Shown here in pieces: positions 1 to 64,000 of a DNA stretch of 64,000 bases. Every line of letters starts with the position of its first letter. Within the stretch, counting starts at the first letter, position 1. Made by a program: the position numbers and the translations under genes. The notes beneath the pieces are model-generated. The model was given only the letters and a program-made list of their open reading frames with translations, searched no databases and was not told where the DNA came from. The stretch is from contig NZ_JAOQNK010000001.1 in the NCBI RefSeq assembly GCF_025961315.1, forward strand, positions 558,001-622,000, read 5' to 3'. The DNA is from Sphingobacterium kitahiroshimense. Lineage in GTDB: Bacteria > Bacteroidota > Bacteroidia > Sphingobacteriales > Sphingobacteriaceae.

Positions 1-1191
1 GGCATGCGTATCTCCTTTGCTCCAACCGGTCATAATGATTTCTTCATGATCGGCCACATCATCACCATCGGTATCTTTTAAGAAAACAAAATTGGGAGCC
101 ATGGCCACTATAACACCATCATTGGCAAAAGTTAAACTTGTTGCAATATTTAAGCCCTTAGCAAATTCCGTAAATTTATCAGCAACACCATCGCCGTCGG
201 TATCTTCACAGATGACGATGCGATCATTTCCTTTACCTTTCACCTCCTCAAAACTATTTGGATAATCAACAGCTTCAATGACCCATAATCTGCCTTTTTC
301 ATCCCAGCTCATCGCAATCGGATTGGTAATATTGGGCTCCGCGGCAAAAAGTTTTAATTCAAAATCCACAGGTTTCTGTATCAGTTTCATCGACTGTTCT
401 GGACTAAGCGGATCCTGCACTTTAGGAACATCATAACGTGCTGTAAAATCGGATATGGAATCGGGATATATGCTTACATTCGGAATAGCCAATTTATTCA
501 CCATACTTTGAACCTGCTCTCCAAGTGACCACCAGACCGCACTGCTGACCGTTCTTAGAAACTGATGATTTTTCCAGGTATCATCATGCTTACCTAACGC
601 GTGATATAAAAAACGACCGCCGTTTTCCTCACTATACCAGATGTAGTTTTGTTTTGAACCATCTATCGCAGCGCTACCGATAACAGTTTGATCTGTTTTT
701 TTCTTGAATATGTATTTTTCATTGTTAACCTGAATGGTGTTAATGGATGAATCCAGTACATGTTTGGCGTTTTCTATTGTAACAATTGCTTGCCCATCAC
801 CCGCGTCGGTAAAACCACCTTGTACCAAGTTGGTATACCATTCGGAATTCTGAAATGAATTAGCAGATGAGTTCAAGGCCACAACCCCTTTTCCTTCTTT
901 CAGGAATTTCTTTAATGCCTGCTCCTTTTCTTCACTGAGCTCTTTTTCATTCACCAATAAGACAACCCCATCAAACTTATTTAAATAATCAAATTCTAAA
1001 CTTGCTAAGGTGTCGGTATAGGTTAGATTGATGCCCGATTTAAAAAGTTCGACCGATAACCAGGTCGCTTGATTAGAAGATTGCTTATTTCCAGCACCAA
1101 TAAATAGTACCTCTGCCCTTCTCGGTTCATCAGCTCTACAAGAGGTCAAAAACACTAAAAATAAAAGTAAAACTCTTAAAATATTATTCAT
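1..1191 (-). CDS. ThuA-domain / membrane-bound dehydrogenase-type lipoprotein, partial (3' end outside window)
   Basis: The first 397 residues are present; the gene runs off the left edge. The N-terminus is a lipoprotein signal with the lipid-accepting Cys at residue 18 (LTSC). Residues of about 25-235 look like a ThuA-like, glutamine-amidotransferase-fold domain. From about residue 275 the WDEKGRLWVIEAVDYPNS and GNDRIVICEDTDGDG stretches match the start of the beta-propeller of large dehydrogenase-like proteins that often end in a heme-binding CxxCH domain. That end is not visible here. A role in surface sugar metabolism is inferred only. The gene diverges from an AraC regulator that may control it. 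The start is the ATG directly before the signal peptide. Confidence 0.75.
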   Translation of the reverse strand, partial: MNNILRVLLLFLVFLTSCRADEPRRAEVLFIGAGNKQSSNQATWLSVELFKSGINLTYTDTLASLEFDYLNKFDGVVLLVNEKELSEEKEQALKKFLKEGKGVVALNSSANSFQNSEWYTNLVQGGFTDAGDGQAIVTIENAKHVLDSSINTIQVNNEKYIFKKKTDQTVIGSAAIDGSKQNYIWYSEENGGRFLYHALGKHDDTWKNHQFLRTVSSAVWWSLGEQVQSMVNKLAIPNVSIYPDSISDFTARYDVPKVQDPLSPEQSMKLIQKPVDFELKLFAAEPNITNPIAMSWDEKGRLWVIEAVDYPNSFEEVKGKGNDRIVICEDTDGDGVADKFTEFAKGLNIATSLTFANDGVIVAMAPNFVFLKDTDGDDVADHEEIIMTGWSKGDTHA

Positions 1192-1334
1192 GATTTAGTT
1201 GAAATTTGGATTTATCTATAATTGTTATAAGCAAATATAGAGATATGAAGTAGCTTGGAACTTAGCTTTTTTATCAAGTTTCAGACATATTGTATCATTT
1301 TTAACTATATTTACCCCAATAAACTGAAATCATA

Positions 1335-2213
1335 ATGCTAGATAAGAGAGTTATTTCAAAATCGCTTATTCCAGAGAATAAAACTTTTTCGATAAAACAA
1401 ATCAATGAACCTCATTTTGATCCAACCTTTCATGCACATCCGGAATTTCAACTTTCGTACGTAATAAAAGGGGAAGGAAACAGAATTGTAGGCAATAGTT
1501 TGCAACCGTTTCATGCAAACGATATGGTATTTATTGGTCCCAATCTACCCCATGTCTGGAAAAATCATTTGTCTTATTTTAAAAAGGACAGTCAGCTCGA
1601 TACGTCGGTTATAGTGATCTACTTTCATAACAATTTCTTTGCTGAAGAAATCTACGGTAAGGAAGAATTTTTCAGGCTCAAAAAGTTCTTTCTCACCAGC
1701 AATCTCGGGGTCGAAATAACGGGGGAAACTAGAGATATTATTGGAGGGATGATGTTTGAATTATTACATAAGGATGGGTTGGAAAGCGTAATTCTCCTAT
1801 TGAAAATATTGGACACTTTAGTGCTGTCCACAGACTGTCGTTACATCAATGAGTTTGATGAAGCCATAAATTATAAACAGGCCGAAACCGAGCGGATACA
1901 CAAGGTCTATGACTACGTGATTAAAAACTTTGATCAGCAGATCCGTCTGGAGAAAGTTGCAGAAATTGCAAATATGACCAGTACCTCTTTTAGCAGATAC
2001 TTTAAGACACGCCTCAACAAATCATTTTCGGACTTTTTGAAGGAAATAAGAGTAAACTACGCCTGCAAACTATTAAAAGACGATAGTATTTCCATAGAAA
2101 CAGTCAGCTACGAATGCGGCTATCCTTCAGTAACCAACTTCAATAAGCAGTTTAAGAGTGTCATAGGCCTGCAGCCACGGCAGTATCGGGATAATTTTCT
2201 AAACCTCATTTAA
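1335..2213 (+). CDS. AraC family transcriptional regulator
   Basis: 292 residues. The N-terminal part (about 20-110) is a cupin-like sensor domain with HAHPEFQLSYV and a PHVW motif, as in many Bacteroidetes AraC proteins. The C-terminal 100 residues carry the double helix-turn-helix: VAEIANMTSTSFSRYFK in the first and VSYECGYPSVTNFNKQFK in the second, followed by the typical GLQPRQYR end. It is divergent from the ThuA/dehydrogenase lipoprotein across 143 bp, so it probably regulates that gene in response to a small ligand. The ligand cannot be told from sequence. Confidence 0.9.
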   Translation: MLDKRVISKSLIPENKTFSIKQINEPHFDPTFHAHPEFQLSYVIKGEGNRIVGNSLQPFHANDMVFIGPNLPHVWKNHLSYFKKDSQLDTSVIVIYFHNNFFAEEIYGKEEFFRLKKFFLTSNLGVEITGETRDIIGGMMFELLHKDGLESVILLLKILDTLVLSTDCRYINEFDEAINYKQAETERIHKVYDYVIKNFDQQIRLEKVAEIANMTSTSFSRYFKTRLNKSFSDFLKEIRVNYACKLLKDDSISIETVSYECGYPSVTNFNKQFKSVIGLQPRQYRDNFLNLI

Positions 2214-2431
2214 GCCCTTTTTATATAAACAGGTTTTTATGCACTAAAATCCTGCCTATATAAAAACATCGTACGTTATCTTAATTGGTGCAGTCTGCTA
2301 GCAGGTTATACCTGCGACTGTGCGATCCCAATCCGATCAAATAGTTCCGTTCTTCGACATCCACAGCACAAGTATTAGCTTAAAACGCTATATCACGCCA
2401 TACACAACGTAGTACCTTGTTCTGAGAATGA

Positions 2432-3358
2432 CTACGAGATGTTCAGATGCCAGATAGCACCATTTTTTGTTGTGCTTTTTTGCAACAGTTTATTTGCGAT
2501 AAGTTCGTTCAACAGTTCCTCACTTGCTGATCTTGGCGTATCTGTCAGCACAGCATATTCCTTAGCAGTCAGCGAATTGTATGTAGAAAAAATACTTTTC
2601 CAGTCCTGACGATAAGTTCCTTTTATAGCTGTCGGATTTAATTTTAAAATTGCGGCTTCATAAAAAGCATAAGGTTTCGCGCCATACACCATCTCGCGAT
2701 TTCCATGCATATCCTCAAAATAAAGTGTTGGAAAACCTCTTACACCGTATGTTCTCGCCAATTTAAGGTCTTCTTCAAATTGAACAGGCGCTGATTTTTG
2801 ATAGTCTGACAATAATTGAACTTCATCTAACCCGACCATTTTTGCCGCCGCAGCTATGTATTCCCATTTAGTGATGTTTTTCTTCTGTAAAAAAACCATT
2901 TCTCGCAATGTTCTTAAAAACAGAATAGCTTGATCATTATCCTGCAATTGTGCTGCTTTAAAAGCAATAGAAGGCGGATAAGAAGAGTCTAAAGGATCTT
3001 CGAACCAGATATCACCATCAATCGGCATATCATAATAAATACTCACCTCGTCCCAATGCCCGGCGACATCACTAGGTTTACTAATTCCCCCACTGTTATA
3101 GTTCCAGTCGGGCAGTAAACCGCCCATATGATAGTGCATGGATAAGCAATCACCATATTCAAGTTTTAGTTTCCGCAATTGTGGTTCAATTCCCCAACAG
3201 GAAGAACATATGGGATCTGTGAAATAAATGACTTTAAGGGGTTTATCTGTTTGTTCAAGAGGGTGTACTGCTGCTGATTCATACGCTAAAACTGGCATTT
3301 CACAGCTACCTATTTCAGGATCGCACAAAAGTGGATTATGATTAGACTCGTTCTTCAT
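2432..3358 (-). CDS. DsbA-family thioredoxin-fold protein (SpxH/FrnE type)
   Basis: 308 residues. The thioredoxin-like fold carries a CSSCWG motif at residues 51-54, placed after FTDPI as in the DsbA-like SpxH/YjbH and FrnE proteins. A cis-Pro loop follows later (GVRGFPTLYF). Two more cysteines lie near the N-terminus (C12, C19, in LLCDPEIGSC). There is no signal peptide, so it is probably cytoplasmic. In Firmicutes relatives the protein adapts Spx for ClpXP. Here a thiol-redox or stress adaptor role is inferred. It is a single gene with no close operon partner. Confidence 0.8.
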   Translation of the reverse strand: MKNESNHNPLLCDPEIGSCEMPVLAYESAAVHPLEQTDKPLKVIYFTDPICSSCWGIEPQLRKLKLEYGDCLSMHYHMGGLLPDWNYNSGGISKPSDVAGHWDEVSIYYDMPIDGDIWFEDPLDSSYPPSIAFKAAQLQDNDQAILFLRTLREMVFLQKKNITKWEYIAAAAKMVGLDEVQLLSDYQKSAPVQFEEDLKLARTYGVRGFPTLYFEDMHGNREMVYGAKPYAFYEAAILKLNPTAIKGTYRQDWKSIFSTYNSLTAKEYAVLTDTPRSASEELLNELIANKLLQKSTTKNGAIWHLNIS

Positions 3359-3478
3359 GTTCGGTTTATTTGGTTTATGTAGTCAAATTTCATGCAATAT
3401 CGAAACAGCATAAGATACCGCTAAGCCCTGAAAAGGTCCGACCTATTGACCGCGCAGTATAGCTACTTCGCAGTAAAA

Positions 3479-3513
3479 AAAACACGCTTTAATTTTTTAA
3501 AGCGTGTTTTTAT
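3479..3513 (-). terminator. Rho-independent terminator of the YceI gene
   Basis: An inverted repeat (AACACGCTTT / AAAGCGTGTT) separated by an AT-rich loop has A-rich and T-rich flanks. It lies just after the YceI stop codon in the reading direction of the minus strand. Confidence 0.75.
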
Positions 3514-3517
3514 AAAA

Positions 3518-4195
3518 TTATTTTTTTGCAGCGATATTCAGCTCCATATCTACTTCTTGAGAGATCATCCAGTCTTTAGGATCACCTTCAGTACCGTACG
3601 CTAATCCCCAGTCTTGTCTGTTGATTGTGAATTTAGATTGTACATTAATTTCATTATCCGTTACGCTAACTTTTGCTGGAAAAGTAACATTCACAGTCTT
3701 ATCTTTGATTGTTAAGTTACCGCTGATAATGTTTGTTGCATCCGCAATGACACTTTTGTCTTTAGCAGCATCAAAAGCTGTAACTGCTGTAATTTCAAAT
3801 TTAGCTGTTGGATATTTTTCCACTTCAAAGAAATCACCCGTTTTTAAGTGACCATCTAAATCAGCTGCAGTTTTACCACCTGATTTTGCAGGATCAACCG
3901 CACTCTTGTCTGTTGTCACTGAATTCATATCGATAACAAATGATCCACCTGTGATCGCTCCTGCTTCTACAGATACAGTACCTTCACTTTTCAATGTACC
4001 AAATCTTGGATCAAATCCACCTTTGTGATATGCTTTCCATTTGATTGAACTTACTGCTGTATCAACTGCAAAAGTTGCACCTTTTTGTTCGGCAACTTGT
4101 TGCTCTGTTCCTGTTTGAGCTTTATCACCATTTGAACCACCACATGAAGCTAAGATGACAGAAGCGAATACTGCTAAGATTGCTATTTTTTTCAT
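3518..4195 (-). CDS. YceI family lipoprotein
   Basis: 225 residues from the chosen start MKKIAILAV. An in-frame start 57 bp upstream would put 19 unlikely residues before the lipoprotein signal (VILASC), so it was rejected. The mature part has the YceI lipocalin-like fold: FAVDTAVSSIKWKAYHK near the start, WKMxxQ-like IDMNSVTTD and LKTGDFFEVEKYPTAKFEIT in the middle, and FTINRQDWGL near the end. Family members bind isoprenoid-type lipids in the periplasm and are often induced by base or stress. The gene is divergent from an HxlR regulator, with palindromes between them. Confidence 0.9.
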   Translation of the reverse strand: MKKIAILAVFASVILASCGGSNGDKAQTGTEQQVAEQKGATFAVDTAVSSIKWKAYHKGGFDPRFGTLKSEGTVSVEAGAITGGSFVIDMNSVTTDKSAVDPAKSGGKTAADLDGHLKTGDFFEVEKYPTAKFEITAVTAFDAAKDKSVIADATNIISGNLTIKDKTVNVTFPAKVSVTDNEINVQSKFTINRQDWGLAYGTEGDPKDWMISQEVDMELNIAAKK

Positions 4196-4256
4196 TTTTA
4201 AATTATTAATTATATAAATCTTGTGCAAAAATAACATAGGATTAGTATACAAATGC

Positions 4257-4300
4257 TATTGGTTTCCTTTTTGAAACTACTTTCCTATAGGAAACCAATA
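4257..4300. promoter_or_regulatory. Palindromic operator-like region between yceI and hxlR genes
   Basis: An exact 11-bp inverted repeat, TATTGGTTTCC at 4257-4267 and GGAAACCAATA at 4290-4300, is nested with a perfect 14-bp palindrome, TTTCCTATAGGAAA at 4281-4294. A further GTTTCC follows at about 4304. It lies in the middle of the divergent spacer, so it is a good candidate site for the HxlR-type regulator to control both genes. Confidence 0.6.
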
Positions 4301-4345
4301 ATCGTTTCCGTAATTTTACAGCGTAATTTTGTATTGTAATAAAAG

Positions 4346-4738
4346 ATGATGAAGAAAAACCCAACCATTAACAATAGATCAGGATGTAAAGCTCGGATTA
4401 TTGCGATCACTGATACCATGGAAATCTTATCCGGAAAATGGAAATTTCATATTTTGGGAACGTTGATGGAAGGCGGAAAGATGCGATTCATGGATCTGTT
4501 GCGTGAAGTGGATGGTATTGCCGCCAAGATGCTCTCGAAGGAATTACAGGACATGGAAATGAATCACCTTATCAGTCGTACGGTTATGAATACAAAACCC
4601 ATTACCGTTGAATATGAAGTGACCGAATACGGCCGCACATTAGAACCTATTATCGACGAAATTGCAAAATGGGGTGAAGCGTATAGAAACGCAATGTTTA
4701 AAAAACAAAATGAAAATGTCCCTGTTGAGGAACATTAA
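4346..4738 (+). CDS. HxlR family transcriptional regulator
   Basis: 130 residues, the usual length for the family. It has the MarR-like winged helix: CKARIIAITDTMEILSGKWKFHILGTL at the start, then MRFMDLLREVDGIAAKMLSKELQDMEMNHLISR, and YEVTEYGRTLEPIIDEIAKWGEAYR at the end. Cys near residue 13 is the usual position of the redox-sensing cysteine in thiol-responsive members. It is divergent from the YceI gene, and the spacer contains the matching palindromes, so self-control and control of yceI are likely. Its stop codon overlaps the end of the next, convergent gene by 4 bp. Confidence 0.9.
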   Translation: MMKKNPTINNRSGCKARIIAITDTMEILSGKWKFHILGTLMEGGKMRFMDLLREVDGIAAKMLSKELQDMEMNHLISRTVMNTKPITVEYEVTEYGRTLEPIIDEIAKWGEAYRNAMFKKQNENVPVEEH

Positions 4739-5667
4739 AAAATCTTTGTAATTGGCAATAGCGGTACTTTTTGCTTCCAGGTGCCCGATACATCAAATAA
4801 ATGCCCAGAAGATTGATTTTTAATCGTAAACGTATATTGGCATTCCCTTGTAAGGTATTTGATCTCTCCCTTGACCTGAATATTTGAATACGGCTGTACT
4901 AATAACGTTTGTTTGCTTCCAGAATTTATATAAGGTTCAAAAAATTTCCCTTCTTTATATGGTACTTGTTTCGACCAGTATGTTGCCCCGTCTTTCAAGA
5001 TTTCACCCATAAATATAAGTGAATCCTGAGCATTTATCCATTTAAAAGCGTCTTCATCAGTACTACTGAACTCGGACATGTAATTGACGTCTTTAAAGAT
5101 GGCAACCGTTTCCATATTTTTTGCCGTGGAGGTATTGTTAGAAAGCGTTATGGTATAACAGCCTTCATCACTTGTAAACTCTTTCCGGCTTCCAGGTACT
5201 TCTATGATTTCTTTCTTCACAATCTCATAACCAGCACCTCTGCTCTGTGTGAAAGAAAGTTCATCTTCCGTTCCATTCGCCGCTATTCCGATTACAAACT
5301 TTCTGGGTTCTGCGTTGAAATTCTCTTTTAATGTTAGATTAAGCAGATGACTACTTGCTATTTTCTCTAATTTCAACCAGCCACCGGCCACTTCAACAGT
5401 ACCTGCAGCATTTAAGACAACTGGATTATCATTTATATCCTGAAGTATTTCTCCTGAAAGCGCATCTTTAACATAGGCTACGGACCATTCTCTAGCATTG
5501 ATTTCAATACCATTGTCTACAAAACCTGTATTGACCTGAATACTCTTATAGTCTGGATTAAATAATGCTGTTTTTTGCCCCATATCTTCTTTATCACAGG
5601 CGCTCATCGAAAAAATAAGGACAGCGGCCAAGCAGGTAGTCAAGAATTTAGAATAGTTTAGCATCAT
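4735..5667 (-). CDS. Hypothetical lipoprotein, all-beta
   Basis: 310 residues with a lipoprotein signal ending FSMSAC at about residue 24. The rest has no motif I recognise. It is rich in predicted beta strands and resembles the BACON-like or DUF-type surface lipoproteins of Bacteroidetes, in which small beta domains precede a carbohydrate-binding part. It is convergent with the HxlR gene and stands alone, so context gives no function. Either of two adjacent ATG codons may be the start. Confidence 0.7.
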   Translation of the reverse strand: MMLNYSKFLTTCLAAVLIFSMSACDKEDMGQKTALFNPDYKSIQVNTGFVDNGIEINAREWSVAYVKDALSGEILQDINDNPVVLNAAGTVEVAGGWLKLEKIASSHLLNLTLKENFNAEPRKFVIGIAANGTEDELSFTQSRGAGYEIVKKEIIEVPGSRKEFTSDEGCYTITLSNNTSTAKNMETVAIFKDVNYMSEFSSTDEDAFKWINAQDSLIFMGEILKDGATYWSKQVPYKEGKFFEPYINSGSKQTLLVQPYSNIQVKGEIKYLTRECQYTFTIKNQSSGHLFDVSGTWKQKVPLLPITKIF

Positions 5668-6171
5668 CGGAGTTACAAGATAATAGGTAAATACACATTA
5701 TAAAAATACTGTTAGCAATTTAGCATTATTTTAAGCAATAATCGACTGTTAATGAAAACTTTTTGTTATAAAATTGTAATGAATAGCACACAATAAAGCG
5801 ATAAATCGTACATGCGTCAAGTATAAATAACATAGCTGAAATCTAAATACGTAAATGGTGCTAAAAAAATACGCTTCTTCGTATCATGACAAGAAAATGG
5901 CATATGCTTTGAAAATAATCCCATAGTTATATCTAGTAAGCACTAAAAAATTATCAATCATGAAAAAGCAAGATGGAAACTTGAAAAAATTAGGATTAAA
6001 AAAAGGATATTACTTATTACTTATGGCAATTTTGGATATGCCTATAGAAGAAAAAATAAAAAAGGCTAGAAAATAGACAATTAAGTACCCTTTATATAGA
6101 AGAGTTCTCCCTTTTGGAGAACTTTTCATTTTATATTTTAAAAAAATTCATTTCAGAATTTTTCAAAGTTG
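5668..6171. other. Intergenic region, 504 bp
   Basis: It is AT-rich and holds the possible small gene at 5960 and a weak hairpin, TTCTCC/GGAGAA at about 6104-6120 followed by a T-rich stretch. The hairpin may end transcription from either side. I see nothing else. Confidence 0.5.
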
Positions 6172-6175
6172 TTAA
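5960..6175 (+). CDS. Possible small basic protein
   Basis: A 71-codon reading frame starts MKKQDGNLKKLGLKKGYY. The first 40 residues are Lys-rich with a short hydrophobic stretch (YYLLLMAILDMPI) and look like a real peptide. The rest runs through a hairpin that looks like a terminator, which speaks against the full length. No family recognised. There is no clear ribosome binding site. It may be a short peptide gene or chance. Confidence 0.3.
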
Positions 6176-6552
6176 TGTCCGAATCCGAAATACATACTAA
6201 AGGCAATTATGATCAGCACTAGCGTCGTGATGAAGACATATAGTTTATCACCCTCGATGATAAAGCTGACCAATGAAAGTAATAATCGGATCAATGGGGT
6301 ACAAAAAAGAATGATGATCGCTAAAAATATAATCGAACGTCCTTGCATGTTGATGACTCCACTGAAAACATCCGATACGACTTCAATAATACTTCGATCA
6401 TTTTCTGTAAATCGGGCATAATCAGCCTGTTCATTCGCATGGTTATAAAGAAAGATCAATCCGCCGATGGTACTGATCGCCAATACTGTTCTTACGCCGT
6501 ATTTTAAGACATCTCCAATAATTCTTTGTATCGTTTTATCTGTAATCTGCAT
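6172..6552 (-). CDS. DUF1634 domain membrane protein
   Basis: 126 residues with three predicted membrane helices (about 18-38, 69-91 and 98-122). Its size and pattern fit the DUF1634 family, whose genes almost always follow a TauE/SafE-type permease. Here its start codon overlaps the stop codon of the permease by one base, so the two are translated together and probably act as one membrane complex. The function is not known beyond that pairing. Confidence 0.8.
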   Translation of the reverse strand: MQITDKTIQRIIGDVLKYGVRTVLAISTIGGLIFLYNHANEQADYARFTENDRSIIEVVSDVFSGVINMQGRSIIFLAIIILFCTPLIRLLLSLVSFIIEGDKLYVFITTLVLIIIAFSMYFGFGH

Positions 6553-7388
6553 TAGAATTTTCCTTTAATACCGTTATAAATCATGTTAAAAGCCAAGAAG
6601 AAAATAATAAAAGCAAAAAATACTCTTAATTTCTTTGGATCTGTCGCCATCAATATCTTGGAACCGATCATCGAGCCTATTAGGACACCAATCATGACCG
6701 GAAGACAGATATCAGGGACAACATACCCTTTCTGCAGATAAATCACGCAACTTGCTAGAGCAGTCACGCCCATCATAAAATTACTCGTTGTGGTCGACAC
6801 CTTAAAGGGTATACGCATAATGGTATCCATCGCGATTACTTTAAAAGCCCCCGATCCTATTCCCAGCATACCCGAAAGCACTCCGGCAAGTCCCATCATA
6901 CTAAATCCGCCGATGACATTTTTTGTGCCATAAGACACCTCTGTGCCCTTTACTACAGGATAGGTAGAAGGTAGCTTGAGGCTGATCGCCAGCTTACTGG
7001 ACTGCTCTACGATATGTTCTTCTTTTTTCCGGAGCGAGTTTGCCGCAGAAAAGATTAAAGCTAGACCAAATAATACGGCAATAAGCGAACTGGGAGCCGA
7101 TGTTGCGATAAGTGCACCGACAACAGCACCTGCAGTAGTCGCAATCTCTAAAAACATGCCGAGCCGCATATTTGCGATCCCTTCCTTAACATATGCGGCG
7201 GCAGATCCCGAAGATGTCGCAATTACGGAAACTAAAGCAGCTCCTATCGCATAATGGATATCTACTCCAAGCAGAATAGTCAACAAAGGTATTACCACAA
7301 TTCCACCACCAAGCCCGGAAAGCGAACCAATAATACCTGCACATATGGCTCCAAGGAGCATAATGAGTGTAAACGTTAAAACAGTCAT
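6552..7388 (-). CDS. Sulfite exporter TauE/SafE family permease
   Basis: 278 residues from the ATG of MTVLTFTLIML. A GTG 30 bp upstream is the only way to extend it and seems unlikely. It has about eight membrane helices in two repeats. The Gly-rich start of each repeat, GSLSGLGGGIVVIPLL and GVLSGMLGIGSGAFKV, is the family hallmark. These proteins move sulfite, sulfonates or other organic anions. With the DUF1634 partner it forms a two-gene operon. A second TauE-like permease is inside the molybdenum cofactor operon. Confidence 0.88.
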   Translation of the reverse strand: MTVLTFTLIMLLGAICAGIIGSLSGLGGGIVVIPLLTILLGVDIHYAIGAALVSVIATSSGSAAAYVKEGIANMRLGMFLEIATTAGAVVGALIATSAPSSLIAVLFGLALIFSAANSLRKKEEHIVEQSSKLAISLKLPSTYPVVKGTEVSYGTKNVIGGFSMMGLAGVLSGMLGIGSGAFKVIAMDTIMRIPFKVSTTTSNFMMGVTALASCVIYLQKGYVVPDICLPVMIGVLIGSMIGSKILMATDPKKLRVFFAFIIFFLAFNMIYNGIKGKF

Positions 7389-7661
7389 ATTTGCAAAATT
7401 TAAATGCAGGAAAGCCACCTGGACTTTCTTGCCTAAAGAGCCAAAGGTAGAGAATATATTATTCTTGAACGAAATCTGTTCGCTATTCTAATCGTTCTTT
7501 AATATGAAGAAATCCAGCCCTAATCTGAAATTGCGAGTTATACCTAACACGCTCCTCCTATTTTTATAGATCAAACCGTCATCAAAAAACACCGCTGCTT
7601 TTTGAAATAAATTTAAAGTATTACATTCGTTTAATTAAAACCGCAAAAATTGTATACGCAA

Positions 7662-8471
7662 ATGAGCAATTTAAGTTTCGAACCGATCGTATCAAGTGAT
7701 TTCGCACAGCTTGTTAACTTACAACCTGAGGGCTGGCATGATATAATACCCAAATTTGAATATTATGTCAATCAAAAATACGGTATCCCCATCAAGCTTC
7801 TTGAAAATCAAGAAATCGTAGCTATAGGATCGGTTATCGTTCATCAAGATGTTGCTTGGCTGGGACATATTATTGTTCATCCCGATCATCGAAAACAAGG
7901 TTATGGAAAGCTGATGACACAACAGCTCATCGCAACGGCAAAAGCGGAGAATTGTACTAGTATTCAATTGATCGCAACAGATCTGGGAGCAACAGTATAC
8001 GAAAGTATCGGTTTCATCACAGATACCGAATATCTCTTTTTTAAGGATGTCACTATTCCTCTAGGCCAAGTCGCTAATCCGCATATCAGCAGCTACAATG
8101 CGATCTATAAAGATCAAATGTTGGCATTGGACAGTTTGGTATCTGGAGAAAATAGAGCCTGGGAGCTCGAAGATCATTTAGCGTCTTCTTACCTCTATGT
8201 CATCGATGGTTCCCTTGCAGGATATTACTTACCGACCTTCGGGGAAGGTTTAATCATAGCTATTCATCCAGCTGCAGGTAAGGAACTTACAGAATTTCAC
8301 TTACAAGCAAAGACAACTGTGGTCGTACCGAAAGAGAATATAGCCGCACAAGCCTTTTTACAGGAGCATCAGTATCAACCTTATGCCAGCGCTAAACGCA
8401 TGTATATCGGTCGAGAGATAGCGGTCAAATTTGAACATATATATAACCGTATTGCTGGAAATATCGGTTAA
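7662..8471 (+). CDS. GNAT family N-acetyltransferase
   Basis: 269 residues. The only upstream alternative is a TTG, so the ATG of MSNLSFEP was chosen. The GNAT core lies at about 10-130, with the acetyl-CoA-binding motif VHPDHRKQGYGKLM and the LGATVYESIGF segment. The C-terminal half (about 140-269) is a second, less conserved domain as in two-domain GNAT proteins. The substrate is unknown. It is a single gene with no informative neighbour. Confidence 0.85.
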   Translation: MSNLSFEPIVSSDFAQLVNLQPEGWHDIIPKFEYYVNQKYGIPIKLLENQEIVAIGSVIVHQDVAWLGHIIVHPDHRKQGYGKLMTQQLIATAKAENCTSIQLIATDLGATVYESIGFITDTEYLFFKDVTIPLGQVANPHISSYNAIYKDQMLALDSLVSGENRAWELEDHLASSYLYVIDGSLAGYYLPTFGEGLIIAIHPAAGKELTEFHLQAKTTVVVPKENIAAQAFLQEHQYQPYASAKRMYIGREIAVKFEHIYNRIAGNIG

Positions 8472-8548
8472 TCAAGCTTACTGAAAAGCTATTTGTGCCT
8501 TTTGATCGGGATATCAACATATAAAGACACAAATAGACTCTTATTTTA

Positions 8549-8935
8549 CTACTTGCGGAGCATAGGAAGATACTTATGCCAGTTTTCGATGATAACCCAA
8601 AGAACAATTGCAGCCAGAACAAGCGCAATAGGTAAACCTGATGGTGCGGTAGTGATGTTCGATAACAAAATACCGGTCAGAATTGGCGTTAGAATAACTG
8701 CTCCCAGCGCTCGCGTTGTACTAAAGATCAATAGTAAACCGCCTGTGATCTCTCCGAACGCCACCAGTGGCATTAACCACCCGATTTCCATAAATGCCTT
8801 TCCTGCGTTGATCATTTTCTCAGGCATATCCTTCGGCATAGGCATGTAATGAAAAAATTTATCCAAGCCGGCATTGATAAACATTAAGCCTGTCAATAAG
8901 CATAATACGAAAAGAATCTTGTTTTTCATGGTCAT
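8549..8935 (-). CDS. DoxX family membrane protein
   Basis: 128 residues, four membrane helices. The first helix is followed by INAGLDKFFHYMPMP, and the third is in FGEITGGLLLIF, which fits the DoxX/DoxD pattern of small quinone-linked or thiosulfate-oxidase-type membrane proteins. In bacteria many of these have no known role. There are two possible starts (residue 1 or 3). It is a single gene. Confidence 0.8.
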   Translation of the reverse strand: MTMKNKILFVLCLLTGLMFINAGLDKFFHYMPMPKDMPEKMINAGKAFMEIGWLMPLVAFGEITGGLLLIFSTTRALGAVILTPILTGILLSNITTAPSGLPIALVLAAIVLWVIIENWHKYLPMLRK

Positions 8936-9219
8936 TTAATTTAAGTTATAATTTCAGATTATAAAAACAGCATGATCCCATTATTGTTCTATCGGATGTT
9001 CATTTTTTTTGATGACAGGATTAAAAAAATTAGACTTTAGCGTTAATCTTTTTAGGGAACTTATTATCTATCTATGTTGTATTAAATTGAATATAAAGGG
9101 AATTACCACTAGAACATAAACAATCTGTTTACAACAGCTAACAGGATTATACTTTTACTACTCTAAAATGCACTCATATTAAAGTAAGCCCTTATATTTG
9201 ATAAGCTTATTTTTCATAA

Positions 9220-9594
9220 ATGGATAAGCACAACTTAATGGATAATATGATCGCACATTCTTTTTTTTATCTCGCACTTGTACTTTTTTTTATGCACGAA
9301 ATGGATGCCGTACGTTGTAAGGAGTGGCGTATTTTCCCAGGGTTAGCACTGCTAAAGGAAAGTTGGGGATATCCTATATTTATACTGGCTCATATCCCAC
9401 TTTTTTTATTCATAATATGGGGACTTACGGAACCCTCAGAAAATTTCATCATGGGATTTGATATTTTTGCGGTCTTACATTTTGTATTGCACCTCCTCTA
9501 TCTCAGACATCAAAAAAATGAGTTTAAAGATTGGATATCTTGGACAATAATTACTGGAATAGCAGTTTTTGGTACGCTCGATTTGCTACTTTAG
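9220..9594 (+). CDS. Small membrane protein with HEMDA motif
   Basis: 124 residues, four predicted membrane helices. The notable signature is MHEMDAVRCKEWR at residues 25-37, at the end of helix 1, plus a second His pair in helix 3 (VLHFVLHLLYLRH). The His, Glu and Asp residues in or near the membrane suggest a metal site or proton relay. It resembles a family of unknown function found in Bacteroidetes and other bacteria (DUF6713, from memory). No neighbour gives its role. Confidence 0.7.
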   Translation: MDKHNLMDNMIAHSFFYLALVLFFMHEMDAVRCKEWRIFPGLALLKESWGYPIFILAHIPLFLFIIWGLTEPSENFIMGFDIFAVLHFVLHLLYLRHQKNEFKDWISWTIITGIAVFGTLDLLL

Positions 9595-9743
9595 TAAGGG
9601 TACTCATTCATCAAGAATAAGTAAAAGTAAAACACATAAACTACTTTAAATTAGCGCCATAAATATTTAATATAATTTTAAATGAATGTTCAAAAAGCAT
9701 GTCAGCGCTTATCCATACTGTTCTTAACGGGTACCAAATAAAG

Positions 9744-9774
9744 AATCGCTATAGAATTGGATTCTATAGCGATT
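9744..9774 (+). terminator. Perfect 14-bp hairpin, possible terminator
   Basis: The arms AATCGCTATAGAAT and ATTCTATAGCGATT are separated by only three bases and followed after a few bases by a T-rich stretch. It is 150 bp after the HEMDA gene. Confidence 0.55.
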
Positions 9775-10046
9775 TGAGGGGTTCTTTTCTATAATGGTTT
9801 TGGTAATATCGTTTTTTTAATAGATTCTGTGCCTGCGCACCATAAATCATTATAAAGCAAACATAAACAATTTTTCTTATCATGAGGAAATTTAAAATAA
9901 AATTTTACATTAATTATCGCATCTTTAAGAAAATACACCCACACACACCATATTACATCAGATTATTTAAATCTTAACGGGTTCATATCAGATGCATCGG
10001 CAAACTTTTCGGACCTGTTGTAGTGGAATCGATCTTTTAAATAAAA

Positions 10047-10075
10047 CAACCCCTCAAATTATCTCTGAGGGGTTG
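10047..10075 (-). terminator. Rho-independent terminator of the MFS gene
   Basis: The arms AACCCCTCA and TGAGGGGTT have a short loop and a T-rich tail in minus-strand direction (A-rich on the plus strand at 10035-10046). It is 25 bp after the MFS stop codon. Confidence 0.7.
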
Positions 10076-10100
10076 CCTTGTGTAACAGATACACCGTATC

Positions 10101-11267
10101 TTAAAGTTTATTTTTACTCGATAACCAAACAATCCCTAAAGCTATAGCGCTCCAGATCAGCATTTGCGAGAGCGCAAAATCCCACCCTCCTAACGACCAG
10201 CTTAGTAGACCGAAGAAGGTACCTGTTCCGGCACCTATGAAATAAGTGGTCATATACACCGTATTCAGGCGACTATGCGCTTGTTCATCCAACGAATAGA
10301 TCCGGGTAAAATTTGTAATCTGAGTGGCCTGAACACCGATGTCCAGGAAAAATATAGCAATGATCAAAACCCAGATCGAATGTGGGAAAAACCACATCAC
10401 CAAAATGCTCAAGAACAACATCCCTACGGTAAGATATAAGTTTTTAAACACTTGGCCTTTATCCGCCATTTTTCCAAAATAGGGTGCAACTAGCGCACCT
10501 CCTATAGCGATCAGACCAAATAGGCCAATGGTAGATGCAGGATAATGAAATGGCTCTTCACTCAGATGAAAGGTTAACGTAGTCCAAAAAGAGCAAAACA
10601 CCCCAAAAGTGAAAGATCCCAATAAAGAAGCCTGTCGAAGTATTTTATACTGCCCTATCAGTGAAATCGTTGATTTCAGTAAGCCAAAGTAACTTCCCTT
10701 AAATTTAGCAGGCATCTCGGGTAAAAGGAAAAAAAGTAATAAACTGCTTATGGATACCAAAATTGCTGAACAGAGGAATACACTTTGCCAACCCCATAGA
10801 TCAGTCAAAGCCCCGCTCAATAAGCGTGAACCCAAAATTCCACATAGGATGCCACTAAACACAATACCGACATTTTTACCACGGTTTTCTTTACCCAAAG
10901 CTGCCGACATAGGAAGAATTATTTGTGCAGGTGTAGAACAAACACCGATAATAAAACTAAGGACAAGCAATAACGTAAAATTAGTAGTATTCGCAAGTAT
11001 AAGAAGCATCACGATAAGAGTGAGACAAATGCTTAAAATCAGTTTTTTACGATTTAATTTATCACCTAAGGGTAGTAAGAAGAACATCCCTAATCCGTAA
11101 CCCAGCTGAGCAAGCACCGCAATTTTACCCACGGCATTTTCAGATTTCCCTAAGCTTTCAGCAATATTCCTTAAAATAGGCTGACTATAATAGACATTAG
11201 CAACAATAGTTCCTGCTGAAAAAGACATGACAGGAATAATCCATTTATTCTGTTTGTTTATTGACAT
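10101..11267 (-). CDS. MFS transporter
   Basis: 388 residues with about 12 membrane helices. The loop between helices 2 and 3 has LPLGDKLNRKKLI, the major-facilitator signature, and the half-way loop has YFGKMADKG. The start ANVYYSQPILRNIAESLG is typical of the arabinose-efflux/YgaY-like exporter group. The substrate cannot be assigned. It is divergent from the PLP decarboxylase gene across 215 bp, so a link between the two (export of an amine) is possible but not shown. Confidence 0.88.
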   Translation of the reverse strand: MSINKQNKWIIPVMSFSAGTIVANVYYSQPILRNIAESLGKSENAVGKIAVLAQLGYGLGMFFLLPLGDKLNRKKLILSICLTLIVMLLILANTTNFTLLLVLSFIIGVCSTPAQIILPMSAALGKENRGKNVGIVFSGILCGILGSRLLSGALTDLWGWQSVFLCSAILVSISSLLLFFLLPEMPAKFKGSYFGLLKSTISLIGQYKILRQASLLGSFTFGVFCSFWTTLTFHLSEEPFHYPASTIGLFGLIAIGGALVAPYFGKMADKGQVFKNLYLTVGMLFLSILVMWFFPHSIWVLIIAIFFLDIGVQATQITNFTRIYSLDEQAHSRLNTVYMTTYFIGAGTGTFFGLLSWSLGGWDFALSQMLIWSAIALGIVWLSSKNKL

Positions 11268-11482
11268 TTCAAATTATATAACAGCAGGCAAACTTAAGGA
11301 GCTTAATTGGAAAAAACATAAACATTTGGAAATATTTTTGACACATTGAGTTAAAAAAGAGATTCGGTGGCAACATAAAAAACAAACCCTAGAAAGTACT
11401 ATTTATTATACATTTATTACCTTAAGTGACGCTTAGATTTGTGATATATTCGCATTAATTTTTTAAAAACAGGTATTTGTGA

Positions 11483-12862
11483 ATGAAAGAAAAACTATTG
11501 ATCCATCAGGAGGTTAATCTGCCTAATGCATTCGATATAAAAAATTTTAAATTATTTTATAGAGACATAGATCTATTCAGACTATCCAAGAAACAGGGTA
11601 CGCCTTTACGATTCACCTATCTTCCTTCCATTCTGGAGAAGATCGATGACATGAAGTCAAATTTTAATAAGGCCATTAGAAAAACATCTTACCAGGGCAC
11701 TTATACGTACTATTACTGTACAAAGAGTTCACATTTCCAGCATATCATCAAAAAAGCCTTGCAAGCGGATATCGGTATTGAGATTTCCTCCGCTTACGAT
11801 ATTGATTTAATACAGTCGCTTATTGAAGATGGGCATGTGAAAAAGGGAACTAAAATTATATGCAATGGTTATAAGACTTCCGATTATCAACGGGGCATTA
11901 TGTCTCTGATCAAACAGAACCACTGTGCAGTTACCCCGATGGTTGATAGTCCTAGCGAGTTGATCTATTATTGCAACAACATAAACAGCAATATAAGCCT
12001 GAATGTCGGTATTAGAGTCAATCTTAGTTTTTTAAGCGCTTATCCCAAAGAATCCAGATTTGGTTTATCTCCGGAAGATATTATCACCTGCTATCAGCGC
12101 GATATTAAACATAACCAGCGGATTACCTTGACCACTTTGCATTTTTTTAATGAAAATGGACTGTCTTCTGATGATCAATATTGGGACGTTCTCGAAGCGA
12201 TCGTTCGCTTCTATTGCCAATTAAAAAGATTAAATCCTCATTTAACGACACTCGACATCGGCGGAGGTATGCCTTTTCAGAGTACTGCAAATGACAATTT
12301 TGACATTCCATATTTAGTGAGACGTATCGTTTCAACGATTTTAGGCATCTGTCAGCAAGAGTGTGTGCCAGAACCCGATATCGTGACCGAATTTGGTAAA
12401 TACACCGTCGCTGAAGCAACCACAACTATTTTCAAAATACAGGAGAAAAAACAGGGTGAAAAGATAAATTGGGGGATTATTGACGGTTCATTTATTACCC
12501 ATCTCCCGGATACATGGGCCATACAGCAAGAATATCCGGTATTTGCCGTGAATAATCTCCAGGAAGAAAATAGACCTTTTATCCTAGGGGGCTTAACATG
12601 CGATAGTGCAGATGTCTATCCGAATGTCAAGGAACATAAAACCGTTATGCTGCCTCACTCAGATCAGGAACAGTTTGTGGCATTTATGCATACAGGCGCA
12701 TATCAGGAAGCATTAAGTGGATTCGGAGGTGTCAATCATTGCTTGATTCCATCTCCAAAACATATTATTATTGATCAGGGCGACAACGATGAACTTGAAT
12801 TTACAACATTTTCAGAAAAACAGACGAGCGATCAGCTCCTGCAAATTTTAGGATATCGCTAA
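11483..12862 (+). CDS. Fold-III PLP-dependent decarboxylase (arginine/ornithine decarboxylase-like)
   Basis: 459 residues. It is an alanine-racemase-fold enzyme of the group that contains ornithine, arginine and diaminopimelate decarboxylases. Lys81 in YYYCTKSSHF is placed as the PLP-binding lysine. The phosphate-binding Gly loop is TLDIGGGMP at about 256-264. Cys373-Asp374 (CDSADVYP) is the active-site pair contributed by the other subunit. HFFNENG holds the ring-stacking His. The product is probably a polyamine precursor, but the exact amino acid is not clear. It is divergent from an MFS exporter. A hairpin follows the stop codon. Confidence 0.8.
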   Translation: MKEKLLIHQEVNLPNAFDIKNFKLFYRDIDLFRLSKKQGTPLRFTYLPSILEKIDDMKSNFNKAIRKTSYQGTYTYYYCTKSSHFQHIIKKALQADIGIEISSAYDIDLIQSLIEDGHVKKGTKIICNGYKTSDYQRGIMSLIKQNHCAVTPMVDSPSELIYYCNNINSNISLNVGIRVNLSFLSAYPKESRFGLSPEDIITCYQRDIKHNQRITLTTLHFFNENGLSSDDQYWDVLEAIVRFYCQLKRLNPHLTTLDIGGGMPFQSTANDNFDIPYLVRRIVSTILGICQQECVPEPDIVTEFGKYTVAEATTTIFKIQEKKQGEKINWGIIDGSFITHLPDTWAIQQEYPVFAVNNLQEENRPFILGGLTCDSADVYPNVKEHKTVMLPHSDQEQFVAFMHTGAYQEALSGFGGVNHCLIPSPKHIIIDQGDNDELEFTTFSEKQTSDQLLQILGYR

Positions 12863-12890
12863 TTGACAATTACAATTTTTCATTTTAACT

Positions 12891-12922
12891 AGGGTATTGA
12901 AAGAAGAATCGATCAATACCCT
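12891..12922 (+). terminator. Terminator after the PLP decarboxylase gene
   Basis: The arms AGGGTATTGA and TCAATACCCT have a 12-nt loop and are followed by an AT-rich tail. Confidence 0.6.
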
Positions 12923-12968
12923 TATATAAATAGTAGTAAAGCGTGTTTAAGACAGCGCTTAGCTCGTA

Positions 12969-13490
12969 CTATTTTAATAAATTCGTTAATTCATATTCAA
13001 TCTCATCATCGTGATCGGCGGTTTTTATAAAGTTTAAACGTTCTAATAGTTTTATCGCTTGCAAATTTCCCTTCGTTGTCACCGCCCATATACGACCTAA
13101 TCTGAGGCTTTTTTGACCAAATGTAATTGCCAGCCGCATCGCATGAGACATGTATCCTTTTCCACGGAACGGAGATAACAAGACACAACCCAGTTCCCCC
13201 TCCCCACTTTCCAACCCCCGGTAGTAACCGCACGTGCCAACCACTTGTCCACTAAGCCGGTCAATTATACACCAGTGAAATGAATTTCCATTCAGGATAT
13301 CTTGATCAATCTTTGTTTGCATAGCAAATGCCATCGCGATGTCCGAAGCCTGGATGCCGTCATAAAAAGATATTGCAGCAAGAGCTGGAATATCCGTTGC
13401 TTCAACTTTTCTCAATAGGATCCTTTCATCCGAAAGCTCCGCGTAATTATCGTTTCCAATTTGTGGACTTGTAGTTGTCATAAAAAACAT
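12969..13490 (-). CDS. GNAT N-acetyltransferase, RimJ/RimL-like
   Basis: 173 residues. It follows the RimJ/RimL pattern: ERILLRKVEATDIPAL at the start, HWCIIDRLSGQVVGTCGYY in the middle, then the acetyl-CoA site LLSPFRGKGYMSHAM and NLQAIKLLERLNFIK at the end. Such enzymes acetylate ribosomal proteins, antibiotics or other amines. The substrate cannot be predicted. Two start codons (residues 1 and 4) are possible. A frame on the same strand inside this gene is a shadow. Confidence 0.85.
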   Translation of the reverse strand: MFFMTTTSPQIGNDNYAELSDERILLRKVEATDIPALAAISFYDGIQASDIAMAFAMQTKIDQDILNGNSFHWCIIDRLSGQVVGTCGYYRGLESGEGELGCVLLSPFRGKGYMSHAMRLAITFGQKSLRLGRIWAVTTKGNLQAIKLLERLNFIKTADHDDEIEYELTNLLK

Positions 13491-13709
13491 TTTATTGTCG
13501 CTTGTAGCACTTGAAATGAATAATCAAAGTATTGGAACCTAATCATCCATCATAGCCCTAGCCTTCCCTTAGGTACCGAAGATAAACAGAAATATATCAA
13601 ATCACCTATCTTCATTTTATTGAAGCTATTTTTTACCTTTTTAAAGTCGTAATGACACAACAATTTAGCAATGTCATTTGTTAATCAATTATAGAGCTAA
13701 AAAAGCATC

Positions 13710-13955
13710 ATGATGATGAATCTACAAGAAAACGCAACGAATAAAAGACTAGGTCTTATTATTGCAACAATTTTGGGAAATGCGAATCAATCTTTCGCAA
13801 ACGAAAACACAACAACATTACGAAACAGAGGTCCCGAGGATGACGACGAACTGGAGGAAGATGAAGAACTCTATGATGACGATTTCGAGGAACCCGATCC
13901 TTTAGAAGAAATACCTGATGAGGATGAACTTGAACAGGAAGATGACTTCCTTTAA
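13710..13955 (+). CDS. Small acidic protein with KRLGLIIA motif (paralog 1)
   Basis: 81 residues. A short head (NATNKRLGLIIATILGN) is followed by a tail made almost only of Asp, Glu, Pro and Leu, which must be highly charged and disordered. The head is shared with the next gene. I know no family for it. The head could be a short amphipathic or membrane-associated helix, or an export or binding tag. A clear terminator follows. Both genes stand in a region of stress genes, which is only weak evidence of role. Confidence 0.75.
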   Translation: MMMNLQENATNKRLGLIIATILGNANQSFANENTTTLRNRGPEDDDELEEDEELYDDDFEEPDPLEEIPDEDELEQEDDFL

Positions 13956-13997
13956 AAAACTGTCTTTATCGTGCTAGTATCGAGCACATACACATAA

Positions 13998-14030
13998 AAA
14001 AAGAATGCAAAGTAAACTTGCATTCTTTTT
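13998..14030. terminator. Terminator after acidic protein 1
   Basis: The arms AAAAAGAATGCAA and TTGCATTCTTTTT have a 7-nt loop and a T tract. It could work in both directions. Confidence 0.8.
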
Positions 14031-14156
14031 TTATGCGATTACCCTTTTCTCGCAAACCACCTGCGTAGTTCTCCAATATTTCAGGTATTTAACGAACCAA
14101 CTATTTCATTCTGAAAGCTGTTCTTCTTACAAATCACATCATAAAAAATTAGAACT

Positions 14157-14741
14157 ATGGACTTAAATAAAACAACAGCAACAAAAAGACTAGGTCTTAT
14201 TATTGCAGCAATTCTTACCAATACGGACCCGAAAAGATCTGTTAACAATGAAAACGATCTTCGCGAGCAAAAGCAGGCAGAAAATCCATCCTCCAATCCT
14301 GATCCGGAGTTAGAAGATCCAAATTTTGTACCGGACGAAGCAGATGATCAAGATTCAGGACTGAATGAAGATGCTTTAGAGGATGAGGATCGTGATGATC
14401 GCAGAGATCGTGATGATTTAATTGACCCCATCGATCCATTAAATCAACGTCCCGATGAAAGTGACATTGATCCTGAAGATGAAGATCCCTTGGAACTTCC
14501 TGATCAAGATGAAGATGAACTGGAAGAAATAGAACCTGACGATGAGTTACCGGTTGAGGAAAAAGATGATCTTGGACAAGATACACCGAGCGAATTTCCG
14601 GAAGAAGACCAAGATGAATTTTTGGAAGAAAGAGATTTCTCTGATCAAAATAATAATGAAAATAAAGATTTCGATCATAATGATCAGGATCTGGAAGCAG
14701 AAGGGCTTGAAACGGAAGATAATCGAGGCAATTTCTTGTAA
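14157..14741 (+). CDS. Acidic repetitive protein with KRLGLIIA motif (paralog 2)
   Basis: 194 residues. The head (TTATKRLGLIIAAILTN) is nearly the same as in the gene before. A 24-base stretch of DNA is identical between the two (13743-13766 and 14184-14207). The rest is Asp/Glu-rich with Pro and Asn, has no hydrophobic core, and is probably disordered. The two genes likely arose by duplication, after which the acidic tail grew here. Possible roles are a cation or protein chaperone, or a nucleic-acid mimic; none is shown. A minus-strand frame across it is a shadow. Confidence 0.75.
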   Translation: MDLNKTTATKRLGLIIAAILTNTDPKRSVNNENDLREQKQAENPSSNPDPELEDPNFVPDEADDQDSGLNEDALEDEDRDDRRDRDDLIDPIDPLNQRPDESDIDPEDEDPLELPDQDEDELEEIEPDDELPVEEKDDLGQDTPSEFPEEDQDEFLEERDFSDQNNNENKDFDHNDQDLEAEGLETEDNRGNFL

Positions 14742-14817
14742 TCGCTAAATCAGTCGATGATCAAGGTGCTATCCTGATAAAAGTCAATCCGATCGATGAA
14801 AACTTTAAGTACACATT

Positions 14818-14867
14818 TTTTACCATGTAGGTTGTCATATCCGTATGTCCTGATCTACATGGTAAAA
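14818..14867. repeat. 13-bp inverted repeat with 24-nt loop
   Basis: TTTTACCATGTAG (14818-14830) pairs exactly with CTACATGGTAAAA (14855-14867). It lies about 75 bp after the stop of acidic protein 2, so it may be its terminator or processing signal. It has no typical T tail in the plus direction. Confidence 0.5.
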
Positions 14868-15116
14868 TCTAATCACAAGCTATATAAATGTACAACAGAC
14901 GACCATATATGCCTAACCAGCTAGTCGGTATAACCAAAGGTCGATACCACAATAGAGATCGCTCTTGACCCACATGGAGAGACTCTGACTTTTATAAGTA
15001 TTAAATACCTTTTCTATAAATCTGACCTCTTTCTTACAAAGTTCTTAAAATGGATGATATCTAGGTAAAAATGCTAACCATCCCCTTTTTTATCAGAAGA
15101 CACTTCTTGCACTTTA

Positions 15117-15140
15117 TACGTATTATTACATTTCATACCC
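15117..15140 (+). promoter_or_regulatory. Stress-box promoter motif upstream of sigma factor 1
   Basis: TACG, 14 bases, then ATACCC. The box ends 81 bp before the ATG. The same layout occurs before genes starting at 58610 and 52265 on the other strand. Confidence 0.5.
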
Positions 15141-15208
15141 TTTACCTTACTTATTATCAAACTATTATCTTAAATTTAACGTTATAAAAGGATCAAGTTG
15201 GTGTTAAG

Positions 15209-15216
15209 AAGGAGGT
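15209..15216 (+). promoter_or_regulatory. Strong Shine-Dalgarno sequence (AAGGAGGT)
   Basis: A full match to the 16S anti-SD, 5 bases before the sigma factor ATG. This is unusual in Bacteroidetes, where most genes lack it. Confidence 0.7.
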
Positions 15217-15220
15217 CCAG

Positions 15221-15721
15221 ATGGGAAATGTAAATTTAAATGTCTTGTTCCAGGAAAAAAGACAATTACTGAGTCATTTTGCAAGTCAATTTACATCAGA
15301 TTATGACGAAAAAGAAGATCTGATACAAGAAACGTATTTAAGGGCATTAAAATCCATAAATGAATTTATAAATGATCCTAAATTGGTGACCTGGCTGTAT
15401 GTCATCATGAAAAATGTTTACATCAATCAATATCGAAAAGAAAAGCGAAAAAATGTGATCTATGATTACTTTTTACACGCTGATTCCAGTGCATATATAA
15501 GTACTAATTTATCAGAAAAAAAAATGATTAACGAAGATATCCAAAAAGCAATTGATAGCCTCTCCACCGAAAATGCAGAGATTTTCCGTTTGCATTTAGA
15601 TGGTTATAAGTATCATGAAATTGCAGAACTGCTTCAAGTTCCAGAAGGCACCATCAAGTCACGCATTTATATGACGCGTAAAGTGCTGCAGCAAAAGTTG
15701 AAGATGTATGATCATGCATAA
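15221..15721 (+). CDS. ECF-type RNA polymerase sigma factor (paralog 1)
   Basis: 166 residues. Region 2 is at about 15-85 (DYDEKEDLIQETYLRALKSINEF, then TWLYVIMKNVYINQYRKEKRK), and region 4 at about 105-160 (IDSLSTENAEIFRLHLDGYKYHEIAELLQVPEGTIKSRIYMTRK). It should direct RNA polymerase to a special promoter set. No anti-sigma gene is next to it. A paralog lies 1.9 kb downstream, with stress-type genes around both. The start is fixed by a strong Shine-Dalgarno sequence and by alignment with the paralog. A promoter-like box found before other stress genes is also before this gene, so self-activation is likely. Confidence 0.92.
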   Translation: MGNVNLNVLFQEKRQLLSHFASQFTSDYDEKEDLIQETYLRALKSINEFINDPKLVTWLYVIMKNVYINQYRKEKRKNVIYDYFLHADSSAYISTNLSEKKMINEDIQKAIDSLSTENAEIFRLHLDGYKYHEIAELLQVPEGTIKSRIYMTRKVLQQKLKMYDHA

Positions 15722-15756
15722 GATTGGGTAAAGAGGGAAAACCTTTTGCCAAAAAA

Positions 15757-15795
15757 ATCACGTTAAGGAAAGCATAAATACCTTCTTAACGTGAT
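15757..15795. terminator. Hairpin between sigma factor 1 and the convergent DUF4142 gene
   Basis: ATCACGTTAAG (15757-15767) pairs with CTTAACGTGAT (15785-15795). It is preceded by an A tract, so it best fits termination in minus-strand direction but may serve both genes. Confidence 0.6.
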
Positions 15796-15840
15796 CTAAA
15801 TATGACTTAAGCTTATTATAAAATTTAATTCTTTTCTTCA

Positions 15841-16386
15841 CTATCCCCCCTTAGTATACGGCGGAATAGTCGAAGCTGTTTCAGTTGCTCCATTTGCCAC
15901 TAATACACGGGCTTGGTCCAAGTGTGCTTTAAGAGAAGGTAAGGTACCAATGATCCAGTTTTTAAGACCGACATCTTTGATCTGCTCATTGCTGCTTGCT
16001 TTTTCAAATAAATCGATCGCCTGCTGATGGGAGGCAATCGCCTCATCTTTAAAAGCTTGATCGAAGCTGGTACTGTCACTCCCTTTTACCATATCCCACT
16101 TCTTTTGATGATCGGCATCCAGGCCATCCGTCAATGTAAAGCCAAGTGTACTTGACATCTTTTGCAAATCGCCGATTAATTTTTGATGGTCATCGATCAA
16201 CATGCTTGCATAATTTTTAACCGCATCATTATTCGATCTCTCACTGGCCAGTTTAGCAATAGCAATTTCATATTGATTGGACATATAAGCTTTCGTTATA
16301 AATTCCTGTTCAGCATTTTGCTGTTTAAAGGCTAACAGGGAAATAATTCCTAGAAATATACCCCATAATTTTAAATTTCTGATCAT
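15841..16386 (-). CDS. DUF4142 domain protein (ferritin-like, exported)
   Basis: 181 residues. A hydrophobic N-terminal segment (about 8-19) is a signal or anchor. The rest is a helical bundle with FITKAYMSNQYEIAIAKLASE, then NYASMLIDDHQKLIGDLQ, typical for DUF4142. His and Glu residues are spaced as in ferritin-like bundles, but metal binding is not shown. Members are often in the general stress set of Gram-negative bacteria. It is 52 bp after the small membrane protein gene and probably in one operon with it. Confidence 0.85.
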   Translation of the reverse strand: MIRNLKLWGIFLGIISLLAFKQQNAEQEFITKAYMSNQYEIAIAKLASERSNNDAVKNYASMLIDDHQKLIGDLQKMSSTLGFTLTDGLDADHQKKWDMVKGSDSTSFDQAFKDEAIASHQQAIDLFEKASSNEQIKDVGLKNWIIGTLPSLKAHLDQARVLVANGATETASTIPPYTKGG

Positions 16387-16438
16387 GATTTTAATATGAA
16401 TATTAGTGATTTATCTTCATCTATAGTAAGAATATACC

Positions 16439-16699
16439 TTATGCATTTTTATTATCCTGCTGATCGTGTCCCTGAGTTTTCACGATCTTATTGTAAATTC
16501 CAAACAGCAGAAACGGTGCTACCCATTGCCCGACAAATACTGCACTATGTTTGTGTCCGACACATTTTAAAGCTGCTGCGCCGATCATGGCCGTGATGGC
16601 TGCACATAAGAATACTTTTGAAGGCAATTGAGCGGTTTTTTCCTCGATCTCCTTGGTCATCTCTCCTTCTTGAAGGTTTTTGTTTTCTAAATTTTCCAT
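16439..16699 (-). CDS. Small membrane protein
   Basis: 86 residues. A charged N-terminus (MENLENKNLQEGEMTKEIEEK) is followed by two hydrophobic stretches, at about 28-46 and 54-70, and a Lys/Asp/Gln-rich tail. I do not recognise a family. Its first residues recall other small stress proteins of this window (MENSQLKEEFEQ, MENNFDNKTNFSEEE). A stress-box motif lies 91 bp upstream. It is followed by the DUF4142 gene in the same direction. Confidence 0.7.
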   Translation of the reverse strand: MENLENKNLQEGEMTKEIEEKTAQLPSKVFLCAAITAMIGAAALKCVGHKHSAVFVGQWVAPFLLFGIYNKIVKTQGHDQQDNKNA

Positions 16700-16789
16700 C
16701 TTACTCCTTTTTTAATTAAGTAATACGTTATGATCTCTTAAATAAAGAATCAATCCGAACAGGTAAAAGTTCAATTCATATTACTTTAA

Positions 16790-16797
16790 GGGTATTT
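16790..16797 (-). promoter_or_regulatory. Stress-box promoter motif (AAATACCC)
   Basis: Reads GTGTGAAATACCCTTAAAG in gene direction, with the box 91 bp before the ATG of the small membrane protein. Confidence 0.45.
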
Positions 16798-17025
16798 CAC
16801 ACCGACACAACAGGTGTTTCCACCTATAAATGACTGATTTTATGTGTTATACCGCGTATGTGGTAAATGCGCAATCGCTTTGAACAAACACCCCTTTCAC
16901 TATGGATACGATCGGTCAGGGAAAATCTTTAATTGTTAAAAATATGATCTATGGCAGAAATGATGCAGATTTTGACCGTACGGACCACAGTGGTACTTAT
17001 ACCTAGCCCCATAAAACCATTAGCT

Positions 17026-17031
17026 ATACCC
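17026..17031 (+). promoter_or_regulatory. Stress-box-like motif (ATACCC) upstream of sigma factor 2
   Basis: Reads GCTATACCCTATTAAAGG. It ends 72 bp before the chosen ATG. There is no TACG at the upstream distance seen in other copies. Confidence 0.35.
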
Positions 17032-17102
17032 TATTAAAGGCTAAACTTTTAATGCCAAATGACCGTTAAATTAGTAACACTTTTAAATTAATGGAGGATA
17101 AT

Positions 17103-17603
17103 ATGGAGCATGCAAATTTAAATGTCTTATTCCAGGAAAAAAGACAACAACTGAATCATTTCGCTAGCCAATTTACCAATGATTACGATGAAAAAGAGGA
17201 TTTGGTACAGGAAACGTTTATTCGGGCGTTAAAATCAGTTCATAATTTCATCAATGATCCAAAATTAATGACCTGGTTGTATGTGATTATGAAAAATATC
17301 TATATCAACCAGTATAGAAGAGAAAAACGTAAGCATTTAATCTATGAAGAATATATTCATACAGACTATTTCAATACCGTATCAAAAAACTTAAATGAAG
17401 ACAAAATGATACAGGATGATATTCAAAAAGCGCTGGCAAGCGTATCGGCCGATAATGCAGAAATATTTAAGCTTTATCTCGATGGTTATAAATATCACGA
17501 GATTGCCGAAGCCTTTAACCTACCGGAAGGAACAGTTAAATCACGCATTCACCAGACGAGAAAGACTTTGCAACAGAAACTCAAGATGTATCAGCTATCC
17601 TGA
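17103..17603 (+). CDS. ECF-type RNA polymerase sigma factor (paralog 2)
   Basis: 166 residues from the chosen start MEHANLNVLFQEKRQQ. An ATG 12 bp upstream is in frame, but GGAGG (17093-17097) overlaps it and sits 5 bases before the second ATG, so the second is preferred; it also matches the start of paralog 1. The sequence is about two thirds identical to paralog 1 over its whole length. Region 2 (DYDEKEDLVQETFIRALKS) and region 4 (GYKYHEIAEAFNLPEGTVKSR) are intact. No anti-sigma gene is adjacent. The differences lie mostly in the linker, so the two may share promoters. Confidence 0.92.
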   Translation: MEHANLNVLFQEKRQQLNHFASQFTNDYDEKEDLVQETFIRALKSVHNFINDPKLMTWLYVIMKNIYINQYRREKRKHLIYEEYIHTDYFNTVSKNLNEDKMIQDDIQKALASVSADNAEIFKLYLDGYKYHEIAEAFNLPEGTVKSRIHQTRKTLQQKLKMYQLS

Positions 17604-17734
17604 TTCCAGGGCATTGCGGTGGAAACAACTTCATCAAAAAGTCATCACAATAATTGATCACCTCACTGATGTGGGCGATCGATCAAAATAGATGAATAAA
17701 CTAGATCATAATTTTTTAACATAACAATTCAATC

Positions 17735-17965
17735 ATGAACATGACGTCCCTAATTTTAGGAGCTTTTATAAGCCTGGCTATGGTCACAGGATGTGGCAAT
17801 GCCAATAATGATAATAAAGACGCTGATAAAAAATATTCAGACACGATCGATGATCAGGGAAATCCCATTTATCCAGATAGCGTCAATCAGGACTCCACCA
17901 CGGTCAACTACCGGGATACAACTTCCAATATACCAAGTGGTACAGTCCCTCCTACTTCAAAATAG
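17735..17965 (+). CDS. Small lipoprotein
   Basis: 76 residues. A signal peptide ends in VTGC at residues 17-20. The mature part of about 57 residues is hydrophilic and rich in Asp, Asn, Ser and Thr, so it is probably disordered. No family recognised. Another lipoprotein of this type lies at 20823. It is downstream of sigma factor 2 by 131 bp. Confidence 0.7.
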   Translation: MNMTSLILGAFISLAMVTGCGNANNDNKDADKKYSDTIDDQGNPIYPDSVNQDSTTVNYRDTTSNIPSGTVPPTSK

Positions 17966-18108
17966 GATGATTACTGAAGTAGAAATAAGTTCCTTAAAAC
18001 AACTGGATATATAATCAAAAAAATGTGTTTTTAAGTTTAAAACAAACTTTTACCCATCACCGGTTGTTTTATTAAAGAAGCGCAATAGTTAACAAAAAAG
18101 ATTCAATC

Positions 18109-18369
18109 ATGGAAAACTCACAATTAAAAGAAGAATTTGAACAAGTAAACGAAAGTAGTGGCACTTCCCCACATCGTTATGGTAAAGAAGCTTTTAGAAA
18201 AGAGAAAAAAGCAAAATGTAATAAGAATCTCTTCTGGTTAGGCGGAGCAATTGTAGCCCTAGCGATATGGAAATACTGCGAATCAAATCATAAAAAAAGT
18301 GGATTGCTAGCCATGTTGGATGGCGGTAAAAGCTCTTGTCCGACCGACTTATTAAAATCCAGAAGATAA
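18109..18369 (+). CDS. Small single-span membrane protein
   Basis: 86 residues. A charged N-terminal half (Glu/Lys-rich) precedes one membrane helix, NLFWLGGAIVALAIWKYC, at about 44-61, followed by a short basic tail. No family recognised. TTTTACCC lies 54 bp before the start and may be a weak copy of the stress box. It stands in a row of small genes on the same strand. Confidence 0.65.
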   Translation: MENSQLKEEFEQVNESSGTSPHRYGKEAFRKEKKAKCNKNLFWLGGAIVALAIWKYCESNHKKSGLLAMLDGGKSSCPTDLLKSRR

Positions 18370-18459
18370 CAAGTTCGAGATCAATCTGTATCTCCTTATT
18401 GCTAGTTATCGCAAAAGGTATCCATATATCATTTTAAACAAACATTTAACGCCATTAAC

Positions 18460-18966
18460 ATGAGTCAAGAGAATATTATAAACAGAGAAGAAGCTCGACA
18501 AAAAATCAAAGAGCTTGCCGAAGGCATCAATTATTGTTTTTTCTGTACCGATCTGAAACAGCCACCATTCGAATCCACTCCGATGAGTGTTCAAGAAGTG
18601 GATGATCAGGGCAATATCTGGTTTCTTGCATCAAAAGAAAGCGATAAATACAAAAATATTAATCAGGACAAACAAGTACAGCTGTATTTTTCAGATCCTT
18701 CTTCCATGGAGTACCTTGCTTTATACGGAAGTGCGAAAGCCGTCGATGATCAGCAAAGAATTGACAAATACTGGAATAAATTTGTAGAAGGTTGGTTTGA
18801 AAAAGGCCGTGAAGATCCCAATATCATTTTATTTAAGATCGTTCCTGAAAAGGCACATTACTGGGATACCAAACATCATAAACTTGTTTCCTATGCCGTC
18901 ACACTGATTAATGCCATAGGTGGCGATCTGGGTGATCAAGGAAGAGAAGGTGACATCCTGGTATAA
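18460..18966 (+). CDS. Pyridoxamine 5'-phosphate oxidase family general stress protein
   Basis: 168 residues. It has the split-barrel flavin-binding fold: YCFFCTDLKQPPFESTPMSVQEVDDQGNIWFLASKESDKYKNI, then VQLYFSDPSSMEYLALYGSAKAVDDQQRIDKYWNKFVEGWF. This is the general stress protein 26 pattern. Members bind FMN or F420 and may handle reactive flavin chemistry. The final VSYAVTLINAIGGDLGDQGREGDI is typical of the group. It is followed 45 bp later by a small lipoprotein gene and is probably in an operon with it. Confidence 0.88.
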   Translation: MSQENIINREEARQKIKELAEGINYCFFCTDLKQPPFESTPMSVQEVDDQGNIWFLASKESDKYKNINQDKQVQLYFSDPSSMEYLALYGSAKAVDDQQRIDKYWNKFVEGWFEKGREDPNIILFKIVPEKAHYWDTKHHKLVSYAVTLINAIGGDLGDQGREGDILV

Positions 18967-19010
18967 CTGGTAGTATTAAAAAAGTAGAAATTCACAAAAA
19001 CACATATATT

Positions 19011-19475
19011 ATGAGAAAAGTAGCATTATTGACAATGGCGTTATCTGCCGCTACACTATACGCATGTAACAACACACCACAGGAAAAAGCAGAAAAAGCA
19101 ATGGAACAGACAGAAGAGAAAGCAATGGATGCTGCCACTGATGCTGAAAAAGCTTCTGATAAAGCAGCAAATATTGATATGGAAAAAACAGTCTATTCCA
19201 ATATGGCCGCGGCAAATGCAGCAGTAGCTAAAATTGCGATGCCTGCATTATCAAATAGTAAAGCAAAAGAATTGGCTTCAGACTTAGGTAAGTCAATTGT
19301 AGATCGCATCAATGCGAAAACAAACGATGATATTGTTGAAGCCGAAAAAGATATCATTGAGGACAGAACTGATGTGGAGAAAGCATTCTTAGAAAAGAAA
19401 ATCTCTGCTCAGGATAAAGATCATATTTTAAAATATGGTGATGACTGTCTAGCTGCCGCACGCGGAGCAGTGTAG
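19011..19475 (+). CDS. Helical lipoprotein of unknown function
   Basis: 154 residues. The signal peptide ends in YAC at residue 19. Residues 25-60 are Ala/Glu/Lys-rich and form a likely coiled coil. The rest is a helical region (AAANAAVAKIAMPALSNSKAKELASDLGKSI) of no known family. It is downstream of the PPOX gene and ends in a very clear terminator. A role in envelope stress is inferred from context only. Confidence 0.7.
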   Translation: MRKVALLTMALSAATLYACNNTPQEKAEKAMEQTEEKAMDAATDAEKASDKAANIDMEKTVYSNMAAANAAVAKIAMPALSNSKAKELASDLGKSIVDRINAKTNDDIVEAEKDIIEDRTDVEKAFLEKKISAQDKDHILKYGDDCLAAARGAV

Positions 19476-19490
19476 TCTTCCGGTCAGATA

Positions 19491-19527
19491 AAAAAAAGCT
19501 AGCATTTTATAAATGCTAGCTTTTTTT
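19491..19527. terminator. Strong bidirectional terminator
   Basis: 17-base perfect arms (A7-GCTAGCATTT and AAATGCTAGC-T7) with a 3-base loop. It lies between convergent genes and can serve both. Confidence 0.9.
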
Positions 19528-19549
19528 GTGTGTTTATAAATGCATCATA

Positions 19550-20434
19550 CTAGATGGTGACACGTCCTCCGGTAGCCGGTATTGTCGCTCCCGAAATATA
19601 AGAAGCTGCGGCTGACGCTAAAAATACATAAATAGGTGCCAGCTCTGCAGGCTGGCCAGGTCGGCCGATCGGAGTATTGGCTCCAAATTTTTCATGATCA
19701 GGAATGGTGCTCGGAATCAATGGTGTCCACACCGGTCCGGGTGCAACAGCATTGACCCGGATATCTGAACCATCCTCAAAAAATTGCTGGGCAAGGCTGG
19801 CGGTATAATTTTGGATCGCCGCTTTTGTCGCTGCATAGGGCAACAAAGATGGATTAGGATCATAAGCATTAACAGAAGTCGTATTGATCACACTCCCACC
19901 TTTGGGAAGATGTGGCTTGGCATGTTTGGTCAAATAAAACATCCCGCTCACATTTGTTTCAAATGTCTTATTCCATTCTTCGGCAGAGATATCGGTCACA
20001 GACTGATAACTCATCTGATAGGCCGCATTGTTAATTAAAATATCCAGTCTTCCAAATTCCTTGATCGTATGCTCAATAGCGGACTCACAAAAAGATTCTT
20101 CCCGTATATCTCCTTGAATCAGCAGTGCTTTTCTTCCAGCCTTTTCAATCCAGCTCGCTGTATCTGCAGCATCTTCACTTTCGACCTCATCCAGATAGAT
20201 AATTGCGATATCAGCACCTTCCCTTGCCATGGCTATGGCAACCGCTTTGCCGATACCTGAATCTCCGCCGGTGATTAAACAGACCTGCCCGGTTAGCAAA
20301 TTATTTCCAATATATGATTTCTCTCCATGGTCGGGCACGGGATCCATTTTCTTGGATACGCCCGGCACAGGCTGATCCTGTTTCTTAAATGGCGGTTGCG
20401 GATACGCAGGATGTTTTGATGTCGTAACTTTCAT
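19550..20434 (-). CDS. Short-chain dehydrogenase/reductase, general stress type
   Basis: 294 residues from ATG (MKVTTSKHPAYPQPPF); an upstream TTG start is unlikely. The N-terminal extension of about 45 residues (QPPFKKQDQPVPG) is typical of the stress-linked SDR group (YhdG, general stress protein 39). The NAD(P) site is TGGDSGIGKAV, the core NNAAYQ, and the catalytic pair is in SLLPYAATKAA (Tyr and Lys). The end holds GRPGQPAELAPIYVFLASAAASYISG. The substrate is unknown. A TAACCC variant of the stress box lies 76 bp upstream. Confidence 0.92.
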   Translation of the reverse strand: MKVTTSKHPAYPQPPFKKQDQPVPGVSKKMDPVPDHGEKSYIGNNLLTGQVCLITGGDSGIGKAVAIAMAREGADIAIIYLDEVESEDAADTASWIEKAGRKALLIQGDIREESFCESAIEHTIKEFGRLDILINNAAYQMSYQSVTDISAEEWNKTFETNVSGMFYLTKHAKPHLPKGGSVINTTSVNAYDPNPSLLPYAATKAAIQNYTASLAQQFFEDGSDIRVNAVAPGPVWTPLIPSTIPDHEKFGANTPIGRPGQPAELAPIYVFLASAAASYISGATIPATGGRVTI

Positions 20435-20509
20435 AAGAATAATTTTTAGTGAACTTGTTAATCTTCCCAATACAAGAGATTAAAGCAGGTAGGTATAACT
20501 TCTTATATT

Positions 20510-20515
20510 GGGTTA
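20510..20515 (-). promoter_or_regulatory. Stress-box variant (TAACCC)
   Basis: Reads CTTATAACCCAATATAAG in gene direction, 76 bp before the SDR start. The sequence is also an imperfect palindrome. Confidence 0.3.
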
Positions 20516-20646
20516 TAAGAATCGTATTGTGCGCGTGCAAAAAGCAAGCATTCCACAATCAGCACTGTGCTTTACCTGATCTTTAGGTTGGCGCTAACAA
20601 CCTAAAGATTTAAAACAATGCCGATGTGGAATGCCTGATGTCAAAA

Positions 20647-20811
20647 TTATCGTTGCCACATATAAAGGAAGACAATGATCATGACAATTACTGCAATCCA
20701 AATTGCCCATGGGATCGTTTTGGCAGCAGGTTTATCACCCTGTTCTTCATGTGCTTCCTTTGGGACTTCTTCCTCTGAGAAATTAGTCTTGTTATCAAAA
20801 TTGTTTTCCAT
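20647..20811 (-). CDS. Small single-span membrane protein
   Basis: 54 residues: an acidic N-terminal half (MENNFDNKTNFSEEEVPKE), then one membrane helix near the C-terminus (WAIWIAVIVMIIVFLYMW). It ends QR. No family is recognised, but the layout (charged head, single span, short tail) is like the small protein at 18109. It is 11 bp after the lipoprotein gene on the same strand and therefore probably in the same operon. Confidence 0.65.
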   Translation of the reverse strand: MENNFDNKTNFSEEEVPKEAHEEQGDKPAAKTIPWAIWIAVIVMIIVFLYMWQR

Positions 20812-20822
20812 GATTTCTTAAG

Positions 20823-21044
20823 TTATTTAATAGAATCACTTTTTGTAGAATCTATTTTAATCGTATCGCCCTGCAAAGTCATTTCCTGCTGTTCGCTTAA
20901 ATTGTAGCGTGTTTCATCACCTGCAGAGGGAGCAATTGTACTACTATTACCTTCACTGTTGTTACTTTTTGAGTCATTCTGACATGAACCCATTATACCT
21001 AAAACTATAATTCCCGATAATGCCGCTAATTTGAAGTTTTTCAT
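20823..21044 (-). CDS. Small lipoprotein
   Basis: 73 residues from MKNFKLAALSG. An ATG 24 bp upstream would move the signal peptide inwards, so it was not chosen. The signal ends GIMGSC at about residue 21. The mature part is hydrophilic and rich in Ser, Asn, Asp and Glu, like the lipoprotein at 17735. Function unknown. It is the first gene of a pair with the small membrane protein. Confidence 0.65.
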   Translation of the reverse strand: MKNFKLAALSGIIVLGIMGSCQNDSKSNNSEGNSSTIAPSAGDETRYNLSEQQEMTLQGDTIKIDSTKSDSIK

Positions 21045-21131
21045 AGTGTTATAAATTGATGTATACATAAATAACGACTGTATCAGGGTGATTGTTTGCT
21101 CAATATCACGATATACGCATTAAAACAAAGA

Positions 21132-21155
21132 AGCACAGGTATTAATACCTGTGCT
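21132..21155 (-). terminator. Terminator of the response regulator gene
   Basis: A perfect 24-base palindrome, AGCACAGGTATT / AATACCTGTGCT, followed in minus-strand direction by a T-rich tail. It is 40 bp after the stop codon. Confidence 0.7.
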
Positions 21156-21194
21156 CCCTTTCATTTATTATTATTGTTAACCTTCTTTGTTCCA

Positions 21195-21851
21195 TTATTG
21201 CATTAAACCTGTTCTAATCGCATATTTAATCAGCGCAGCGGTATTTTTCACACCGGTTTTTTCAAGTAAATTTTGTCTATGCCCTTCTACAGTACGTTTG
21301 CTTAAAAATAGTTTATCAGCGATCTGCATATTCGTAAATCCCTCACCAATGAGCTCCAGTACTTCCATCTCTCTTTCCGAAAGCCCCATCTTCTCCATGA
21401 TCTGTTCAATGTTTAAGAAAGCAGTTGGTGACTTCTGTAAAGTATCGAGCATGATACCTCCAATCTCTTCACAGATAAACTGTCCACCATTGGCAACATG
21501 TCTAATGGCATACAGCATTTCCTCGTATCCTACATTTTTGACGAGATAGCCATTCGCACCATTCTTAAAAGCTTGCAGTACATGCTGTAAACTATTCAAC
21601 ATGGAGAGAACAATTATTTTTACAGACGGGTACTGCGATTTCACTTTCAATATGAGTTCCAGCCCATCCATATCTGCCATATTAATATCGGTTATCAGAA
21701 CATCTGGAATATTCCCTTTGCTCATGATTTCCAATACCTCATTACCATTCGTTCCCTGATCAATAACTTCCAGATCAGATTGCGATTCCAATAATAGTTT
21801 CACTCCATTGAGGACAACTAGATGATCTTCAGCTATAACAATTTTAACCAT
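21195..21851 (-). CDS. NarL/FixJ-type response regulator
   Basis: 218 residues. The receiver domain (1-120) has the phospho-accepting Asp in VLITDINMADMDGLEL, a Ser in IIVLSML and the Lys in GYLVKNVG. The C-terminal LuxR-type helix-turn-helix is at about 150-215 (LSEREMEVLELIGEGFTNMQIADKLFLSKRTVEGHRQNLLEKTG). The gene is 2 bp downstream of a degenerate histidine kinase gene. Since that kinase cannot phosphorylate itself on His, the Asp here must be charged by another kinase or by a small phosphodonor, if at all. The phytochrome-like kinase divergent at 22836 is one candidate. Confidence 0.93.
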   Translation of the reverse strand: MVKIVIAEDHLVVLNGVKLLLESQSDLEVIDQGTNGNEVLEIMSKGNIPDVLITDINMADMDGLELILKVKSQYPSVKIIVLSMLNSLQHVLQAFKNGANGYLVKNVGYEEMLYAIRHVANGGQFICEEIGGIMLDTLQKSPTAFLNIEQIMEKMGLSEREMEVLELIGEGFTNMQIADKLFLSKRTVEGHRQNLLEKTGVKNTAALIKYAIRTGLMQ

Positions 21852-21853
21852 AT

Positions 21854-22468
21854 TTAATTTAGTTTTACAATAACTACTATCTTATTCTCTTGATTGTCAC
21901 TTGCAAATGTTAGTGATCCTTCAAGCAGATTAACGCGGTTTTGCAGTTTTTTAATTTTTTTACTATTGCTTTGTTTAAGTTTATCTATATAATTATTGTT
22001 AAGTCCATATACTTCAAGATATAAATCATGATCATCGGCATATAGATGAATCCCTAAAAATGGTAGTTCATCTGTTACAATTGCCGAGACAACATACCTG
22101 ACCATATGAAAGATGAGCAACTGACAGCTAAAATCCAAGTCGTTCACTTGCTTATCCACAGCAATATCGTTATTTGGATTGCTAACCAGAAAATGATCTT
22201 CCAAGGCTCTTTTCAATCCAAAGTCACGTAAAACACCATTTAACAAAATGTTTGATAAATGCTGTACTTTACTGATCGTGTCGGTGACCATATTTTTGGT
22301 ATTATCCAACTCAACCGAGTTACCATGCTCCATCGCATAGCGTTGCAAATTCAAGCGTATTGCATATAGATCCTGGGCAATATTTTCCCTCAGAACCTGT
22401 CCATACTTCAAATTCCGCTTCTCATATTCCTTGATTACTATTTTATAAAATTCCTCCCGTTTGTTCAT
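21854..22468 (-). CDS. Degenerate HisKA_3-type histidine kinase (no phospho-accepting His)
   Basis: 204 residues. The sequence aligns with the dimerisation and ATPase parts of NarX-like kinases: RENIAQDLYAIRLNLQRY matches the H-box IAxDLHDGxGxxLSAIKLNL but lacks the His and about eight residues after it. The next helix (ISKVQHLSNILLNGVLRDFGLKRALEDH) is well kept. The ATPase part has lost the DxGxG motif, although its last strands remain (LQNRVNLLEGSLTF). There is no sensor domain or membrane helix. It is cytoplasmic and paired with the response regulator. It may act as a binding partner or phosphatase and not as a kinase. Confidence 0.75.
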   Translation of the reverse strand: MNKREEFYKIVIKEYEKRNLKYGQVLRENIAQDLYAIRLNLQRYAMEHGNSVELDNTKNMVTDTISKVQHLSNILLNGVLRDFGLKRALEDHFLVSNPNNDIAVDKQVNDLDFSCQLLIFHMVRYVVSAIVTDELPFLGIHLYADDHDLYLEVYGLNNNYIDKLKQSNSKKIKKLQNRVNLLEGSLTFASDNQENKIVVIVKLN

Positions 22469-22835
22469 ACTCTGATGTCATGAAATAAGGTTATTTGCAT
22501 AACACTTAAAGATGCAGATAGCTTTAAGCAAAGATCGCACCGTTACTACAAAAATTAATACTTAATTACAATACGTATATATACGCTGAAAACTGATTCT
22601 AAGATTTATGTCGCATAAAGAATTCATTTTCAATTAAAAATGTGTATGAATGTTCAAACAAAAAAATCAAATAAAAAATTGATTAAAATAAAAAAAAGAG
22701 TTTTTCCTATTTTAATCCTTATATTTAGGAAACATTTAATTTTTTTTTAAGAATTAATAATTCAATACTGCCTCCACTGATGGAAGTAATTCATTTTTTT
22801 TATTAAATTTAGCATGCTCCAACGCAATTAATAAA
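22469..22835. other. Divergent intergenic region, 367 bp
   Basis: Very AT-rich. It lies between the degenerate kinase (minus) and the phytochrome-like kinase (plus). I see no gene, hairpin or repeat I can support. Confidence 0.5.
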
Positions 22836-25016
22836 ATGGAAAACAACGTGCCTTTACCCATTAACTTTATTCAACAATTTGGTAGTCTCATTGTCCTTGA
22901 TTTTGATTTTCATATCACAGGAGTAAGCGAAAATGTTCTTCATACGGTCAATCAAACAGAACATAATCTCATTTTAGGATCTAAATTTGATCTCTATTTT
23001 GCTGATTTATTTGGAAAACATTTTGTAAAAATATGTCAGGTATTGGAAAATATACGGGATAAAAAATATCCGAGACAGATCTTGCCCCTCAAATTACCAA
23101 ATAAAAGAATCTATCTCAAATTAAGTTTACACGATGATCATTTGTTTATCGAATGGGAGGAGCAGTATAAAAAATATACTTCGGCAAAAAAAATAAATGA
23201 GTTTAGTTTCCTTTTAGACACCATAAAACCCAACAACTGGGATCTGGTCTGCCACGCTATTAACCGGATCCTTCATTATGACCATGTATTTGTCGTTCAG
23301 GTGCAGGAAACGGGCTATAGCCAGGTCATTGCAGAAGATACGTTAGACGGGAAAGCATATTACAGGAATATGGAATTCTCGAAAAGCTTTATGCCGAAAG
23401 AGGTTTTCCCCTATTACAGCATGTGTTCATACCGCTATAGTCCCAATCTACGGGATAACCAGCAACAGTTCTATTCCATTGATCCAAAGATCAATCTACT
23501 GGAGAGTCAGTTGGCTCCAGTTCCTGAACTGCACCGGCTCTTCCTATCGGAAAAGGAAGTTACAAGTGCCCTGTTTTTTTCTATACATGTAGGTGGACAG
23601 TTTTGGGGGCTTTTAATTGGGCATCATCACAAAGAAAAGAATATCGATCTGCAGCAACGAAAGCTCTGTACTTTTATGATCCAAAATGCCACCAGTAAAT
23701 ATGAAAACTACATCAATCAGGATCTGTTGGAGCGAGGCAAACTTCTAAAAGACGTGGAAGTCAATCTGAAAATTGATTTGTTAAAATACAAGACGGCCAA
23801 TTGTGCCCTTGTGCAACATATGGGTACCATCATGGACATGGTCAATGCAGACGGTCTGGCCATATTTAATCAGGGTGATGTTTATTTTCACGGGATCTGT
23901 CCGAATAAAGGACAGCTATATGAGATCATAACCTTTATTCAGACCCACTCCGAAAAAGCCTTATTTAAGGATAATAATTTTAGAGAAAGCCATGGGGAAA
24001 AGATTAAAGGACAATTACCTTTTGCAGGGCTTATGTATCTTAAGATAGGGCTTTTGAGTGATCAGGTCCTGATTTGGTTCCGAAAAGAAACCGTGAGCAA
24101 TGTAATGGAGATGCATGTCACTCCGGAAACAGATGGCAACGATGGGATTAAACAGATAGACCTCACTGAAAGTGTTAATTACGATATCGCTACCCCTTGG
24201 AACGATGTCGAAATCAGTTTTGTACTACGCCTAAATCAAATTTTAAAGGAATCCATTGTTGGAAAATTAAAAGACAAACAACAATGGAGTGAACAGCTGT
24301 TAGCACTCAACAATGAATTGGAGATGTTAACCTTTACACTTTCCCACGATTTAAAAAATCCATTATCCATTCTCAAAATGGGGATCCAATTTTTACAGAA
24401 CAGTAAACAGTCTCTCAATCCCGCAGCACTGCAAAAATGGTACAGCAATCTGATCGCCAGCACGGAAAGTATTGAAAGTATCATCAACAATGTCGTGTTA
24501 CTTTCCCAACGTAAAACCGGAACCTTCACGAAAGATCCGATTCCGATGGCATACACATTGGATCAGATCTATAAAGAAAGTATTATCCTGCACAATCCCG
24601 CTTTAGCAACGGTTGATTACGGTAAATTGCTTCCGGTATGGGGTGAGAAAAGTGCTTTGTATCAGATCTTCAGTAATATCATCGGCAATGCGATCAAGTA
24701 CAGTCCTGGCACCGCCGGCGTAAAGCTTCACATTGACAGCTATTTTGAAGATGAGCAGGTCTGTTATAAGATAAAAGATCAGGGTATCGGTATTCCCAAA
24801 GAAAACCTGCACAGCATATTTGAGATTTTTAAAAGGGGAAAAAATGTGGATCACATCGAAGGAACAGGTGTAGGTCTTTCCTTAGTGAAGCGTATTATGG
24901 AAAGATTAGGGGGAACCATCAAAATAGATTCTGAAGAAGAAAAAGGAACGACCGTTTACCTCTACTTCCCTATTGTTGAAGAATTCCCACCCAGTATGCT
25001 TTTAGATGATCTGTAA
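22836..25016 (+). CDS. Phytochrome-like sensor histidine kinase without bilin attachment site
   Basis: 726 residues. The layout is PAS (about 8-105), GAF (about 125-300), PHY-like (about 310-470), HisKA (His504 in TLSHDLKNPLS) and HATPase (GNAIKYSP, DQGIGIP, GTGVGLSL). The GAF end FWGLLIGHHH and PELHRLFLS match the His positions of bacteriophytochromes, but the N-terminal Cys that holds biliverdin is missing and the PASDIP motif is replaced by SKSFMP. Thus it probably does not bind bilin in the usual way. It is cytoplasmic and has no fused receiver. It is divergent from the degenerate kinase and response regulator pair, which may be its target. Confidence 0.85.
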   Translation: MENNVPLPINFIQQFGSLIVLDFDFHITGVSENVLHTVNQTEHNLILGSKFDLYFADLFGKHFVKICQVLENIRDKKYPRQILPLKLPNKRIYLKLSLHDDHLFIEWEEQYKKYTSAKKINEFSFLLDTIKPNNWDLVCHAINRILHYDHVFVVQVQETGYSQVIAEDTLDGKAYYRNMEFSKSFMPKEVFPYYSMCSYRYSPNLRDNQQQFYSIDPKINLLESQLAPVPELHRLFLSEKEVTSALFFSIHVGGQFWGLLIGHHHKEKNIDLQQRKLCTFMIQNATSKYENYINQDLLERGKLLKDVEVNLKIDLLKYKTANCALVQHMGTIMDMVNADGLAIFNQGDVYFHGICPNKGQLYEIITFIQTHSEKALFKDNNFRESHGEKIKGQLPFAGLMYLKIGLLSDQVLIWFRKETVSNVMEMHVTPETDGNDGIKQIDLTESVNYDIATPWNDVEISFVLRLNQILKESIVGKLKDKQQWSEQLLALNNELEMLTFTLSHDLKNPLSILKMGIQFLQNSKQSLNPAALQKWYSNLIASTESIESIINNVVLLSQRKTGTFTKDPIPMAYTLDQIYKESIILHNPALATVDYGKLLPVWGEKSALYQIFSNIIGNAIKYSPGTAGVKLHIDSYFEDEQVCYKIKDQGIGIPKENLHSIFEIFKRGKNVDHIEGTGVGLSLVKRIMERLGGTIKIDSEEEKGTTVYLYFPIVEEFPPSMLLDDL

Positions 25017-25024
25017 AAAAATTG

Positions 25025-25528
25025 CTAATCATCCAGATCAAGGGTGAACCGGTACAGTTCATGGATAATATGGTTGACTGCGGTGATATAAATCTGGGCA
25101 GCATCGCAGTCTACACAGTGCAGTGTTTTTCGCATATGGATACCACTAAAGCATATGGCTATAAAGATATCGCCCACCTCAGCTTGATGTTCAGTGGATG
25201 AATCCGGAAAAGCCATCCCGGTTATCGCCACATAAACATCGGCCTCCACTAATTTTTTAAGCCCCTCCAGCATTTCAAACGTGACTTCCGATGACTCTGG
25301 AGTAAAGTAAGAAATGCTATGATCATCCACCTGCAACAAAGACTTTTTGACACTTGTCGCATAACTCGTCACTCCTCCTAAGAAATAAGATCCAGAGTCC
25401 GTCTGCATACTCAGCACACTGCCGAGAAAACCACCCGTCATACTTTCTCCTATAAAGACCTTGAGCTGGTTATCTTTTAAAAACTGACCAACTTTGTCTA
25501 ATGTTGTCGTATCAATATATTCCATCAT
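25025..25528 (-). CDS. CinA C-terminal-type nicotinamide-nucleotide amidohydrolase family protein
   Basis: 167 residues, only the C-terminal domain of CinA. It has the GESMTGGFLGSVL motif with the catalytic Ser, then YFLGGVTSYATSVKKSLLQV, and AITGMAFPD, all typical. The family (PncC) hydrolyses nicotinamide mononucleotide to nicotinate mononucleotide and ammonia. It is cytoplasmic. It is convergent with the phytochrome-like kinase gene. In other bacteria stand-alone CinA-type genes are often in stress regulons. Two adjacent ATG codons are possible starts. Confidence 0.85.
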   Translation of the reverse strand: MMEYIDTTTLDKVGQFLKDNQLKVFIGESMTGGFLGSVLSMQTDSGSYFLGGVTSYATSVKKSLLQVDDHSISYFTPESSEVTFEMLEGLKKLVEADVYVAITGMAFPDSSTEHQAEVGDIFIAICFSGIHMRKTLHCVDCDAAQIYITAVNHIIHELYRFTLDLDD

Positions 25529-25659
25529 ATATGTTAATTGTTAGTGGTGATGAAGTGAAAACTTTATTTACAAACAACTTGGACACCCCAATAGTTCATT
25601 ATAGACATTTCCAGATAGGATAATATTTATTTTAATAGCAGAGATCCGCACTATTTCAG

Positions 25660-25675
25660 GGGGTATAAATACCCA
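25660..25675. promoter_or_regulatory. Palindromic stress-box GGGTATAAATACCC, copy 1
   Basis: GGGTAT-AA-ATACCC. The 12-base core is shared with the copy 145 bp downstream. It contains ATACCC in the plus direction. The distance to the CinA-type start on the other strand is about 133 bp. Confidence 0.4.
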
Positions 25676-25807
25676 ATTTTGGCAACCAGCACGCAAATAA
25701 TACTGACATTTCCAAAGACGTTTCACTGCCTAAGGTCCTTTAGGAGCAAGACTATATTGCTAATACACTATCAGTCACATCCCTATAGATAAAATGACTA
25801 TACAACA

Positions 25808-25821
25808 GGTATAAATACCCG
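25808..25821 (+). promoter_or_regulatory. Palindromic stress-box GGTATAAATACCCG, copy 2
   Basis: Same core as copy 1. It is 380 bp before the trehalose synthase start, which is further than for other copies. Confidence 0.35.
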
Positions 25822-26199
25822 CTATATTAAAGATGGCTTTTATTAAACTTTTAAACGCTTTTTTGGCTGGAAATTCGCTTGTATACAGCTGTGATTTAAA
25901 GCAATCCGTATAAAGCCTCTCCAGGCGCACGAGATCGCAAAATACTATAGAACATCATATATTTATGAACACATCAACACTATTCAAAACACTAAAAACA
26001 GATGACTTGCCTCCCTGTCCAAGGCCAGTCTACAAAAAGATATGGGCATTGAACCTGCAGCATGGAACAAAAATGTGCAGTAGTCCAGGCTTTATCCAAA
26101 TAATAAACACCCCATTGTAGCACAAAACTTAAATAATAATTAGCGCGTTAAAAACCGACGGCCTACACATTACAAGATCGTCCAAAATCTGAGAAAACC

Positions 26200-28464
26200 A
26201 TGTATAAGAAAAGAACAATTATCGTTTCCAATAGATTACCCATACGTATTGAACGTAAAGACAATGAACTTCAGTTTATCCCAAGTGAAGGTGGACTGGC
26301 AACAGGTTTAGGTTCCGTTTACAAGAGCGATGAAAACATATGGATTGGTTGGCCCGGAATTATTCCCTTAAATACACAAGAAGAAGAGATCATTACCCAA
26401 GGATTGGCCGAACATAATCTTATTCCAGTCTTTTTGACCGAAGAGGAATTAAAAGGATACTACGAAGGATTTTCGAATGAAGTCTTATGGCCCGTTTTTC
26501 ATTATAGACCATCTTATGCTGTATACCGCACGCCGGACTGGGAAATGTACCAAAAAGTGAATGCAAAATTTTCAGCAGTAGTCGATCAGCAAAATGTGCA
26601 GGAAAAAGATGAAGTCTGGATCCATGATTATCAATTAATGCTCCTGCCGCAATTAGTCAGAAAATCGTATCCTACTATTGCAATCGGTTTTTTCCAACAT
26701 ATCCCCTTTCCAAATGATGAGGTATTTAGGAGCATCCCTTGGCGCAATGAGCTCCTAAACGGACTGCTTGGTGCCGATCTAATCGGATTCCATACCTTCA
26801 ATGATACCCAGCACTTTTTGAATTCCTGTGCACATATTCTTGGCCTAAATGTTCAGAACAATTGCCTGCATACAGATGGAAGAAGTATTTTTACTGAGGT
26901 CTACCCGATGGGTATCGATTTTGATAAATTCTCGCAGCTCGCCAATAGCGAGCCCATTCAGACACGGGCGCAAGCAATAAAAGATTATTATAAAGATCAG
27001 AAAATAATACTCAGCATCGATCGCCTTGACTACAGCAAAGGCATCATTGAACGCTTGCTCGCCTACGAAAATTTATTGGTTAAATATCCAGAGTTAAAAG
27101 GACAGGTAGTTCTTTATATGATCGTAGTTCCTTCACGGGATCATGTTGCGCAGTACAAACAATTACTGGATGAAATAGACCGAACTGTAGGCCATATCAA
27201 TGCTGTTTTTGGTAACAATGAATGGACCCCAATCGCCTATTTCTACAATTCATTTCCATTGGAGGAATTATCGGCCTTGTATGTGGCAGCAGATATCTGC
27301 CTGATCACTTCGTTACGTGACGGTATGAACTTGGTGTGTAAAGAATATATCGCCAGTAAGGAGAATACCGATGGTGTGCTGATCTTAAGCGAACTGGCAG
27401 GCGCGGCAAAAGAATTGACACAGGCCATCCATATTAATCCCAATGCAACAGATCAGGTTACCGAAGCCATTTATAAAGCTTTACAGATGCCCGTTTCTGA
27501 ACAGCGTATGCGACTCAATGACAGCATTGAAATTGTCAAGAAATTTAATGTTAGACACTGGGTGCGTCTATTTTTCAACAGGCTCCGCGAAATCAAGTTA
27601 TTTCAGCAGAATGAAATGGCCCGAAGAATCAATGAACAGACCAAACTCGCGATACTCGATCAATATAACCGAGCCACCAGAAGGTTATTCTTCCTCGACT
27701 ACGATGGAACCCTGATCGGTTTTCAAAACGATGCCGCTGCGGCAATACCAACAGAATCGCTTTACGACACCTTAAATCTGCTGCAAGAAAATGATGCCAG
27801 TCAAGTCGTGATTATTAGTGGCAGACCACATGAGACACTCGACACCTGGTTTTCCGATAGACAGTATTTTCTGGTAGCAGAACATGGCGCATGGAGCAAC
27901 TATCCGACGCACAAATGGCAAAGCGGTGCAATCTTATCTACGCGATGGAAAATCCCGGTGAAACATATCATGAGCAAGTTTGCCAACAATACAGCTGGTT
28001 GTGTGATTGAGGAAAAATCTTATTCCTTAGCTTGGCATTACCGTAAAGCACAGCCTGGGCTTGGGCAGCTTCGCGCGCTGGAATTAGTGGAGAGCTTACG
28101 CTATTTAGTACAACAGCATGGCTTACAGTTATTAATGGGCGATAAAGTGATTGAAGTCAAAAATAGTGAGCTCAATAAAGGTAAAGCAGCAATGGAAATT
28201 GTCAACAGCTATAACCCCGATTTTATCTTTGCAATCGGTGATGATGCTACGGATGAAGATATGTTTTTAGAGCTCCCTGCCGATGCGATTACCATCAAGG
28301 TGGGCAATAAAAAGTCCGCGGCGCAGTTTTATGTAGATACACAGCAAGAAGCCGTTCAGCTTATAGAATACTTTGCTTACAATAGAGTAAAACAACAACA
28401 GATCAACGGATCAGATTCAGAAATTAAAAAAATTGAAACTTATGACCAAAACAGTGAAGCATAA
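26200..28464 (+). CDS. otsAB: Trehalose-6-phosphate synthase/phosphatase fusion (OtsA-OtsB)
   Basis: 754 residues. Residues 1-about 465 are the GT20 synthase that joins UDP-glucose and glucose-6-phosphate: SNRLPIRIE, WIGWPG, VWIHDYQLMLLPQLVR and SIDRLDYSKGIIERL are all present. Residues about 490-740 are the HAD-type phosphatase that removes the phosphate: FLDYDGTLIGF at about 500, VIISGRPHETLDTW, and AIGDDATDEDMF. Both halves seem intact, so one polypeptide makes trehalose. Trehalose protects against drying, salt and heat. The stop codon overlaps the GH15 gene by 23 bp, so translation of the two is coupled. Confidence 0.96.
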   Translation: MYKKRTIIVSNRLPIRIERKDNELQFIPSEGGLATGLGSVYKSDENIWIGWPGIIPLNTQEEEIITQGLAEHNLIPVFLTEEELKGYYEGFSNEVLWPVFHYRPSYAVYRTPDWEMYQKVNAKFSAVVDQQNVQEKDEVWIHDYQLMLLPQLVRKSYPTIAIGFFQHIPFPNDEVFRSIPWRNELLNGLLGADLIGFHTFNDTQHFLNSCAHILGLNVQNNCLHTDGRSIFTEVYPMGIDFDKFSQLANSEPIQTRAQAIKDYYKDQKIILSIDRLDYSKGIIERLLAYENLLVKYPELKGQVVLYMIVVPSRDHVAQYKQLLDEIDRTVGHINAVFGNNEWTPIAYFYNSFPLEELSALYVAADICLITSLRDGMNLVCKEYIASKENTDGVLILSELAGAAKELTQAIHINPNATDQVTEAIYKALQMPVSEQRMRLNDSIEIVKKFNVRHWVRLFFNRLREIKLFQQNEMARRINEQTKLAILDQYNRATRRLFFLDYDGTLIGFQNDAAAAIPTESLYDTLNLLQENDASQVVIISGRPHETLDTWFSDRQYFLVAEHGAWSNYPTHKWQSGAILSTRWKIPVKHIMSKFANNTAGCVIEEKSYSLAWHYRKAQPGLGQLRALELVESLRYLVQQHGLQLLMGDKVIEVKNSELNKGKAAMEIVNSYNPDFIFAIGDDATDEDMFLELPADAITIKVGNKKSAAQFYVDTQQEAVQLIEYFAYNRVKQQQINGSDSEIKKIETYDQNSEA

Positions 28465-30235
28465 ATATAATAGTGGTATCATCGGCAATTGTTCCTACAT
28501 TGCCCATGTCAATATCACCGGCAATATTACCTGGCTATGTTGGCCGACCTTTGAAGATTCATTTGTATTTGGAAGTTTATTGGACAAGGAGAATGGCGGT
28601 GAATTTTCGATCCTCCCCACTTCAGAAATCACGAATACCGATCAGCAATATATTGAAAACACCAATATTTTATGTACGACGTTGACAACCGAAGAAGGCA
28701 GTTATCGGATCACCGATTTTGCCCCACGTTTTGAGCAGTACGAACGCTATTACAAACCGTTGATGCTGGTGCGTAAAGTAGAACCGCTCACCGGTAGGCC
28801 AAAGATCCGTGTGCGCTGTACACCCAAATATCAATACGGAAAACAGGGATTCACGAAAAACCGAGGCAGCAACCATATCCAATTTGAACAGGAGGATATC
28901 AAAATGCGCTTGGCCACCAATATGCCGGTCAGCCATTTTTTCGATGATATTCCACATGTGCTGAGCAGTACGGTTTATCTGGTCATGACATTCGGGAGCC
29001 CATTTGAGGCTCCGATTGAACGTACCGCAGAAGATTTTTTAAGCAGAACCAAAGGTTATTGGCAACGTTGGGTAAAAAATGCCTCTATACCGTCCTTCTG
29101 CCAGAAAGAAGTGATCCGTTCTGCACTCGTGCTCAAGCTGCATCAATATGAAGATACAGGTGCTTTGATCGCGGCCAGTACGACAAGTCTTCCTGAACAT
29201 CCGGGAAGTGGCCGTAACTGGGATTATCGGTACTGCTGGTTGCGGGACAGCTACTATGTACTGACTGCCCTGAGCCACATCGGGCAATTTGAAGAGATGG
29301 AGAAATACGCCTCTTACATTGCCAACATTACACAGACCGATCGCGGACGGCTGCAACCGCTCTACGGCATCATGGGTCAGCATCAGCTGACAGAAACCAC
29401 ACTGGATCATCTGGAAGGATACTTAGGAAATAAGCCCGTACGCTTGGGTAATCAGGCTTTTGAGCACATTCAGAATGATGTCTACGGACAGGCACTGCTT
29501 GCCCTGTTGCCGATGTTTACCGACCACCGCTTCAGTCATCAGAATACCGGTTTGGCCAAATCCTGGACCAACTATATTCTGAAGAAAATTGAAAGCACCA
29601 TCGATGAGTTCGATGCGGGGATCTGGGAATTCCGGAATTTTGAAAACAGACACTGCTATTCCAATCTGTTTCAGTGGGCCGGTGCGACAGCAGCTTTAAA
29701 AATTGCCGAACAGTACGGTTTTGAGGAAATCAAAATTAAGGCACAAGAATTACGGGAACGCGCCAGTGTGCATATTGAAAGCTGCTACGATGAAGAGCGC
29801 GGTGTGTACACAACGGCTACGAAAAACCCCAATTTAGATGCTTCTACCCTACAGCTGATCATGATGAACTATCTAGATCCCGCTAGTGATAAAGCAAAAC
29901 GTCACCTCGAAGCTTTGGAAGAAGAGCTGAAAGGAGAAAATGGGCTGTTTTACCGTTATCTGCATAAAGACGATTTTGGAAAACCGAAATCAACATTTTT
30001 AGTATGTGCCTTCTGGTATGTGGAAGCACTGGCCTGTGTAGGGCGTTTGGAAGAAGCGCAACAGGTATTCAAGCAGCTGATCGGTTACGGCAATCACCTT
30101 AAATTATTCAGTGAGGATGTCGATGAGCAAGACGGTAGTCAATGGGGCAATTTCCCACAGGCTTACAGTCATGTGGGACTGGTCAATGCAGCAAACCGCA
30201 TAGCGGTTAAACTGGATCACCCTGCATTCTTGTAA
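28442..30235 (+). CDS. Glycoside hydrolase family 15 protein (trehalase/glucoamylase-like)
   Basis: 597 residues from ATG (MTKTVKHKYNSG); a TTG 9 bp upstream was rejected. The N-terminal beta domain begins with NCSYIAHVNITGNITWLCWPTFEDS, and the (alpha/alpha)6 barrel carries GRNWDYRYCWLRDSYY and, near the end, LFSEDVDEQDGSQWGNFPQAYSHVGLVNAA. There is no signal peptide, so it acts in the cytoplasm. In mycobacteria GH15 members of this type are trehalases. Next to OtsA-OtsB it may break down trehalose or another glucan. The overlap with the upstream gene means a shared transcript. Confidence 0.9.
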   Translation: MTKTVKHKYNSGIIGNCSYIAHVNITGNITWLCWPTFEDSFVFGSLLDKENGGEFSILPTSEITNTDQQYIENTNILCTTLTTEEGSYRITDFAPRFEQYERYYKPLMLVRKVEPLTGRPKIRVRCTPKYQYGKQGFTKNRGSNHIQFEQEDIKMRLATNMPVSHFFDDIPHVLSSTVYLVMTFGSPFEAPIERTAEDFLSRTKGYWQRWVKNASIPSFCQKEVIRSALVLKLHQYEDTGALIAASTTSLPEHPGSGRNWDYRYCWLRDSYYVLTALSHIGQFEEMEKYASYIANITQTDRGRLQPLYGIMGQHQLTETTLDHLEGYLGNKPVRLGNQAFEHIQNDVYGQALLALLPMFTDHRFSHQNTGLAKSWTNYILKKIESTIDEFDAGIWEFRNFENRHCYSNLFQWAGATAALKIAEQYGFEEIKIKAQELRERASVHIESCYDEERGVYTTATKNPNLDASTLQLIMMNYLDPASDKAKRHLEALEEELKGENGLFYRYLHKDDFGKPKSTFLVCAFWYVEALACVGRLEEAQQVFKQLIGYGNHLKLFSEDVDEQDGSQWGNFPQAYSHVGLVNAANRIAVKLDHPAFL

Positions 30236-30255
30236 TCTATAATGAAATGATTAGA

Positions 30256-30308
30256 AAAATGGCATAATAGAAAAAGAGATTTACGCTCAATTTCTATTAT
30301 GTCATTTT
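30256..30308. terminator. Bidirectional terminator between GH15 and DUF4440 genes
   Basis: 18-base arms, 30256-30273 and 30291-30308, with one G-T wobble pair, an A-rich left flank and a T-rich right flank. Confidence 0.75.
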
Positions 30309-30349
30309 ATATTGTAAAACTTATTGCTGTATAAAATTTAAGTTCTTAT

Positions 30350-30802
30350 TTAATGTTCGATTTTATGCGTATCACGCACACTGCTAAACGTCATGGCCAG
30401 CATCTTCCAATCTTTCTTTTGCTTTTTGTAAACCTCCGTTACCGTAAACTCCGTTACTGCATCATTTCCACGCACATCAGCTGTTAAGGTAATTCTATTC
30501 CAAACAATTGCAACATCGCCTACGATCTCGACCGCTACATCATGAATAGCGGCATTCTTATACCAGATTCTACCGGTTTTTATAATGTCGAGTTCTTCAT
30601 TCTTCTTCCATGTTCCGCTCATATGAACAAACTTTGACTTATCATCGAATAATGCTGCGAGTTTATCGACATTCTTATCAGCCATCCACTGCCACTTCAA
30701 TTTCGACAGTTCCTTCACTTCTTCTACTGCATTCATTTTTTGTGCAAAAGACAACTGTATTGTCAAGACAAATAAGAGTAATCCAAAAATAGCTTTTTTC
30801 AT
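30350..30802 (-). CDS. DUF4440/NTF2-like exported protein
   Basis: 150 residues. A signal peptide of about 20 residues (LLLFVLTIQLSFAQ) is followed by the NTF2-like cone fold: ELSKLKWQWMADKNVDKLAALFDDKSKFVHMSGTW, then DVAVEIVGDVAIVWNRITLTADV and FTVTEVYKKQKKDWKMLAMTFSSV. Members are found as enzymes (isomerase, dehydratase) or binding proteins; no active site can be named here. It is downstream of the molybdenum hydroxylase operon, with 87 bp between them. Confidence 0.8.
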   Translation of the reverse strand: MKKAIFGLLLFVLTIQLSFAQKMNAVEEVKELSKLKWQWMADKNVDKLAALFDDKSKFVHMSGTWKKNEELDIIKTGRIWYKNAAIHDVAVEIVGDVAIVWNRITLTADVRGNDAVTEFTVTEVYKKQKKDWKMLAMTFSSVRDTHKIEH

Positions 30803-30889
30803 TTTTTATTGTTTTTATTTTAAAACTGATGTTCTTTAATTTTCATAAATACGATCAATCCTCCAATTAGACGAAAGGCTAATAGAGAA

Positions 30890-33112
30890 TTAACCCTGCG
30901 TTCCGTGAGCTAAGTATTGTTTCATAAAAGGTTGGTTATAGTATCGTTTACCAGTATGGTGAAAAAGAGCATTGGCAACAGCACCGAACATCGGCGGAAA
31001 TACCGGCTCTCCCATACCTGTGGGGTTTTCCTGATTTTGCACAAAATGAACTTCGATATGTTTTGGACACTCACTCATACGAATGATCCGATAAGTATTG
31101 AAGTTGCTTTTCTGCGGTACTCCATCTGCGAACAATTGTTCTCCGTATAGTGCATTTCCAATACCGTCAATCACCGCACCTTCCGCCATATTGACGGCTG
31201 CATCCTGATTTACCACAATACCACAATCGACGCTTGCAATCGCCTGTACAACATAGGGTTCATTATTCTTAACGCCTATATCGACCAAAGCCGCGGCATA
31301 GGTATTATGGCAAAAATAAGCCGCAATGCCTCTCCCTGTACCATCGGGTTTTTTTAGTAAACTGGCTTTCTCCTTCAACAATTGCAGGACACCTGCGTAC
31401 CTTGATGCATCATAATCATTACGTTGTCCAACAGGACGTTCTTTCGCCCTTTTAAGTAATTCCAGACGAAAATCGATCGGATCTTTTTTCATTTCAACAG
31501 CCAGTTCATCCAAAAATGACTGCTCTGCGCTAGCCATAAAATTGGATCGCGGTGCACGAAAAGCTCCGATCGTGATGTCGGAATCAACCGCCCAGGATTC
31601 GGCAAGATAATGATCAACCGCTCCCGCCGGAAATCTATTTTCATGTAGCGGAGATTCCGGTATTCCCCCAGCCTTGACATGAAATCCGATCAACTGGTTA
31701 TTTTCATCTAAAGCCGCCCGGTATGTTGCACTGTAAGTAGGTCTGTAAATACCATAGGTCGCTTCATCTTCACGGGTATACATCAATTTCACAGGAGCAT
31801 TTAATTTCTGAGAGATCACGGCGGCCTCCACCAGATGATGTCCATAAGCCCTGAGTCCAAAACCGCCACCCATACGGGCGAGCTTAATCTTTATCTTTTC
31901 TTTAGGCAACCCCAATCGGGCCACCAACGTCGTTGTGATGACCTCCGGTGCCTGGATAGGCGCATATAATTCCGCTTGATCTGCCGTTACATGAGCAAAA
32001 CAGGAAACGGGCTCCATGGTATTGTGAACCAAAAATGGTGCTGTATACGTTCGCTCAATGATGCGGGCAGCATTTTTAAATGCAGCATCCGGATCTCCGT
32101 CCTTACGTTTAACTTCCCCTGGAATCTTCGCATATCGATCCATATCTGCATAATGACCAGCTGTACTCTCCAGTTGAAGCGTGTCTTTATTCTTCCTTTT
32201 TGAGGCCGTTTGCAGTTCCAATTGCAGTTTTTTCTTTGCTTGCATCACTTCCCAGGTAGAAGTACCCACAACTACAGCTAAGCTGCCGAAACTCATCGTA
32301 TCAAAATAATTGCGCGTATAGTCCTTTGCGAGCGGTTCAATCAGAAAAACATCCTTTATCCCCGGCATTTGACGTACTGCAGTATCATCAAACGCTGTGA
32401 TCTCCTGCCCAAAGGCTGGAGGATGTACAATCATAGCAATCAGCATACCCTCCTGCTTATAGTCACTGGTAAACAAGGGTTTACCAGTTACAATATTATC
32501 CAGTTCCACATTCTGCTTTGACGAACCTATTATTTTAAAATCAGCCACATCCTTTAACTTCACATCTTTTGGTAACGGAACTTGGGCTGCCTGAGAGGCA
32601 ATTTCACCGTAAGTTATTTTTTGATCACTTTTTTTGTGGAAAATGACACCAGCTTCTGTATGAATTTCGCTTAGCGGTACCGCCCATTTTTCAGAAGCTG
32701 CAATGATGAGCATCTGCCGTGCAGTAGCTCCCGCTGTTCGCAACACCGGCCAAGCCTGACGAACCGACTGACTACCACCAGTGAACTGGCGTCCATATCT
32801 TTCTGGAAAAAAATCAGCCTGCTCCACCGTTACTTTCTCCCAGGCTACATCCAGTTCCTCTGCGAGGATCATCGGAAGAGATGTCTTTACATTCTGTCCA
32901 AATTCAGGATTGGGATTAAATAATAGTACATCACCATTTGGGTAAATTTTGATATAGCTGTTCAATTCAATTATAGCATCGGCTACTGGTCCTGGCTCAC
33001 TTGCCATCGCTCCAGCACCCGGCCAGTTGAAATGTAAAATCATTCCGCCACCTGCTAAAAGCGCGGCTTTTAAAAAAGATCTTCTGCCTAGCGTCGTTTT
33101 ATCTGTTGTCAT
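30890..33112 (-). CDS. Molybdopterin-binding subunit, isoquinoline 1-oxidoreductase beta-like
   Basis: 740 residues. A twin-arginine signal is present (GRRSFLKAALL, residues 9-19), so it is exported folded. It belongs to the xanthine oxidase superfamily: YTAPFLVHNTMEPVSCFAH, GGGFGLRAYGHH, IGAFRAPRSNF and the catalytic Glu702 in NPTGMGEPVFPP. This type (IorB) is a two-halved large subunit that works with a 2Fe-2S small subunit and gives electrons to a cytochrome c, without a FAD subunit. Both partners are in this operon (33144 and 33826). The substrate, perhaps an N-heterocycle or aldehyde, is not known. Confidence 0.92.
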   Translation of the reverse strand: MTTDKTTLGRRSFLKAALLAGGGMILHFNWPGAGAMASEPGPVADAIIELNSYIKIYPNGDVLLFNPNPEFGQNVKTSLPMILAEELDVAWEKVTVEQADFFPERYGRQFTGGSQSVRQAWPVLRTAGATARQMLIIAASEKWAVPLSEIHTEAGVIFHKKSDQKITYGEIASQAAQVPLPKDVKLKDVADFKIIGSSKQNVELDNIVTGKPLFTSDYKQEGMLIAMIVHPPAFGQEITAFDDTAVRQMPGIKDVFLIEPLAKDYTRNYFDTMSFGSLAVVVGTSTWEVMQAKKKLQLELQTASKRKNKDTLQLESTAGHYADMDRYAKIPGEVKRKDGDPDAAFKNAARIIERTYTAPFLVHNTMEPVSCFAHVTADQAELYAPIQAPEVITTTLVARLGLPKEKIKIKLARMGGGFGLRAYGHHLVEAAVISQKLNAPVKLMYTREDEATYGIYRPTYSATYRAALDENNQLIGFHVKAGGIPESPLHENRFPAGAVDHYLAESWAVDSDITIGAFRAPRSNFMASAEQSFLDELAVEMKKDPIDFRLELLKRAKERPVGQRNDYDASRYAGVLQLLKEKASLLKKPDGTGRGIAAYFCHNTYAAALVDIGVKNNEPYVVQAIASVDCGIVVNQDAAVNMAEGAVIDGIGNALYGEQLFADGVPQKSNFNTYRIIRMSECPKHIEVHFVQNQENPTGMGEPVFPPMFGAVANALFHHTGKRYYNQPFMKQYLAHGTQG

Positions 33113-33143
33113 CGCTTATTTCTTTGATTTTTTGAAAAAATAA

Positions 33144-33785
33144 TTACTTCGTGGGAGCATAAGCACCTGTTGTCAACCAGGTAATCCAAGCTTCTTTAAA
33201 AGCAGCATGACTAATCGGAGGCAGTGTCCTTCCTTCTCCGGGCTCCCAGCCCCATTTTACCAATCCATCATCCGCATGCGCTATCAATGCTTTTAGATCT
33301 TTATTTCCATTTTGTTTTCGGTCTACCAACTGCTTAGCCAATTCATATGCACTTTTTCCTTCAAAGACCATTTTCATATCCGCAGGTGGAAGATGCCAAT
33401 TCGGACTTCCTGGCGGAGTTTTCAATCCTGTTGTATTTTCATCCTGATGGCAGTTATTACATTTCATGGTCAGCATTCCTTTTCCTTCAGGCCCGCGTTT
33501 CGGAAACATCGCATGCAACTTGCGCTCATCACCCTGAAGCGGAATATCACCGCTTGGATGGCAATTCACACATCGGGGACTCTGTAGCACAGCATATACT
33601 TTTTTAAACGCTTCAACAGACTGTATGCTATCTTTCTTGACCCTGATATTCGGTTCTAATGTATTTTCAGATCGGGAATCACTTGTAAAAGCAGAAACCA
33701 GAACCGTTAAAAACAGACCGATGACACCCAAAGTCAATGCAAGCTTGTAAGTACCTTTGCTTCTTATATTTTTTAATATTTTCAT
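33144..33785 (-). CDS. Diheme cytochrome c
   Basis: 213 residues. An N-terminal hydrophobic segment (about 15-32) anchors or exports the protein. Two heme c sites are visible: CVNCH at residues 72-76 and CNNCH at 109-113. No Met axial ligand can be placed with certainty. It lies between the 2Fe-2S subunit gene and the large subunit gene of a molybdenum hydroxylase, so it is the likely electron acceptor in the periplasm. Similar operons exist for isoquinoline and nicotinate dehydrogenases, where the cytochrome passes electrons to the respiratory chain. Confidence 0.88.
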   Translation of the reverse strand: MKILKNIRSKGTYKLALTLGVIGLFLTVLVSAFTSDSRSENTLEPNIRVKKDSIQSVEAFKKVYAVLQSPRCVNCHPSGDIPLQGDERKLHAMFPKRGPEGKGMLTMKCNNCHQDENTTGLKTPPGSPNWHLPPADMKMVFEGKSAYELAKQLVDRKQNGNKDLKALIAHADDGLVKWGWEPGEGRTLPPISHAAFKEAWITWLTTGAYAPTK

Positions 33786-33825
33786 GAGCTATTTTTTAGC
33801 AGATTACACATCTATACATAACCAT

Positions 33826-34284
33826 TTATTTCTTTTGCAATGATGCAGCATGATGTATGGCCTGACGAATTCGAGAATAAGTTCCGCAACGGCAGATGTT
33901 TCCGGTCATGGCATCATCAATATCCTGATCAGTTGGATTCGGCCGTTCACGTAATAATACAGCTGCCGACATGATTTGACCGGCATGACAGTAACCACAT
34001 TGGGGCACATCCACATCTTTCCAGGCAACTTGCAATGGATGGTCACCTTTTTCAGAAAGACCCTCAATCGTGATCACCTCTTTGCCAACTGCGCGTTTCA
34101 TTTTTGTAACACAGGATCTTACCGCTTCACCGTCCATATGGACCACACAAGCACCGCATTGTGCTACTCCACAGCCGTATTTTGTTCCAGTCAAACCGAC
34201 GACATCACGTAAAAACCACAGCAGTGGCATTTCTTTATCAATAACGACCTCGTATTCCTTTTTGTTAATGCGAATGGTTTCCAT
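33826..34284 (-). CDS. 2Fe-2S subunit, isoquinoline 1-oxidoreductase alpha-like
   Basis: 152 residues. The first 2Fe-2S centre (plant-ferredoxin type) uses [16 protein letters not shown] and a later Cys; the second (helical) uses [11 protein letters not shown] and CRCG. This is the small-subunit layout of the xanthine oxidase superfamily. It has no signal peptide; it is probably carried across the membrane together with the Tat-bearing large subunit. It is the first gene of the three-gene operon. Between it and the divergent cysteine desulfurase gene there are 268 bp with no gene. Confidence 0.92.
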
Positions 34285-34552
34285 AATTGTGTATGTTAGT
34301 TGTTATATAACAGTCTGTATTCATCATTTGTTTATTTTGGGCTTATCCTCTTTCTTTCAGATGCTTTGGCTCTCCACTTTCAAAAGCCATCACATCATGA
34401 TCTTAGTCTTAAAAATATGTATTTTTCACCTATACATTATCGAGCACAGCACAAAACAGTAATATTGGTAGAAGAATCCGTAAATGGGGTTGTTGATTAC
34501 AAGCAAAACGATGCTTTTTGGACCCATCCTCTCAAATTAATTCAGTACATTT

Positions 34553-35689
34553 ATGGCTATGCAGTCATCAATCGTATACCTCGACTATAATGCCACTACA
34601 CCCGTTGATGATCGGGTATTAGAACGGATGTTGCCCTTTTTCAAGCAGCAGTACGCCAATCCCAGCAGTCCCCATCTTTTCGCATTGCAGGTTCAGGAAG
34701 AAATTGATTTTGCTCAGCAAGATCTTGCCCATTTAATTAACTGCCATACAAGCGAACTAACCTTTACTTCAGGAGCGACAGAAGCGATCAATATGGCGAT
34801 AAAGGGGCTCACCTATGGTCACCGCAAACATATCATTTGTGCATCCACAGAACACAATGCCGTACTTGAATGTTGTCGTTACATGGAAACTAAGGGATAT
34901 GCTGTCACCTATCTGCCTGTAGACAAAGATGGCATCATCGATTTAAAAACGCTGGAGGATAGCATTACAACAGATACGGCGCTGGTTTGTGTCATGCTTG
35001 TGAACAATGAGACAGGTGTTATGCAAGATATACCATCAATTGCCACCCTAGCCCATCAGGCCGGAGCATGGTTTCTGTGCGATGCAACGCAGGCTGTCGG
35101 CAAGATTCCTATCGATGTAAAGCAGATGCAAATCGATTTTATGCCGATTTCAGCACATAAATTTTATGGTCCCAAAGGTATTGGCGCTTTATATACCAAT
35201 CCTGCTGTCGGATCACTCAGACCATTACTGCATGGTGGTCAGCAACAGAAAGGTATGAGAAGTGGCACACTCAACGTCCCGGGTATTGTAGGACTTGGAA
35301 CTGCCGCTGCCATCGCAAACCAGGAGATGGCAAATCAGAATAAACTGATTTTAAAGTTACGCGATGCCTTGGAAAAATCCATTTTGGAAATCAATGAGAC
35401 TTTTGTGAACGGCCACTTGGACAAACGTATATTCAATACCACAAATATCAGTTTGCGCGGTCTCCATTCCCAAGAAATGATACTAGCCCTGGGCAATATC
35501 GCTGTTTCCAGTGGCTCAGCCTGTTCATCCGTAACAAACAGACCTTCTCCGGTATTGCGGGCTATGGGACTAAAGAATGAAGATAATCTCAGTGCAATAC
35601 GGTTTAGTTTAGGCCGGTTTACAACTGACCATGACATCGATTATACCTTGGATAGGATCAAGAAAATTGTGACCAAACTTCGTGCATAG
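34553..35689 (+). CDS. Cysteine desulfurase (NifS/IscS-like)
   Basis: 378 residues. A PLP enzyme that removes sulfur from cysteine as an enzyme-bound persulfide. YLDYNATTPVDDRVLERMLPF starts the protein, FTSGATEAINMAIKG and STEHNAVL hold the PLP site, Lys203 in ISAHKFYGPKGIG binds the cofactor, and Cys324 in SSGSACSS carries the persulfide. It is not in an isc or suf operon; it stands between two molybdenum hydroxylase clusters. The likely role is thus to give sulfur to the molybdenum cofactor (with XdhC) or to MoeB-MoaD. Starts at residue 1 or 3 are both possible. Confidence 0.93.
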   Translation: MAMQSSIVYLDYNATTPVDDRVLERMLPFFKQQYANPSSPHLFALQVQEEIDFAQQDLAHLINCHTSELTFTSGATEAINMAIKGLTYGHRKHIICASTEHNAVLECCRYMETKGYAVTYLPVDKDGIIDLKTLEDSITTDTALVCVMLVNNETGVMQDIPSIATLAHQAGAWFLCDATQAVGKIPIDVKQMQIDFMPISAHKFYGPKGIGALYTNPAVGSLRPLLHGGQQQKGMRSGTLNVPGIVGLGTAAAIANQEMANQNKLILKLRDALEKSILEINETFVNGHLDKRIFNTTNISLRGLHSQEMILALGNIAVSSGSACSSVTNRPSPVLRAMGLKNEDNLSAIRFSLGRFTTDHDIDYTLDRIKKIVTKLRA

Positions 35690-35699
35690 CGCTAAAAAG

Positions 35700-36614
35700 C
35701 TATCCATGTCCCTGATTATCCTGAATAGGAAAAACATGCAGTATCTGTGGAAATAAAGCTTTCACACTTTCTTTCACACCATTTGTTGACCCTGGCAAGG
35801 TCAAGACCAGCATTCGGTCTGCAAAACCTGCGACCGCTCTGGAAAGCATAGCAGTTTTTACAAATTGCTGTCCATACTGTCTTGCGATTTCCATTACACC
35901 CGGCAATTTCTTGGTTAAATAAGGCTCCACAGCCTCTGGCGTAACATCCCGATAAGACACTCCAGTCCCACCCGTATAGATCAGCATATCGACCCCTAAT
36001 TCCCTGGAAACCGTCAATTGATGTTGAATAGCATCAATTTCATCTTGCACAACCTCAAATCGTACGACGTCTATACCATAATCTTCCAGTAACTCTTGCA
36101 ATACAAATCCCGAGCGGTCTTGTTTTTCACCTGAATAGACCGAATCACTGCAAACAACAACTGCTGCCTTGATCTTCCTGTTTTCTAACAGATGCGCATG
36201 GTCACTTTTTCCGCCCGACTTGTGCAATAAACGAATCGAGCCGATTTCAACATGTTTATCGATCGGTTTTAACATATCATACAGCACCAGTGCGGCGACA
36301 GAAGCACCATGCATCGCTTCGACTTCTACACCGGTTTTATAGATCGTGTGCACAGTTACCGAAATCTTAATTGTAAGTTCTTCAATCTCAAAATCTATTG
36401 CCGCATATTCAATCGGCAACGGATGGCAGTCCGGGATGATATCGCTTGTTTTTTTTATGGCAAGCAACGTCGCCGCACGGGCAAACTCATAAACATTACC
36501 CTTTGGAACCTGACCATTTTTGATAGCATCTACCGTTCGGCCATGTGAAGTAACCACAGATGCTGTTGCTACCGCTTTACGCAACGTAGCGGATTTATGT
36601 GTAATATCGACCAT
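35700..36614 (-). CDS. moaCB: MoaC-MoaB fusion, molybdenum cofactor synthesis
   Basis: 304 residues from MVDITHKSATLRKAVA; the long upstream extension of the open frame overlaps moaE and was rejected. Residues 1-about 150 are MoaC, cyclic pyranopterin monophosphate synthase (IPDCHPLPIEYAAIDFE, GVEVEAMHGASVAALVLYDMLK). Residues about 155-304 are MoaB/Mog, which adenylates molybdopterin (VVCSDSVYSGEKQDRSG, YTGGTGVSYRDVTPEAVEP, LPGSTNGVKE). Steps 1b and 3 of the pathway are therefore on one chain. Such fusions are known in Bacteroidetes. It is the last gene of the cofactor operon, one base after moaE. Confidence 0.94.
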   Translation of the reverse strand: MVDITHKSATLRKAVATASVVTSHGRTVDAIKNGQVPKGNVYEFARAATLLAIKKTSDIIPDCHPLPIEYAAIDFEIEELTIKISVTVHTIYKTGVEVEAMHGASVAALVLYDMLKPIDKHVEIGSIRLLHKSGGKSDHAHLLENRKIKAAVVVCSDSVYSGEKQDRSGFVLQELLEDYGIDVVRFEVVQDEIDAIQHQLTVSRELGVDMLIYTGGTGVSYRDVTPEAVEPYLTKKLPGVMEIARQYGQQFVKTAMLSRAVAGFADRMLVLTLPGSTNGVKESVKALFPQILHVFPIQDNQGHG

Positions 36615-36615
36615 C

Positions 36616-37044
36616 TCAATTATTTTTTTTCCACTGATGTGTATCGTCCTCAAATAGTTCTTTTCCCCAGATCGGAAGTTCCTTTTTAATCTGCTCCACA
36701 ATCTCATGACAAGCCTGTTGCGCATCTGCACGGTGTTTAGAAGATACGAATACAAAAAGGCACAGCTGTCCAGTAGGCACCGTCCCTAAACTATGGTACA
36801 CATGCATACAGATAAGCTTATACTTGGCAAACATTGCCTCTCTGATGGTATCCATTTTTTCTATAGCCATCTGTTCGTAAGCTGTATATTCAATTGCGGC
36901 TACGGATCTACCGTCTACCACATCGGCCCTGATCTGTCCCAAGAATAACTCGTGGGCACCGATAGCTGTTTTACTGCTATGTGCTGCAATACTCTTCGCG
37001 ATCTGATGTGGCGAAATGGCTCCCTGCACAAATATATTTTTCAT
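36616..37044 (-). CDS. moaE: Molybdopterin synthase catalytic subunit MoaE
   Basis: 142 residues. It follows the MoaE pattern: GAHELFLGQIR, VAAIEYTAYEQMA, HVYHSLGTVPTGQLCLFVFVSSKHRADAQQACHEIVEQIKK, and IWGKELFEDDTHQWKK with the catalytic Lys. It joins with two MoaD chains to put the dithiolene sulfurs into precursor Z. It is adjacent to moeB (0 bp gap) and moaCB, so it is translated from one operon. Confidence 0.94.
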   Translation of the reverse strand: MKNIFVQGAISPHQIAKSIAAHSSKTAIGAHELFLGQIRADVVDGRSVAAIEYTAYEQMAIEKMDTIREAMFAKYKLICMHVYHSLGTVPTGQLCLFVFVSSKHRADAQQACHEIVEQIKKELPIWGKELFEDDTHQWKKNN

Positions 37045-38142
37045 TTATTCTGCTTTATTAGTACTTAAATATGAAATAATGCCACCCGCCAGGTGACTTA
37101 CCCTCTTTGCGGAACCGAAATGCGCTTTCAGCTTTCCCGCGGCATGTAAACTGCGTTTTCCGCTTTGACACACCATAATAATATGTGCGGTCTTTAATTC
37201 ATCCAAACGGTCAAACAGTGCAGACAAAGGGATCTCCTGTGTCGCGATCGGAAATGGAGGTTCCTCATAGGTTTCCCGGATATCAACCAGACTGACGTTT
37301 TTATCCTGCAGATAGAATTCAATTTCATGCGGATAGATCAAACTGATATCCTGTCCCAAGTGTCGGTCCTGCTGAGTAGCCACCCTCTTTTCTGTAGCAT
37401 AAACTTTAGCCCTTTCAGAATTCGGAGTGATCGATAAGATCATGGACTGATAGGTCAAAACATTAAAAGTCATTAACTTATTGACCAAGGGCTCTCCTAT
37501 ACCCGTTATTAACTTCAACACTTCGGTGGCTTGCATCAGTCCGATAATCCCCGGCAAAACACCCAATACACCATTTTCTGAGCAGTTTGGAGCTTCTTCA
37601 GCACTCGGGACTTGTGGAAATAGATCGCGGTAATGACAGACAGTTCCATCATCATCAGCGACATTAAAGATTGCTATCTGCCCTTCGTATTGATAGATCG
37701 CCGCAAAAACAAGCGGTTTTTTCAAACGTGTACAACAATCGTTTATAATATAACGTACCGCAAAATTATCCGTACAGTCAACAACTATATCATACTGTGA
37801 AACAATAGCATTATCATTGCTATCATCAAGCAAAACAGGATGTCCAACGATTGTGATAGACGGATTATTTTCGCTTAGCTTCCGCACAGCAACTGCGCAC
37901 TTTAACTGCCCAAGATCTGCGGTGCTATATAGGGTCTGGCGTTGCAGATTACTCAGTTCTATCGAATCAAAATCAACGATACCGATACGCCCTACACCTG
38001 CCGCAGTCAGATACTGCAGTACCGGACAGCCTAAACCTCCAGCTCCGACAACAAGTACCTGAGCCGCGGTAAGCTTTTCCTGCGCCTCATAACCAAAACC
38101 TGGTAAACTGTAATGCCGCTCATATCGTGGATCCCAATGCAT
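37045..38142 (-). CDS. moeB: MoeB/ThiF-type adenylyltransferase with rhodanese domain
   Basis: 365 residues. The E1-like domain (about 1-245) has the ATP loop GAGGLGCPVLQYL, the Arg in NLQRQ, and the Cys motif CTDNFAVRYIINDCC. The C-terminal rhodanese domain (about 265-365) has the active Cys in CQSGKRS. It activates the C-terminus of MoaD with ATP; the rhodanese part can then give sulfur, probably from the cysteine desulfurase next to the operon. Its start codon is 1 bp after the stop codon of moaD. Confidence 0.93.
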   Translation of the reverse strand: MHWDPRYERHYSLPGFGYEAQEKLTAAQVLVVGAGGLGCPVLQYLTAAGVGRIGIVDFDSIELSNLQRQTLYSTADLGQLKCAVAVRKLSENNPSITIVGHPVLLDDSNDNAIVSQYDIVVDCTDNFAVRYIINDCCTRLKKPLVFAAIYQYEGQIAIFNVADDDGTVCHYRDLFPQVPSAEEAPNCSENGVLGVLPGIIGLMQATEVLKLITGIGEPLVNKLMTFNVLTYQSMILSITPNSERAKVYATEKRVATQQDRHLGQDISLIYPHEIEFYLQDKNVSLVDIRETYEEPPFPIATQEIPLSALFDRLDELKTAHIIMVCQSGKRSLHAAGKLKAHFGSAKRVSHLAGGIISYLSTNKAE

Positions 38143-38143
38143 A

Positions 38144-38374
38144 TTACCCTCCCGAAAATGGTGGCAGAAGTGCTACCGTATCTGATTCCTGTAACAGAAC
38201 CACCTCTTTTGTAATCTTTCCATTCACTGCAAGCACCATTTTACGGTTCTCGAGTAAAGGAAACTGCTGGATCAAACTTGTTAACAAATTTTCCGTATCC
38301 ACTGCTTCCATAAAGAACTCTTTCTCTATAATTTCTACAAGCGGTCCAAATGCAAGTACTTTAATCTTATTCAT
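38144..38374 (-). CDS. moaD: Molybdopterin synthase sulfur carrier MoaD
   Basis: 76 residues with a ubiquitin-like fold and the essential C-terminal Gly-Gly (LLPPFSGG). The Gly-Gly end is adenylated by MoeB and turned into a thiocarboxylate. The rest (KVLAFGPLVEIIEKEF at the start, VNGKITKE in the middle) is as expected for the family. It lies just before moeB. Confidence 0.92.
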   Translation of the reverse strand: MNKIKVLAFGPLVEIIEKEFFMEAVDTENLLTSLIQQFPLLENRKMVLAVNGKITKEVVLLQESDTVALLPPFSGG

Positions 38375-38491
38375 CTCTTATTCAAATTAAGCATTCTTTT
38401 TATCTGATGAGACATCCCATAGGGATCATGCTCGTCAAAAGTCAAGACACATCTATCCAATTCTAATCACTATTGCTTTCTTACCGCGCAG

Positions 38492-39226
38492 CTATGCCGA
38501 AGTAAAGAGCAATTTATAGGCGGCAACGAGTAACACTGTTGCCAGTACATATTTTAAAACATCCTGATTAAACTTTTTAGAACCTAAATAAGCACCCAAA
38601 AGCCCACCACTGAATGCTACCACAATATATAAAATCATATTGGAAGTCAACGTAATACCCTGCGTCAACATTCCTCCCAGTCCAGCCAAAGAATTGACAA
38701 AAATAAATGCGGCACTGATTGCCGCCGTTTGCTTTTGGTTGGTCCATAGCAACAAGATCAAAATAGGTGAAAGGATTATGCCTCCACCTATACCGATCAT
38801 TCCTGACAGAAGCCCTATGAAAGCACCCAACAATATCGAAATCCATTTTACTGGAGGTACCAGACGATCGTCTTCCACATTCTTAAAAAAGAAAAATCGA
38901 ACGATCGGCAGCAACAGTAAAATTCCTAATATTTTTTTATAAAGATGATCATCGATCGATAACATACCGCCCAGAAAAGCAAAAGGTATAGATGCCAGCG
39001 CTATGGGTATAAAAATCTCTTTCTTAAAATGATTTCCGCGGTAATACTGAATAAAGGCAGTCAAGGAAACAAATAAATTTAAAAACAGCGCTGTAGGTTT
39101 CATTTCTTGCGGCGCCACGCCATAAAGAGCCATTAAAGCCAGGTAACCGCTCGCTCCGCCATGCCCAACAGAGGCATATAAAAAAGCAACAATAAATAAA
39201 ATAATAAAAAAAATTTCGGTATCCAT
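38492..39226 (-). CDS. Sulfite exporter TauE/SafE family permease
   Basis: 244 residues with about eight membrane helices. Both repeats start with the family motif (ASVGHGGASGYLALMAL, and GLLSGMIGIGGGIILSPIL). It sits within the molybdenum cofactor operon, 6 bp after mocA-moeA and 117 bp before moaD. A link to sulfur or anion export for molybdoenzymes is suggested by position. A role in molybdate or tungstate movement is possible but unproven. Confidence 0.88.
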   Translation of the reverse strand: MDTEIFFIILFIVAFLYASVGHGGASGYLALMALYGVAPQEMKPTALFLNLFVSLTAFIQYYRGNHFKKEIFIPIALASIPFAFLGGMLSIDDHLYKKILGILLLLPIVRFFFFKNVEDDRLVPPVKWISILLGAFIGLLSGMIGIGGGIILSPILILLLWTNQKQTAAISAAFIFVNSLAGLGGMLTQGITLTSNMILYIVVAFSGGLLGAYLGSKKFNQDVLKYVLATVLLVAAYKLLFTSA

Positions 39227-39232
39227 AGATTT

Positions 39233-40996
39233 TTAAGGCAATACGATTACTTGGACTTCTTCACCTGCCACAATACCAGTAGATTCTTCCGGTATCACGA
39301 GCAGGCAATTGGCCTGGGCATAAGATTGTAGACGATAAGATTCCTGCGCATGCAGGGGCAATACCTTACCCTCCATTGAATGAGCTTTTATAAAATGTGT
39401 TAATCCACTGTTTTTTGGATAATCAACTGTAGTCACGGCTTTGCTGTAGCAAACGGAATCAGGTCGTTGCATCATCCGGTCAATAGCCGGTAAAACATAC
39501 AGGTAGAAACAGGTTAGCGCTGAAGAAGGATTTCCTGGCAATCCGAAAACCACTGTTTCATCCTTAGTTCCAAAAAACAATGGTTTTCCTGGTTTCTGTT
39601 TCACTTTATGAAAATGAGGCCGCACCGACTGCGCCAGAGCACTTTGCACCACAAAATCATAATCACCCACACTCACGCCTCCCACCAGCAGCACCAGATC
39701 CGAAGCTAACAATGCCTGTCCCAAGATCTTTTCCAATGCGGCAGGATCATCTGTAGCGTGAAAAACCTGAACCGTTTCGATACCTGCTTTTTGAAGTGCA
39801 GCACGTAGTTGAATCGAGTTTGAGTCGTATACCTGTCCAAAGAAAAGTGGCTGACCCAATTCCTTCAGTTCATCACCTGTCACAATGATGGCAACTTTTG
39901 GCGGTTCAAAAATCAGCAGCTTCTCACAGCCGATACCTGCTAAAAAACCCAGTGCAGCAGGCGTCAATACAGTTCCCTGTGCAAGGGCCAATGTGCCTTT
40001 TTCGGCTTCGCTACCTTTTTCACGGACATGCATGCCAAGAGTTAATTGCTCATCAGCAACCGTGATCCAATCTCCTTCGCGATATACCCGTTCCTGCATG
40101 ACCACGGTATCTGCCGCCGTTGGTATGGGTGCACCCGTAAAGACGCGCATCGCCTGTCCGGACAATAGCGTTACATCCGACTGTTTTCCAGCACGCATTT
40201 CGCCCACAATTTCCAATCGGTTATTGTGGTCCTCAAATTTCAACGCATAGCCATCCATCGAAGACTGCCTAAAACCAGGAATATCATATTTTGATATAAT
40301 CTGCTCTGCAACAGTATATCCTAAAGACTCAGATAAAGTTTTTATTCCAGTGCGAACAAAATGGGCATGTTTTTTAATGATCGCTTTTGCTTCCGATACT
40401 GAAACCATTTCCTGTATTAAATATCTTAAATCAGCAGGTTCATCAATGTCGACTGATCCCTTATCAAAAGCAACTGCAACAACATCATCAGGATATGCGG
40501 CTATGATTTTTTTAGCACCCTGATCTCCCTGCAACTGCTGTAATAATGGAAAATAAAAGTTACTGAACAGCACCGGCACGCCCAAGGTATCCGCATAGGC
40601 CGATGCAATAATCCCTTTCTGACTTTCCAACTGATTTTCATGCAATTGCATAAAATGATGAGCCTCAAGAAAGGGCTGATCACATACTGAAAAGATGCAC
40701 CGAGTTAACAATGGATGATCGTTTAATAACGCCTCTATTCCTTTCCTGATAGACGAGGCCATTCCTGTAGACCAATCATCATTGTAACAGATCTTTACAT
40801 CATGGTCAACAAGTGTTCCTGCAACGGCCTCGGCATCAGCGCCCACCACTACGATCACACAAGCAGGGTCACTCGACATCGCCTGTTCTACAGCATGTTG
40901 AACTAATGGCTTCTGCTGATAATCCAGAAGTTGTTTTGCAGTCCCTAAGCGTGAGGAACTACCCGCTGCTAATATTATTATACCTGTATCCTGCAT
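39233..40996 (-). CDS. MocA-MoeA fusion: molybdenum cofactor nucleotidyltransferase plus molybdotransferase
   Basis: 587 residues. Residues 1-about 190 are a MocA-like NTP transferase (ILAAGSSSRLGTAKQLLDYQ, YNDDWSTGMASSIRKG, CDQPF) that would add CMP or GMP to the cofactor. Residues about 198-587 are MoeA (GFRQSSMDGYALKF, TGAPIPTAADTVVMQE, TGDELKELG, GGVSVGDYDF, GLPGNPSSALTCFYLY), which inserts molybdate. Consecutive steps are thus joined on one chain. I do not recall this order as a common fusion. The gene overlaps moaA by one base. Confidence 0.9.
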   Translation of the reverse strand: MQDTGIIILAAGSSSRLGTAKQLLDYQQKPLVQHAVEQAMSSDPACVIVVVGADAEAVAGTLVDHDVKICYNDDWSTGMASSIRKGIEALLNDHPLLTRCIFSVCDQPFLEAHHFMQLHENQLESQKGIIASAYADTLGVPVLFSNFYFPLLQQLQGDQGAKKIIAAYPDDVVAVAFDKGSVDIDEPADLRYLIQEMVSVSEAKAIIKKHAHFVRTGIKTLSESLGYTVAEQIISKYDIPGFRQSSMDGYALKFEDHNNRLEIVGEMRAGKQSDVTLLSGQAMRVFTGAPIPTAADTVVMQERVYREGDWITVADEQLTLGMHVREKGSEAEKGTLALAQGTVLTPAALGFLAGIGCEKLLIFEPPKVAIIVTGDELKELGQPLFFGQVYDSNSIQLRAALQKAGIETVQVFHATDDPAALEKILGQALLASDLVLLVGGVSVGDYDFVVQSALAQSVRPHFHKVKQKPGKPLFFGTKDETVVFGLPGNPSSALTCFYLYVLPAIDRMMQRPDSVCYSKAVTTVDYPKNSGLTHFIKAHSMEGKVLPLHAQESYRLQSYAQANCLLVIPEESTGIVAGEEVQVIVLP

Positions 40997-41976
40997 TATC
41001 CTCCAATAGTTATCATACTTCTATTTTGTAATTTATCCGCATCTATTTGCGTAAAATCAGTGGCTAATTGGCCCCCTAGAGCAAAAGCCTTTGCCTCGAT
41101 ATTCGCTTGTATCAACGGTAATATTGGCTGTCCCTGCCGATAGGCGGTAAGTAAGTCTGTTTCATGAGTAGAAAAGAGACAATTTTTCAATTTACCATCT
41201 GCCGTTAAACGGATCCGGTTGCAGCCTGCACAAAAAGGTTCGCTCATGGTACTGATGACGGCGAATGATCCACGGTGACCTGCGATATGAAAATGTTTTG
41301 CTGTATCGTGTATACTCCCCACCTGTTCGTGGATGGTATAACTTTTTTGGATCACATCTTTTATTTCCCGCAAAGTAAACACCTGATTATTGGTCCATTT
41401 ATTACCAGAAAAAGGCATAAATTCAATAAAACGTACCTCTAATGGCCATTTTTCGGTAAGCGCGACAAAATCAATAATTTCATTATCGTTCAACCCTTTC
41501 ATTACCACTACATTCAATTTACAGGTTATTCCGGATTCCAGCAACAGACCAATATTTGACCAAACACGGTCAAAAAGATTTCTGCCTGTTATCTTATGGA
41601 ATTTTTCGGTATTTAAGGTATCTAGACTGATGTTGATACTGCTAAAATTGGCCGCTTTGATTACAGGCAGTAAAGCATCTACCCTAACCCCATTGGTGGT
41701 ACAGGTCAGTTCCACCGGTAAGGTGGCCAGTCCTGCCAAAATCAGAGCTGCATCTTTCCGTACAAATGGTTCCCCACCTGTTAAGCGTATTTTTGTAATC
41801 CCCTGCGATACAAAAGTTTTAGCGATCGATAAAATTTCATCGGGTTGCATCAGTTTGGCATGCGCGGCGAAAGCATACTCCTCTTCTGGCATACAGTAAA
41901 AGCAGCGCAGATTACAATTGTCCGTAAGCGATATACGGAGATAAGTATGTTGACGGCCAAATTTATCGAATAGCAT
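40996..41976 (-). CDS. moaA: GTP 3',8-cyclase MoaA
   Basis: 326 residues. It is a radical SAM enzyme for the first step, GTP to cyclic 3',8-dihydro-GTP. The first 4Fe-4S cluster uses C21, C25 and C28 (DNCNLRCFYC), the second uses CAGCNRIRLTADGKLKNCLF. The family also needs a C-terminal Gly-Gly, and the protein ends ITIGG. The start shares the usual DKFGRQHTYLRISLTD. The gene is first of the pure cofactor part of the operon, 8 bp after xdhC. Confidence 0.95.
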   Translation of the reverse strand: MLFDKFGRQHTYLRISLTDNCNLRCFYCMPEEEYAFAAHAKLMQPDEILSIAKTFVSQGITKIRLTGGEPFVRKDAALILAGLATLPVELTCTTNGVRVDALLPVIKAANFSSINISLDTLNTEKFHKITGRNLFDRVWSNIGLLLESGITCKLNVVVMKGLNDNEIIDFVALTEKWPLEVRFIEFMPFSGNKWTNNQVFTLREIKDVIQKSYTIHEQVGSIHDTAKHFHIAGHRGSFAVISTMSEPFCAGCNRIRLTADGKLKNCLFSTHETDLLTAYRQGQPILPLIQANIEAKAFALGGQLATDFTQIDADKLQNRSMITIGG

Positions 41977-41984
41977 AATAATGA

Positions 41985-43118
41985 TTAAAGGATTGGAATA
42001 TTCTCGTGCATCTTAGCTGCGCGGTCACGAAGAGATGCCGCAGATCGGCTGTGGAAAAAAGATTTTACCTCCGCAATAATCGAGAGTGCAATCTCCGCCG
42101 AAGTTTCAGCTCCGATATCAAGACCGACAGGGCCATGCATTTTTGCCAGCTGAGCTTCTTCTATGATGCAACCATCTTCTTGTAATTTGTTAAGCAAACG
42201 TTGAAACCGTTTTTTAGGTCCTAATAAGCCAATATAAGAAACAGATGTCTGTAGTAAATGCTTGAGAAGATCTTTGTCATAATTGAAATTGTGCGACATT
42301 AAAACCACTGCGGTATAGGCATCGATATCGATCTGATGCAGAAACTCACTGGCAGCTGCAGTGATCACTTGTTTTGCTGCAGCAAAACGATCAACTGCTG
42401 TGTGACTGGCCCTACCATCAACAATGCTTACTTCCCAGCCAAGCATAGCCGCCATCGCAGCTACCGGTTGTGCATCATTTCCCGCCCCCACAATGACCAT
42501 ATGAATTGGCGGAATATGGTATTCCAATAATAGCTCATAATCCACATTTTTATATTCTAAAACCGTTCGCATCGTTGCCTTACTTCTGCATACCTGCTCC
42601 ATATAAGCAAGCATATCTTCACCTGCAATAAGCGGATTGGCTCTTAAAACGGTTTGATTTTCCAGTCGTATACCACATGTACCGGGCTGCTCAGCATAGC
42701 GATCCAATGAGCAGATCGTGACCACAAGTGCTGGTACCCGTTTATTGGTTGTTTTTTTTAATAAGGCAATCGGATTTTGAGGATCGCTCGGGTCAATATA
42801 TTCAAATAGTAGATGTACAATACCATTACAGCCCAATTGTATACCGAGGGTTGCATCGGCTTCATTTGTGGTATCATAAGTTACCAATTTATTAGTTTGC
42901 TGCTGGAGCGCTAGCATCGCCCTGCGAAGCGCATCACCTTCCAAACATCCCCCACTGATCGCTCCGGTCATCTCTCCATATTCGGATACCAGCATGCGTG
43001 CACCTGGCATCCGGTAGGATGAACCCTCTACCTTAACCACTGTGGCCAGCACAGTTTTATAACCCTGCGCTTCAGCGGTATCGTATGCGGCAATTATGGT
43101 TTTTAATTCACTCATCAA
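41985..43118 (-). CDS. xdhC: XdhC/CoxI family molybdenum cofactor insertion protein
   Basis: 377 residues. The N-terminal XdhC-CoxI domain has ATVVKVEGSSYRMPGARMLVSEYGEMTGAISGGCLEGDALR, and the C-terminal Rossmann-like part has VIVGAGNDAQPVAAMAAMLGW and LGPKKRF near the end. In other bacteria XdhC binds the cofactor, helps its sulfuration by a cysteine desulfurase and hands it to xanthine-oxidase-type enzymes. It lies between the PaoABC-like genes and moaA, in the same direction. Confidence 0.92.
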   Translation of the reverse strand: MMSELKTIIAAYDTAEAQGYKTVLATVVKVEGSSYRMPGARMLVSEYGEMTGAISGGCLEGDALRRAMLALQQQTNKLVTYDTTNEADATLGIQLGCNGIVHLLFEYIDPSDPQNPIALLKKTTNKRVPALVVTICSLDRYAEQPGTCGIRLENQTVLRANPLIAGEDMLAYMEQVCRSKATMRTVLEYKNVDYELLLEYHIPPIHMVIVGAGNDAQPVAAMAAMLGWEVSIVDGRASHTAVDRFAAAKQVITAAASEFLHQIDIDAYTAVVLMSHNFNYDKDLLKHLLQTSVSYIGLLGPKKRFQRLLNKLQEDGCIIEEAQLAKMHGPVGLDIGAETSAEIALSIIAEVKSFFHSRSAASLRDRAAKMHENIPIL

Positions 43119-43193
43119 ACAAAATTCAAATTAAAACAATTATATAAAAACTTATACTACAAAAGAATAAATAAATTAAACTAATGTTTATGA

Positions 43194-45401
43194 TTAACTT
43201 AATATTTTATCAGGAGTAATGGGTAAACTGCGTAATCTTTTGCCCGTGGCATTGTAAATCGCATTCGCAATTGCAGCGGCAGTACCGATAATTCCCACCT
43301 CACCTAAACCTTTTGCCCCTGTCGGATTGATGTTGGGATCGGCTTTACCGATAAAACTGACATCAATTATCGGTGCATCGGCATTAACAGGAAAATGATA
43401 CCCTGCCAGATCATCAGCAATAGCTCCACCGATCCGCGTGTCCAGCAGCCGCTCTTCCATAAGTGCCATTCCTATACCACCTACAGCTGCACCTGACATC
43501 TGGTTGGCCGCCGCTTTTTCATTTACAATTTTACCTCCATCGGCCACACAGACCATTTTTGTCACCATGACCTTTCCCGTTTTCACATTGACCCTTACTT
43601 GACAAAAATGAGCAGCAGACGAGCAAAAAGCATATTTCTTACGCTCTTCACCGGGACCTGAGGTTGCTTCTACCACTAATTCATCTAAGTTATTTTGCTT
43701 CCACAAGGTATCCAAAGGAATAGTTGCAGTTGTATCATTTTTCAAAGATAAACCAGTTTCAGACAGCACTAAGACATCTTCCTGTACATCCTTGAACCTT
43801 TGGTCTTGTTTAGCGGCATAGGCTAACAGCTTTTCTTTCAGCAGACGGACTGCTTCCACAACAGCCCCGCTTACAGAAGACATTCCAGTACTTCCACCTT
43901 GGCTGGGCGCTGGAGGGAGATTTGAATGACCAAGTTCGATTGTTATTTTATTTTTCGGAATCCCGGTTATCTCATGGGCAATATTTTTCATACCCGTCCC
44001 TGTTCCTGTACCGATATCGGTCATTGCAGTCTGAATGATCAGACTTCCATCTTTTTTCATTTTTATGGCGGCACTCGTTTTATTTCGTCCGGCATTCCAC
44101 ATTCCCACAGACATCCCGTAGCCAATATACCAGTCGCCATCCTGCATGCTATTAGGTTGTGGATTCCGCTTTTCCCAACCGATACGCTGGGCACCTAAGT
44201 TCATACAATCTACTAAATAATTTGATGACCAGGGTAATTTAGAATCCGGATGATGCGTTACAGCAATATTTTTTGCTCGGATCGCTACGGGATCCATATT
44301 CAATTTATAGCTCAATTCATCGATGGCACATTCAACTGCAAAATCTCCCGTACAATCACCGGGACCACGCATCCAGGTCGCTGCATTGATATTTAACGGC
44401 ACTAGTGCATCCTCAGTCTTAAGATGTTCAAAATCATAAATCAGACGCGTTATCCGTGTGATCTGATCTGAAAACCGTTCATATAACGATGTTTCATTAC
44501 GGGCCTGATGATGGATACCCATAAATTTTCCCTGATCATCTGCTCCAAGCTTAATTTTCTGCCAGGAAGCAGGACGATAACCGGTACCGATAAACATCTG
44601 CGGTCTTGTCAGCATTAATTTTACGGGACGTCCCACCTGTTTGGCTGCCATAACGGTAGCCAGCACATGAGGCCAAACCCGTAGACCAGAGCCAAAACCA
44701 CCACCGACAAATTCGCTCATGACCTCCACCTGTTCCTTTTTCAGATTAAACAAAGGAGCGATCACCTGTTGTACATTATTCACTCCCTGTGTCTTGTCGT
44801 AGAGTTTTAGATGATCGGTACCAGTCCATGCAGCGATCGTGGCATGCATTTCCATGGGGTGATGTACCTCCGTTTTAATTTCATATTCGGCCTCCACCAC
44901 ATGAGGTGCATCTCGCCAGCTCTCGAGATTTCCGCGTTCTTTACCCGCTTCGTGCAGTGGGATCTGTGCGTAGGTAGAGTCAAAATCAACATTAAATTTT
45001 GTCTTTTCATACTGCACCTCTACCAGCGATGCCGCATAAGTGGCATCCTCAAGTGTCTCCGCCATAACCAGTACGACCGGCTGTCCCTTGAAATAAATGG
45101 TGTCTGTATGAAATACAGGAAGACCAAAACGCGATTCTTTCATCAACGCCTCCGTCGCAAACCCAGGAACTGCAGGTTTTTCCAGATGGGATACAAAACC
45201 AAGTACAGATTTTACTTGTTTCGCTTTGGACAGATCAATATTTTTAATTTTGCCACTGGGAACCGTGCTTCCCACTAAAACAGCATAGCACATCTTATCC
45301 ACCGCATATTCGGCTGCATATTTTCCTTTCCCGGTCACTTTATCCCGTGCTTCGACGCGCCCTTCAGGTATGGTTATATTTTGTTGATTCAAGTCTTTCA
45401 T
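43194..45401 (-). CDS. Molybdopterin-binding subunit, PaoC-like aldehyde oxidoreductase
   Basis: 735 residues. It has the xanthine oxidase fold: ARDKVTGKGKYAAEYA at the start, VHHPMEMHATIAAW, EFVGGGFGSGLRVWPH, MRGPGDCTGDFAVECAIDEL, and the catalytic Glu701 in GAKGLGEVGIIG. There is no Tat signal here; the 2Fe-2S subunit carries one. The layout (2Fe-2S, FAD, Mo subunits) and the FeS insert in the FAD subunit match the periplasmic PaoABC aldehyde oxidoreductase, which uses a molybdopterin cytosine dinucleotide cofactor. The exact substrate is not known. Confidence 0.93.
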   Translation of the reverse strand: MKDLNQQNITIPEGRVEARDKVTGKGKYAAEYAVDKMCYAVLVGSTVPSGKIKNIDLSKAKQVKSVLGFVSHLEKPAVPGFATEALMKESRFGLPVFHTDTIYFKGQPVVLVMAETLEDATYAASLVEVQYEKTKFNVDFDSTYAQIPLHEAGKERGNLESWRDAPHVVEAEYEIKTEVHHPMEMHATIAAWTGTDHLKLYDKTQGVNNVQQVIAPLFNLKKEQVEVMSEFVGGGFGSGLRVWPHVLATVMAAKQVGRPVKLMLTRPQMFIGTGYRPASWQKIKLGADDQGKFMGIHHQARNETSLYERFSDQITRITRLIYDFEHLKTEDALVPLNINAATWMRGPGDCTGDFAVECAIDELSYKLNMDPVAIRAKNIAVTHHPDSKLPWSSNYLVDCMNLGAQRIGWEKRNPQPNSMQDGDWYIGYGMSVGMWNAGRNKTSAAIKMKKDGSLIIQTAMTDIGTGTGTGMKNIAHEITGIPKNKITIELGHSNLPPAPSQGGSTGMSSVSGAVVEAVRLLKEKLLAYAAKQDQRFKDVQEDVLVLSETGLSLKNDTTATIPLDTLWKQNNLDELVVEATSGPGEERKKYAFCSSAAHFCQVRVNVKTGKVMVTKMVCVADGGKIVNEKAAANQMSGAAVGGIGMALMEERLLDTRIGGAIADDLAGYHFPVNADAPIIDVSFIGKADPNINPTGAKGLGEVGIIGTAAAIANAIYNATGKRLRSLPITPDKILS

Positions 45402-45462
45402 TTTACATTATTTTGTAAAAACCCATTCATTTTTATTAAAAAACGTTATTCCTTGCTACAGA

Positions 45463-46440
45463 TTAAGCCAGCAGGCATTGTGCCAGTGCAGATTCCACAG
45501 CACCTTTCAGCATGCCTACTTTAAAACCATTTTGTGCCAAGGGATGCGCATCCGCGACAATCATGGCGGCGGCCTCACTAAATACAGCAGCAGTGGCATT
45601 TTTACCGATCAAGAACTCTTCAGCTTCCAGCCAGCGCCAAGGCTTATGTGCTACACCACCAGAGGCTAGCCGAGCTTCAACGATACGGTCACCGTCCAAG
45701 TGCAGTGCAGCAGCTACCGAAACCAGAGCAAAGGCATAAGAAGCCCGGTCTCTGATCTTAAGATAAGCACAATGTTTCGCAAATGGATTTTCTGAAATTT
45801 TAATAAATGAAATTAAAGCATGATCCGGTAAATTATTGTCCAGATGAGGATCATTTCCCGGAAGACGATGAAACTCCTGAAACGGAATAACAGTCTCTTT
45901 TTGATCTTTTGTGATCACGTGTACTTCAGCATCCAATGCAACAAATGCGACACAGAGATCAGATGGATGTACAGCAACACAATCTTTACTATAACCAATT
46001 ATGGCGCTCATCCTATTTTCTCCAGCATATGCACTGCATCCGGTACCCGGTTCACGCTTATTGCAGTGGGTCGTGGTATCGTAGAAATATGGACAACGGG
46101 TACGTTGCAAGATATTACCTCCTGTAGAAGCCATATTTCGGATCTGCGGAGAAGCTCCAGCCAAAACAGCTTTTGCAAGCAACGGAAAATCCTTTAATAC
46201 CTTCGCGTCGGTCGCAATTTCAGTATTGCGAACCATAGCACCGATATGAATATTTTTGTCATGTGTATCTATTGTACGAATAAGCGCATCATTAATGTCT
46301 ACAACAGTATCCGGAAGATGCACGTTCTTTTTCATCAAATCGACCAGATTTGTTCCGCCCGCGATATACTGCACATGATCTTTTTTATGAGAAAGTGCAG
46401 TTTTGGTATTGGTTACTCTTATAAATTCGAAAGGTTTCAT
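45463..46440 (-). CDS. FAD-binding subunit with 4Fe-4S insert, PaoB-like
   Basis: 325 residues. The FAD-binding domain has AGGTNLVDLMKKN and IGAMVRNTEIA at the start; then the insertion TRCPYFYDTTTHCNKREPGTGCSA holds four cysteines, as in the PaoB and CutM-type subunits with an extra 4Fe-4S cluster. The C-terminal domain is of the CO dehydrogenase flavoprotein kind. The start codon overlaps the end of the 2Fe-2S gene by 4 bp. Confidence 0.93.
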   Translation of the reverse strand: MKPFEFIRVTNTKTALSHKKDHVQYIAGGTNLVDLMKKNVHLPDTVVDINDALIRTIDTHDKNIHIGAMVRNTEIATDAKVLKDFPLLAKAVLAGASPQIRNMASTGGNILQRTRCPYFYDTTTHCNKREPGTGCSAYAGENRMSAIIGYSKDCVAVHPSDLCVAFVALDAEVHVITKDQKETVIPFQEFHRLPGNDPHLDNNLPDHALISFIKISENPFAKHCAYLKIRDRASYAFALVSVAAALHLDGDRIVEARLASGGVAHKPWRWLEAEEFLIGKNATAAVFSEAAAMIVADAHPLAQNGFKVGMLKGAVESALAQCLLA

Positions 46441-47030
46441 GATTGCGCTACTTTTTGAATAGATTGAACAATACCGTTATAAGCTCCACAGCGGCAAAGA
46501 TTGCCACTCATAAATTCTTTAATTTCCTCAACGGAATGCGTGTGACCCTCTTTTACACAGGCAATAGCCGACATAATTTGCCCGGGTGTACAATAGCCAC
46601 ATTGAAAACCATCACATGCAATAAAAGCCTCCTGCATCGGATGCAGTTGCTCACCATCGGCAATTCCTTCAATCGTGGTTACCTCTTTTCCGACCGTAGA
46701 GGCAGAAAGAGTCAGGCAGCTTAAAACCCTTACGCCATCCACATGGACCGTGCAGGCGCCACATTGACCGTGATCACAGCCCTTCTTTGTACCGGTAAGG
46801 CCAAGGTTTTCACGCAAAAGATCCAGCAAGGTAGTTCTTGTATCCGAATCAAGCGTGTAAGCCTTTTTATTAACCTGTAACGTCAAAGGAACTGTGCGCT
46901 TGGCAGGAACAATAAATTGTTTCACCTGTAGGTAGGCCGCTTTTAAAGAAGCCGGAAGGGTCGCCAGTAAAGTAAGGGCGCCAGTGGTCTTTAAAAAAAA
47001 TCTTCTGCTGAAATTACTGTTTTTCTTCAT
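46437..47030 (-). CDS. Tat-exported 2Fe-2S subunit, PaoA-like
   Basis: 197 residues. A twin-arginine signal (RRFFLKTTGALTLL, residues 9-22) shows export of the folded complex to the periplasm. The ferredoxin-type cluster uses KKGCDHGQCGACTVHVDG and a later Cys, and the second cluster uses QCGYCTPGQIM and CRCGAY. It is the first gene of the operon that continues to moaCB. The 289 bp upstream, before the TPR gene, must hold the operon promoter, but I see no clear box. Confidence 0.93.
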   Translation of the reverse strand: MKKNSNFSRRFFLKTTGALTLLATLPASLKAAYLQVKQFIVPAKRTVPLTLQVNKKAYTLDSDTRTTLLDLLRENLGLTGTKKGCDHGQCGACTVHVDGVRVLSCLTLSASTVGKEVTTIEGIADGEQLHPMQEAFIACDGFQCGYCTPGQIMSAIACVKEGHTHSVEEIKEFMSGNLCRCGAYNGIVQSIQKVAQS

Positions 47031-47319
47031 AATTGGAATATTTTTTTGTCCTTACCATTGAACAGTAAAGCCAAATTAAGTAGCCAAAGCATAACTTTAG
47101 AACAAATTAAAGCAGTTAAAAGTTTTCATATGCCTATATTAAACGGCGACCGTTACGCATAACTAAAAAATATTGTTCTACCTATTTCAAATTTCATGAA
47201 TAGCCCGCAATTAATAAGTACATATATTACTGTTTCTGCTACCAATATTACTGATCCTAAGCTGAGGACTTTTTTAAGATCTCATGTAATAATAATACTA
47301 AGTGGCTAGGTTAATTCTT

Positions 47320-47754
47320 TTAGCGAACTTTCTTTTTTTTACGAGGATCATTTTCTAGTTTTATTTTCCGCTCCAAGTTCGCTAAACGTTTACGCCAGCG
47401 CATTATCTGCGGTTCTTCGAAAATAGGAAAACCATTGTCATCAACTAGACCCAATGCTTTAGCTAAATTGTGACTAAGAGCTGCAGATGTACTATTTTCA
47501 CTTTTCCAAGCTAAAAGATCCTGCTGCACATCCTTCTCATAAGCTTGAAGTGCCTTTTTTATAATTGCGATTTCCATCTTATATTTTTTTTGGCGATGGT
47601 ATACAATCATGAGTCTATTATATGCCTGCACATGTAATGGATCTTTTCCAATTATTGCCCTATAGCTTTTTATAGCGCCATTAGAATCACCATCTATTTC
47701 TTGCTGTTTACCTATTTTCATGAGCTCATTAAGAGAAATACGAATAGCTTTCAT
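47320..47754 (-). CDS. Tetratricopeptide-repeat protein
   Basis: 144 residues. Two to three TPR-like helix pairs can be seen (QQEIDGDSNGAIKSYRAIIGKDPLHVQAYNRLMIVYHRQKKYKMEIAIIKKALQAYE is the clearest), followed by a charged, Lys-rich tail (KKKKVR). It is cytoplasmic. TPR domains bind other proteins; the partner is not known. It is one base after the exonuclease III gene and probably transcribed with it. Confidence 0.75.
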   Translation of the reverse strand: MKAIRISLNELMKIGKQQEIDGDSNGAIKSYRAIIGKDPLHVQAYNRLMIVYHRQKKYKMEIAIIKKALQAYEKDVQQDLLAWKSENSTSAALSHNLAKALGLVDDNGFPIFEEPQIMRWRKRLANLERKIKLENDPRKKKKVR

Positions 47755-47755
47755 A

Positions 47756-48532
47756 CTATTGCTCTTTTAAACATATCCAGACCGGTGCATGGTCGCTTGT
47801 TTTCTCCCAGCTTCTTACATGCCTGTCGATTCCGCTTTCTAAAAGTCTGTCTTCCAATAAGGGACTAAGTAAAATATGATCCAAACGGAGACCGGCATTC
47901 CGGCTGTATGCATGCCGCAAATAGTCCCAGAAGGTATATACCTTCTGATCCGGAAATAATTTCCGTATAGTATCCAGCCATCCTTGAGCTACAAGATGCT
48001 CAAATGCCTTCCTAACTTCAATTCTGAACAAAGCATTATCGGTGTATTTTTCCGGTTTGTATGTATCCATCTCCGTCGGAATGATATTAAAATCTCCAAT
48101 AAGGATGACGGGAATCTCCATTGCTAACAAGGCCTTAGTTCGCTTGGTTAGCCGTTTTATCCAGTTGATTTTATAGTCGAACTTTGGTCCTGGATAGGGA
48201 TTCCCATTAGGCAGGTACAAGCAGCAGATCACGAGCTGATTGACAATAACCTCTAGGTACCGGCTATGGGTATCGTCTTTATCTCCAGGCAATACGCGTG
48301 AGACTTCTGTGATATCGTATTTAGAAAGCACTGCAACACCGTTCCAGCTTTTTTCACCATGCCATACTGCCTTGTAACCAGCGTCGGTAATAGCCTGTAT
48401 AGGAAAACGCTCCTGTGGAGCCTTTAATTCCTGCAGACAAACGACATCAGGAGATTCCTCCTTTAACCATCGAAGCAATACAGGTAGACGGCCATTAATA
48501 CCATTGATATTATAGGTTGCTATTTTAATCAT
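47756..48532 (-). CDS. xth: Exodeoxyribonuclease III
   Basis: 258 residues. It has the endonuclease/exonuclease/phosphatase fold with MIKIATYNINGINGRL, PDVVCLQELKAP (catalytic Glu), VILIGDFNIIPTEMD (Asp, Asn), and RLDHILLSP with SDHAPVWICL at the end (Asp-His). It cuts at abasic sites and removes nucleotides from 3' ends in DNA repair. It fits the repair and stress genes around it. It is followed by a TPR protein gene. Confidence 0.95.
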   Translation of the reverse strand: MIKIATYNINGINGRLPVLLRWLKEESPDVVCLQELKAPQERFPIQAITDAGYKAVWHGEKSWNGVAVLSKYDITEVSRVLPGDKDDTHSRYLEVIVNQLVICCLYLPNGNPYPGPKFDYKINWIKRLTKRTKALLAMEIPVILIGDFNIIPTEMDTYKPEKYTDNALFRIEVRKAFEHLVAQGWLDTIRKLFPDQKVYTFWDYLRHAYSRNAGLRLDHILLSPLLEDRLLESGIDRHVRSWEKTSDHAPVWICLKEQ

Positions 48533-48785
48533 GACTTAGCATATATCATTATGATCACTTCACATTAAAACAAACACCGCTCACCAAAGTTTGACCGACA
48601 ACGGTATTGAAATAAAAACATTATTATCCCGGTTAGAGAACAAAAGTGGACTATCTAGTGTACTCTTTAATATCAAGGCTTTAAAAGGAGCCTACATAAG
48701 ATGAATACTGATATTTGCTAGAGGGTCGAGATCCGATGCAGGTAGGGTAATAACAGTTAGTATTTCACCACTTAAAACGAAAATC

Positions 48786-49295
48786 ATGGAAAAAGTACTG
48801 ATAACTAATATGATGCAGCAATTGCGAGATATCGAAAGTGCTGATCTATGGATCGATGAAAATTTCGAAAAGAAGCTTGCTGAAGTAAATGAAATGACAG
48901 CGTTCGAGCGTCCGCTTCCGGACATGCACAGCATCGCCGAATTGATGTCGCATTTGATAGAATGGCGAAAGGAAGTCCTCAGCCGTCTCCAAGGAAATCC
49001 CCGTGGACTTGAAATGACCGATACCGCAAATTGGCGAACCAATACAGAACTTGCCAAAAAAGAATGGAAAAATATGCTTCTGGAATTTCACGGCACACAA
49101 CAAAGCATCATCTACTTTCTGGAAGGCAAAGACGATGTATTTCTATCGACACCCTACCCTTATGCAGATCCTGCATTTCCACACGATTACCAATATTTAG
49201 TAACAGGACTTATCCATCATGATCTATACCATCTCGGACAGATGGGCATAACGATTAAATTCTTAAAAATGCGCGAAATCAATCAGATGGCATAA
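48786..49295 (+). CDS. DinB family protein
   Basis: 169 residues forming a four-helix bundle. His residues placed as in the DinB/YfiT metal site are visible: MSHLIEWRKEVL and, near the end, GLIHHDLYHLGQMGIT. Members are metal-binding and some are thiol transferases for bacillithiol-type cofactors. Function here is not known. It is a single gene between exonuclease III and a DUF2383 gene. Confidence 0.85.
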   Translation: MEKVLITNMMQQLRDIESADLWIDENFEKKLAEVNEMTAFERPLPDMHSIAELMSHLIEWRKEVLSRLQGNPRGLEMTDTANWRTNTELAKKEWKNMLLEFHGTQQSIIYFLEGKDDVFLSTPYPYADPAFPHDYQYLVTGLIHHDLYHLGQMGITIKFLKMREINQMA

Positions 49296-49320
49296 TCATC
49301 TTTCAGCTTCATGGCATGTT

Positions 49321-49326
49321 TTACCC
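49321..49326 (+). promoter_or_regulatory. Stress-box variant (TTACCC)
   Basis: Reads GTTTTACCCTTTAACATTC, ending 81 bp before the ATG of the DUF2383 gene, the same distance as before sigma factor 1. Confidence 0.35.
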
Positions 49327-49406
49327 TTTAACATTCACCATAAGTTTAAATAATGAACTAACATTCTTTTAGATTGTTTATTAAATAAACATGAAGAGCA
49401 TATACG

Positions 49407-49883
49407 ATGGAAAATTTATTGCAGGAACAGGCCTATCTGTTAAATAATTTAGTAGAGGCCAATAATGACCGAATTGCGGGTTATACCAAATATATTGAAC
49501 TGTTACCAAAAGATACGCACAACGATATTGATAAGTACCTTAGGCAATACCGGGATCAGTCTGAACAATTTATTACAGACCTCAAACCCTTCGTTTATGA
49601 GGCAAGCGAATTTCCACAGCTAAGCACAACTATATCGAGCAAATTACGCAACATGTGGCTGGATCTGAAGAATAGTTTTGTTGAGAATACGATCCAGAGC
49701 ATCTTAAATGACTGCGAAAAAAGAGAAGACATCTACAAGCGTGTGTATCATCACACTTTAGAAGAAAAAGAAGTGCTGACATTAGAAGCAGAACATCTCA
49801 TTCGGCATCAGGCGATACTGCAGCTTCAGGCTCATGATCATATTAAAAGCCTGCGGGACAAAAATTTAGCGGATTGTCCGTAA
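49407..49883 (+). CDS. DUF2383/PA2169-type four-helix-bundle protein (copy 1)
   Basis: 158 residues. The pattern NNLVEANNDRIAGYTKYIELLP, FITDLKPFVYEA, LRNMWLDLKNSF, and LNDCEKREDIYKRVYHHTLEE is that of the PA2169-like ferritin-fold family, with Glu, Asp and His on the inner side of the bundle. It is the most divergent of three copies in this window (others at 51798 and 58122). Roles suggested for the family include stress protection, but none is established. A terminator follows. Confidence 0.8.
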   Translation: MENLLQEQAYLLNNLVEANNDRIAGYTKYIELLPKDTHNDIDKYLRQYRDQSEQFITDLKPFVYEASEFPQLSTTISSKLRNMWLDLKNSFVENTIQSILNDCEKREDIYKRVYHHTLEEKEVLTLEAEHLIRHQAILQLQAHDHIKSLRDKNLADCP

Positions 49884-49933
49884 TTACGGCATTGATTCTT
49901 TAAGATGATTTGGAAAGGTGGCCATGCACAAAA

Positions 49934-49963
49934 AAAAGCAAGCACCAACCGATGCTTGCTTTT
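49934..49963. terminator. Bidirectional terminator
   Basis: AAAAGCAAGCA and TGCTTGCTTTT with an 8-base loop, between the convergent DUF2383 and bestrophin genes. Confidence 0.85.
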
Positions 49964-50051
49964 ATAGCTATTTTTTCAATACGTGAATTGATCTTCCTAG
50001 CTCCGTATCCTAGGAACTGCTATCCTGATCTTCGAACTCCTATTCCCACCA

Positions 50052-50945
50052 CTACAGTATAAAAAATGTCTTTGGCTTCAAGGGCTCAGGAATATGTTCT
50101 TCTCCAAGCAATTGTTTGATATTGATTTCAATATTACGTGCTATCGCGGTTACGGGCACATCACTTTGCCGATTGCGAAAAGGATCCTGTAGATTATAGG
50201 CCGTCTTATCTGCCAGGAAGAACAATGCTGCGATCAGCACCAATAGCGGAATTTCGAAAATCGGGCTGACATCCTGTATAGCTATCGATAAGGTAATCAG
50301 AAAGAGATAGATCGCTCCGTGAAGAAAAAGGCGGTAAGTAACCGGAAATACGGTATTATTGATCCGTTCAGCCCGACCCATCGCATCCACCAGCCTGACT
50401 AAGGTTTGATCCAACTGAACACGGAAAAAATCAGGAATTGCCTGCTTTTCGGACAGATCCTTGATAGCAAGCGCCTGCAACTGGGTAATTGCCAAGGGCA
50501 CATTGCGATGCTGTTGCAATAGATCAAGTTCATCCTGCGTCAACTCCAATGGTCTTGCTAACGGGTTGAGGTCGCGAAGTGAATCCCCTAATGCATAGCA
50601 CCAGGCAATCTGCTTATAAGCAATATCCTTTATCACCCCTGCATATTCAGGAGCGAGATAGCTCTGCATCTGGATGACAAGCGACCGGGAGTCATTAACA
50701 ATAGCGCCCCATACTTTGCGTGCTTCCCACCATCTTTCGTACGACTGGCTCATTTTAAAAGACAATAAAACCGATATGGCGGTACCTAAAAATGCAGGAA
50801 CCCCCAAGGGCATATTCGGAAGCTTATCGTGTAAAATATAAGTCAATCCATTAAAAATTAAGCCGATAATGGCCACCAAAGCCACTTCCCTTTTAACTTT
50901 GTTAAACATATAACGAAAGGGAATTTTAGAAGAGTTTAAGATCAT
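50052..50945 (-). CDS. Bestrophin family anion channel
   Basis: 297 residues with four membrane segments. The pattern LGVPAFLGTAISVLLSFKMSQSYERWWEARKVWGAIVNDSR is the bestrophin signature, and the C-terminal part (ADKTAYNLQDPFRNRQSDVPVTAI) holds the conserved DPF. Bacterial members form homo-pentameric channels, some of them cation selective. It is a single gene in the inner membrane, with no informative neighbour. Confidence 0.92.
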   Translation of the reverse strand: MILNSSKIPFRYMFNKVKREVALVAIIGLIFNGLTYILHDKLPNMPLGVPAFLGTAISVLLSFKMSQSYERWWEARKVWGAIVNDSRSLVIQMQSYLAPEYAGVIKDIAYKQIAWCYALGDSLRDLNPLARPLELTQDELDLLQQHRNVPLAITQLQALAIKDLSEKQAIPDFFRVQLDQTLVRLVDAMGRAERINNTVFPVTYRLFLHGAIYLFLITLSIAIQDVSPIFEIPLLVLIAALFFLADKTAYNLQDPFRNRQSDVPVTAIARNIEINIKQLLGEEHIPEPLKPKTFFIL

Positions 50946-51319
50946 AATAGCTTAACAAACTTTATTTATATCTGTTTCCGCCAAGGCTATTTTGTTTTGA
51001 ATTTTGTAGCGATCTGTGTACAAGTATTTCAAAGAATATCATTAATATTTCAAAAAAGAGTGTTTTCATACTAAATCAGTATTTTGATGGTTCACTCTTG
51101 GTACCATTATTTAAAATCTCGCATCAACCCAACATAATTTACGTAAGTTAAGCAGTCCTAAACAATTCAACAGCACACTGATTTGATTTTTCGAAGAGAT
51201 TCTACAACACTTACTTCTACTATTTAATTAAAATAAAATCAACTTTCCTATATGGTTAATTGTTATAGACCTAGATAACAACGATATTTTAGTAAAATCT
51301 CATAAAAAAAAGGAGGACT
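50946..51319. other. Divergent intergenic region, 374 bp
   Basis: AT-rich, with no gene or clear stress box. A strong Shine-Dalgarno sequence (AGGAGG, 51311-51316) lies at its right end. Confidence 0.5.
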
Positions 51320-51550
51320 ATGCCTTGGTACAATGATGACTATCCGCCAACTTATAAAAATTTGCCTACTCATATCCGTATTAGAGCCATTGAAATGGCC
51401 GATACATTGCTACAGGAAGGTGTTCCTGAAGATACTGCTATTGCGATCGGGCTGAAATTAGCCAAAGAGCATTTTGCAAAAATTCAAGAAGACGATGGTA
51501 TTGCGAAGTTAGGGGCCATGGACCACATGCCAATCGATTCTAAAAAATAA
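51320..51550 (+). CDS. Small conserved-type protein (MPWYNDDYP)
   Basis: 76 residues, soluble and helical. The start MPWYNDDYPPTYKNLP and the segment IRIRAIEMADTLLQEG (residues 21-36) recall short conserved bacterial proteins seen near stress genes, though I cannot name the family. The start is well supported by AGGAGG, 4 bases before the ATG. It is a single gene followed by a terminator. Confidence 0.75.
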   Translation: MPWYNDDYPPTYKNLPTHIRIRAIEMADTLLQEGVPEDTAIAIGLKLAKEHFAKIQEDDGIAKLGAMDHMPIDSKK

Positions 51551-51578
51551 GTAGGCGGTTTCAAATATTAAAAATAAT

Positions 51579-51611
51579 AAAAGGCTGCGTATGAAAATAC
51601 TACAGCCTTTT
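51579..51611 (+). terminator. Terminator after the small MPWYNDDYP gene
   Basis: AAAAGGCTG and CAGCCTTTT with an inner GTAT/ATAC stem and GAAA loop. Confidence 0.8.
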
Positions 51612-51797
51612 ATCCTATTAACCACTTTAATGAACACGGTGATGAACCGTATTATAAAATTAAGAATAAAAATATACGTTAACAAAACAAAGATTGTAAT
51701 ACCAGTATATAAAATAAAATTACCGATTAAATACCTACTTCGACAGGACCTTATATTTTAAATGATAACATTCATATTTATAAATTAGTTAAAACTT

Positions 51798-52265
51798 TTA
51801 CAATGTTACTTCATCACGTAGCATTTTAATGGCATCATGTGCTTCCAGCTGTTTATCCAACTGCTTTAAAAGTATATTTTTCACCTCGATAGATAATTGA
51901 TCATTATCCTCTTGAAGAATTTTTTTGTACGTGTCCTTAAACGCATCCTCTCCCTTTTCACAACTTTCCAATAAACTTTTTCTGTCATTACCTGCAATCG
52001 TTACTTTTACGCTCATCCACATTCTGAACAGTTTACCGCTCAGCATAGTGGCATCGGTCGGTTGTTCACCTTCCAAAACCACAAAAGGTTTCAGCTCTTC
52101 AATAAAATGTTGCGATTGCAAGACATACTTTGCAAATAATTGCTGTAAGCTATCTAAACTTAGTGTATGCGAAAGATCTAATGCTGTTTTATAACCTTCC
52201 ACCCGATCATTATTAATTTTAATCAGGTCATTGATAATTTCTGGGTTGTTCAAATGATTTTCCAT
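51798..52265 (-). CDS. DUF2383/PA2169-type four-helix-bundle protein (copy 2)
   Basis: 155 residues from MENHLNNPEIIND; the frame is open for 48 bp more but without an ATG at the start. The pattern NDLIKINNDRVEGYKTALDL, FIEELKPFVVLEGEQP, SGKLFRMWMSVK, and LLESCEKGEDAFKDTYKKIL is shared closely with copy 3. Both keep the Glu-Cys-Glu arrangement (SCEKGED). It is preceded at 81 bp by TACG-N14-ATACTT, a stress-box copy. It is a single gene. Confidence 0.82.
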   Translation of the reverse strand: MENHLNNPEIINDLIKINNDRVEGYKTALDLSHTLSLDSLQQLFAKYVLQSQHFIEELKPFVVLEGEQPTDATMLSGKLFRMWMSVKVTIAGNDRKSLLESCEKGEDAFKDTYKKILQEDNDQLSIEVKNILLKQLDKQLEAHDAIKMLRDEVTL

Positions 52266-52345
52266 AATACATTGAGTTACTTTATAAATATTTATACAAG
52301 AAAAACAACCCATCGTAACAGGAGTTCACCGTTACTTTGATTTTC

Positions 52346-52369
52346 AAGTATTAACACAAAAATTCCGTA
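52346..52369 (-). promoter_or_regulatory. Stress-box promoter motif (TACG-N14-ATACTT)
   Basis: In gene direction TACG, 14 bases, ATACTTG. It includes TTGTGTTAATAC, very close to TTGTGTAAATAC before copy 3. The box ends 81 bp before the ATG. Confidence 0.5.
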
Positions 52370-52433
52370 TATACCACGATTTCAAAAATAATTACGCCGA
52401 TAGAAAATTAAAACACCTCTTCCGATTGATCAA

Positions 52434-54053
52434 TTACGACACTCTTACACAACGAATTGGAAATCCTGCTGGATAGTTAATGTTGTGATATGTTATACCA
52501 CCACCTTGTGTAAATCTTGAAATCGTAATTGATCTTGAATTGAGTCGATCACCATTTAACATGATAATGTACGTTTCTAAATCACCTCCATCACCAATAT
52601 ACGGAAATGGTAAAGTCCAATAATTGGAATTCTTCTCTGGTAGCGGTCTGTAAGGTGTAATATTAAATCGCAGAGTATTATCAGGATAAGGGGAAGCCGT
52701 ACCGCTGGCAGCAAATTCATAATAATTTAAACCACTTTGTGAATCATTCAGAAAAGGAAAATTATTAATATACCCAATAGGTGTTATGGAACTTTTTACT
52801 TCCTCCTGTGAGGGCATTTTCCATGTACCTTGGGGATAAACATTTAAACATGGATCACCTTGATCAATCAGTTCCTGAGGCTTCCAGCTTGATTTCACTG
52901 CAGTAGATTGATGAGTATGCAAAAATCGGTATGGGTTATGCGCATTTTCATGTACGTAAAGGTTTTGCCTTGCCCAGCGTAAGCCATTTTTTGTTATTGG
53001 TGATTCTAAAATATTGAATAGGCAATAATAGCTCTTACCCTCTTCAATCAGGGCAATTTCTTGTTGGAAAGTAAAAGGAGTAGCAAGGAGATTCTCATCG
53101 AAATTACGTATTGTGCCATTATCCAAACGTATACTTAAACCATTAATTTGCACATCAACCTTAAGATCTTCATTACCCTGCATCACTGGAACGTAAAAGT
53201 AAGCTAATTTTCTATCCTGAAAACCGCTTTCAATATCAATAAAGTCTCTGGTTTGGAGAGTTGACAAGTTGTGGTTGATATCGCGTGGCACAAGGATCCC
53301 GGTTTTTATATCCAGCGCTCCGTTATTAATTGTTCCAGCAGAACCGGCGCCTATTTTTACTCCCGCTGTCAAGGCTGTCATATCAGCAAATAATCCCATA
53401 GCATTAATTTCCACGGCCAGTCGTGCAAATTTATGACTAAATGTAATTGGTAGTGCAATTTGGGCATTCTCGGTATCTGGTACCGTAAATTCTCCCGAAG
53501 CGTACAGCACATCTTTATTCTCAGGGAGCGTAACAATACTGTTTTCTCCTGTTATATTTGGAATTTCCTCTGTATTATTATAGGACAGCGCATGCCAGGT
53601 GTAGCTTGTACCTCGGGACACCTGGAGTTGTCCAGGAGTTCCAAAACGAAGAGCCGCGGAGCTGACAAAGCCACCATCATCCTTTTTGAAGAGGTAGAGC
53701 CGATAAGTTATTCCGCTAGCAGGAACATCCGCTTGAGGACCTGTCAATGTTGCTTTATTTGAAACTCCTTTTTGTTTTACGAATTGTCGTTGTAGTATTT
53801 CATCACGCATGCTCACCTGTACATCAAATGCGTTATGCTGTATTATTTTAGAAACTTGGGTCTTCGCCGTTAATTTGGCTTTATTTTTCTGTCCTAGACC
53901 TGTGGAACTTTGGACCTCCTTAATACCGGTTACAGTAACCACCAGCATGGTTTCGTTTACTGTGACAGGAGCTTCGTTATTACCTTCTTTTGAACATGAG
54001 GCAAAGATACTTATACCTAAAAAAATCAAGAGGTAATGGGTCGTTTTTTTCAT
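52434..54053 (-). CDS. Fimbrillin-like lipoprotein
   Basis: 539 residues with a lipoprotein signal (FASC, Cys20). The first half contains beta-rich segments typical for Bacteroidetes fimbrillin and Mfa-like proteins (YRLYLFKKDDGGFVSSAALRFG, FTVPDTENAQIALPITFSHKFARLAVEIN). The C-terminal part, with WARQNLYVHENAHNPYRFLH and WKMPSQEEVKSSI and a last part ending FPIRCVRVS, is like the fibrobacter-succinogenes-type major paralogous domain. It is likely surface-exposed. A role in adhesion or pilus building is inferred. It follows a small IAAGS peptide gene. Confidence 0.7.
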   Translation of the reverse strand: MKKTTHYLLIFLGISIFASCSKEGNNEAPVTVNETMLVVTVTGIKEVQSSTGLGQKNKAKLTAKTQVSKIIQHNAFDVQVSMRDEILQRQFVKQKGVSNKATLTGPQADVPASGITYRLYLFKKDDGGFVSSAALRFGTPGQLQVSRGTSYTWHALSYNNTEEIPNITGENSIVTLPENKDVLYASGEFTVPDTENAQIALPITFSHKFARLAVEINAMGLFADMTALTAGVKIGAGSAGTINNGALDIKTGILVPRDINHNLSTLQTRDFIDIESGFQDRKLAYFYVPVMQGNEDLKVDVQINGLSIRLDNGTIRNFDENLLATPFTFQQEIALIEEGKSYYCLFNILESPITKNGLRWARQNLYVHENAHNPYRFLHTHQSTAVKSSWKPQELIDQGDPCLNVYPQGTWKMPSQEEVKSSITPIGYINNFPFLNDSQSGLNYYEFAASGTASPYPDNTLRFNITPYRPLPEKNSNYWTLPFPYIGDGGDLETYIIMLNGDRLNSRSITISRFTQGGGITYHNINYPAGFPIRCVRVS

Positions 54054-54192
54054 AATTTGGAAATGGTTTTGTTTTGAGGAACATAAGATTTATATTATAT
54101 TACTGTATGTTTTGCTATTAAAAACAAAACATATACACAATGTCCCCTCATTATTTAGAAATCCGTGCGTCACGTTTTATAACCTGGTGCAA

Positions 54193-54357
54193 TTATAAAT
54201 CTTGATTTTGAGTGCCTCCGATTTCTGATTCCCAATTATTAATAATAGGCTCTTCAGGTGCGTTTAATAGAGATCCCGCGGCTATCCCCTGCTCCAACTC
54301 TACTTGTAATACCTGTATAGTTGGTACAACATAAACATTGTTTTTTCGTTTTTTCAT
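54193..54357 (-). CDS. Small peptide with VELEQGIAAGS motif, upstream of the fimbrillin-like gene
   Basis: 54 residues: MKKRKNNVYVVPTIQVLQV, then ELEQGIAAGSLL, then a Pro/Asn-rich tail. From memory, short genes with a very similar PxxxVxxVELExGIAAGS core often precede fimbrillin-type genes in Sphingobacterium and relatives. No signal peptide. The role is unknown. It is 139 bp upstream of the fimbrillin-like gene and read in the same direction, so the two are probably in one operon. Confidence 0.65.
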   Translation of the reverse strand: MKKRKNNVYVVPTIQVLQVELEQGIAAGSLLNAPEEPIINNWESEIGGTQNQDL

Positions 54358-54808
54358 GTGATTCAATTAGTGAATTGTTAAATAGTTACTTATAATGGTT
54401 TATTTAAAATTTTAAATTTACTTTATTTTTGAAAGTTTTTACAATATTTATTTAAACACGTATAAATCCCTTCATCAGATCCCAACTCCTAAAATATATA
54501 AAGTGATCATTGCTTTACGCACCTCCTTTGATTATTTTAATAATCTGTGCTTTTCGTATGAAATACCGTTATTTAATTTTTATGGCAACTAAAACAGATA
54601 TAGTTTGTTATTGATATGGAGAAATTTTGTACTTCTTGTTAATCAGGAATCCACTATACATAAGTATGTTAGGCTAGCCTTTTTCATTGTAAGCTATCAG
54701 TAATAGCTTGCGAAGAGAAAATAAAGGATTTTGGGATGATGGCACTAAATTTCTGTAGGAAGCAGGACGTTAAACTTAAATAAAAGGACAGACTTAAATA
54801 AAAATTAT
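54358..54808. other. Divergent intergenic region, 451 bp
   Basis: AT-rich; a small inverted repeat (AAGCTAT / ATAGCTT near 54690-54710) is present. It must hold the promoter of the fimbrillin operon and of the ankyrin gene. No stress box found. Confidence 0.5.
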
Positions 54809-55282
54809 ATGATACATGATGCGCACATTATTATTCATGCCGCACGGGTAGGCAACATAGAAGTACTAGAAGAACTGATTCGTCAGAAAGTAGATCTTAA
54901 CAGTAGAGATGATAAAGGTTATACGCCACTTATCATTGCCTGTTATAATAACCAATATGAAGCCGCGCAATTATTATTAAACGCAGGCGCACATGTTAAT
55001 GCACAGGATAACGGCGGAAATAGTGCACTGATGGGCGTGGCATTTAAAGGTTATAAGAATATTGCCGAACTACTGATCAATCATGGAGCAAATCTCGATC
55101 TACAACATGGAAATGGAGGAACTGCGCTCATGTTTGCAGCTATGTTTGGAAGAAACGAGGTGCTACAGCTTTTATTAGAGCGAGGTGCTAATAAAAGTAT
55201 TCTCGATACTAGAGGCCTATCAGTTGCGGATCTAGCTGCTCAACAAGGTAATGATGCAGCATTAGAGATATTACAAAATTAA
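54809..55282 (+). CDS. Ankyrin-repeat protein
   Basis: 157 residues made of about four ankyrin repeats (for example NSRDDKGYTPLIIACYNNQYEAAQLLLNAGAHVNAQDNGG and LLINHGANLDLQHGNGGTALMFAAMFG). No signal peptide. Bacterial ankyrin proteins next to catalase genes (AnkB type) are known to support catalase in Pseudomonas. Here it is convergent with the large catalase gene, which makes a similar role a fair guess. Confidence 0.88.
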   Translation: MIHDAHIIIHAARVGNIEVLEELIRQKVDLNSRDDKGYTPLIIACYNNQYEAAQLLLNAGAHVNAQDNGGNSALMGVAFKGYKNIAELLINHGANLDLQHGNGGTALMFAAMFGRNEVLQLLLERGANKSILDTRGLSVADLAAQQGNDAALEILQN

Positions 55283-55300
55283 AAGCTCATTTGTTATTAT

Positions 55301-55329
55301 AAAAATACCCGGCATGACCGGGTATTTTT
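55301..55329. terminator. Bidirectional terminator between ankyrin and catalase genes
   Basis: AAAAATACCCGG and CCGGGTATTTTT with a 5-base loop. The ATACCC here is part of the stem, not a promoter box. Confidence 0.9.
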
Positions 55330-55350
55330 ATGACAATAATTCTAACCGCA

Positions 55351-57540
55351 TTATGCGGGTACCAATCTTGCTTTTTCGCGGTTCCAAAAACGGTGCTGTC
55401 CTATCGCTTTAATAAATAATGGAGCAATAGCCTCCCCATTCTCACGCACAACCACGCCTTCTGCCAAAACAGATTCCTCAGAAAAATCTTCCGGTATTTT
55501 CTTAAAGAAATAAGTCGCCTCGAGTACCTGTAGAGCCTGTTCATCAGCTGCAATGGCTTTACAATGCTTAAATGCTTCATTTAAAAAGTGAACGGCATTT
55601 GCTTCAGCTTCCAGTGTAGCCACACTATTGGTTCCACCAGGTACATAGACAGCATCATATAATACCGATGCCGCGGTCAAAAAGCTTTCATCGACCGGTA
55701 CAGGAGTATCATCGGAAGCAACGACCACCCCTTGTTTAGGAGCTATAATATGAACAACACCTCCGGCAGCAACAATTCTTTCTTTGACCGAAAATAGTGA
55801 TTCCGTGTCTACCCCATCAGCGACAAGGAAAGCAATCTTTCTGCTCTTGATATTATCCTTCACCGTATTTACCATGCTTAATGCCAGTGACTTTTTTACT
55901 TCACCATCCACCTGTATCGGCTTATAGTCGTCCGAATTTCCATCTGCCGGTATACTACGGTTAACAGGTTTTTCCAACACTTCAGGCACTTTAAGACCTA
56001 ATTGGAAAGCGACGGCGGCGGCCAATCCCTTATCAACCAGTGACAGGATGCCGACCATTCTTTCACGAACAGCTACCGTTTTAACCTTACCGAGTTCAAA
56101 ACTGAAAGCATCGATCATATGGTTTTTTTCGGGCTCCGATTGGCTGTAAAAAAACAACCTCGCTTGACTAAAATGATCAAGAAAGCTTTTGCTTCTATTT
56201 CTTACTTTTCTGGCATCGATGCGTTCCTCATAAGAAGTAAAGCCACCATCGGCTTCTTTCACCTGCTGCGGATCGTTATTACCCAATGAATTTGGTCCGT
56301 AGCTGACCTTACCTCGGTTAATCGTTTGACGCATAAAACCGTCCCTTTGGTTATTATAAACAGGAACAATGGGGCGATTGATTGGGATCTCATGAAAATT
56401 TGGTCCACCTAACCGGATCAATTGCGTATCGGTATAAGAAAACAAGCGACCTTGTAACAAAGGATCGTTTGTAAAATCAATACCCGGCACTACATTTCCG
56501 ACATGGAATGCCACCTGCTCCGTTTCAGCAAAGAAATTATCAGGATTGCGATTCAAGGTCATCTTTCCGATCCGTTGTACCGGAACCTGTTCTTCGGGAA
56601 TAATCTTGGTCGGATCTAAGAGGTCAATGCCAAACTTAAATTCATCTTTTTCTGCCACAATCTGTACCCCTAATTCCCATTCTGGAAACGCACCACTTTC
56701 AATTGCTTCCCAGAGATCCCTTCTATGGAAATCAGGATCTTTGCCGGAGATATTCTGCGCTTCATCCCAGGCTACAGCATGTACACCCAATAAAGGCTTC
56801 CAGTGGAATTTAACAAAATTTGCTTCACCTTTAGCATTGATAAAACGGAAAGTATGCACACCAAAACCTTCCATCATCCGATAACTGCGCGGTATAGCCC
56901 TATCGCTCATCAACCACATAATCATGTGGGTAGATTCGGGCATTACTGAAATAAAGTCCCAAAATGTATCATGCGCTGATGCCGCTTGCGGAATTTCATT
57001 ATCTGGCTCAGGTTTGACAGCATGTACAAGGTCTGGAAATTTCATCGCATCCTGGATAAAAAATACAGGCATATTGTTGCCGACAAGATCGAAATTTCCT
57101 TCTTGCGTATAGAATTTAACCGCAAATCCGCGCACGTCTCTCGCCAGATCGGTAGATCCTTTAGAGCCAGCTACTGTTGAGAAACGAACAAATACAGGAG
57201 TTTCAATTTCAGTGTCATTTAAAAACCCAGCTTTGGTGACACTTTCCAACGGTTCATATAATTTAAATACGCCGTGAGCGCCAGAGCCCCGGGCATGAAC
57301 AACACGCTCAGGGATACGTTCATGATCGAAATGCGTGAGCTTTTCTCTTAAAATAAAATCTTCAAGCAGCGTAGCACCACGATCTCCGGCGCGAAGCGAA
57401 TTCTGATCATCATTAATGGCTAAGCCATGATCGGTAGTCATCATTTTTCCTGTTGCATCTACTGTATGAGGAGCTAGAGATTTAATCTTATCATTTTCTG
57501 CTGAAACCGCAGACTGGTCTTGAATATCATTTTTTTTCAT
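55351..57540 (-). CDS. katE: Large-subunit catalase with C-terminal DJ-1/PfpI-like domain
   Basis: 729 residues from MKKNDIQDQS; an upstream extension of the open frame overlaps the previous gene and was rejected. Catalase core: VVHARGSGAHGVF (catalytic His), the NADPH-like FFIQDAMKFPDLVHAVKPEP, and RLFSYTDTQLIRLG (heme Tyr). The last ~150 residues (KIAFLVADGVDTESLFSVKERI, VPGGTNSVATLEAE) form the flavodoxin/DJ-1-like domain of HPII-type catalases. It breaks down hydrogen peroxide in the cytoplasm. It is 19 bp after a DUF892 gene and in one operon with it and with the DUF2383 gene. Confidence 0.95.
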   Translation of the reverse strand: MKKNDIQDQSAVSAENDKIKSLAPHTVDATGKMMTTDHGLAINDDQNSLRAGDRGATLLEDFILREKLTHFDHERIPERVVHARGSGAHGVFKLYEPLESVTKAGFLNDTEIETPVFVRFSTVAGSKGSTDLARDVRGFAVKFYTQEGNFDLVGNNMPVFFIQDAMKFPDLVHAVKPEPDNEIPQAASAHDTFWDFISVMPESTHMIMWLMSDRAIPRSYRMMEGFGVHTFRFINAKGEANFVKFHWKPLLGVHAVAWDEAQNISGKDPDFHRRDLWEAIESGAFPEWELGVQIVAEKDEFKFGIDLLDPTKIIPEEQVPVQRIGKMTLNRNPDNFFAETEQVAFHVGNVVPGIDFTNDPLLQGRLFSYTDTQLIRLGGPNFHEIPINRPIVPVYNNQRDGFMRQTINRGKVSYGPNSLGNNDPQQVKEADGGFTSYEERIDARKVRNRSKSFLDHFSQARLFFYSQSEPEKNHMIDAFSFELGKVKTVAVRERMVGILSLVDKGLAAAVAFQLGLKVPEVLEKPVNRSIPADGNSDDYKPIQVDGEVKKSLALSMVNTVKDNIKSRKIAFLVADGVDTESLFSVKERIVAAGGVVHIIAPKQGVVVASDDTPVPVDESFLTAASVLYDAVYVPGGTNSVATLEAEANAVHFLNEAFKHCKAIAADEQALQVLEATYFFKKIPEDFSEESVLAEGVVVRENGEAIAPLFIKAIGQHRFWNREKARLVPA

Positions 57541-57559
57541 CACCATAGATTTAAATAAT

Positions 57560-58111
57560 TTATGATTCTTCCGCTGCAGTATAGTTAACATCATCTTCAG
57601 CAACTTCTGTTAACAAACTATCTGCAGCCTTCTCTTCTTCAAGAGTTTCTTCAAGTAAAGTGGCAACATCTGCTAATCCCAAGGTAATGGCCAGTTGCAA
57701 TAAACCACCATAACTAGCAATTTCGTAATGTTCAACTTTTTGAGAGGCCAGTATGATACCAACATCGCGCGTTGCAGATTCGGGCTCTGTACTCTCAATA
57801 ATCCCCTCGCCCTCCTTAGCTAAACCTTCCATTGCATCACATTTTTTAGCAATTGGTACTTTGCCCATCAGCTGAAATATTTGCTCCAGACGTGTTACAT
57901 GCCCTTCAGTTTCTTTCAAATGATTAGTAATGGCTTCAACTAAAGCTGGAGAAGTAGCTGCTTTAATCATTTTTGGCAACGTTTTGGCTAAATGGTTTTC
58001 TGCCCAATACAGATCCATGATTCCATCCATAAAGAGCTCAAGCAATGCCGGCTCTGCAGTAATGGATGATTTAGTTTTAAATTTCGGGATAGTTCCAGTT
58101 TCGTTTTTCAT
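57560..58111 (-). CDS. Ferritin-like DUF892 (YciF/YciE-type) protein
   Basis: 183 residues. The pattern LLELFMDGIMDLYWAENHLAKTLPKMIKAATSPALVEAITNHLKETEGHVTRLEQIF, then EHYEIASYGGLLQLA, is that of the YciF/DUF892 family, which has a ferritin-like di-iron bundle with Glu and His ligands. These proteins are part of general stress sets in enterobacteria. Here it lies between a DUF2383 gene and a catalase gene, with short gaps (10 and 19 bp), so it is likely part of one peroxide-stress operon. Confidence 0.92.
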   Translation of the reverse strand: MKNETGTIPKFKTKSSITAEPALLELFMDGIMDLYWAENHLAKTLPKMIKAATSPALVEAITNHLKETEGHVTRLEQIFQLMGKVPIAKKCDAMEGLAKEGEGIIESTEPESATRDVGIILASQKVEHYEIASYGGLLQLAITLGLADVATLLEETLEEEKAADSLLTEVAEDDVNYTAAEES

Positions 58112-58121
58112 AACATTTTAT

Positions 58122-58610
58122 TTATTTGGAGGCATTATCGCGTAAACTTTTAATTTCGTTGTGTGCTTCAGATTGCTTACTCGATTGATCTAACAGGATA
58201 TTACAGACCTCCATTGATAAATCGTTGACATGCTCTTCGAGCGTTTTTTTATACGTCTTTTTAAAAGCATCCTCTCCTTTTTCGCAACTTTCAAGCAAGC
58301 TCTTTCTATCGTTTCCGACAATATTTCCTTTCACACTCATCCACATTCTGAAAAGTTTACCACTTAACATGGTTTCCTCTGTTGGTTGCTCTCCTTCTTG
58401 AAGCACATAGGGTGTGAGTTCATCAATAAAGCGTTCAGATTGCAAAATATTATTTGCAAACATATGACGAAGCGTATCAAGACCTAAACCATGCGCAAGA
58501 TCCAAGGCAGTTTTATAACCCGCTATACGGTCATTATTAATTTTAATTAAGTCGTTGACGATGTCTGGATTGTTTAGGATGACGTCTGGATTGTTTAAAT
58601 TATTTTCCAT
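58122..58610 (-). CDS. DUF2383/PA2169-type four-helix-bundle protein (copy 3)
   Basis: 162 residues. The N-terminus has a small internal repeat (NNPDVILNNPDIVNDL). The body (INNDRIAGYKTALDLAHGLG, SGKLFRMWMSVKGNIVGNDRKSLLESCEKGEDAFKKTYKKTL) is close to copy 2. It is the first gene of the operon with DUF892 and catalase. A stress box is 80 bp upstream. Confidence 0.85.
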   Translation of the reverse strand: MENNLNNPDVILNNPDIVNDLIKINNDRIAGYKTALDLAHGLGLDTLRHMFANNILQSERFIDELTPYVLQEGEQPTEETMLSGKLFRMWMSVKGNIVGNDRKSLLESCEKGEDAFKKTYKKTLEEHVNDLSMEVCNILLDQSSKQSEAHNEIKSLRDNASK

Positions 58611-58689
58611 AATGTTTTTTTTAGTTGATTTAACAGTTATAGGAAAAGAACATACCTTAGAATCGATAGTTCAATACAGTTTCTAATTC

Positions 58690-58713
58690 GGGTATTTACA
58701 CAAGAGTTACGTA
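58690..58713 (-). promoter_or_regulatory. Stress-box promoter motif (TACG-N14-ATACCC)
   Basis: In gene direction TACG, 14 bases, ATACCCG. The box ends 80 bp before the DUF2383/DUF892/catalase operon ATG. The same layout is before sigma factor 1. Confidence 0.5.
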
Positions 58714-58879
58714 TTAATCACCAGTACGGAACATAGATTTAGTCAAATAAAACTGTTAAAAAGCTTGCACAACCATGTAGCTTATTTTAGTAAACAAATA
58801 AAGGTCATAGCATTCTTGTTACGAGCCAAATTTGTTTTTTATTATTAACCATGCAGTGCTTCATTTTTAATCTTACCAC

Positions 58880-60409
58880 CTACTTCTTTAGGTTATGTGT
58901 AGATAGGCCCTCCGTAGCAGGCCCCGTAAGTAACTCCCCATTTGGTGCGTAGCGAGCTCCATGGCAAGGGCAATCCCAGCTTTTTTCGGTGTTATTCCAT
59001 TGCACAATGCAGCCAGCATGCTTACATACGGGATCTAAGGCAAATAATGTTCCCTCATCATCTTTATATACGCCTAAAGTGTGTTTATCATAATCGATAA
59101 TTTTCCCTTCTCCCTTAGCAAGATCAGCTAAGCCATCAATTTTATCAACGGCAAGGCGATCGATGATCAGATGTTTAGCAACATCAAAGTTTTCCGAAAT
59201 AAAATTCGAAAACCCAGCAATGGGCTTAACCCTCCCCGGCGAAAACAGTTGTTCATATTCACTGGTACCATTTATAATAAGATCTGCAATAATTTTACCG
59301 GATAATGTTCCGAAAATCATTCCATTACCACTATATCCAGTTGCTACAAACTGCTGTTTTGATTTCTTTCCAGGAAAATAACCAATGTAAGGAAGCCCAT
59401 CCGTGCTTTCGTAATACTGAGAAGACCATTTATACAGCACAGCCCTTACAGCATAATGCTTTCTTACAAATGCTTCCAATTTTACAAAATTGAATTCGGG
59501 ATTAGGATGTTGACCGGTTTTATGGTCTTGTCCGCCAACCAATAAGATCGTTTGGTCTTGATAAGTAGCTTTCCTAAAATAATGAAAAGGTTCCTGCATA
59601 TCGTAAATGAGATCATCGGGATATTGATGCTCATCTTCCAGCTGAAATCCCATGACATAACTTCGATAAGGAGCAAGTTTAAACGTTAAGAGATGAATCC
59701 CCGGCGGCGTATGGGTAGCATAAACCACAGCATCTGCATAGTAATGATGATCGTCGCCAACAGTTATTTTTTGTCTATTATTCTCTTCTTTGACTTCATT
59801 GACTGCTGCCCCTTCTTGAATTACGCCACCAGCATTTTCGTATTGGGATAAAAGCACTTTCAGATATTCCAAAGGATGGAAACGTCCCTGCTTCTCAAAC
59901 TTTATGGCTTTTGTCATATCCATCGGTCCAGGAATATCAGTGACATAGGTCGCCTGTAAACCTACCTCCAGAATGGCGTCATATATTTTTTTTAATTCTT
60001 TCTCTTCATCTTCATTAGTAGCATACATATAGCCATTGCAATGCTCCAGGTCACATGAAATGTTAAACTGTTGCACGTGATTGGAAATTATTGTCAAGGC
60101 TTCTTTTGCCGCACTGGCTGCTAAGGTGGCATTTTCTTTACCAAAGTTGGAAATCAGATCATAGTAAGGCGTATCAAGAACAGTGTTCAGGTGTGCCGAA
60201 GTACCCGAAGTTGTTCCGAATCCTATGGTTTTAGCTTCTAAGATTAAACAGTTTTTACCCGCATTTTGCAGCATTAACCCCGTAGTAATTCCGGTTATAC
60301 CCGCACCGATAATGACTACATCATAATCGTGTTGTGCTACTGTGTCTTTATGATCATTCAATTGACTTGTATCTTGCCAATAGCTTAAATTAGATCCGTC
60401 TCTTTTCAT
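58880..60409 (-). CDS. FAD-dependent oxidoreductase with C-terminal Rieske domain
   Basis: 509 residues. The DadA-like FAD domain starts with DYDVVIIGAGITGITTGLMLQNAG and continues through ATGYSGNGMIFGTLSG. The last ~70 residues form a Rieske 2Fe-2S domain with CKHAGC and CPCHGARY as ligand motifs, and GPATEG after it. Fusions of an amine/amino-acid-oxidase-like domain and a Rieske domain are known (IPR005805-type). The substrate is not known. It is 74 bp after the ligD gene in the same direction and may be in its operon. Confidence 0.9.
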   Translation of the reverse strand: MKRDGSNLSYWQDTSQLNDHKDTVAQHDYDVVIIGAGITGITTGLMLQNAGKNCLILEAKTIGFGTTSGTSAHLNTVLDTPYYDLISNFGKENATLAASAAKEALTIISNHVQQFNISCDLEHCNGYMYATNEDEEKELKKIYDAILEVGLQATYVTDIPGPMDMTKAIKFEKQGRFHPLEYLKVLLSQYENAGGVIQEGAAVNEVKEENNRQKITVGDDHHYYADAVVYATHTPPGIHLLTFKLAPYRSYVMGFQLEDEHQYPDDLIYDMQEPFHYFRKATYQDQTILLVGGQDHKTGQHPNPEFNFVKLEAFVRKHYAVRAVLYKWSSQYYESTDGLPYIGYFPGKKSKQQFVATGYSGNGMIFGTLSGKIIADLIINGTSEYEQLFSPGRVKPIAGFSNFISENFDVAKHLIIDRLAVDKIDGLADLAKGEGKIIDYDKHTLGVYKDDEGTLFALDPVCKHAGCIVQWNNTEKSWDCPCHGARYAPNGELLTGPATEGLSTHNLKK

Positions 60410-60483
60410 GGATTCTTTCTTTTAATGTACATGATAACCGATTATTTTACTGGTGAAAAACAGTAACTACCGGTGCTATTTAC

Positions 60484-63183
60484 CTATTCTGCTGAGTATT
60501 TATCAATTACTTTTTTGAGATCGATTCCTTTACCAAGTACAGGTTTAAAAATGTCACCTACACTTTCCAGTCTTTCAATCGCATTAAATATGGTAAAATC
60601 ACTCATCTTAAGACCTTTTTTTACCTCTTCCCAATATAAAGGCATCGAAACAGTCGCTCCTGGCTTAGGTCTTACTGAGTATACCGAGGCAATAGTTGCA
60701 TGCGGTCTGTTCTGTAGAAAATCCAGGTACATCCGTCCTTTCCTATTTTTTACTGTACGTTCTAGACTCGTAAAATTTGGAAGTTCCCGATTGATCAAGG
60801 TTACGACAACGCGTGCAAATTCTTTGGATTGTTCGTAGGTATACTTATTATTCAAGGGAATATAGATGTGAAGACCCGTAGATCCACTAGTCTTACAATA
60901 GCTTGGCACACCCATATCATCCAGCAATTGCTTGGTAACTTGGGCAGTCTCAATAACCTGATTAAATGAATTTTGGTCAGGATCAAGATCAATAATGCAG
61001 AACGTCGGATTGTCTGGTTTTTTAACGGTGCTATTCCAGGGATTCATTTCAATACAGCCCAGGTTGGCCATATACAGTAAGGTCGCTTCATCTTTCCCGA
61101 CAAGGTACAGTTTGTCCTTTTGATCTGTCTCACTTTTATATAGGTAAGTTTCAGCCCATTCGGGTGCGCTGTCTGCCACATTCTTAAAATAGAAACCTTC
61201 TCCTTTTATACCATCAGGGAAGCGGTTCATGCTCTGAGGCCGATCTTTGAGATAGGGCAATATATAAGGCGCGATCTGGTAATAGTAATTGATGAGATCG
61301 CGCTTGGTAATTTTCTCATCTGGCCAAAAAATCTTATCCAGATTCGTAAACTTCAGATCTTGTTTATTGACCTTTTTGACCTGCGTTTTTTCTGTCGGAT
61401 TTAATAAAGTTTTTCGTTTCATCTTACCTTGGGCAACAATAATATTTTTCTTTGAATCATTTACAATCTTCTTGGTAGATTCCTCTTTTTCCAGAACAAT
61501 ACTTTTTGGATCTTTATCCTCCCGCAATCCTATAAATGAAGGATGACGCATCACGCCATCTGTCGTCATTTCGGTAAAACTAACCTCACAGATTAGTTTT
61601 GGTTTTAGCCAGGTGACATTTGCATGTGGCGGGTCAGGTCGGAATCTAGAGGCTTTATTGACATCAGGTTCTGTACTGAATGGAGATTTATCAGCAGTTA
61701 CTTGATTAAACTTTTCCAGCATCTCTTTTTGCAGCTTGTCACTGAAACCAGTCCCCACCTTACCGGTGTAAACCAGTTTTTTCCCTTCATATACGCCCAC
61801 TAGAATGCTGCTGAATACTTTACTTGAACCATCGTTTTTTGTAAAGCCTCCAATAACAACTTCCTGCCGCTTATTTGCTTTAATTTTTAACCAGTCCTTT
61901 GTTCGAGCATGTACATGGTAAGCACTATCTTTACGTTTTGCCATAATCCCTTCCAGCCCCATTTCTCTTGCAGTTTCTAAAAACTTGATCCCTGAAGTAT
62001 AAAATGGCGTACTCAACTTAATGGTTTCGCTCGTTGATAAAATTTCATGAAGTATTGCTTTGCGATCAGTTAAAGTTAATTTGGTCAGGTCCTTTCCTTT
62101 ATACCATAAAATATCGAATACATAATAGAGTAAATCTCCATCCGCCTCACTACGCCAGTTCTGCAGTGCACCGAAATTGGCATGCCCGTTCTCACCCACA
62201 ACAACAATTTCACCATCCAAAATAGCTTCCAGCTTCATCGCTTTTAGCTCTTCATAGATGGGGTAAAATTTCTCGTTAAAACTCTTATCATTACGAGATT
62301 TAATTTCAGTTGTTTTATTGCCATTTAAAAAAGAAACAGCTCTGTAACCGTCCCATTTCACTTCATAAAGCCACTCATCGTCATCAAAAGGTTGATCAGT
62401 CAGTGTGGCCAGCATAGGCTCGACATGCTCATAGAAATCTTTTTTAGGCGTTTTTTTTAGAAGCATCGCTAGGTCGATATCATCACCCTCAGTTTCATCC
62501 GAAGTCGAAAGTTTTTCTTCGATACTTGCGGAAGCTTTTTTCTTGCCAGCAGGCTTATCTTTGGAACTACTTTTCTGGGTTGTTTTTTGTCCATAAACAC
62601 GATCCGGGGACTTTTCCATCTGTGCGATGCTCTTTTTAGAAATAACAGATTTATCCTTTAGGGTGATATCTTTATCACTCGCATATTTATCGTCCAGCTT
62701 CATCAGCAACCAGCTATTTTCAGCCTTGCCATACGCCTTGACCAAGGCAAATTCGCCTTTCAATTTGTTGCCGTTAAGCTTAAATTTAAGTTTACCGGCT
62801 TTTAGCTGTTTTAAAAGCTCTTTTTCCTGTTTTTTGACATCGCCACCTACAGAATCAGCAGGTTCATAAGTTCCTTCATCCCAAACAATGACTGTTCCAC
62901 CACCGTATTGTCCCTTGGGAATCACGCCTTCAAAATTCCGGTAATCTAAAGGATGATCCTCGACCATCATGGCCAGTCGTTTAATATCAGCATCGAGCGA
63001 TGGCCCCTTTGGTACAGCCCAACTCTTAAGAACACCATCCATTTCTAGGCGGAAATCATAATGCAGATGGGAAGCAGCATGCTTTTGTACCACAAATCTT
63101 AATTCTTTACCAGAAGACTTACCGCCAAAAGGTTCTGGCGTATTCTTTTGAGATCGTTTTTCACGATATTTATCTAAAGTCAT
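60484..63183 (-). CDS. ligD: DNA ligase D, phosphoesterase-ligase-polymerase
   Basis: 899 residues. The order is 3'-phosphoesterase (about 1-180; HLHYDFRLEMDGVLKSWAVPKG, VIPKGQYGGGTVIVWDEG), ATP-dependent ligase (about 255-560; adenylated Lys near residue 280 in YEVKWDGYRA, LDGEIVVV) and polymerase/primase (about 610-899; LINYYYQIAPYILPYLKDRPQ, SGSTGLHIYIPL, MYLDFLQNRPHATIA). It repairs double-strand breaks by end joining, together with Ku. No Ku gene is in this window. The gap before the ligase domain is rich in Lys, Ser and Asp. It follows a small gene by 32 bp. Confidence 0.97.
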   Translation of the reverse strand: MTLDKYREKRSQKNTPEPFGGKSSGKELRFVVQKHAASHLHYDFRLEMDGVLKSWAVPKGPSLDADIKRLAMMVEDHPLDYRNFEGVIPKGQYGGGTVIVWDEGTYEPADSVGGDVKKQEKELLKQLKAGKLKFKLNGNKLKGEFALVKAYGKAENSWLLMKLDDKYASDKDITLKDKSVISKKSIAQMEKSPDRVYGQKTTQKSSSKDKPAGKKKASASIEEKLSTSDETEGDDIDLAMLLKKTPKKDFYEHVEPMLATLTDQPFDDDEWLYEVKWDGYRAVSFLNGNKTTEIKSRNDKSFNEKFYPIYEELKAMKLEAILDGEIVVVGENGHANFGALQNWRSEADGDLLYYVFDILWYKGKDLTKLTLTDRKAILHEILSTSETIKLSTPFYTSGIKFLETAREMGLEGIMAKRKDSAYHVHARTKDWLKIKANKRQEVVIGGFTKNDGSSKVFSSILVGVYEGKKLVYTGKVGTGFSDKLQKEMLEKFNQVTADKSPFSTEPDVNKASRFRPDPPHANVTWLKPKLICEVSFTEMTTDGVMRHPSFIGLREDKDPKSIVLEKEESTKKIVNDSKKNIIVAQGKMKRKTLLNPTEKTQVKKVNKQDLKFTNLDKIFWPDEKITKRDLINYYYQIAPYILPYLKDRPQSMNRFPDGIKGEGFYFKNVADSAPEWAETYLYKSETDQKDKLYLVGKDEATLLYMANLGCIEMNPWNSTVKKPDNPTFCIIDLDPDQNSFNQVIETAQVTKQLLDDMGVPSYCKTSGSTGLHIYIPLNNKYTYEQSKEFARVVVTLINRELPNFTSLERTVKNRKGRMYLDFLQNRPHATIASVYSVRPKPGATVSMPLYWEEVKKGLKMSDFTIFNAIERLESVGDIFKPVLGKGIDLKKVIDKYSAE

Positions 63184-63215
63184 AATTCATGAGTTATACG
63201 TTGAAAAAGAAACCA

Positions 63216-63467
63216 CTAAGTAGCCTTACCTTTATGTTCCCAATGATCTTTGACGGTATTGCCCTCATCGTCGATTTTTAGTCTTCTGGCATATCGGTCT
63301 CCGATAATATTTCCGTTAGAATTCTTCTTCCCTATAAAAAGCATAATTGGCCTCCCTTCATCATCCGTTTTAAACATCAGATCGTACCGTCCGAATTTCT
63401 GCTCCATCAATGTTAATGGGGCATACTGTTTTACTAAAATTTTTAAAATTGGCTCTTTTAATGACAT
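63216..63467 (-). CDS. Small protein upstream of ligD
   Basis: 83 residues, soluble and charged. MSLKEPILKILVKQYAPLT starts it, and the C-terminus holds RRLKIDDEGNTVKDHWEHKGK. Two DDEG stretches recur (TDDEGRPIM, DDEGNTV). I do not recognise the family. The gene is 32 bp before ligD, and a stress box lies 84 bp before it, so it probably starts the ligD transcript. Confidence 0.7.
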   Translation of the reverse strand: MSLKEPILKILVKQYAPLTLMEQKFGRYDLMFKTDDEGRPIMLFIGKKNSNGNIIGDRYARRLKIDDEGNTVKDHWEHKGKAT

Positions 63468-63841
63468 ACCGTAATTATAAATAAGTACCAGGTTCCATAT
63501 TGATCTAAGAACACACCTATTACGCGTATAGTTCTAATGATCATGAAATCGGGTATTTTATCGCCATAACGGGCATAAACCACTGTACGAAAGTCTGATC
63601 CGAAGAAGCAACCACAACATAAGATATACCTCCTACTGCAGTTAAATCTAGCTCATTCTGCTCCATACATCTCGTCCACATTACGTGGCTCAATACTGCA
63701 CAAATTTATGTTGCACAGATGACAAACCACTTACCAATACAAACGTATAACTTTATAAGTTATTGAAATATAGATAAATGATTGATTTGTCTGTTTAGTA
63801 AAACTTTCAGATATTTGTGTGGGTACAACATTAACCAAAAA
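63468..63841. other. Intergenic region, 374 bp
   Basis: It contains the stress box of the ligD operon at 63551-63559. The rest shows no feature I can support. Confidence 0.5.
63551..63559 (-). promoter_or_regulatory. Stress-box promoter motif (AAAATACCC)
   Basis: Reads GATAAAATACCCGATTTCAT in gene direction. The box ends 84 bp before the ATG of the gene preceding ligD. Confidence 0.45.
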
Positions 63842-63973
63842 ATGGCCTTAAAAAAAATGAGAAGATTATTACTAAATGCGATTTTTATCAGTAGTTTTTC
63901 CTGTACAAATAGTTTCGATACAAACGTAAATACCAAGACCTTTGGTGGTAACTCTAGCCAAGATCACATTTAA
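63842..63973 (+). CDS. Possible small lipoprotein
   Basis: 43 residues from ATG (or 38 from a second ATG at 63857). A basic start and hydrophobic stretch lead to SSFSC, a plausible lipoprotein site, followed by a short Asn/Thr/Ser-rich tail. The open frame upstream of 63842 is probably not translated. It is too short for a clear family. It lies near the window edge. Confidence 0.4.
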   Translation: MALKKMRRLLLNAIFISSFSCTNSFDTNVNTKTFGGNSSQDHI

Positions 63974-64000
63974 AGACTGTTCAAAAATAACAATCAGTAA

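Follow-up and report, generated by a model that had tools for sequence, protein, structure and literature searches.

Among known systems, the alphaproteobacterial EcfG response has promoters similar to those analyzed here. Its promoter core is given as GGAAC-N16-CGTT for R. etli in the available part of PMC3892343, according to which EcfG occurs in Alphaproteobacteria only, and as GGAAC-N17-20-GTT for S. melonis in the available part of PMC6599016, which names catalase, general stress protein 26, CO-dehydrogenase-type subunits, Ku and topoisomerase IB among the response genes. In Bacteroidota, the consensus of the primary sigma factor is TAnnTTTG at -7, and Bacteroides thetaiotaomicron possesses a non-primary promoter motif 2 with non-canonical -10/-30 elements, which is tied to oxidative stress and stationary phase (excerpts of PMC7366714). 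This motif has TGTT near -10, and ECF sigmas were proposed as its readers (excerpts of PMC12596196). The ECF motif of Flavobacterium psychrophilum SM6 contains CGT in the -10 region (excerpts of PMC9723704). As far as these excerpts reach, the general stress response of Bacteroidota is thinly mapped, with this one non-primary Bacteroides promoter class and this one Flavobacterium ECF motif. For Sphingobacterium, no paper on a promoter of this kind was found by title among the open-licence matches listed.

The window, i.e. the whole stretch analyzed, comprises 64,000 nt of Sphingobacterium kitahiroshimense (GCF_025961315.1, NZ_JAOQNK010000001.1, positions 558,001 to 622,000, forward strand). 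It encodes two sigma factors and two signal transduction proteins of interest:

15221..15721, + strand: sigma factor 1, 166 aa, ECF type (regions 2 and 4; Pfam PF04542, PF08281)
17091..17603, + strand: sigma factor 2, 170 aa, ECF type (PF04542, PF08281), 71% identity to sigma 1
21195..21851, - strand: LuxR-type response regulator (domains by search), a candidate binder of the box described below
22836..25016, + strand: histidine kinase with PHY domain; its similarity cluster lies near a sigma gene in 25/33 loci

Both sigmas are small proteins with sigma-70 regions 2 and 4 only, which places them in the ECF group. The genome has three close paralogs in all: besides the two of the window, a third lies at 704 kb (position 704327). 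ECF-like matches across the genome amounted to 30, two of them 39-41% identical to sigma 1.

A preliminary description of the window had reported a hexamer, ATACCC or one of the variants ATACTT, TTACCC and TAACCC, 72-91 bp before at least eight genes, and had taken it for the shared promoter of a stress regulon perhaps driven by the twin sigmas. All eight boxes were recovered at the named genes, with distances that agree to within one base or differ only by which start codon is taken, and TACG lies 14 bases above the box in the three cases described (15117, +; 52369, -; 58713, -). Counting both strands, the window contains 131 copies of the four hexamers. At the 72-91 position, a box was found before 7/39 window genes and 11/540 sampled genes of the same genome (Fisher 6.7e-5), and ATACCC alone before 4/39 and 2/540 (Fisher 2.4e-4), values which are flattering because the variants were picked post hoc, after the sites were known. 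The proposed regulon thus withstood the comparison with arbitrary genes (18% in the window versus 2.0% in the sample). Only genes whose intergenic upstream sequence reached 100 nt were counted, the sample consisted of 60 stretches of 20 kb, and gene calls went down to 80 aa in the window and to 90 aa in the sample. The seven box genes comprise 50945 and six of the first eight, since the start codons set by the script put sigma 2 and DUF2383 copy 2 beyond the position range. The box position profile was flat in the genome sample, and therefore there is no genome-wide signal at -80.

Downstream of the box, 7/8 genes carry an ECF-type dyad, [G/A]AAC-N16-17-[C/T]GTT (GATT at one), which the preliminary description had missed. 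ECF promoters have AAC at -35 and a short -10 element 16-17 bases apart, and the dyad matches this form at the level of sequence. Conversely, many genes with a dyad have no box in place, for example 18109, 25528, 34284, 47030 and 48532. The candidate promoter elements of the window are:

8966..8989, - strand: dyad of DoxX-like gene 8549-8935, GAAC-N16-TGTT
14098..14122, + strand: variant dyad of acidic-protein gene 14157, CAAC-N17-TGTT
15117..15183, + strand: sigma 1 promoter region, TACG 15117, ATACCC 15135-15140, 18 bases, AAAC 15159-15162, 17 bases, CGTT 15180-15183
16748..16795, - strand: promoter region of the small membrane protein gene (16439-16699), ATACCC 16790-16795, 17 bases, GAAC 16769-16772, 17 bases, GATTCTT; layout repeated in the ortholog L262 of genome G043
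17026..17067, + strand: sigma 2 promoter region, ATACCC 17026-17031, 11 bases, AAAC 17043-17046, 17 bases, CGTT 17064-17067
18044..18068, + strand: dyad of 18109 (small protein), AAAC-N17-TGTT, no box above; best profile score, 22.5
20510..20515, - strand: TAACCC box of the SDR gene (19550-20434), without any accompanying dyad
25573..25597, - strand: dyad of CinA-like gene 25025-25528, GAAC-N17-TGTT
26125..26149, + strand: strict-consensus dyad of trehalose synthase/phosphatase gene 26200, doubtful in view of its low profile score
34309..34333, - strand: dyad of [2Fe-2S] subunit gene 33826-34284, AAAC-N17-TGTT
47101..47125, - strand: dyad of [2Fe-2S] subunit gene 46437-47030, AAAC-N17-TGTT
48569..48592, - strand: dyad of exonuclease-family gene 47756-48532, AAAC-N16-TGTT
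49321..49378, + strand: DUF2383 copy 1 (49407-49883) promoter region, TTACCC 49321-49326, 28 bases, GAAC 49355-49358, 16 bases, TGTT 49375-49378
52304..52369, - strand: DUF2383 copy 2 promoter region, TACG 52369, ATACTT 52346-52351, 18 bases, GAAC 52324-52327, 16 bases, TGTT 52304-52307
58649..58713, - strand: promoter region of the DUF2383 copy 3 - DUF892 - catalase run, TACG 58713, ATACCC 58690-58695, 17 bases, GAAC 58669-58672, 16 bases, TGTT 58649-58652
63510..63556, - strand: pre-ligD promoter region, ATACCC 63551-63556, 16 bases, GAAC 63531-63534, 17 bases, TGTT 63510-63513

The spacing of the dyad was analyzed in 504 Sphingobacterium upstream regions, made non-redundant by dropping any region that shared >30% of its 12-mers with an earlier one. 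RAAC and YGTT were 17 bases apart in 101 cases and 16 bases apart in 33, compared with 1-19 cases at each other spacing from 0 to 60, and 91 of the 101 N17 dyads stem from genomes other than that of the window. In these other Sphingobacterium genomes, the dyad is again found at related genes. In 40 shuffles, the mean at N17 was 7.5 and the maximum at any spacing 18; the mirrored pair gave no spacing peak in the same regions. N17 dyads precede 9/42 window genes versus 5/631 sampled genes of the same genome (Fisher 1e-8), and the window excess of the N16 dyad alone is weak (5/42 versus 17/631, Fisher 0.009). A dyad profile from 89 training sites of other genomes, none from the loci of this genome or its near-identical relative L051, scored at least 11 before 14/42 window genes, 8/631 sampled genes and 8/673 reversed controls; as the training sites include relatives of window genes, these counts test the place of the dyad and are not an independent discovery. 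For this test, the upstream sequence of DUF2383 copy 2, taken from the start adopted for that gene, stood in for that of ORF start 52313. Three strict dyad matches in the window (21068, 26200, 50945) scored under 5. Upstream regions under 60 nt were left out of the dyad, profile and TACG-pair counts; dyad sites without full flanks were also left out, and 81 rows were kept.

The dyads do not appear to be copied promoter DNA, as blastn among 15 dyad upstream regions returned only one weak opposite-strand match of 21 bases. Genome-wide, the loose dyad gave 97 matches versus 99 in the control, and ATACCC-N14-20-GAAC gave 66 versus 59, so that box plus GAAC was rejected as a genome-wide signature. 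Without an excess of the loose patterns across the genome, the regulon can only be a small, local one. Among the most convincing additional loose-dyad sites, several belong to near-identical repeats (five and a variant at 739795) and were excluded as members of a repeat family. The missing excess would suit an explanation of the whole by chance in A/T-rich upstream DNA, but this is very improbable, being contradicted by the window-specific enrichment and by spacing peaks far above the shuffles.

The box lies 16-18 bases above the -35 element at 5/8 genes, 11 at sigma 2 and 28 at DUF2383 copy 1, and the first half of the dyad begins about 22 bases below the box start at 5/8 genes. In the upstream regions, ATACYY and RAAC are most often 16 (18 cases) or 17 bases (8 cases) apart, other spacings giving 0-6 cases and the shuffles at most 6. 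The near-constant distance of about 80 between box and start largely results from this box-to-(-35) distance. Furthermore, the box is often part of a tandem AAATAC repeat, in many relatives too: AATAC repeats 18-20 apart were found in 18 cases (shuffle mean 1, maximum 3). A fourth DUF2383 gene of this genome, at 766 kb, has the tandem box, 16 bases, AAAC, 17 bases and TGTT. Over 60 genomes, the tandem pattern had 62 matches versus 33 in the control; of 30 inspected, 12 fall within called ORFs, and 7 are found upstream of DUF2383, DUF892-like or small-membrane-protein genes.

The box is best read as an additional upstream element, a putative activator site, and not as the core promoter. The earlier idea of a shared regulatory signature and of a local regulon that would include the sigma genes holds, but ATACCC as the shared promoter gives way to the dyad, which is the spacing-constrained element. 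That ATACCC and the TACG 14 bases above it form a -10/-35 core, with AAC/GTT an incidental part of the leader, could draw on the enrichment of the box in the window, on its near-constant distance and on the TACG-14-ATAC pair, present in 3/8 upstream regions of box genes and 0/630 sampled regions. However, the spacing of the dyad is far more sharply peaked, and window genes with no box in place carry it too. TACG is the upper copy of the tandem repeat at a distance that varies from 18 to 22, unlike a -35/-10 pair, and with a transcription start right after the box, leaders would be some 70-80 bases long; we regard this arrangement as improbable. It is rather unlikely that the box, instead of being an activator site, is A/T-rich upstream DNA contacted by RNA polymerase itself or a leftover from the duplication of DUF2383 promoters. 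Its position directly above -35 and the 11/18 AATAC repeats that precede DUF2383 relatives would suit such an origin, yet the letters are specific (AATACYY) and the spacing is fixed in regions made non-redundant by 12-mers, and the box also occurs at sigma 1, pre-ligD, a DUF892 gene at 705 kb and the small membrane protein gene.

As for the sigma genes themselves, the dyad precedes 3/3 close paralogs of this genome, both sigma genes of each of two other genomes (G043, G010) and the one of a third (G044), but only 9/33 Sphingobacterium sigma genes examined; 24/33, including all 21 of L053-L073, are without it. Of 133 loci with relatives, the best 80 were kept. Distant Bacteroidota sigma relatives are mostly 34-40% identical, some to 44%. 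Their sigma genes were rejected as dyad carriers (3/53, other spacings equal or better), and their MerR-like neighbour genes have RAAC-N16-YGTT in 24/40 cases, other spacings reaching at most 9.

We favour, with a probability of about 0.6, the reading that at 5/8 genes the ATACCC box stands above a -35/-10 dyad read by the ECF sigmas encoded here, the box being an activator-binding site added at some promoters. Stand-alone ECF sigmas, the two of the window and that at 704 kb, would recognise the dyad, activate their own genes through it and drive a small stress regulon. Its members would be the genes for the DUF2383 proteins, the small membrane protein, the CinA-like and exonuclease-family proteins and the two iron-sulphur subunits, the DUF892-catalase run, pre-ligD-ligD and perhaps trehalose synthase. 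A separate regulator, perhaps one of the neighbouring two-component proteins, would bind the tandem box just above -35 and boost transcription of that subset. The twin sigmas would likely be the drivers of these genes. Alternatively, the dyad could be a true ECF promoter read by other ECF sigmas of the genome, with the twins as mere targets. The many ECF-like matches, including the two moderately similar to sigma 1, and the fact that most sigma genes of relatives lack a dyad that adjoining genes possess speak for this; the clustering of dyads around the twin-sigma family and the same dyad beside its distant relatives speak against it, and we consider it unlikely.

Compared with known systems, the promoter core and the gene kinds of the dyad regulon resemble those of the EcfG response with its NepR and PhyR proteins, although the first letter of the dyad is usually A here. 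The exact EcfG consensus, GGAAC-N16-17-CGTT, was absent from the gene upstream regions of the Sphingobacterium loci and matched once in the distant loci. A PF18557 search of the genome for NepR gave no match at E 0.1, with Caulobacter vibrioides and Deinobacterium chartae matched in the control (one above cut-off), and the PF22233 search for the PhyR sigma-like domain matched a single ECF-like gene, whose 20 bits fall short of the cut-off (27). In a PDB comparison, SigH outscored chain 5uxx, which we take to be EcfG-like, for both sigmas. Motif 2 of B. thetaiotaomicron is, as the dyad would be, a non-primary stress promoter in a member of Bacteroidota and, judged by its letters only, shares TGTT with the dyad; its sigma groups (ECF114, ECF251) and genes are others, and the available excerpts mention no tandem box. 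The ECF motif of F. psychrophilum SM6, also a member of Bacteroidota, has CGT in its -10 region, but it stands ahead of genes for type IX secretion and of an ECF/anti-sigma pair and is induced by low nutrients. Chitinophagales/Cytophagales sigma relatives share the N16 dyad before a MerR-like gene (24/40), but they differ in having MerR-like and phytoene-synthase-like neighbours (names assigned by eye) and own sigma genes without the dyad.

Sphingobacterium thereby gains a putative promoter defined to the letter, a candidate sigma set and a gene list. If the favoured reading is true, the system would parallel EcfG with a similar promoter core, NepR and PhyR not having been found above cut-off, and its promoters would be composite, the tandem box offering a handle on a second regulator. 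More tentatively, Bacteroidota might possess a general stress response of their own that arrives at the alphaproteobacterial solution without the partner switch. Stand-alone, self-activating ECF sigma copies would act on an EcfG-like GAAC-N17-TGTT and control overlapping gene kinds (catalase, NHEJ ligase, general stress protein 26, molybdenum hydroxylases, trehalose). Acting on tandem AAATACC repeats directly above -35, a second regulator would gate a subset for which both signals are needed.

The preliminary description had placed a hexamer (the box; ATACCC or its variants ATACTT, TTACCC and TAACCC) 72-91 bp before the start of eight window genes and had read it as their shared promoter. All eight boxes were found, with distances that match to within one base or once a different start codon is taken, and so was the TACG claimed 14 bases above the box for three genes. 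The observation is real and its interpretation was right in part: as judged from sequence, the shared promoter is a putative -35/-10 ECF promoter that had been missed, RAAC-N16-17-YGTT (the dyad, with N16 or N17 bases between its halves), the box is an additional element, and a local regulon stands. The close sigma genes of this genome are:

15221..15721, + strand: sigma 1
17091..17603, + strand: sigma 2
704327 of the genome: third close copy, 69% identity to sigma 1

AAAC, 17 bases and CGTT stand upstream of all three, and at the two window genes they lie below the box. Before the DUF2383 and pre-ligD genes the sequence is GAAC, 16-17 bases and TGTT, and before the small-membrane-protein gene it is GAAC, 17 bases and GATT. 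The spacing was counted, with no gene list, in 504 non-redundant upstream regions from Sphingobacterium loci, 436 of them from other genomes. As these loci had been collected around genes for sigma, DUF2383, pre-ligD and the small membrane protein, the set is richer than average in the presumed regulon. RAAC preceded YGTT with N17 in 101 regions and N16 in 33, against 1-19 for all remaining spacings between 0 and 60. Shuffled regions yielded at most 18 pairs at any spacing, and the mirrored pair showed no spacing peak in the 504 regions. The logo of 81 sites consists of AAAC, A/T-rich positions, an unconserved spacer, TGTT and an A/T-rich run, with the -35 starting in bins -110 to -40 in 72 sites.

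In this genome, a single contig of 6.29 Mb whose positions 558001-622000 form the window, the N17 dyad precedes 9/42 window genes against 5/631 sampled genes (Fisher 1e-8) and the N16 dyad 5/42 against 17/631 (Fisher 0.009). A profile trained on 89 sites from other genomes, none from this genome or its near-identical relative (L051), scored at least 11 at 14/42 window genes, 8/631 sampled genes and 8/673 reversed controls; since relatives of window genes are among the sites it was trained on, this tests place and is not an independent discovery. The strict window dyads at 21068, 26200 and 50945 scored below 5. Two loose whole-genome scans gave no excess (66 versus 59 in the control, 97 versus 99), therefore any regulon must be small, and the one proposed for these genes is retained in a smaller, local form only. 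A perfect-looking dyad of the GAACTATTCTATTCGACAGGTGTTCTTATA type is carried by five near-identical repeats, at 1126819, 1128949, 1188994, 1218535 and 1298840 of the contig, and by one variant at 739795; some copies precede a repeated gene whose predicted product looks secreted.

Although its four variants were picked post hoc, enrichment of the box in the window is real: in the claimed position they precede 7/39 window genes against 11/540 genes sampled elsewhere in the genome (Fisher 6.7e-5), so that the box is not as common before random genes, and among sampled genes its position shows no preference. Among the 504 regions, ATACYY stood 16 bases above RAAC in 18 and 17 bases above it in 8, with 0-6 at the remaining spacings (shuffle maximum 6). 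A second AATAC copy lay 18-20 bases off in 18 cases, against a mean of 1 and a maximum of 3 in shuffles; 11 of these 18 repeats precede DUF2383 relatives. The TACG claimed 14 bases above the box belongs to this tandem repeat as its upstream copy. Of 60 Sphingobacterium genomes scanned for the tandem box, 41 had matches, 62 in total versus 33 in the control; among the 30 matches examined, 12 lay within called ORFs and 7 before gene kinds under discussion, namely the small membrane protein (L304), five DUF2383 relatives and, by eye, a DUF892-like gene (L299). One of these matches lies before a fourth DUF2383 gene that this genome carries (766 kb, L290), where the layout is complete: the tandem box, then 16 bases, AAAC, 17 bases and TGTT. 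Because numerous window dyads lack a box in position, the box is predicted to be an added module, an extra and often tandem element rather than the core promoter. A putative activator bound at the box is suggested by its location directly upstream of the -35 and by the distance of roughly two helical turns between its repeats.

Window genes under the dyad include the DUF2383 copies, the DUF892-catalase run and pre-ligD-ligD, one CinA-like, one exonuclease-family and one DoxX-like gene and two [2Fe-2S] subunits with molybdopterin-binding large subunits nearby. The best-scoring window dyad lies before 18109, which is followed by a pyridoxamine-oxidase-like gene (18460, Pfam) that we take to be of the general-stress-protein-26 kind. 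The trehalose synthase gene has a strict dyad match with a poor profile score in this genome; in four relatives (L053, L061, L063, L065), good dyads precede a related-looking gene. Two related acidic proteins with a KRLGLIIA motif near the start are encoded at 13710-13955 and 14157-14741, both genes having a CAAC variant of the dyad upstream. The 14157 protein gave no Pfam match, and in other loci, too, its relatives are encoded close to sigma genes.

The AAC/GTT promoter form is of the ECF type, and regions 2 and 4 in both window sigma proteins are those of small ECF factors; the whole genome holds 30 ECF-like matches. Sigma 1 is 97% identical to a sigma of Sphingobacterium sp. B16(2022). These sigma factors would be the likely readers of the dyad: in this genome dyads cluster around the close sigma paralogs, preceding all three, and they are also found before the sigma genes of three other genomes (two in G043, two in G010, one in G044). 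Against this, the dyad is absent at 24/33 Sphingobacterium sigma genes examined, including all of loci L053-L073, and at 50/53 distant sigma genes. Because most other sigma genes lack it, self-activation would be a trait of this lineage and not of the whole sigma family. Nearly all of L053-L075 (not L067) have ACGTATT and then a C-rich stretch about 117-133 bases before the sigma start, and TGTTTAAAC or TGTTTGAAC about 22 bases further on is common to many; in these dyad-less genes ACGTATT is a putative different conserved element.

One recurring histidine-kinase cluster, built by single linkage so that different kinases may be pooled, lies near the sigma gene in 25/33 loci, and its window member has a PHY domain. 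Small lipoprotein-like ORFs of similar sequence lie 3' of sigma 2 (window 17735-17965) and of the third copy (L160:8925-9146), and another adjoins a G043 sigma gene; they are possible candidates for a partner protein. A sigma relative with 41% identity (L035, G000:C1:5972590-5976072) lies between LigD-polymerase-part-like and aldo/keto-reductase-like ORFs (both by eye), and Ku-like and topoisomerase-IB-like neighbours were seen, by eye only, in relatives' loci. Chitinophagales and Cytophagales sigma relatives, mostly with 34-40% identity (among the best 80 of 133 loci), lie near a MerR-like gene with RAAC-N16-YGTT upstream in 24/40 (N13 in 9, N17 in 5). N16 was the top spacing (25) over 365 distant upstream regions, followed by N26 (15). 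Some loci among L077-L130, mostly from these two groups, add a phytoene-synthase-like gene (this and MerR-like named by eye), and the arrangement resembles a circuit for light or carotenoids that uses the same promoter.

In the available excerpts on Bacteroidota, a -10/-30 motif of B. thetaiotaomicron is tied to oxidative stress (PMC7366714), with TGTT near -10 and ECF sigmas as proposed readers (PMC12596196), and an ECF motif with CGT precedes secretion genes of Flavobacterium psychrophilum (PMC9723704). Given these motifs, an ECF promoter of such sort is already known and not new in the phylum; the open-licence titles listed revealed no account of the Sphingobacterium promoter, of its set of genes or of the tandem box. 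For EcfG, the alphaproteobacterial general stress sigma, the excerpts give the promoter as GGAAC-N16-CGTT (PMC3892343) or GGAAC-N17-20-GTT, and the response in S. melonis includes catalase, Ku, topoisomerase IB, general stress protein 26 and CO-dehydrogenase-type genes (PMC6599016). That the Sphingobacterium system belongs with EcfG is not plain, since of the EcfG partner proteins NepR was not found in this genome and PhyR matched only below cut-off; as far as these excerpts describe them, the promoter core and the gene kinds are plainly alike.
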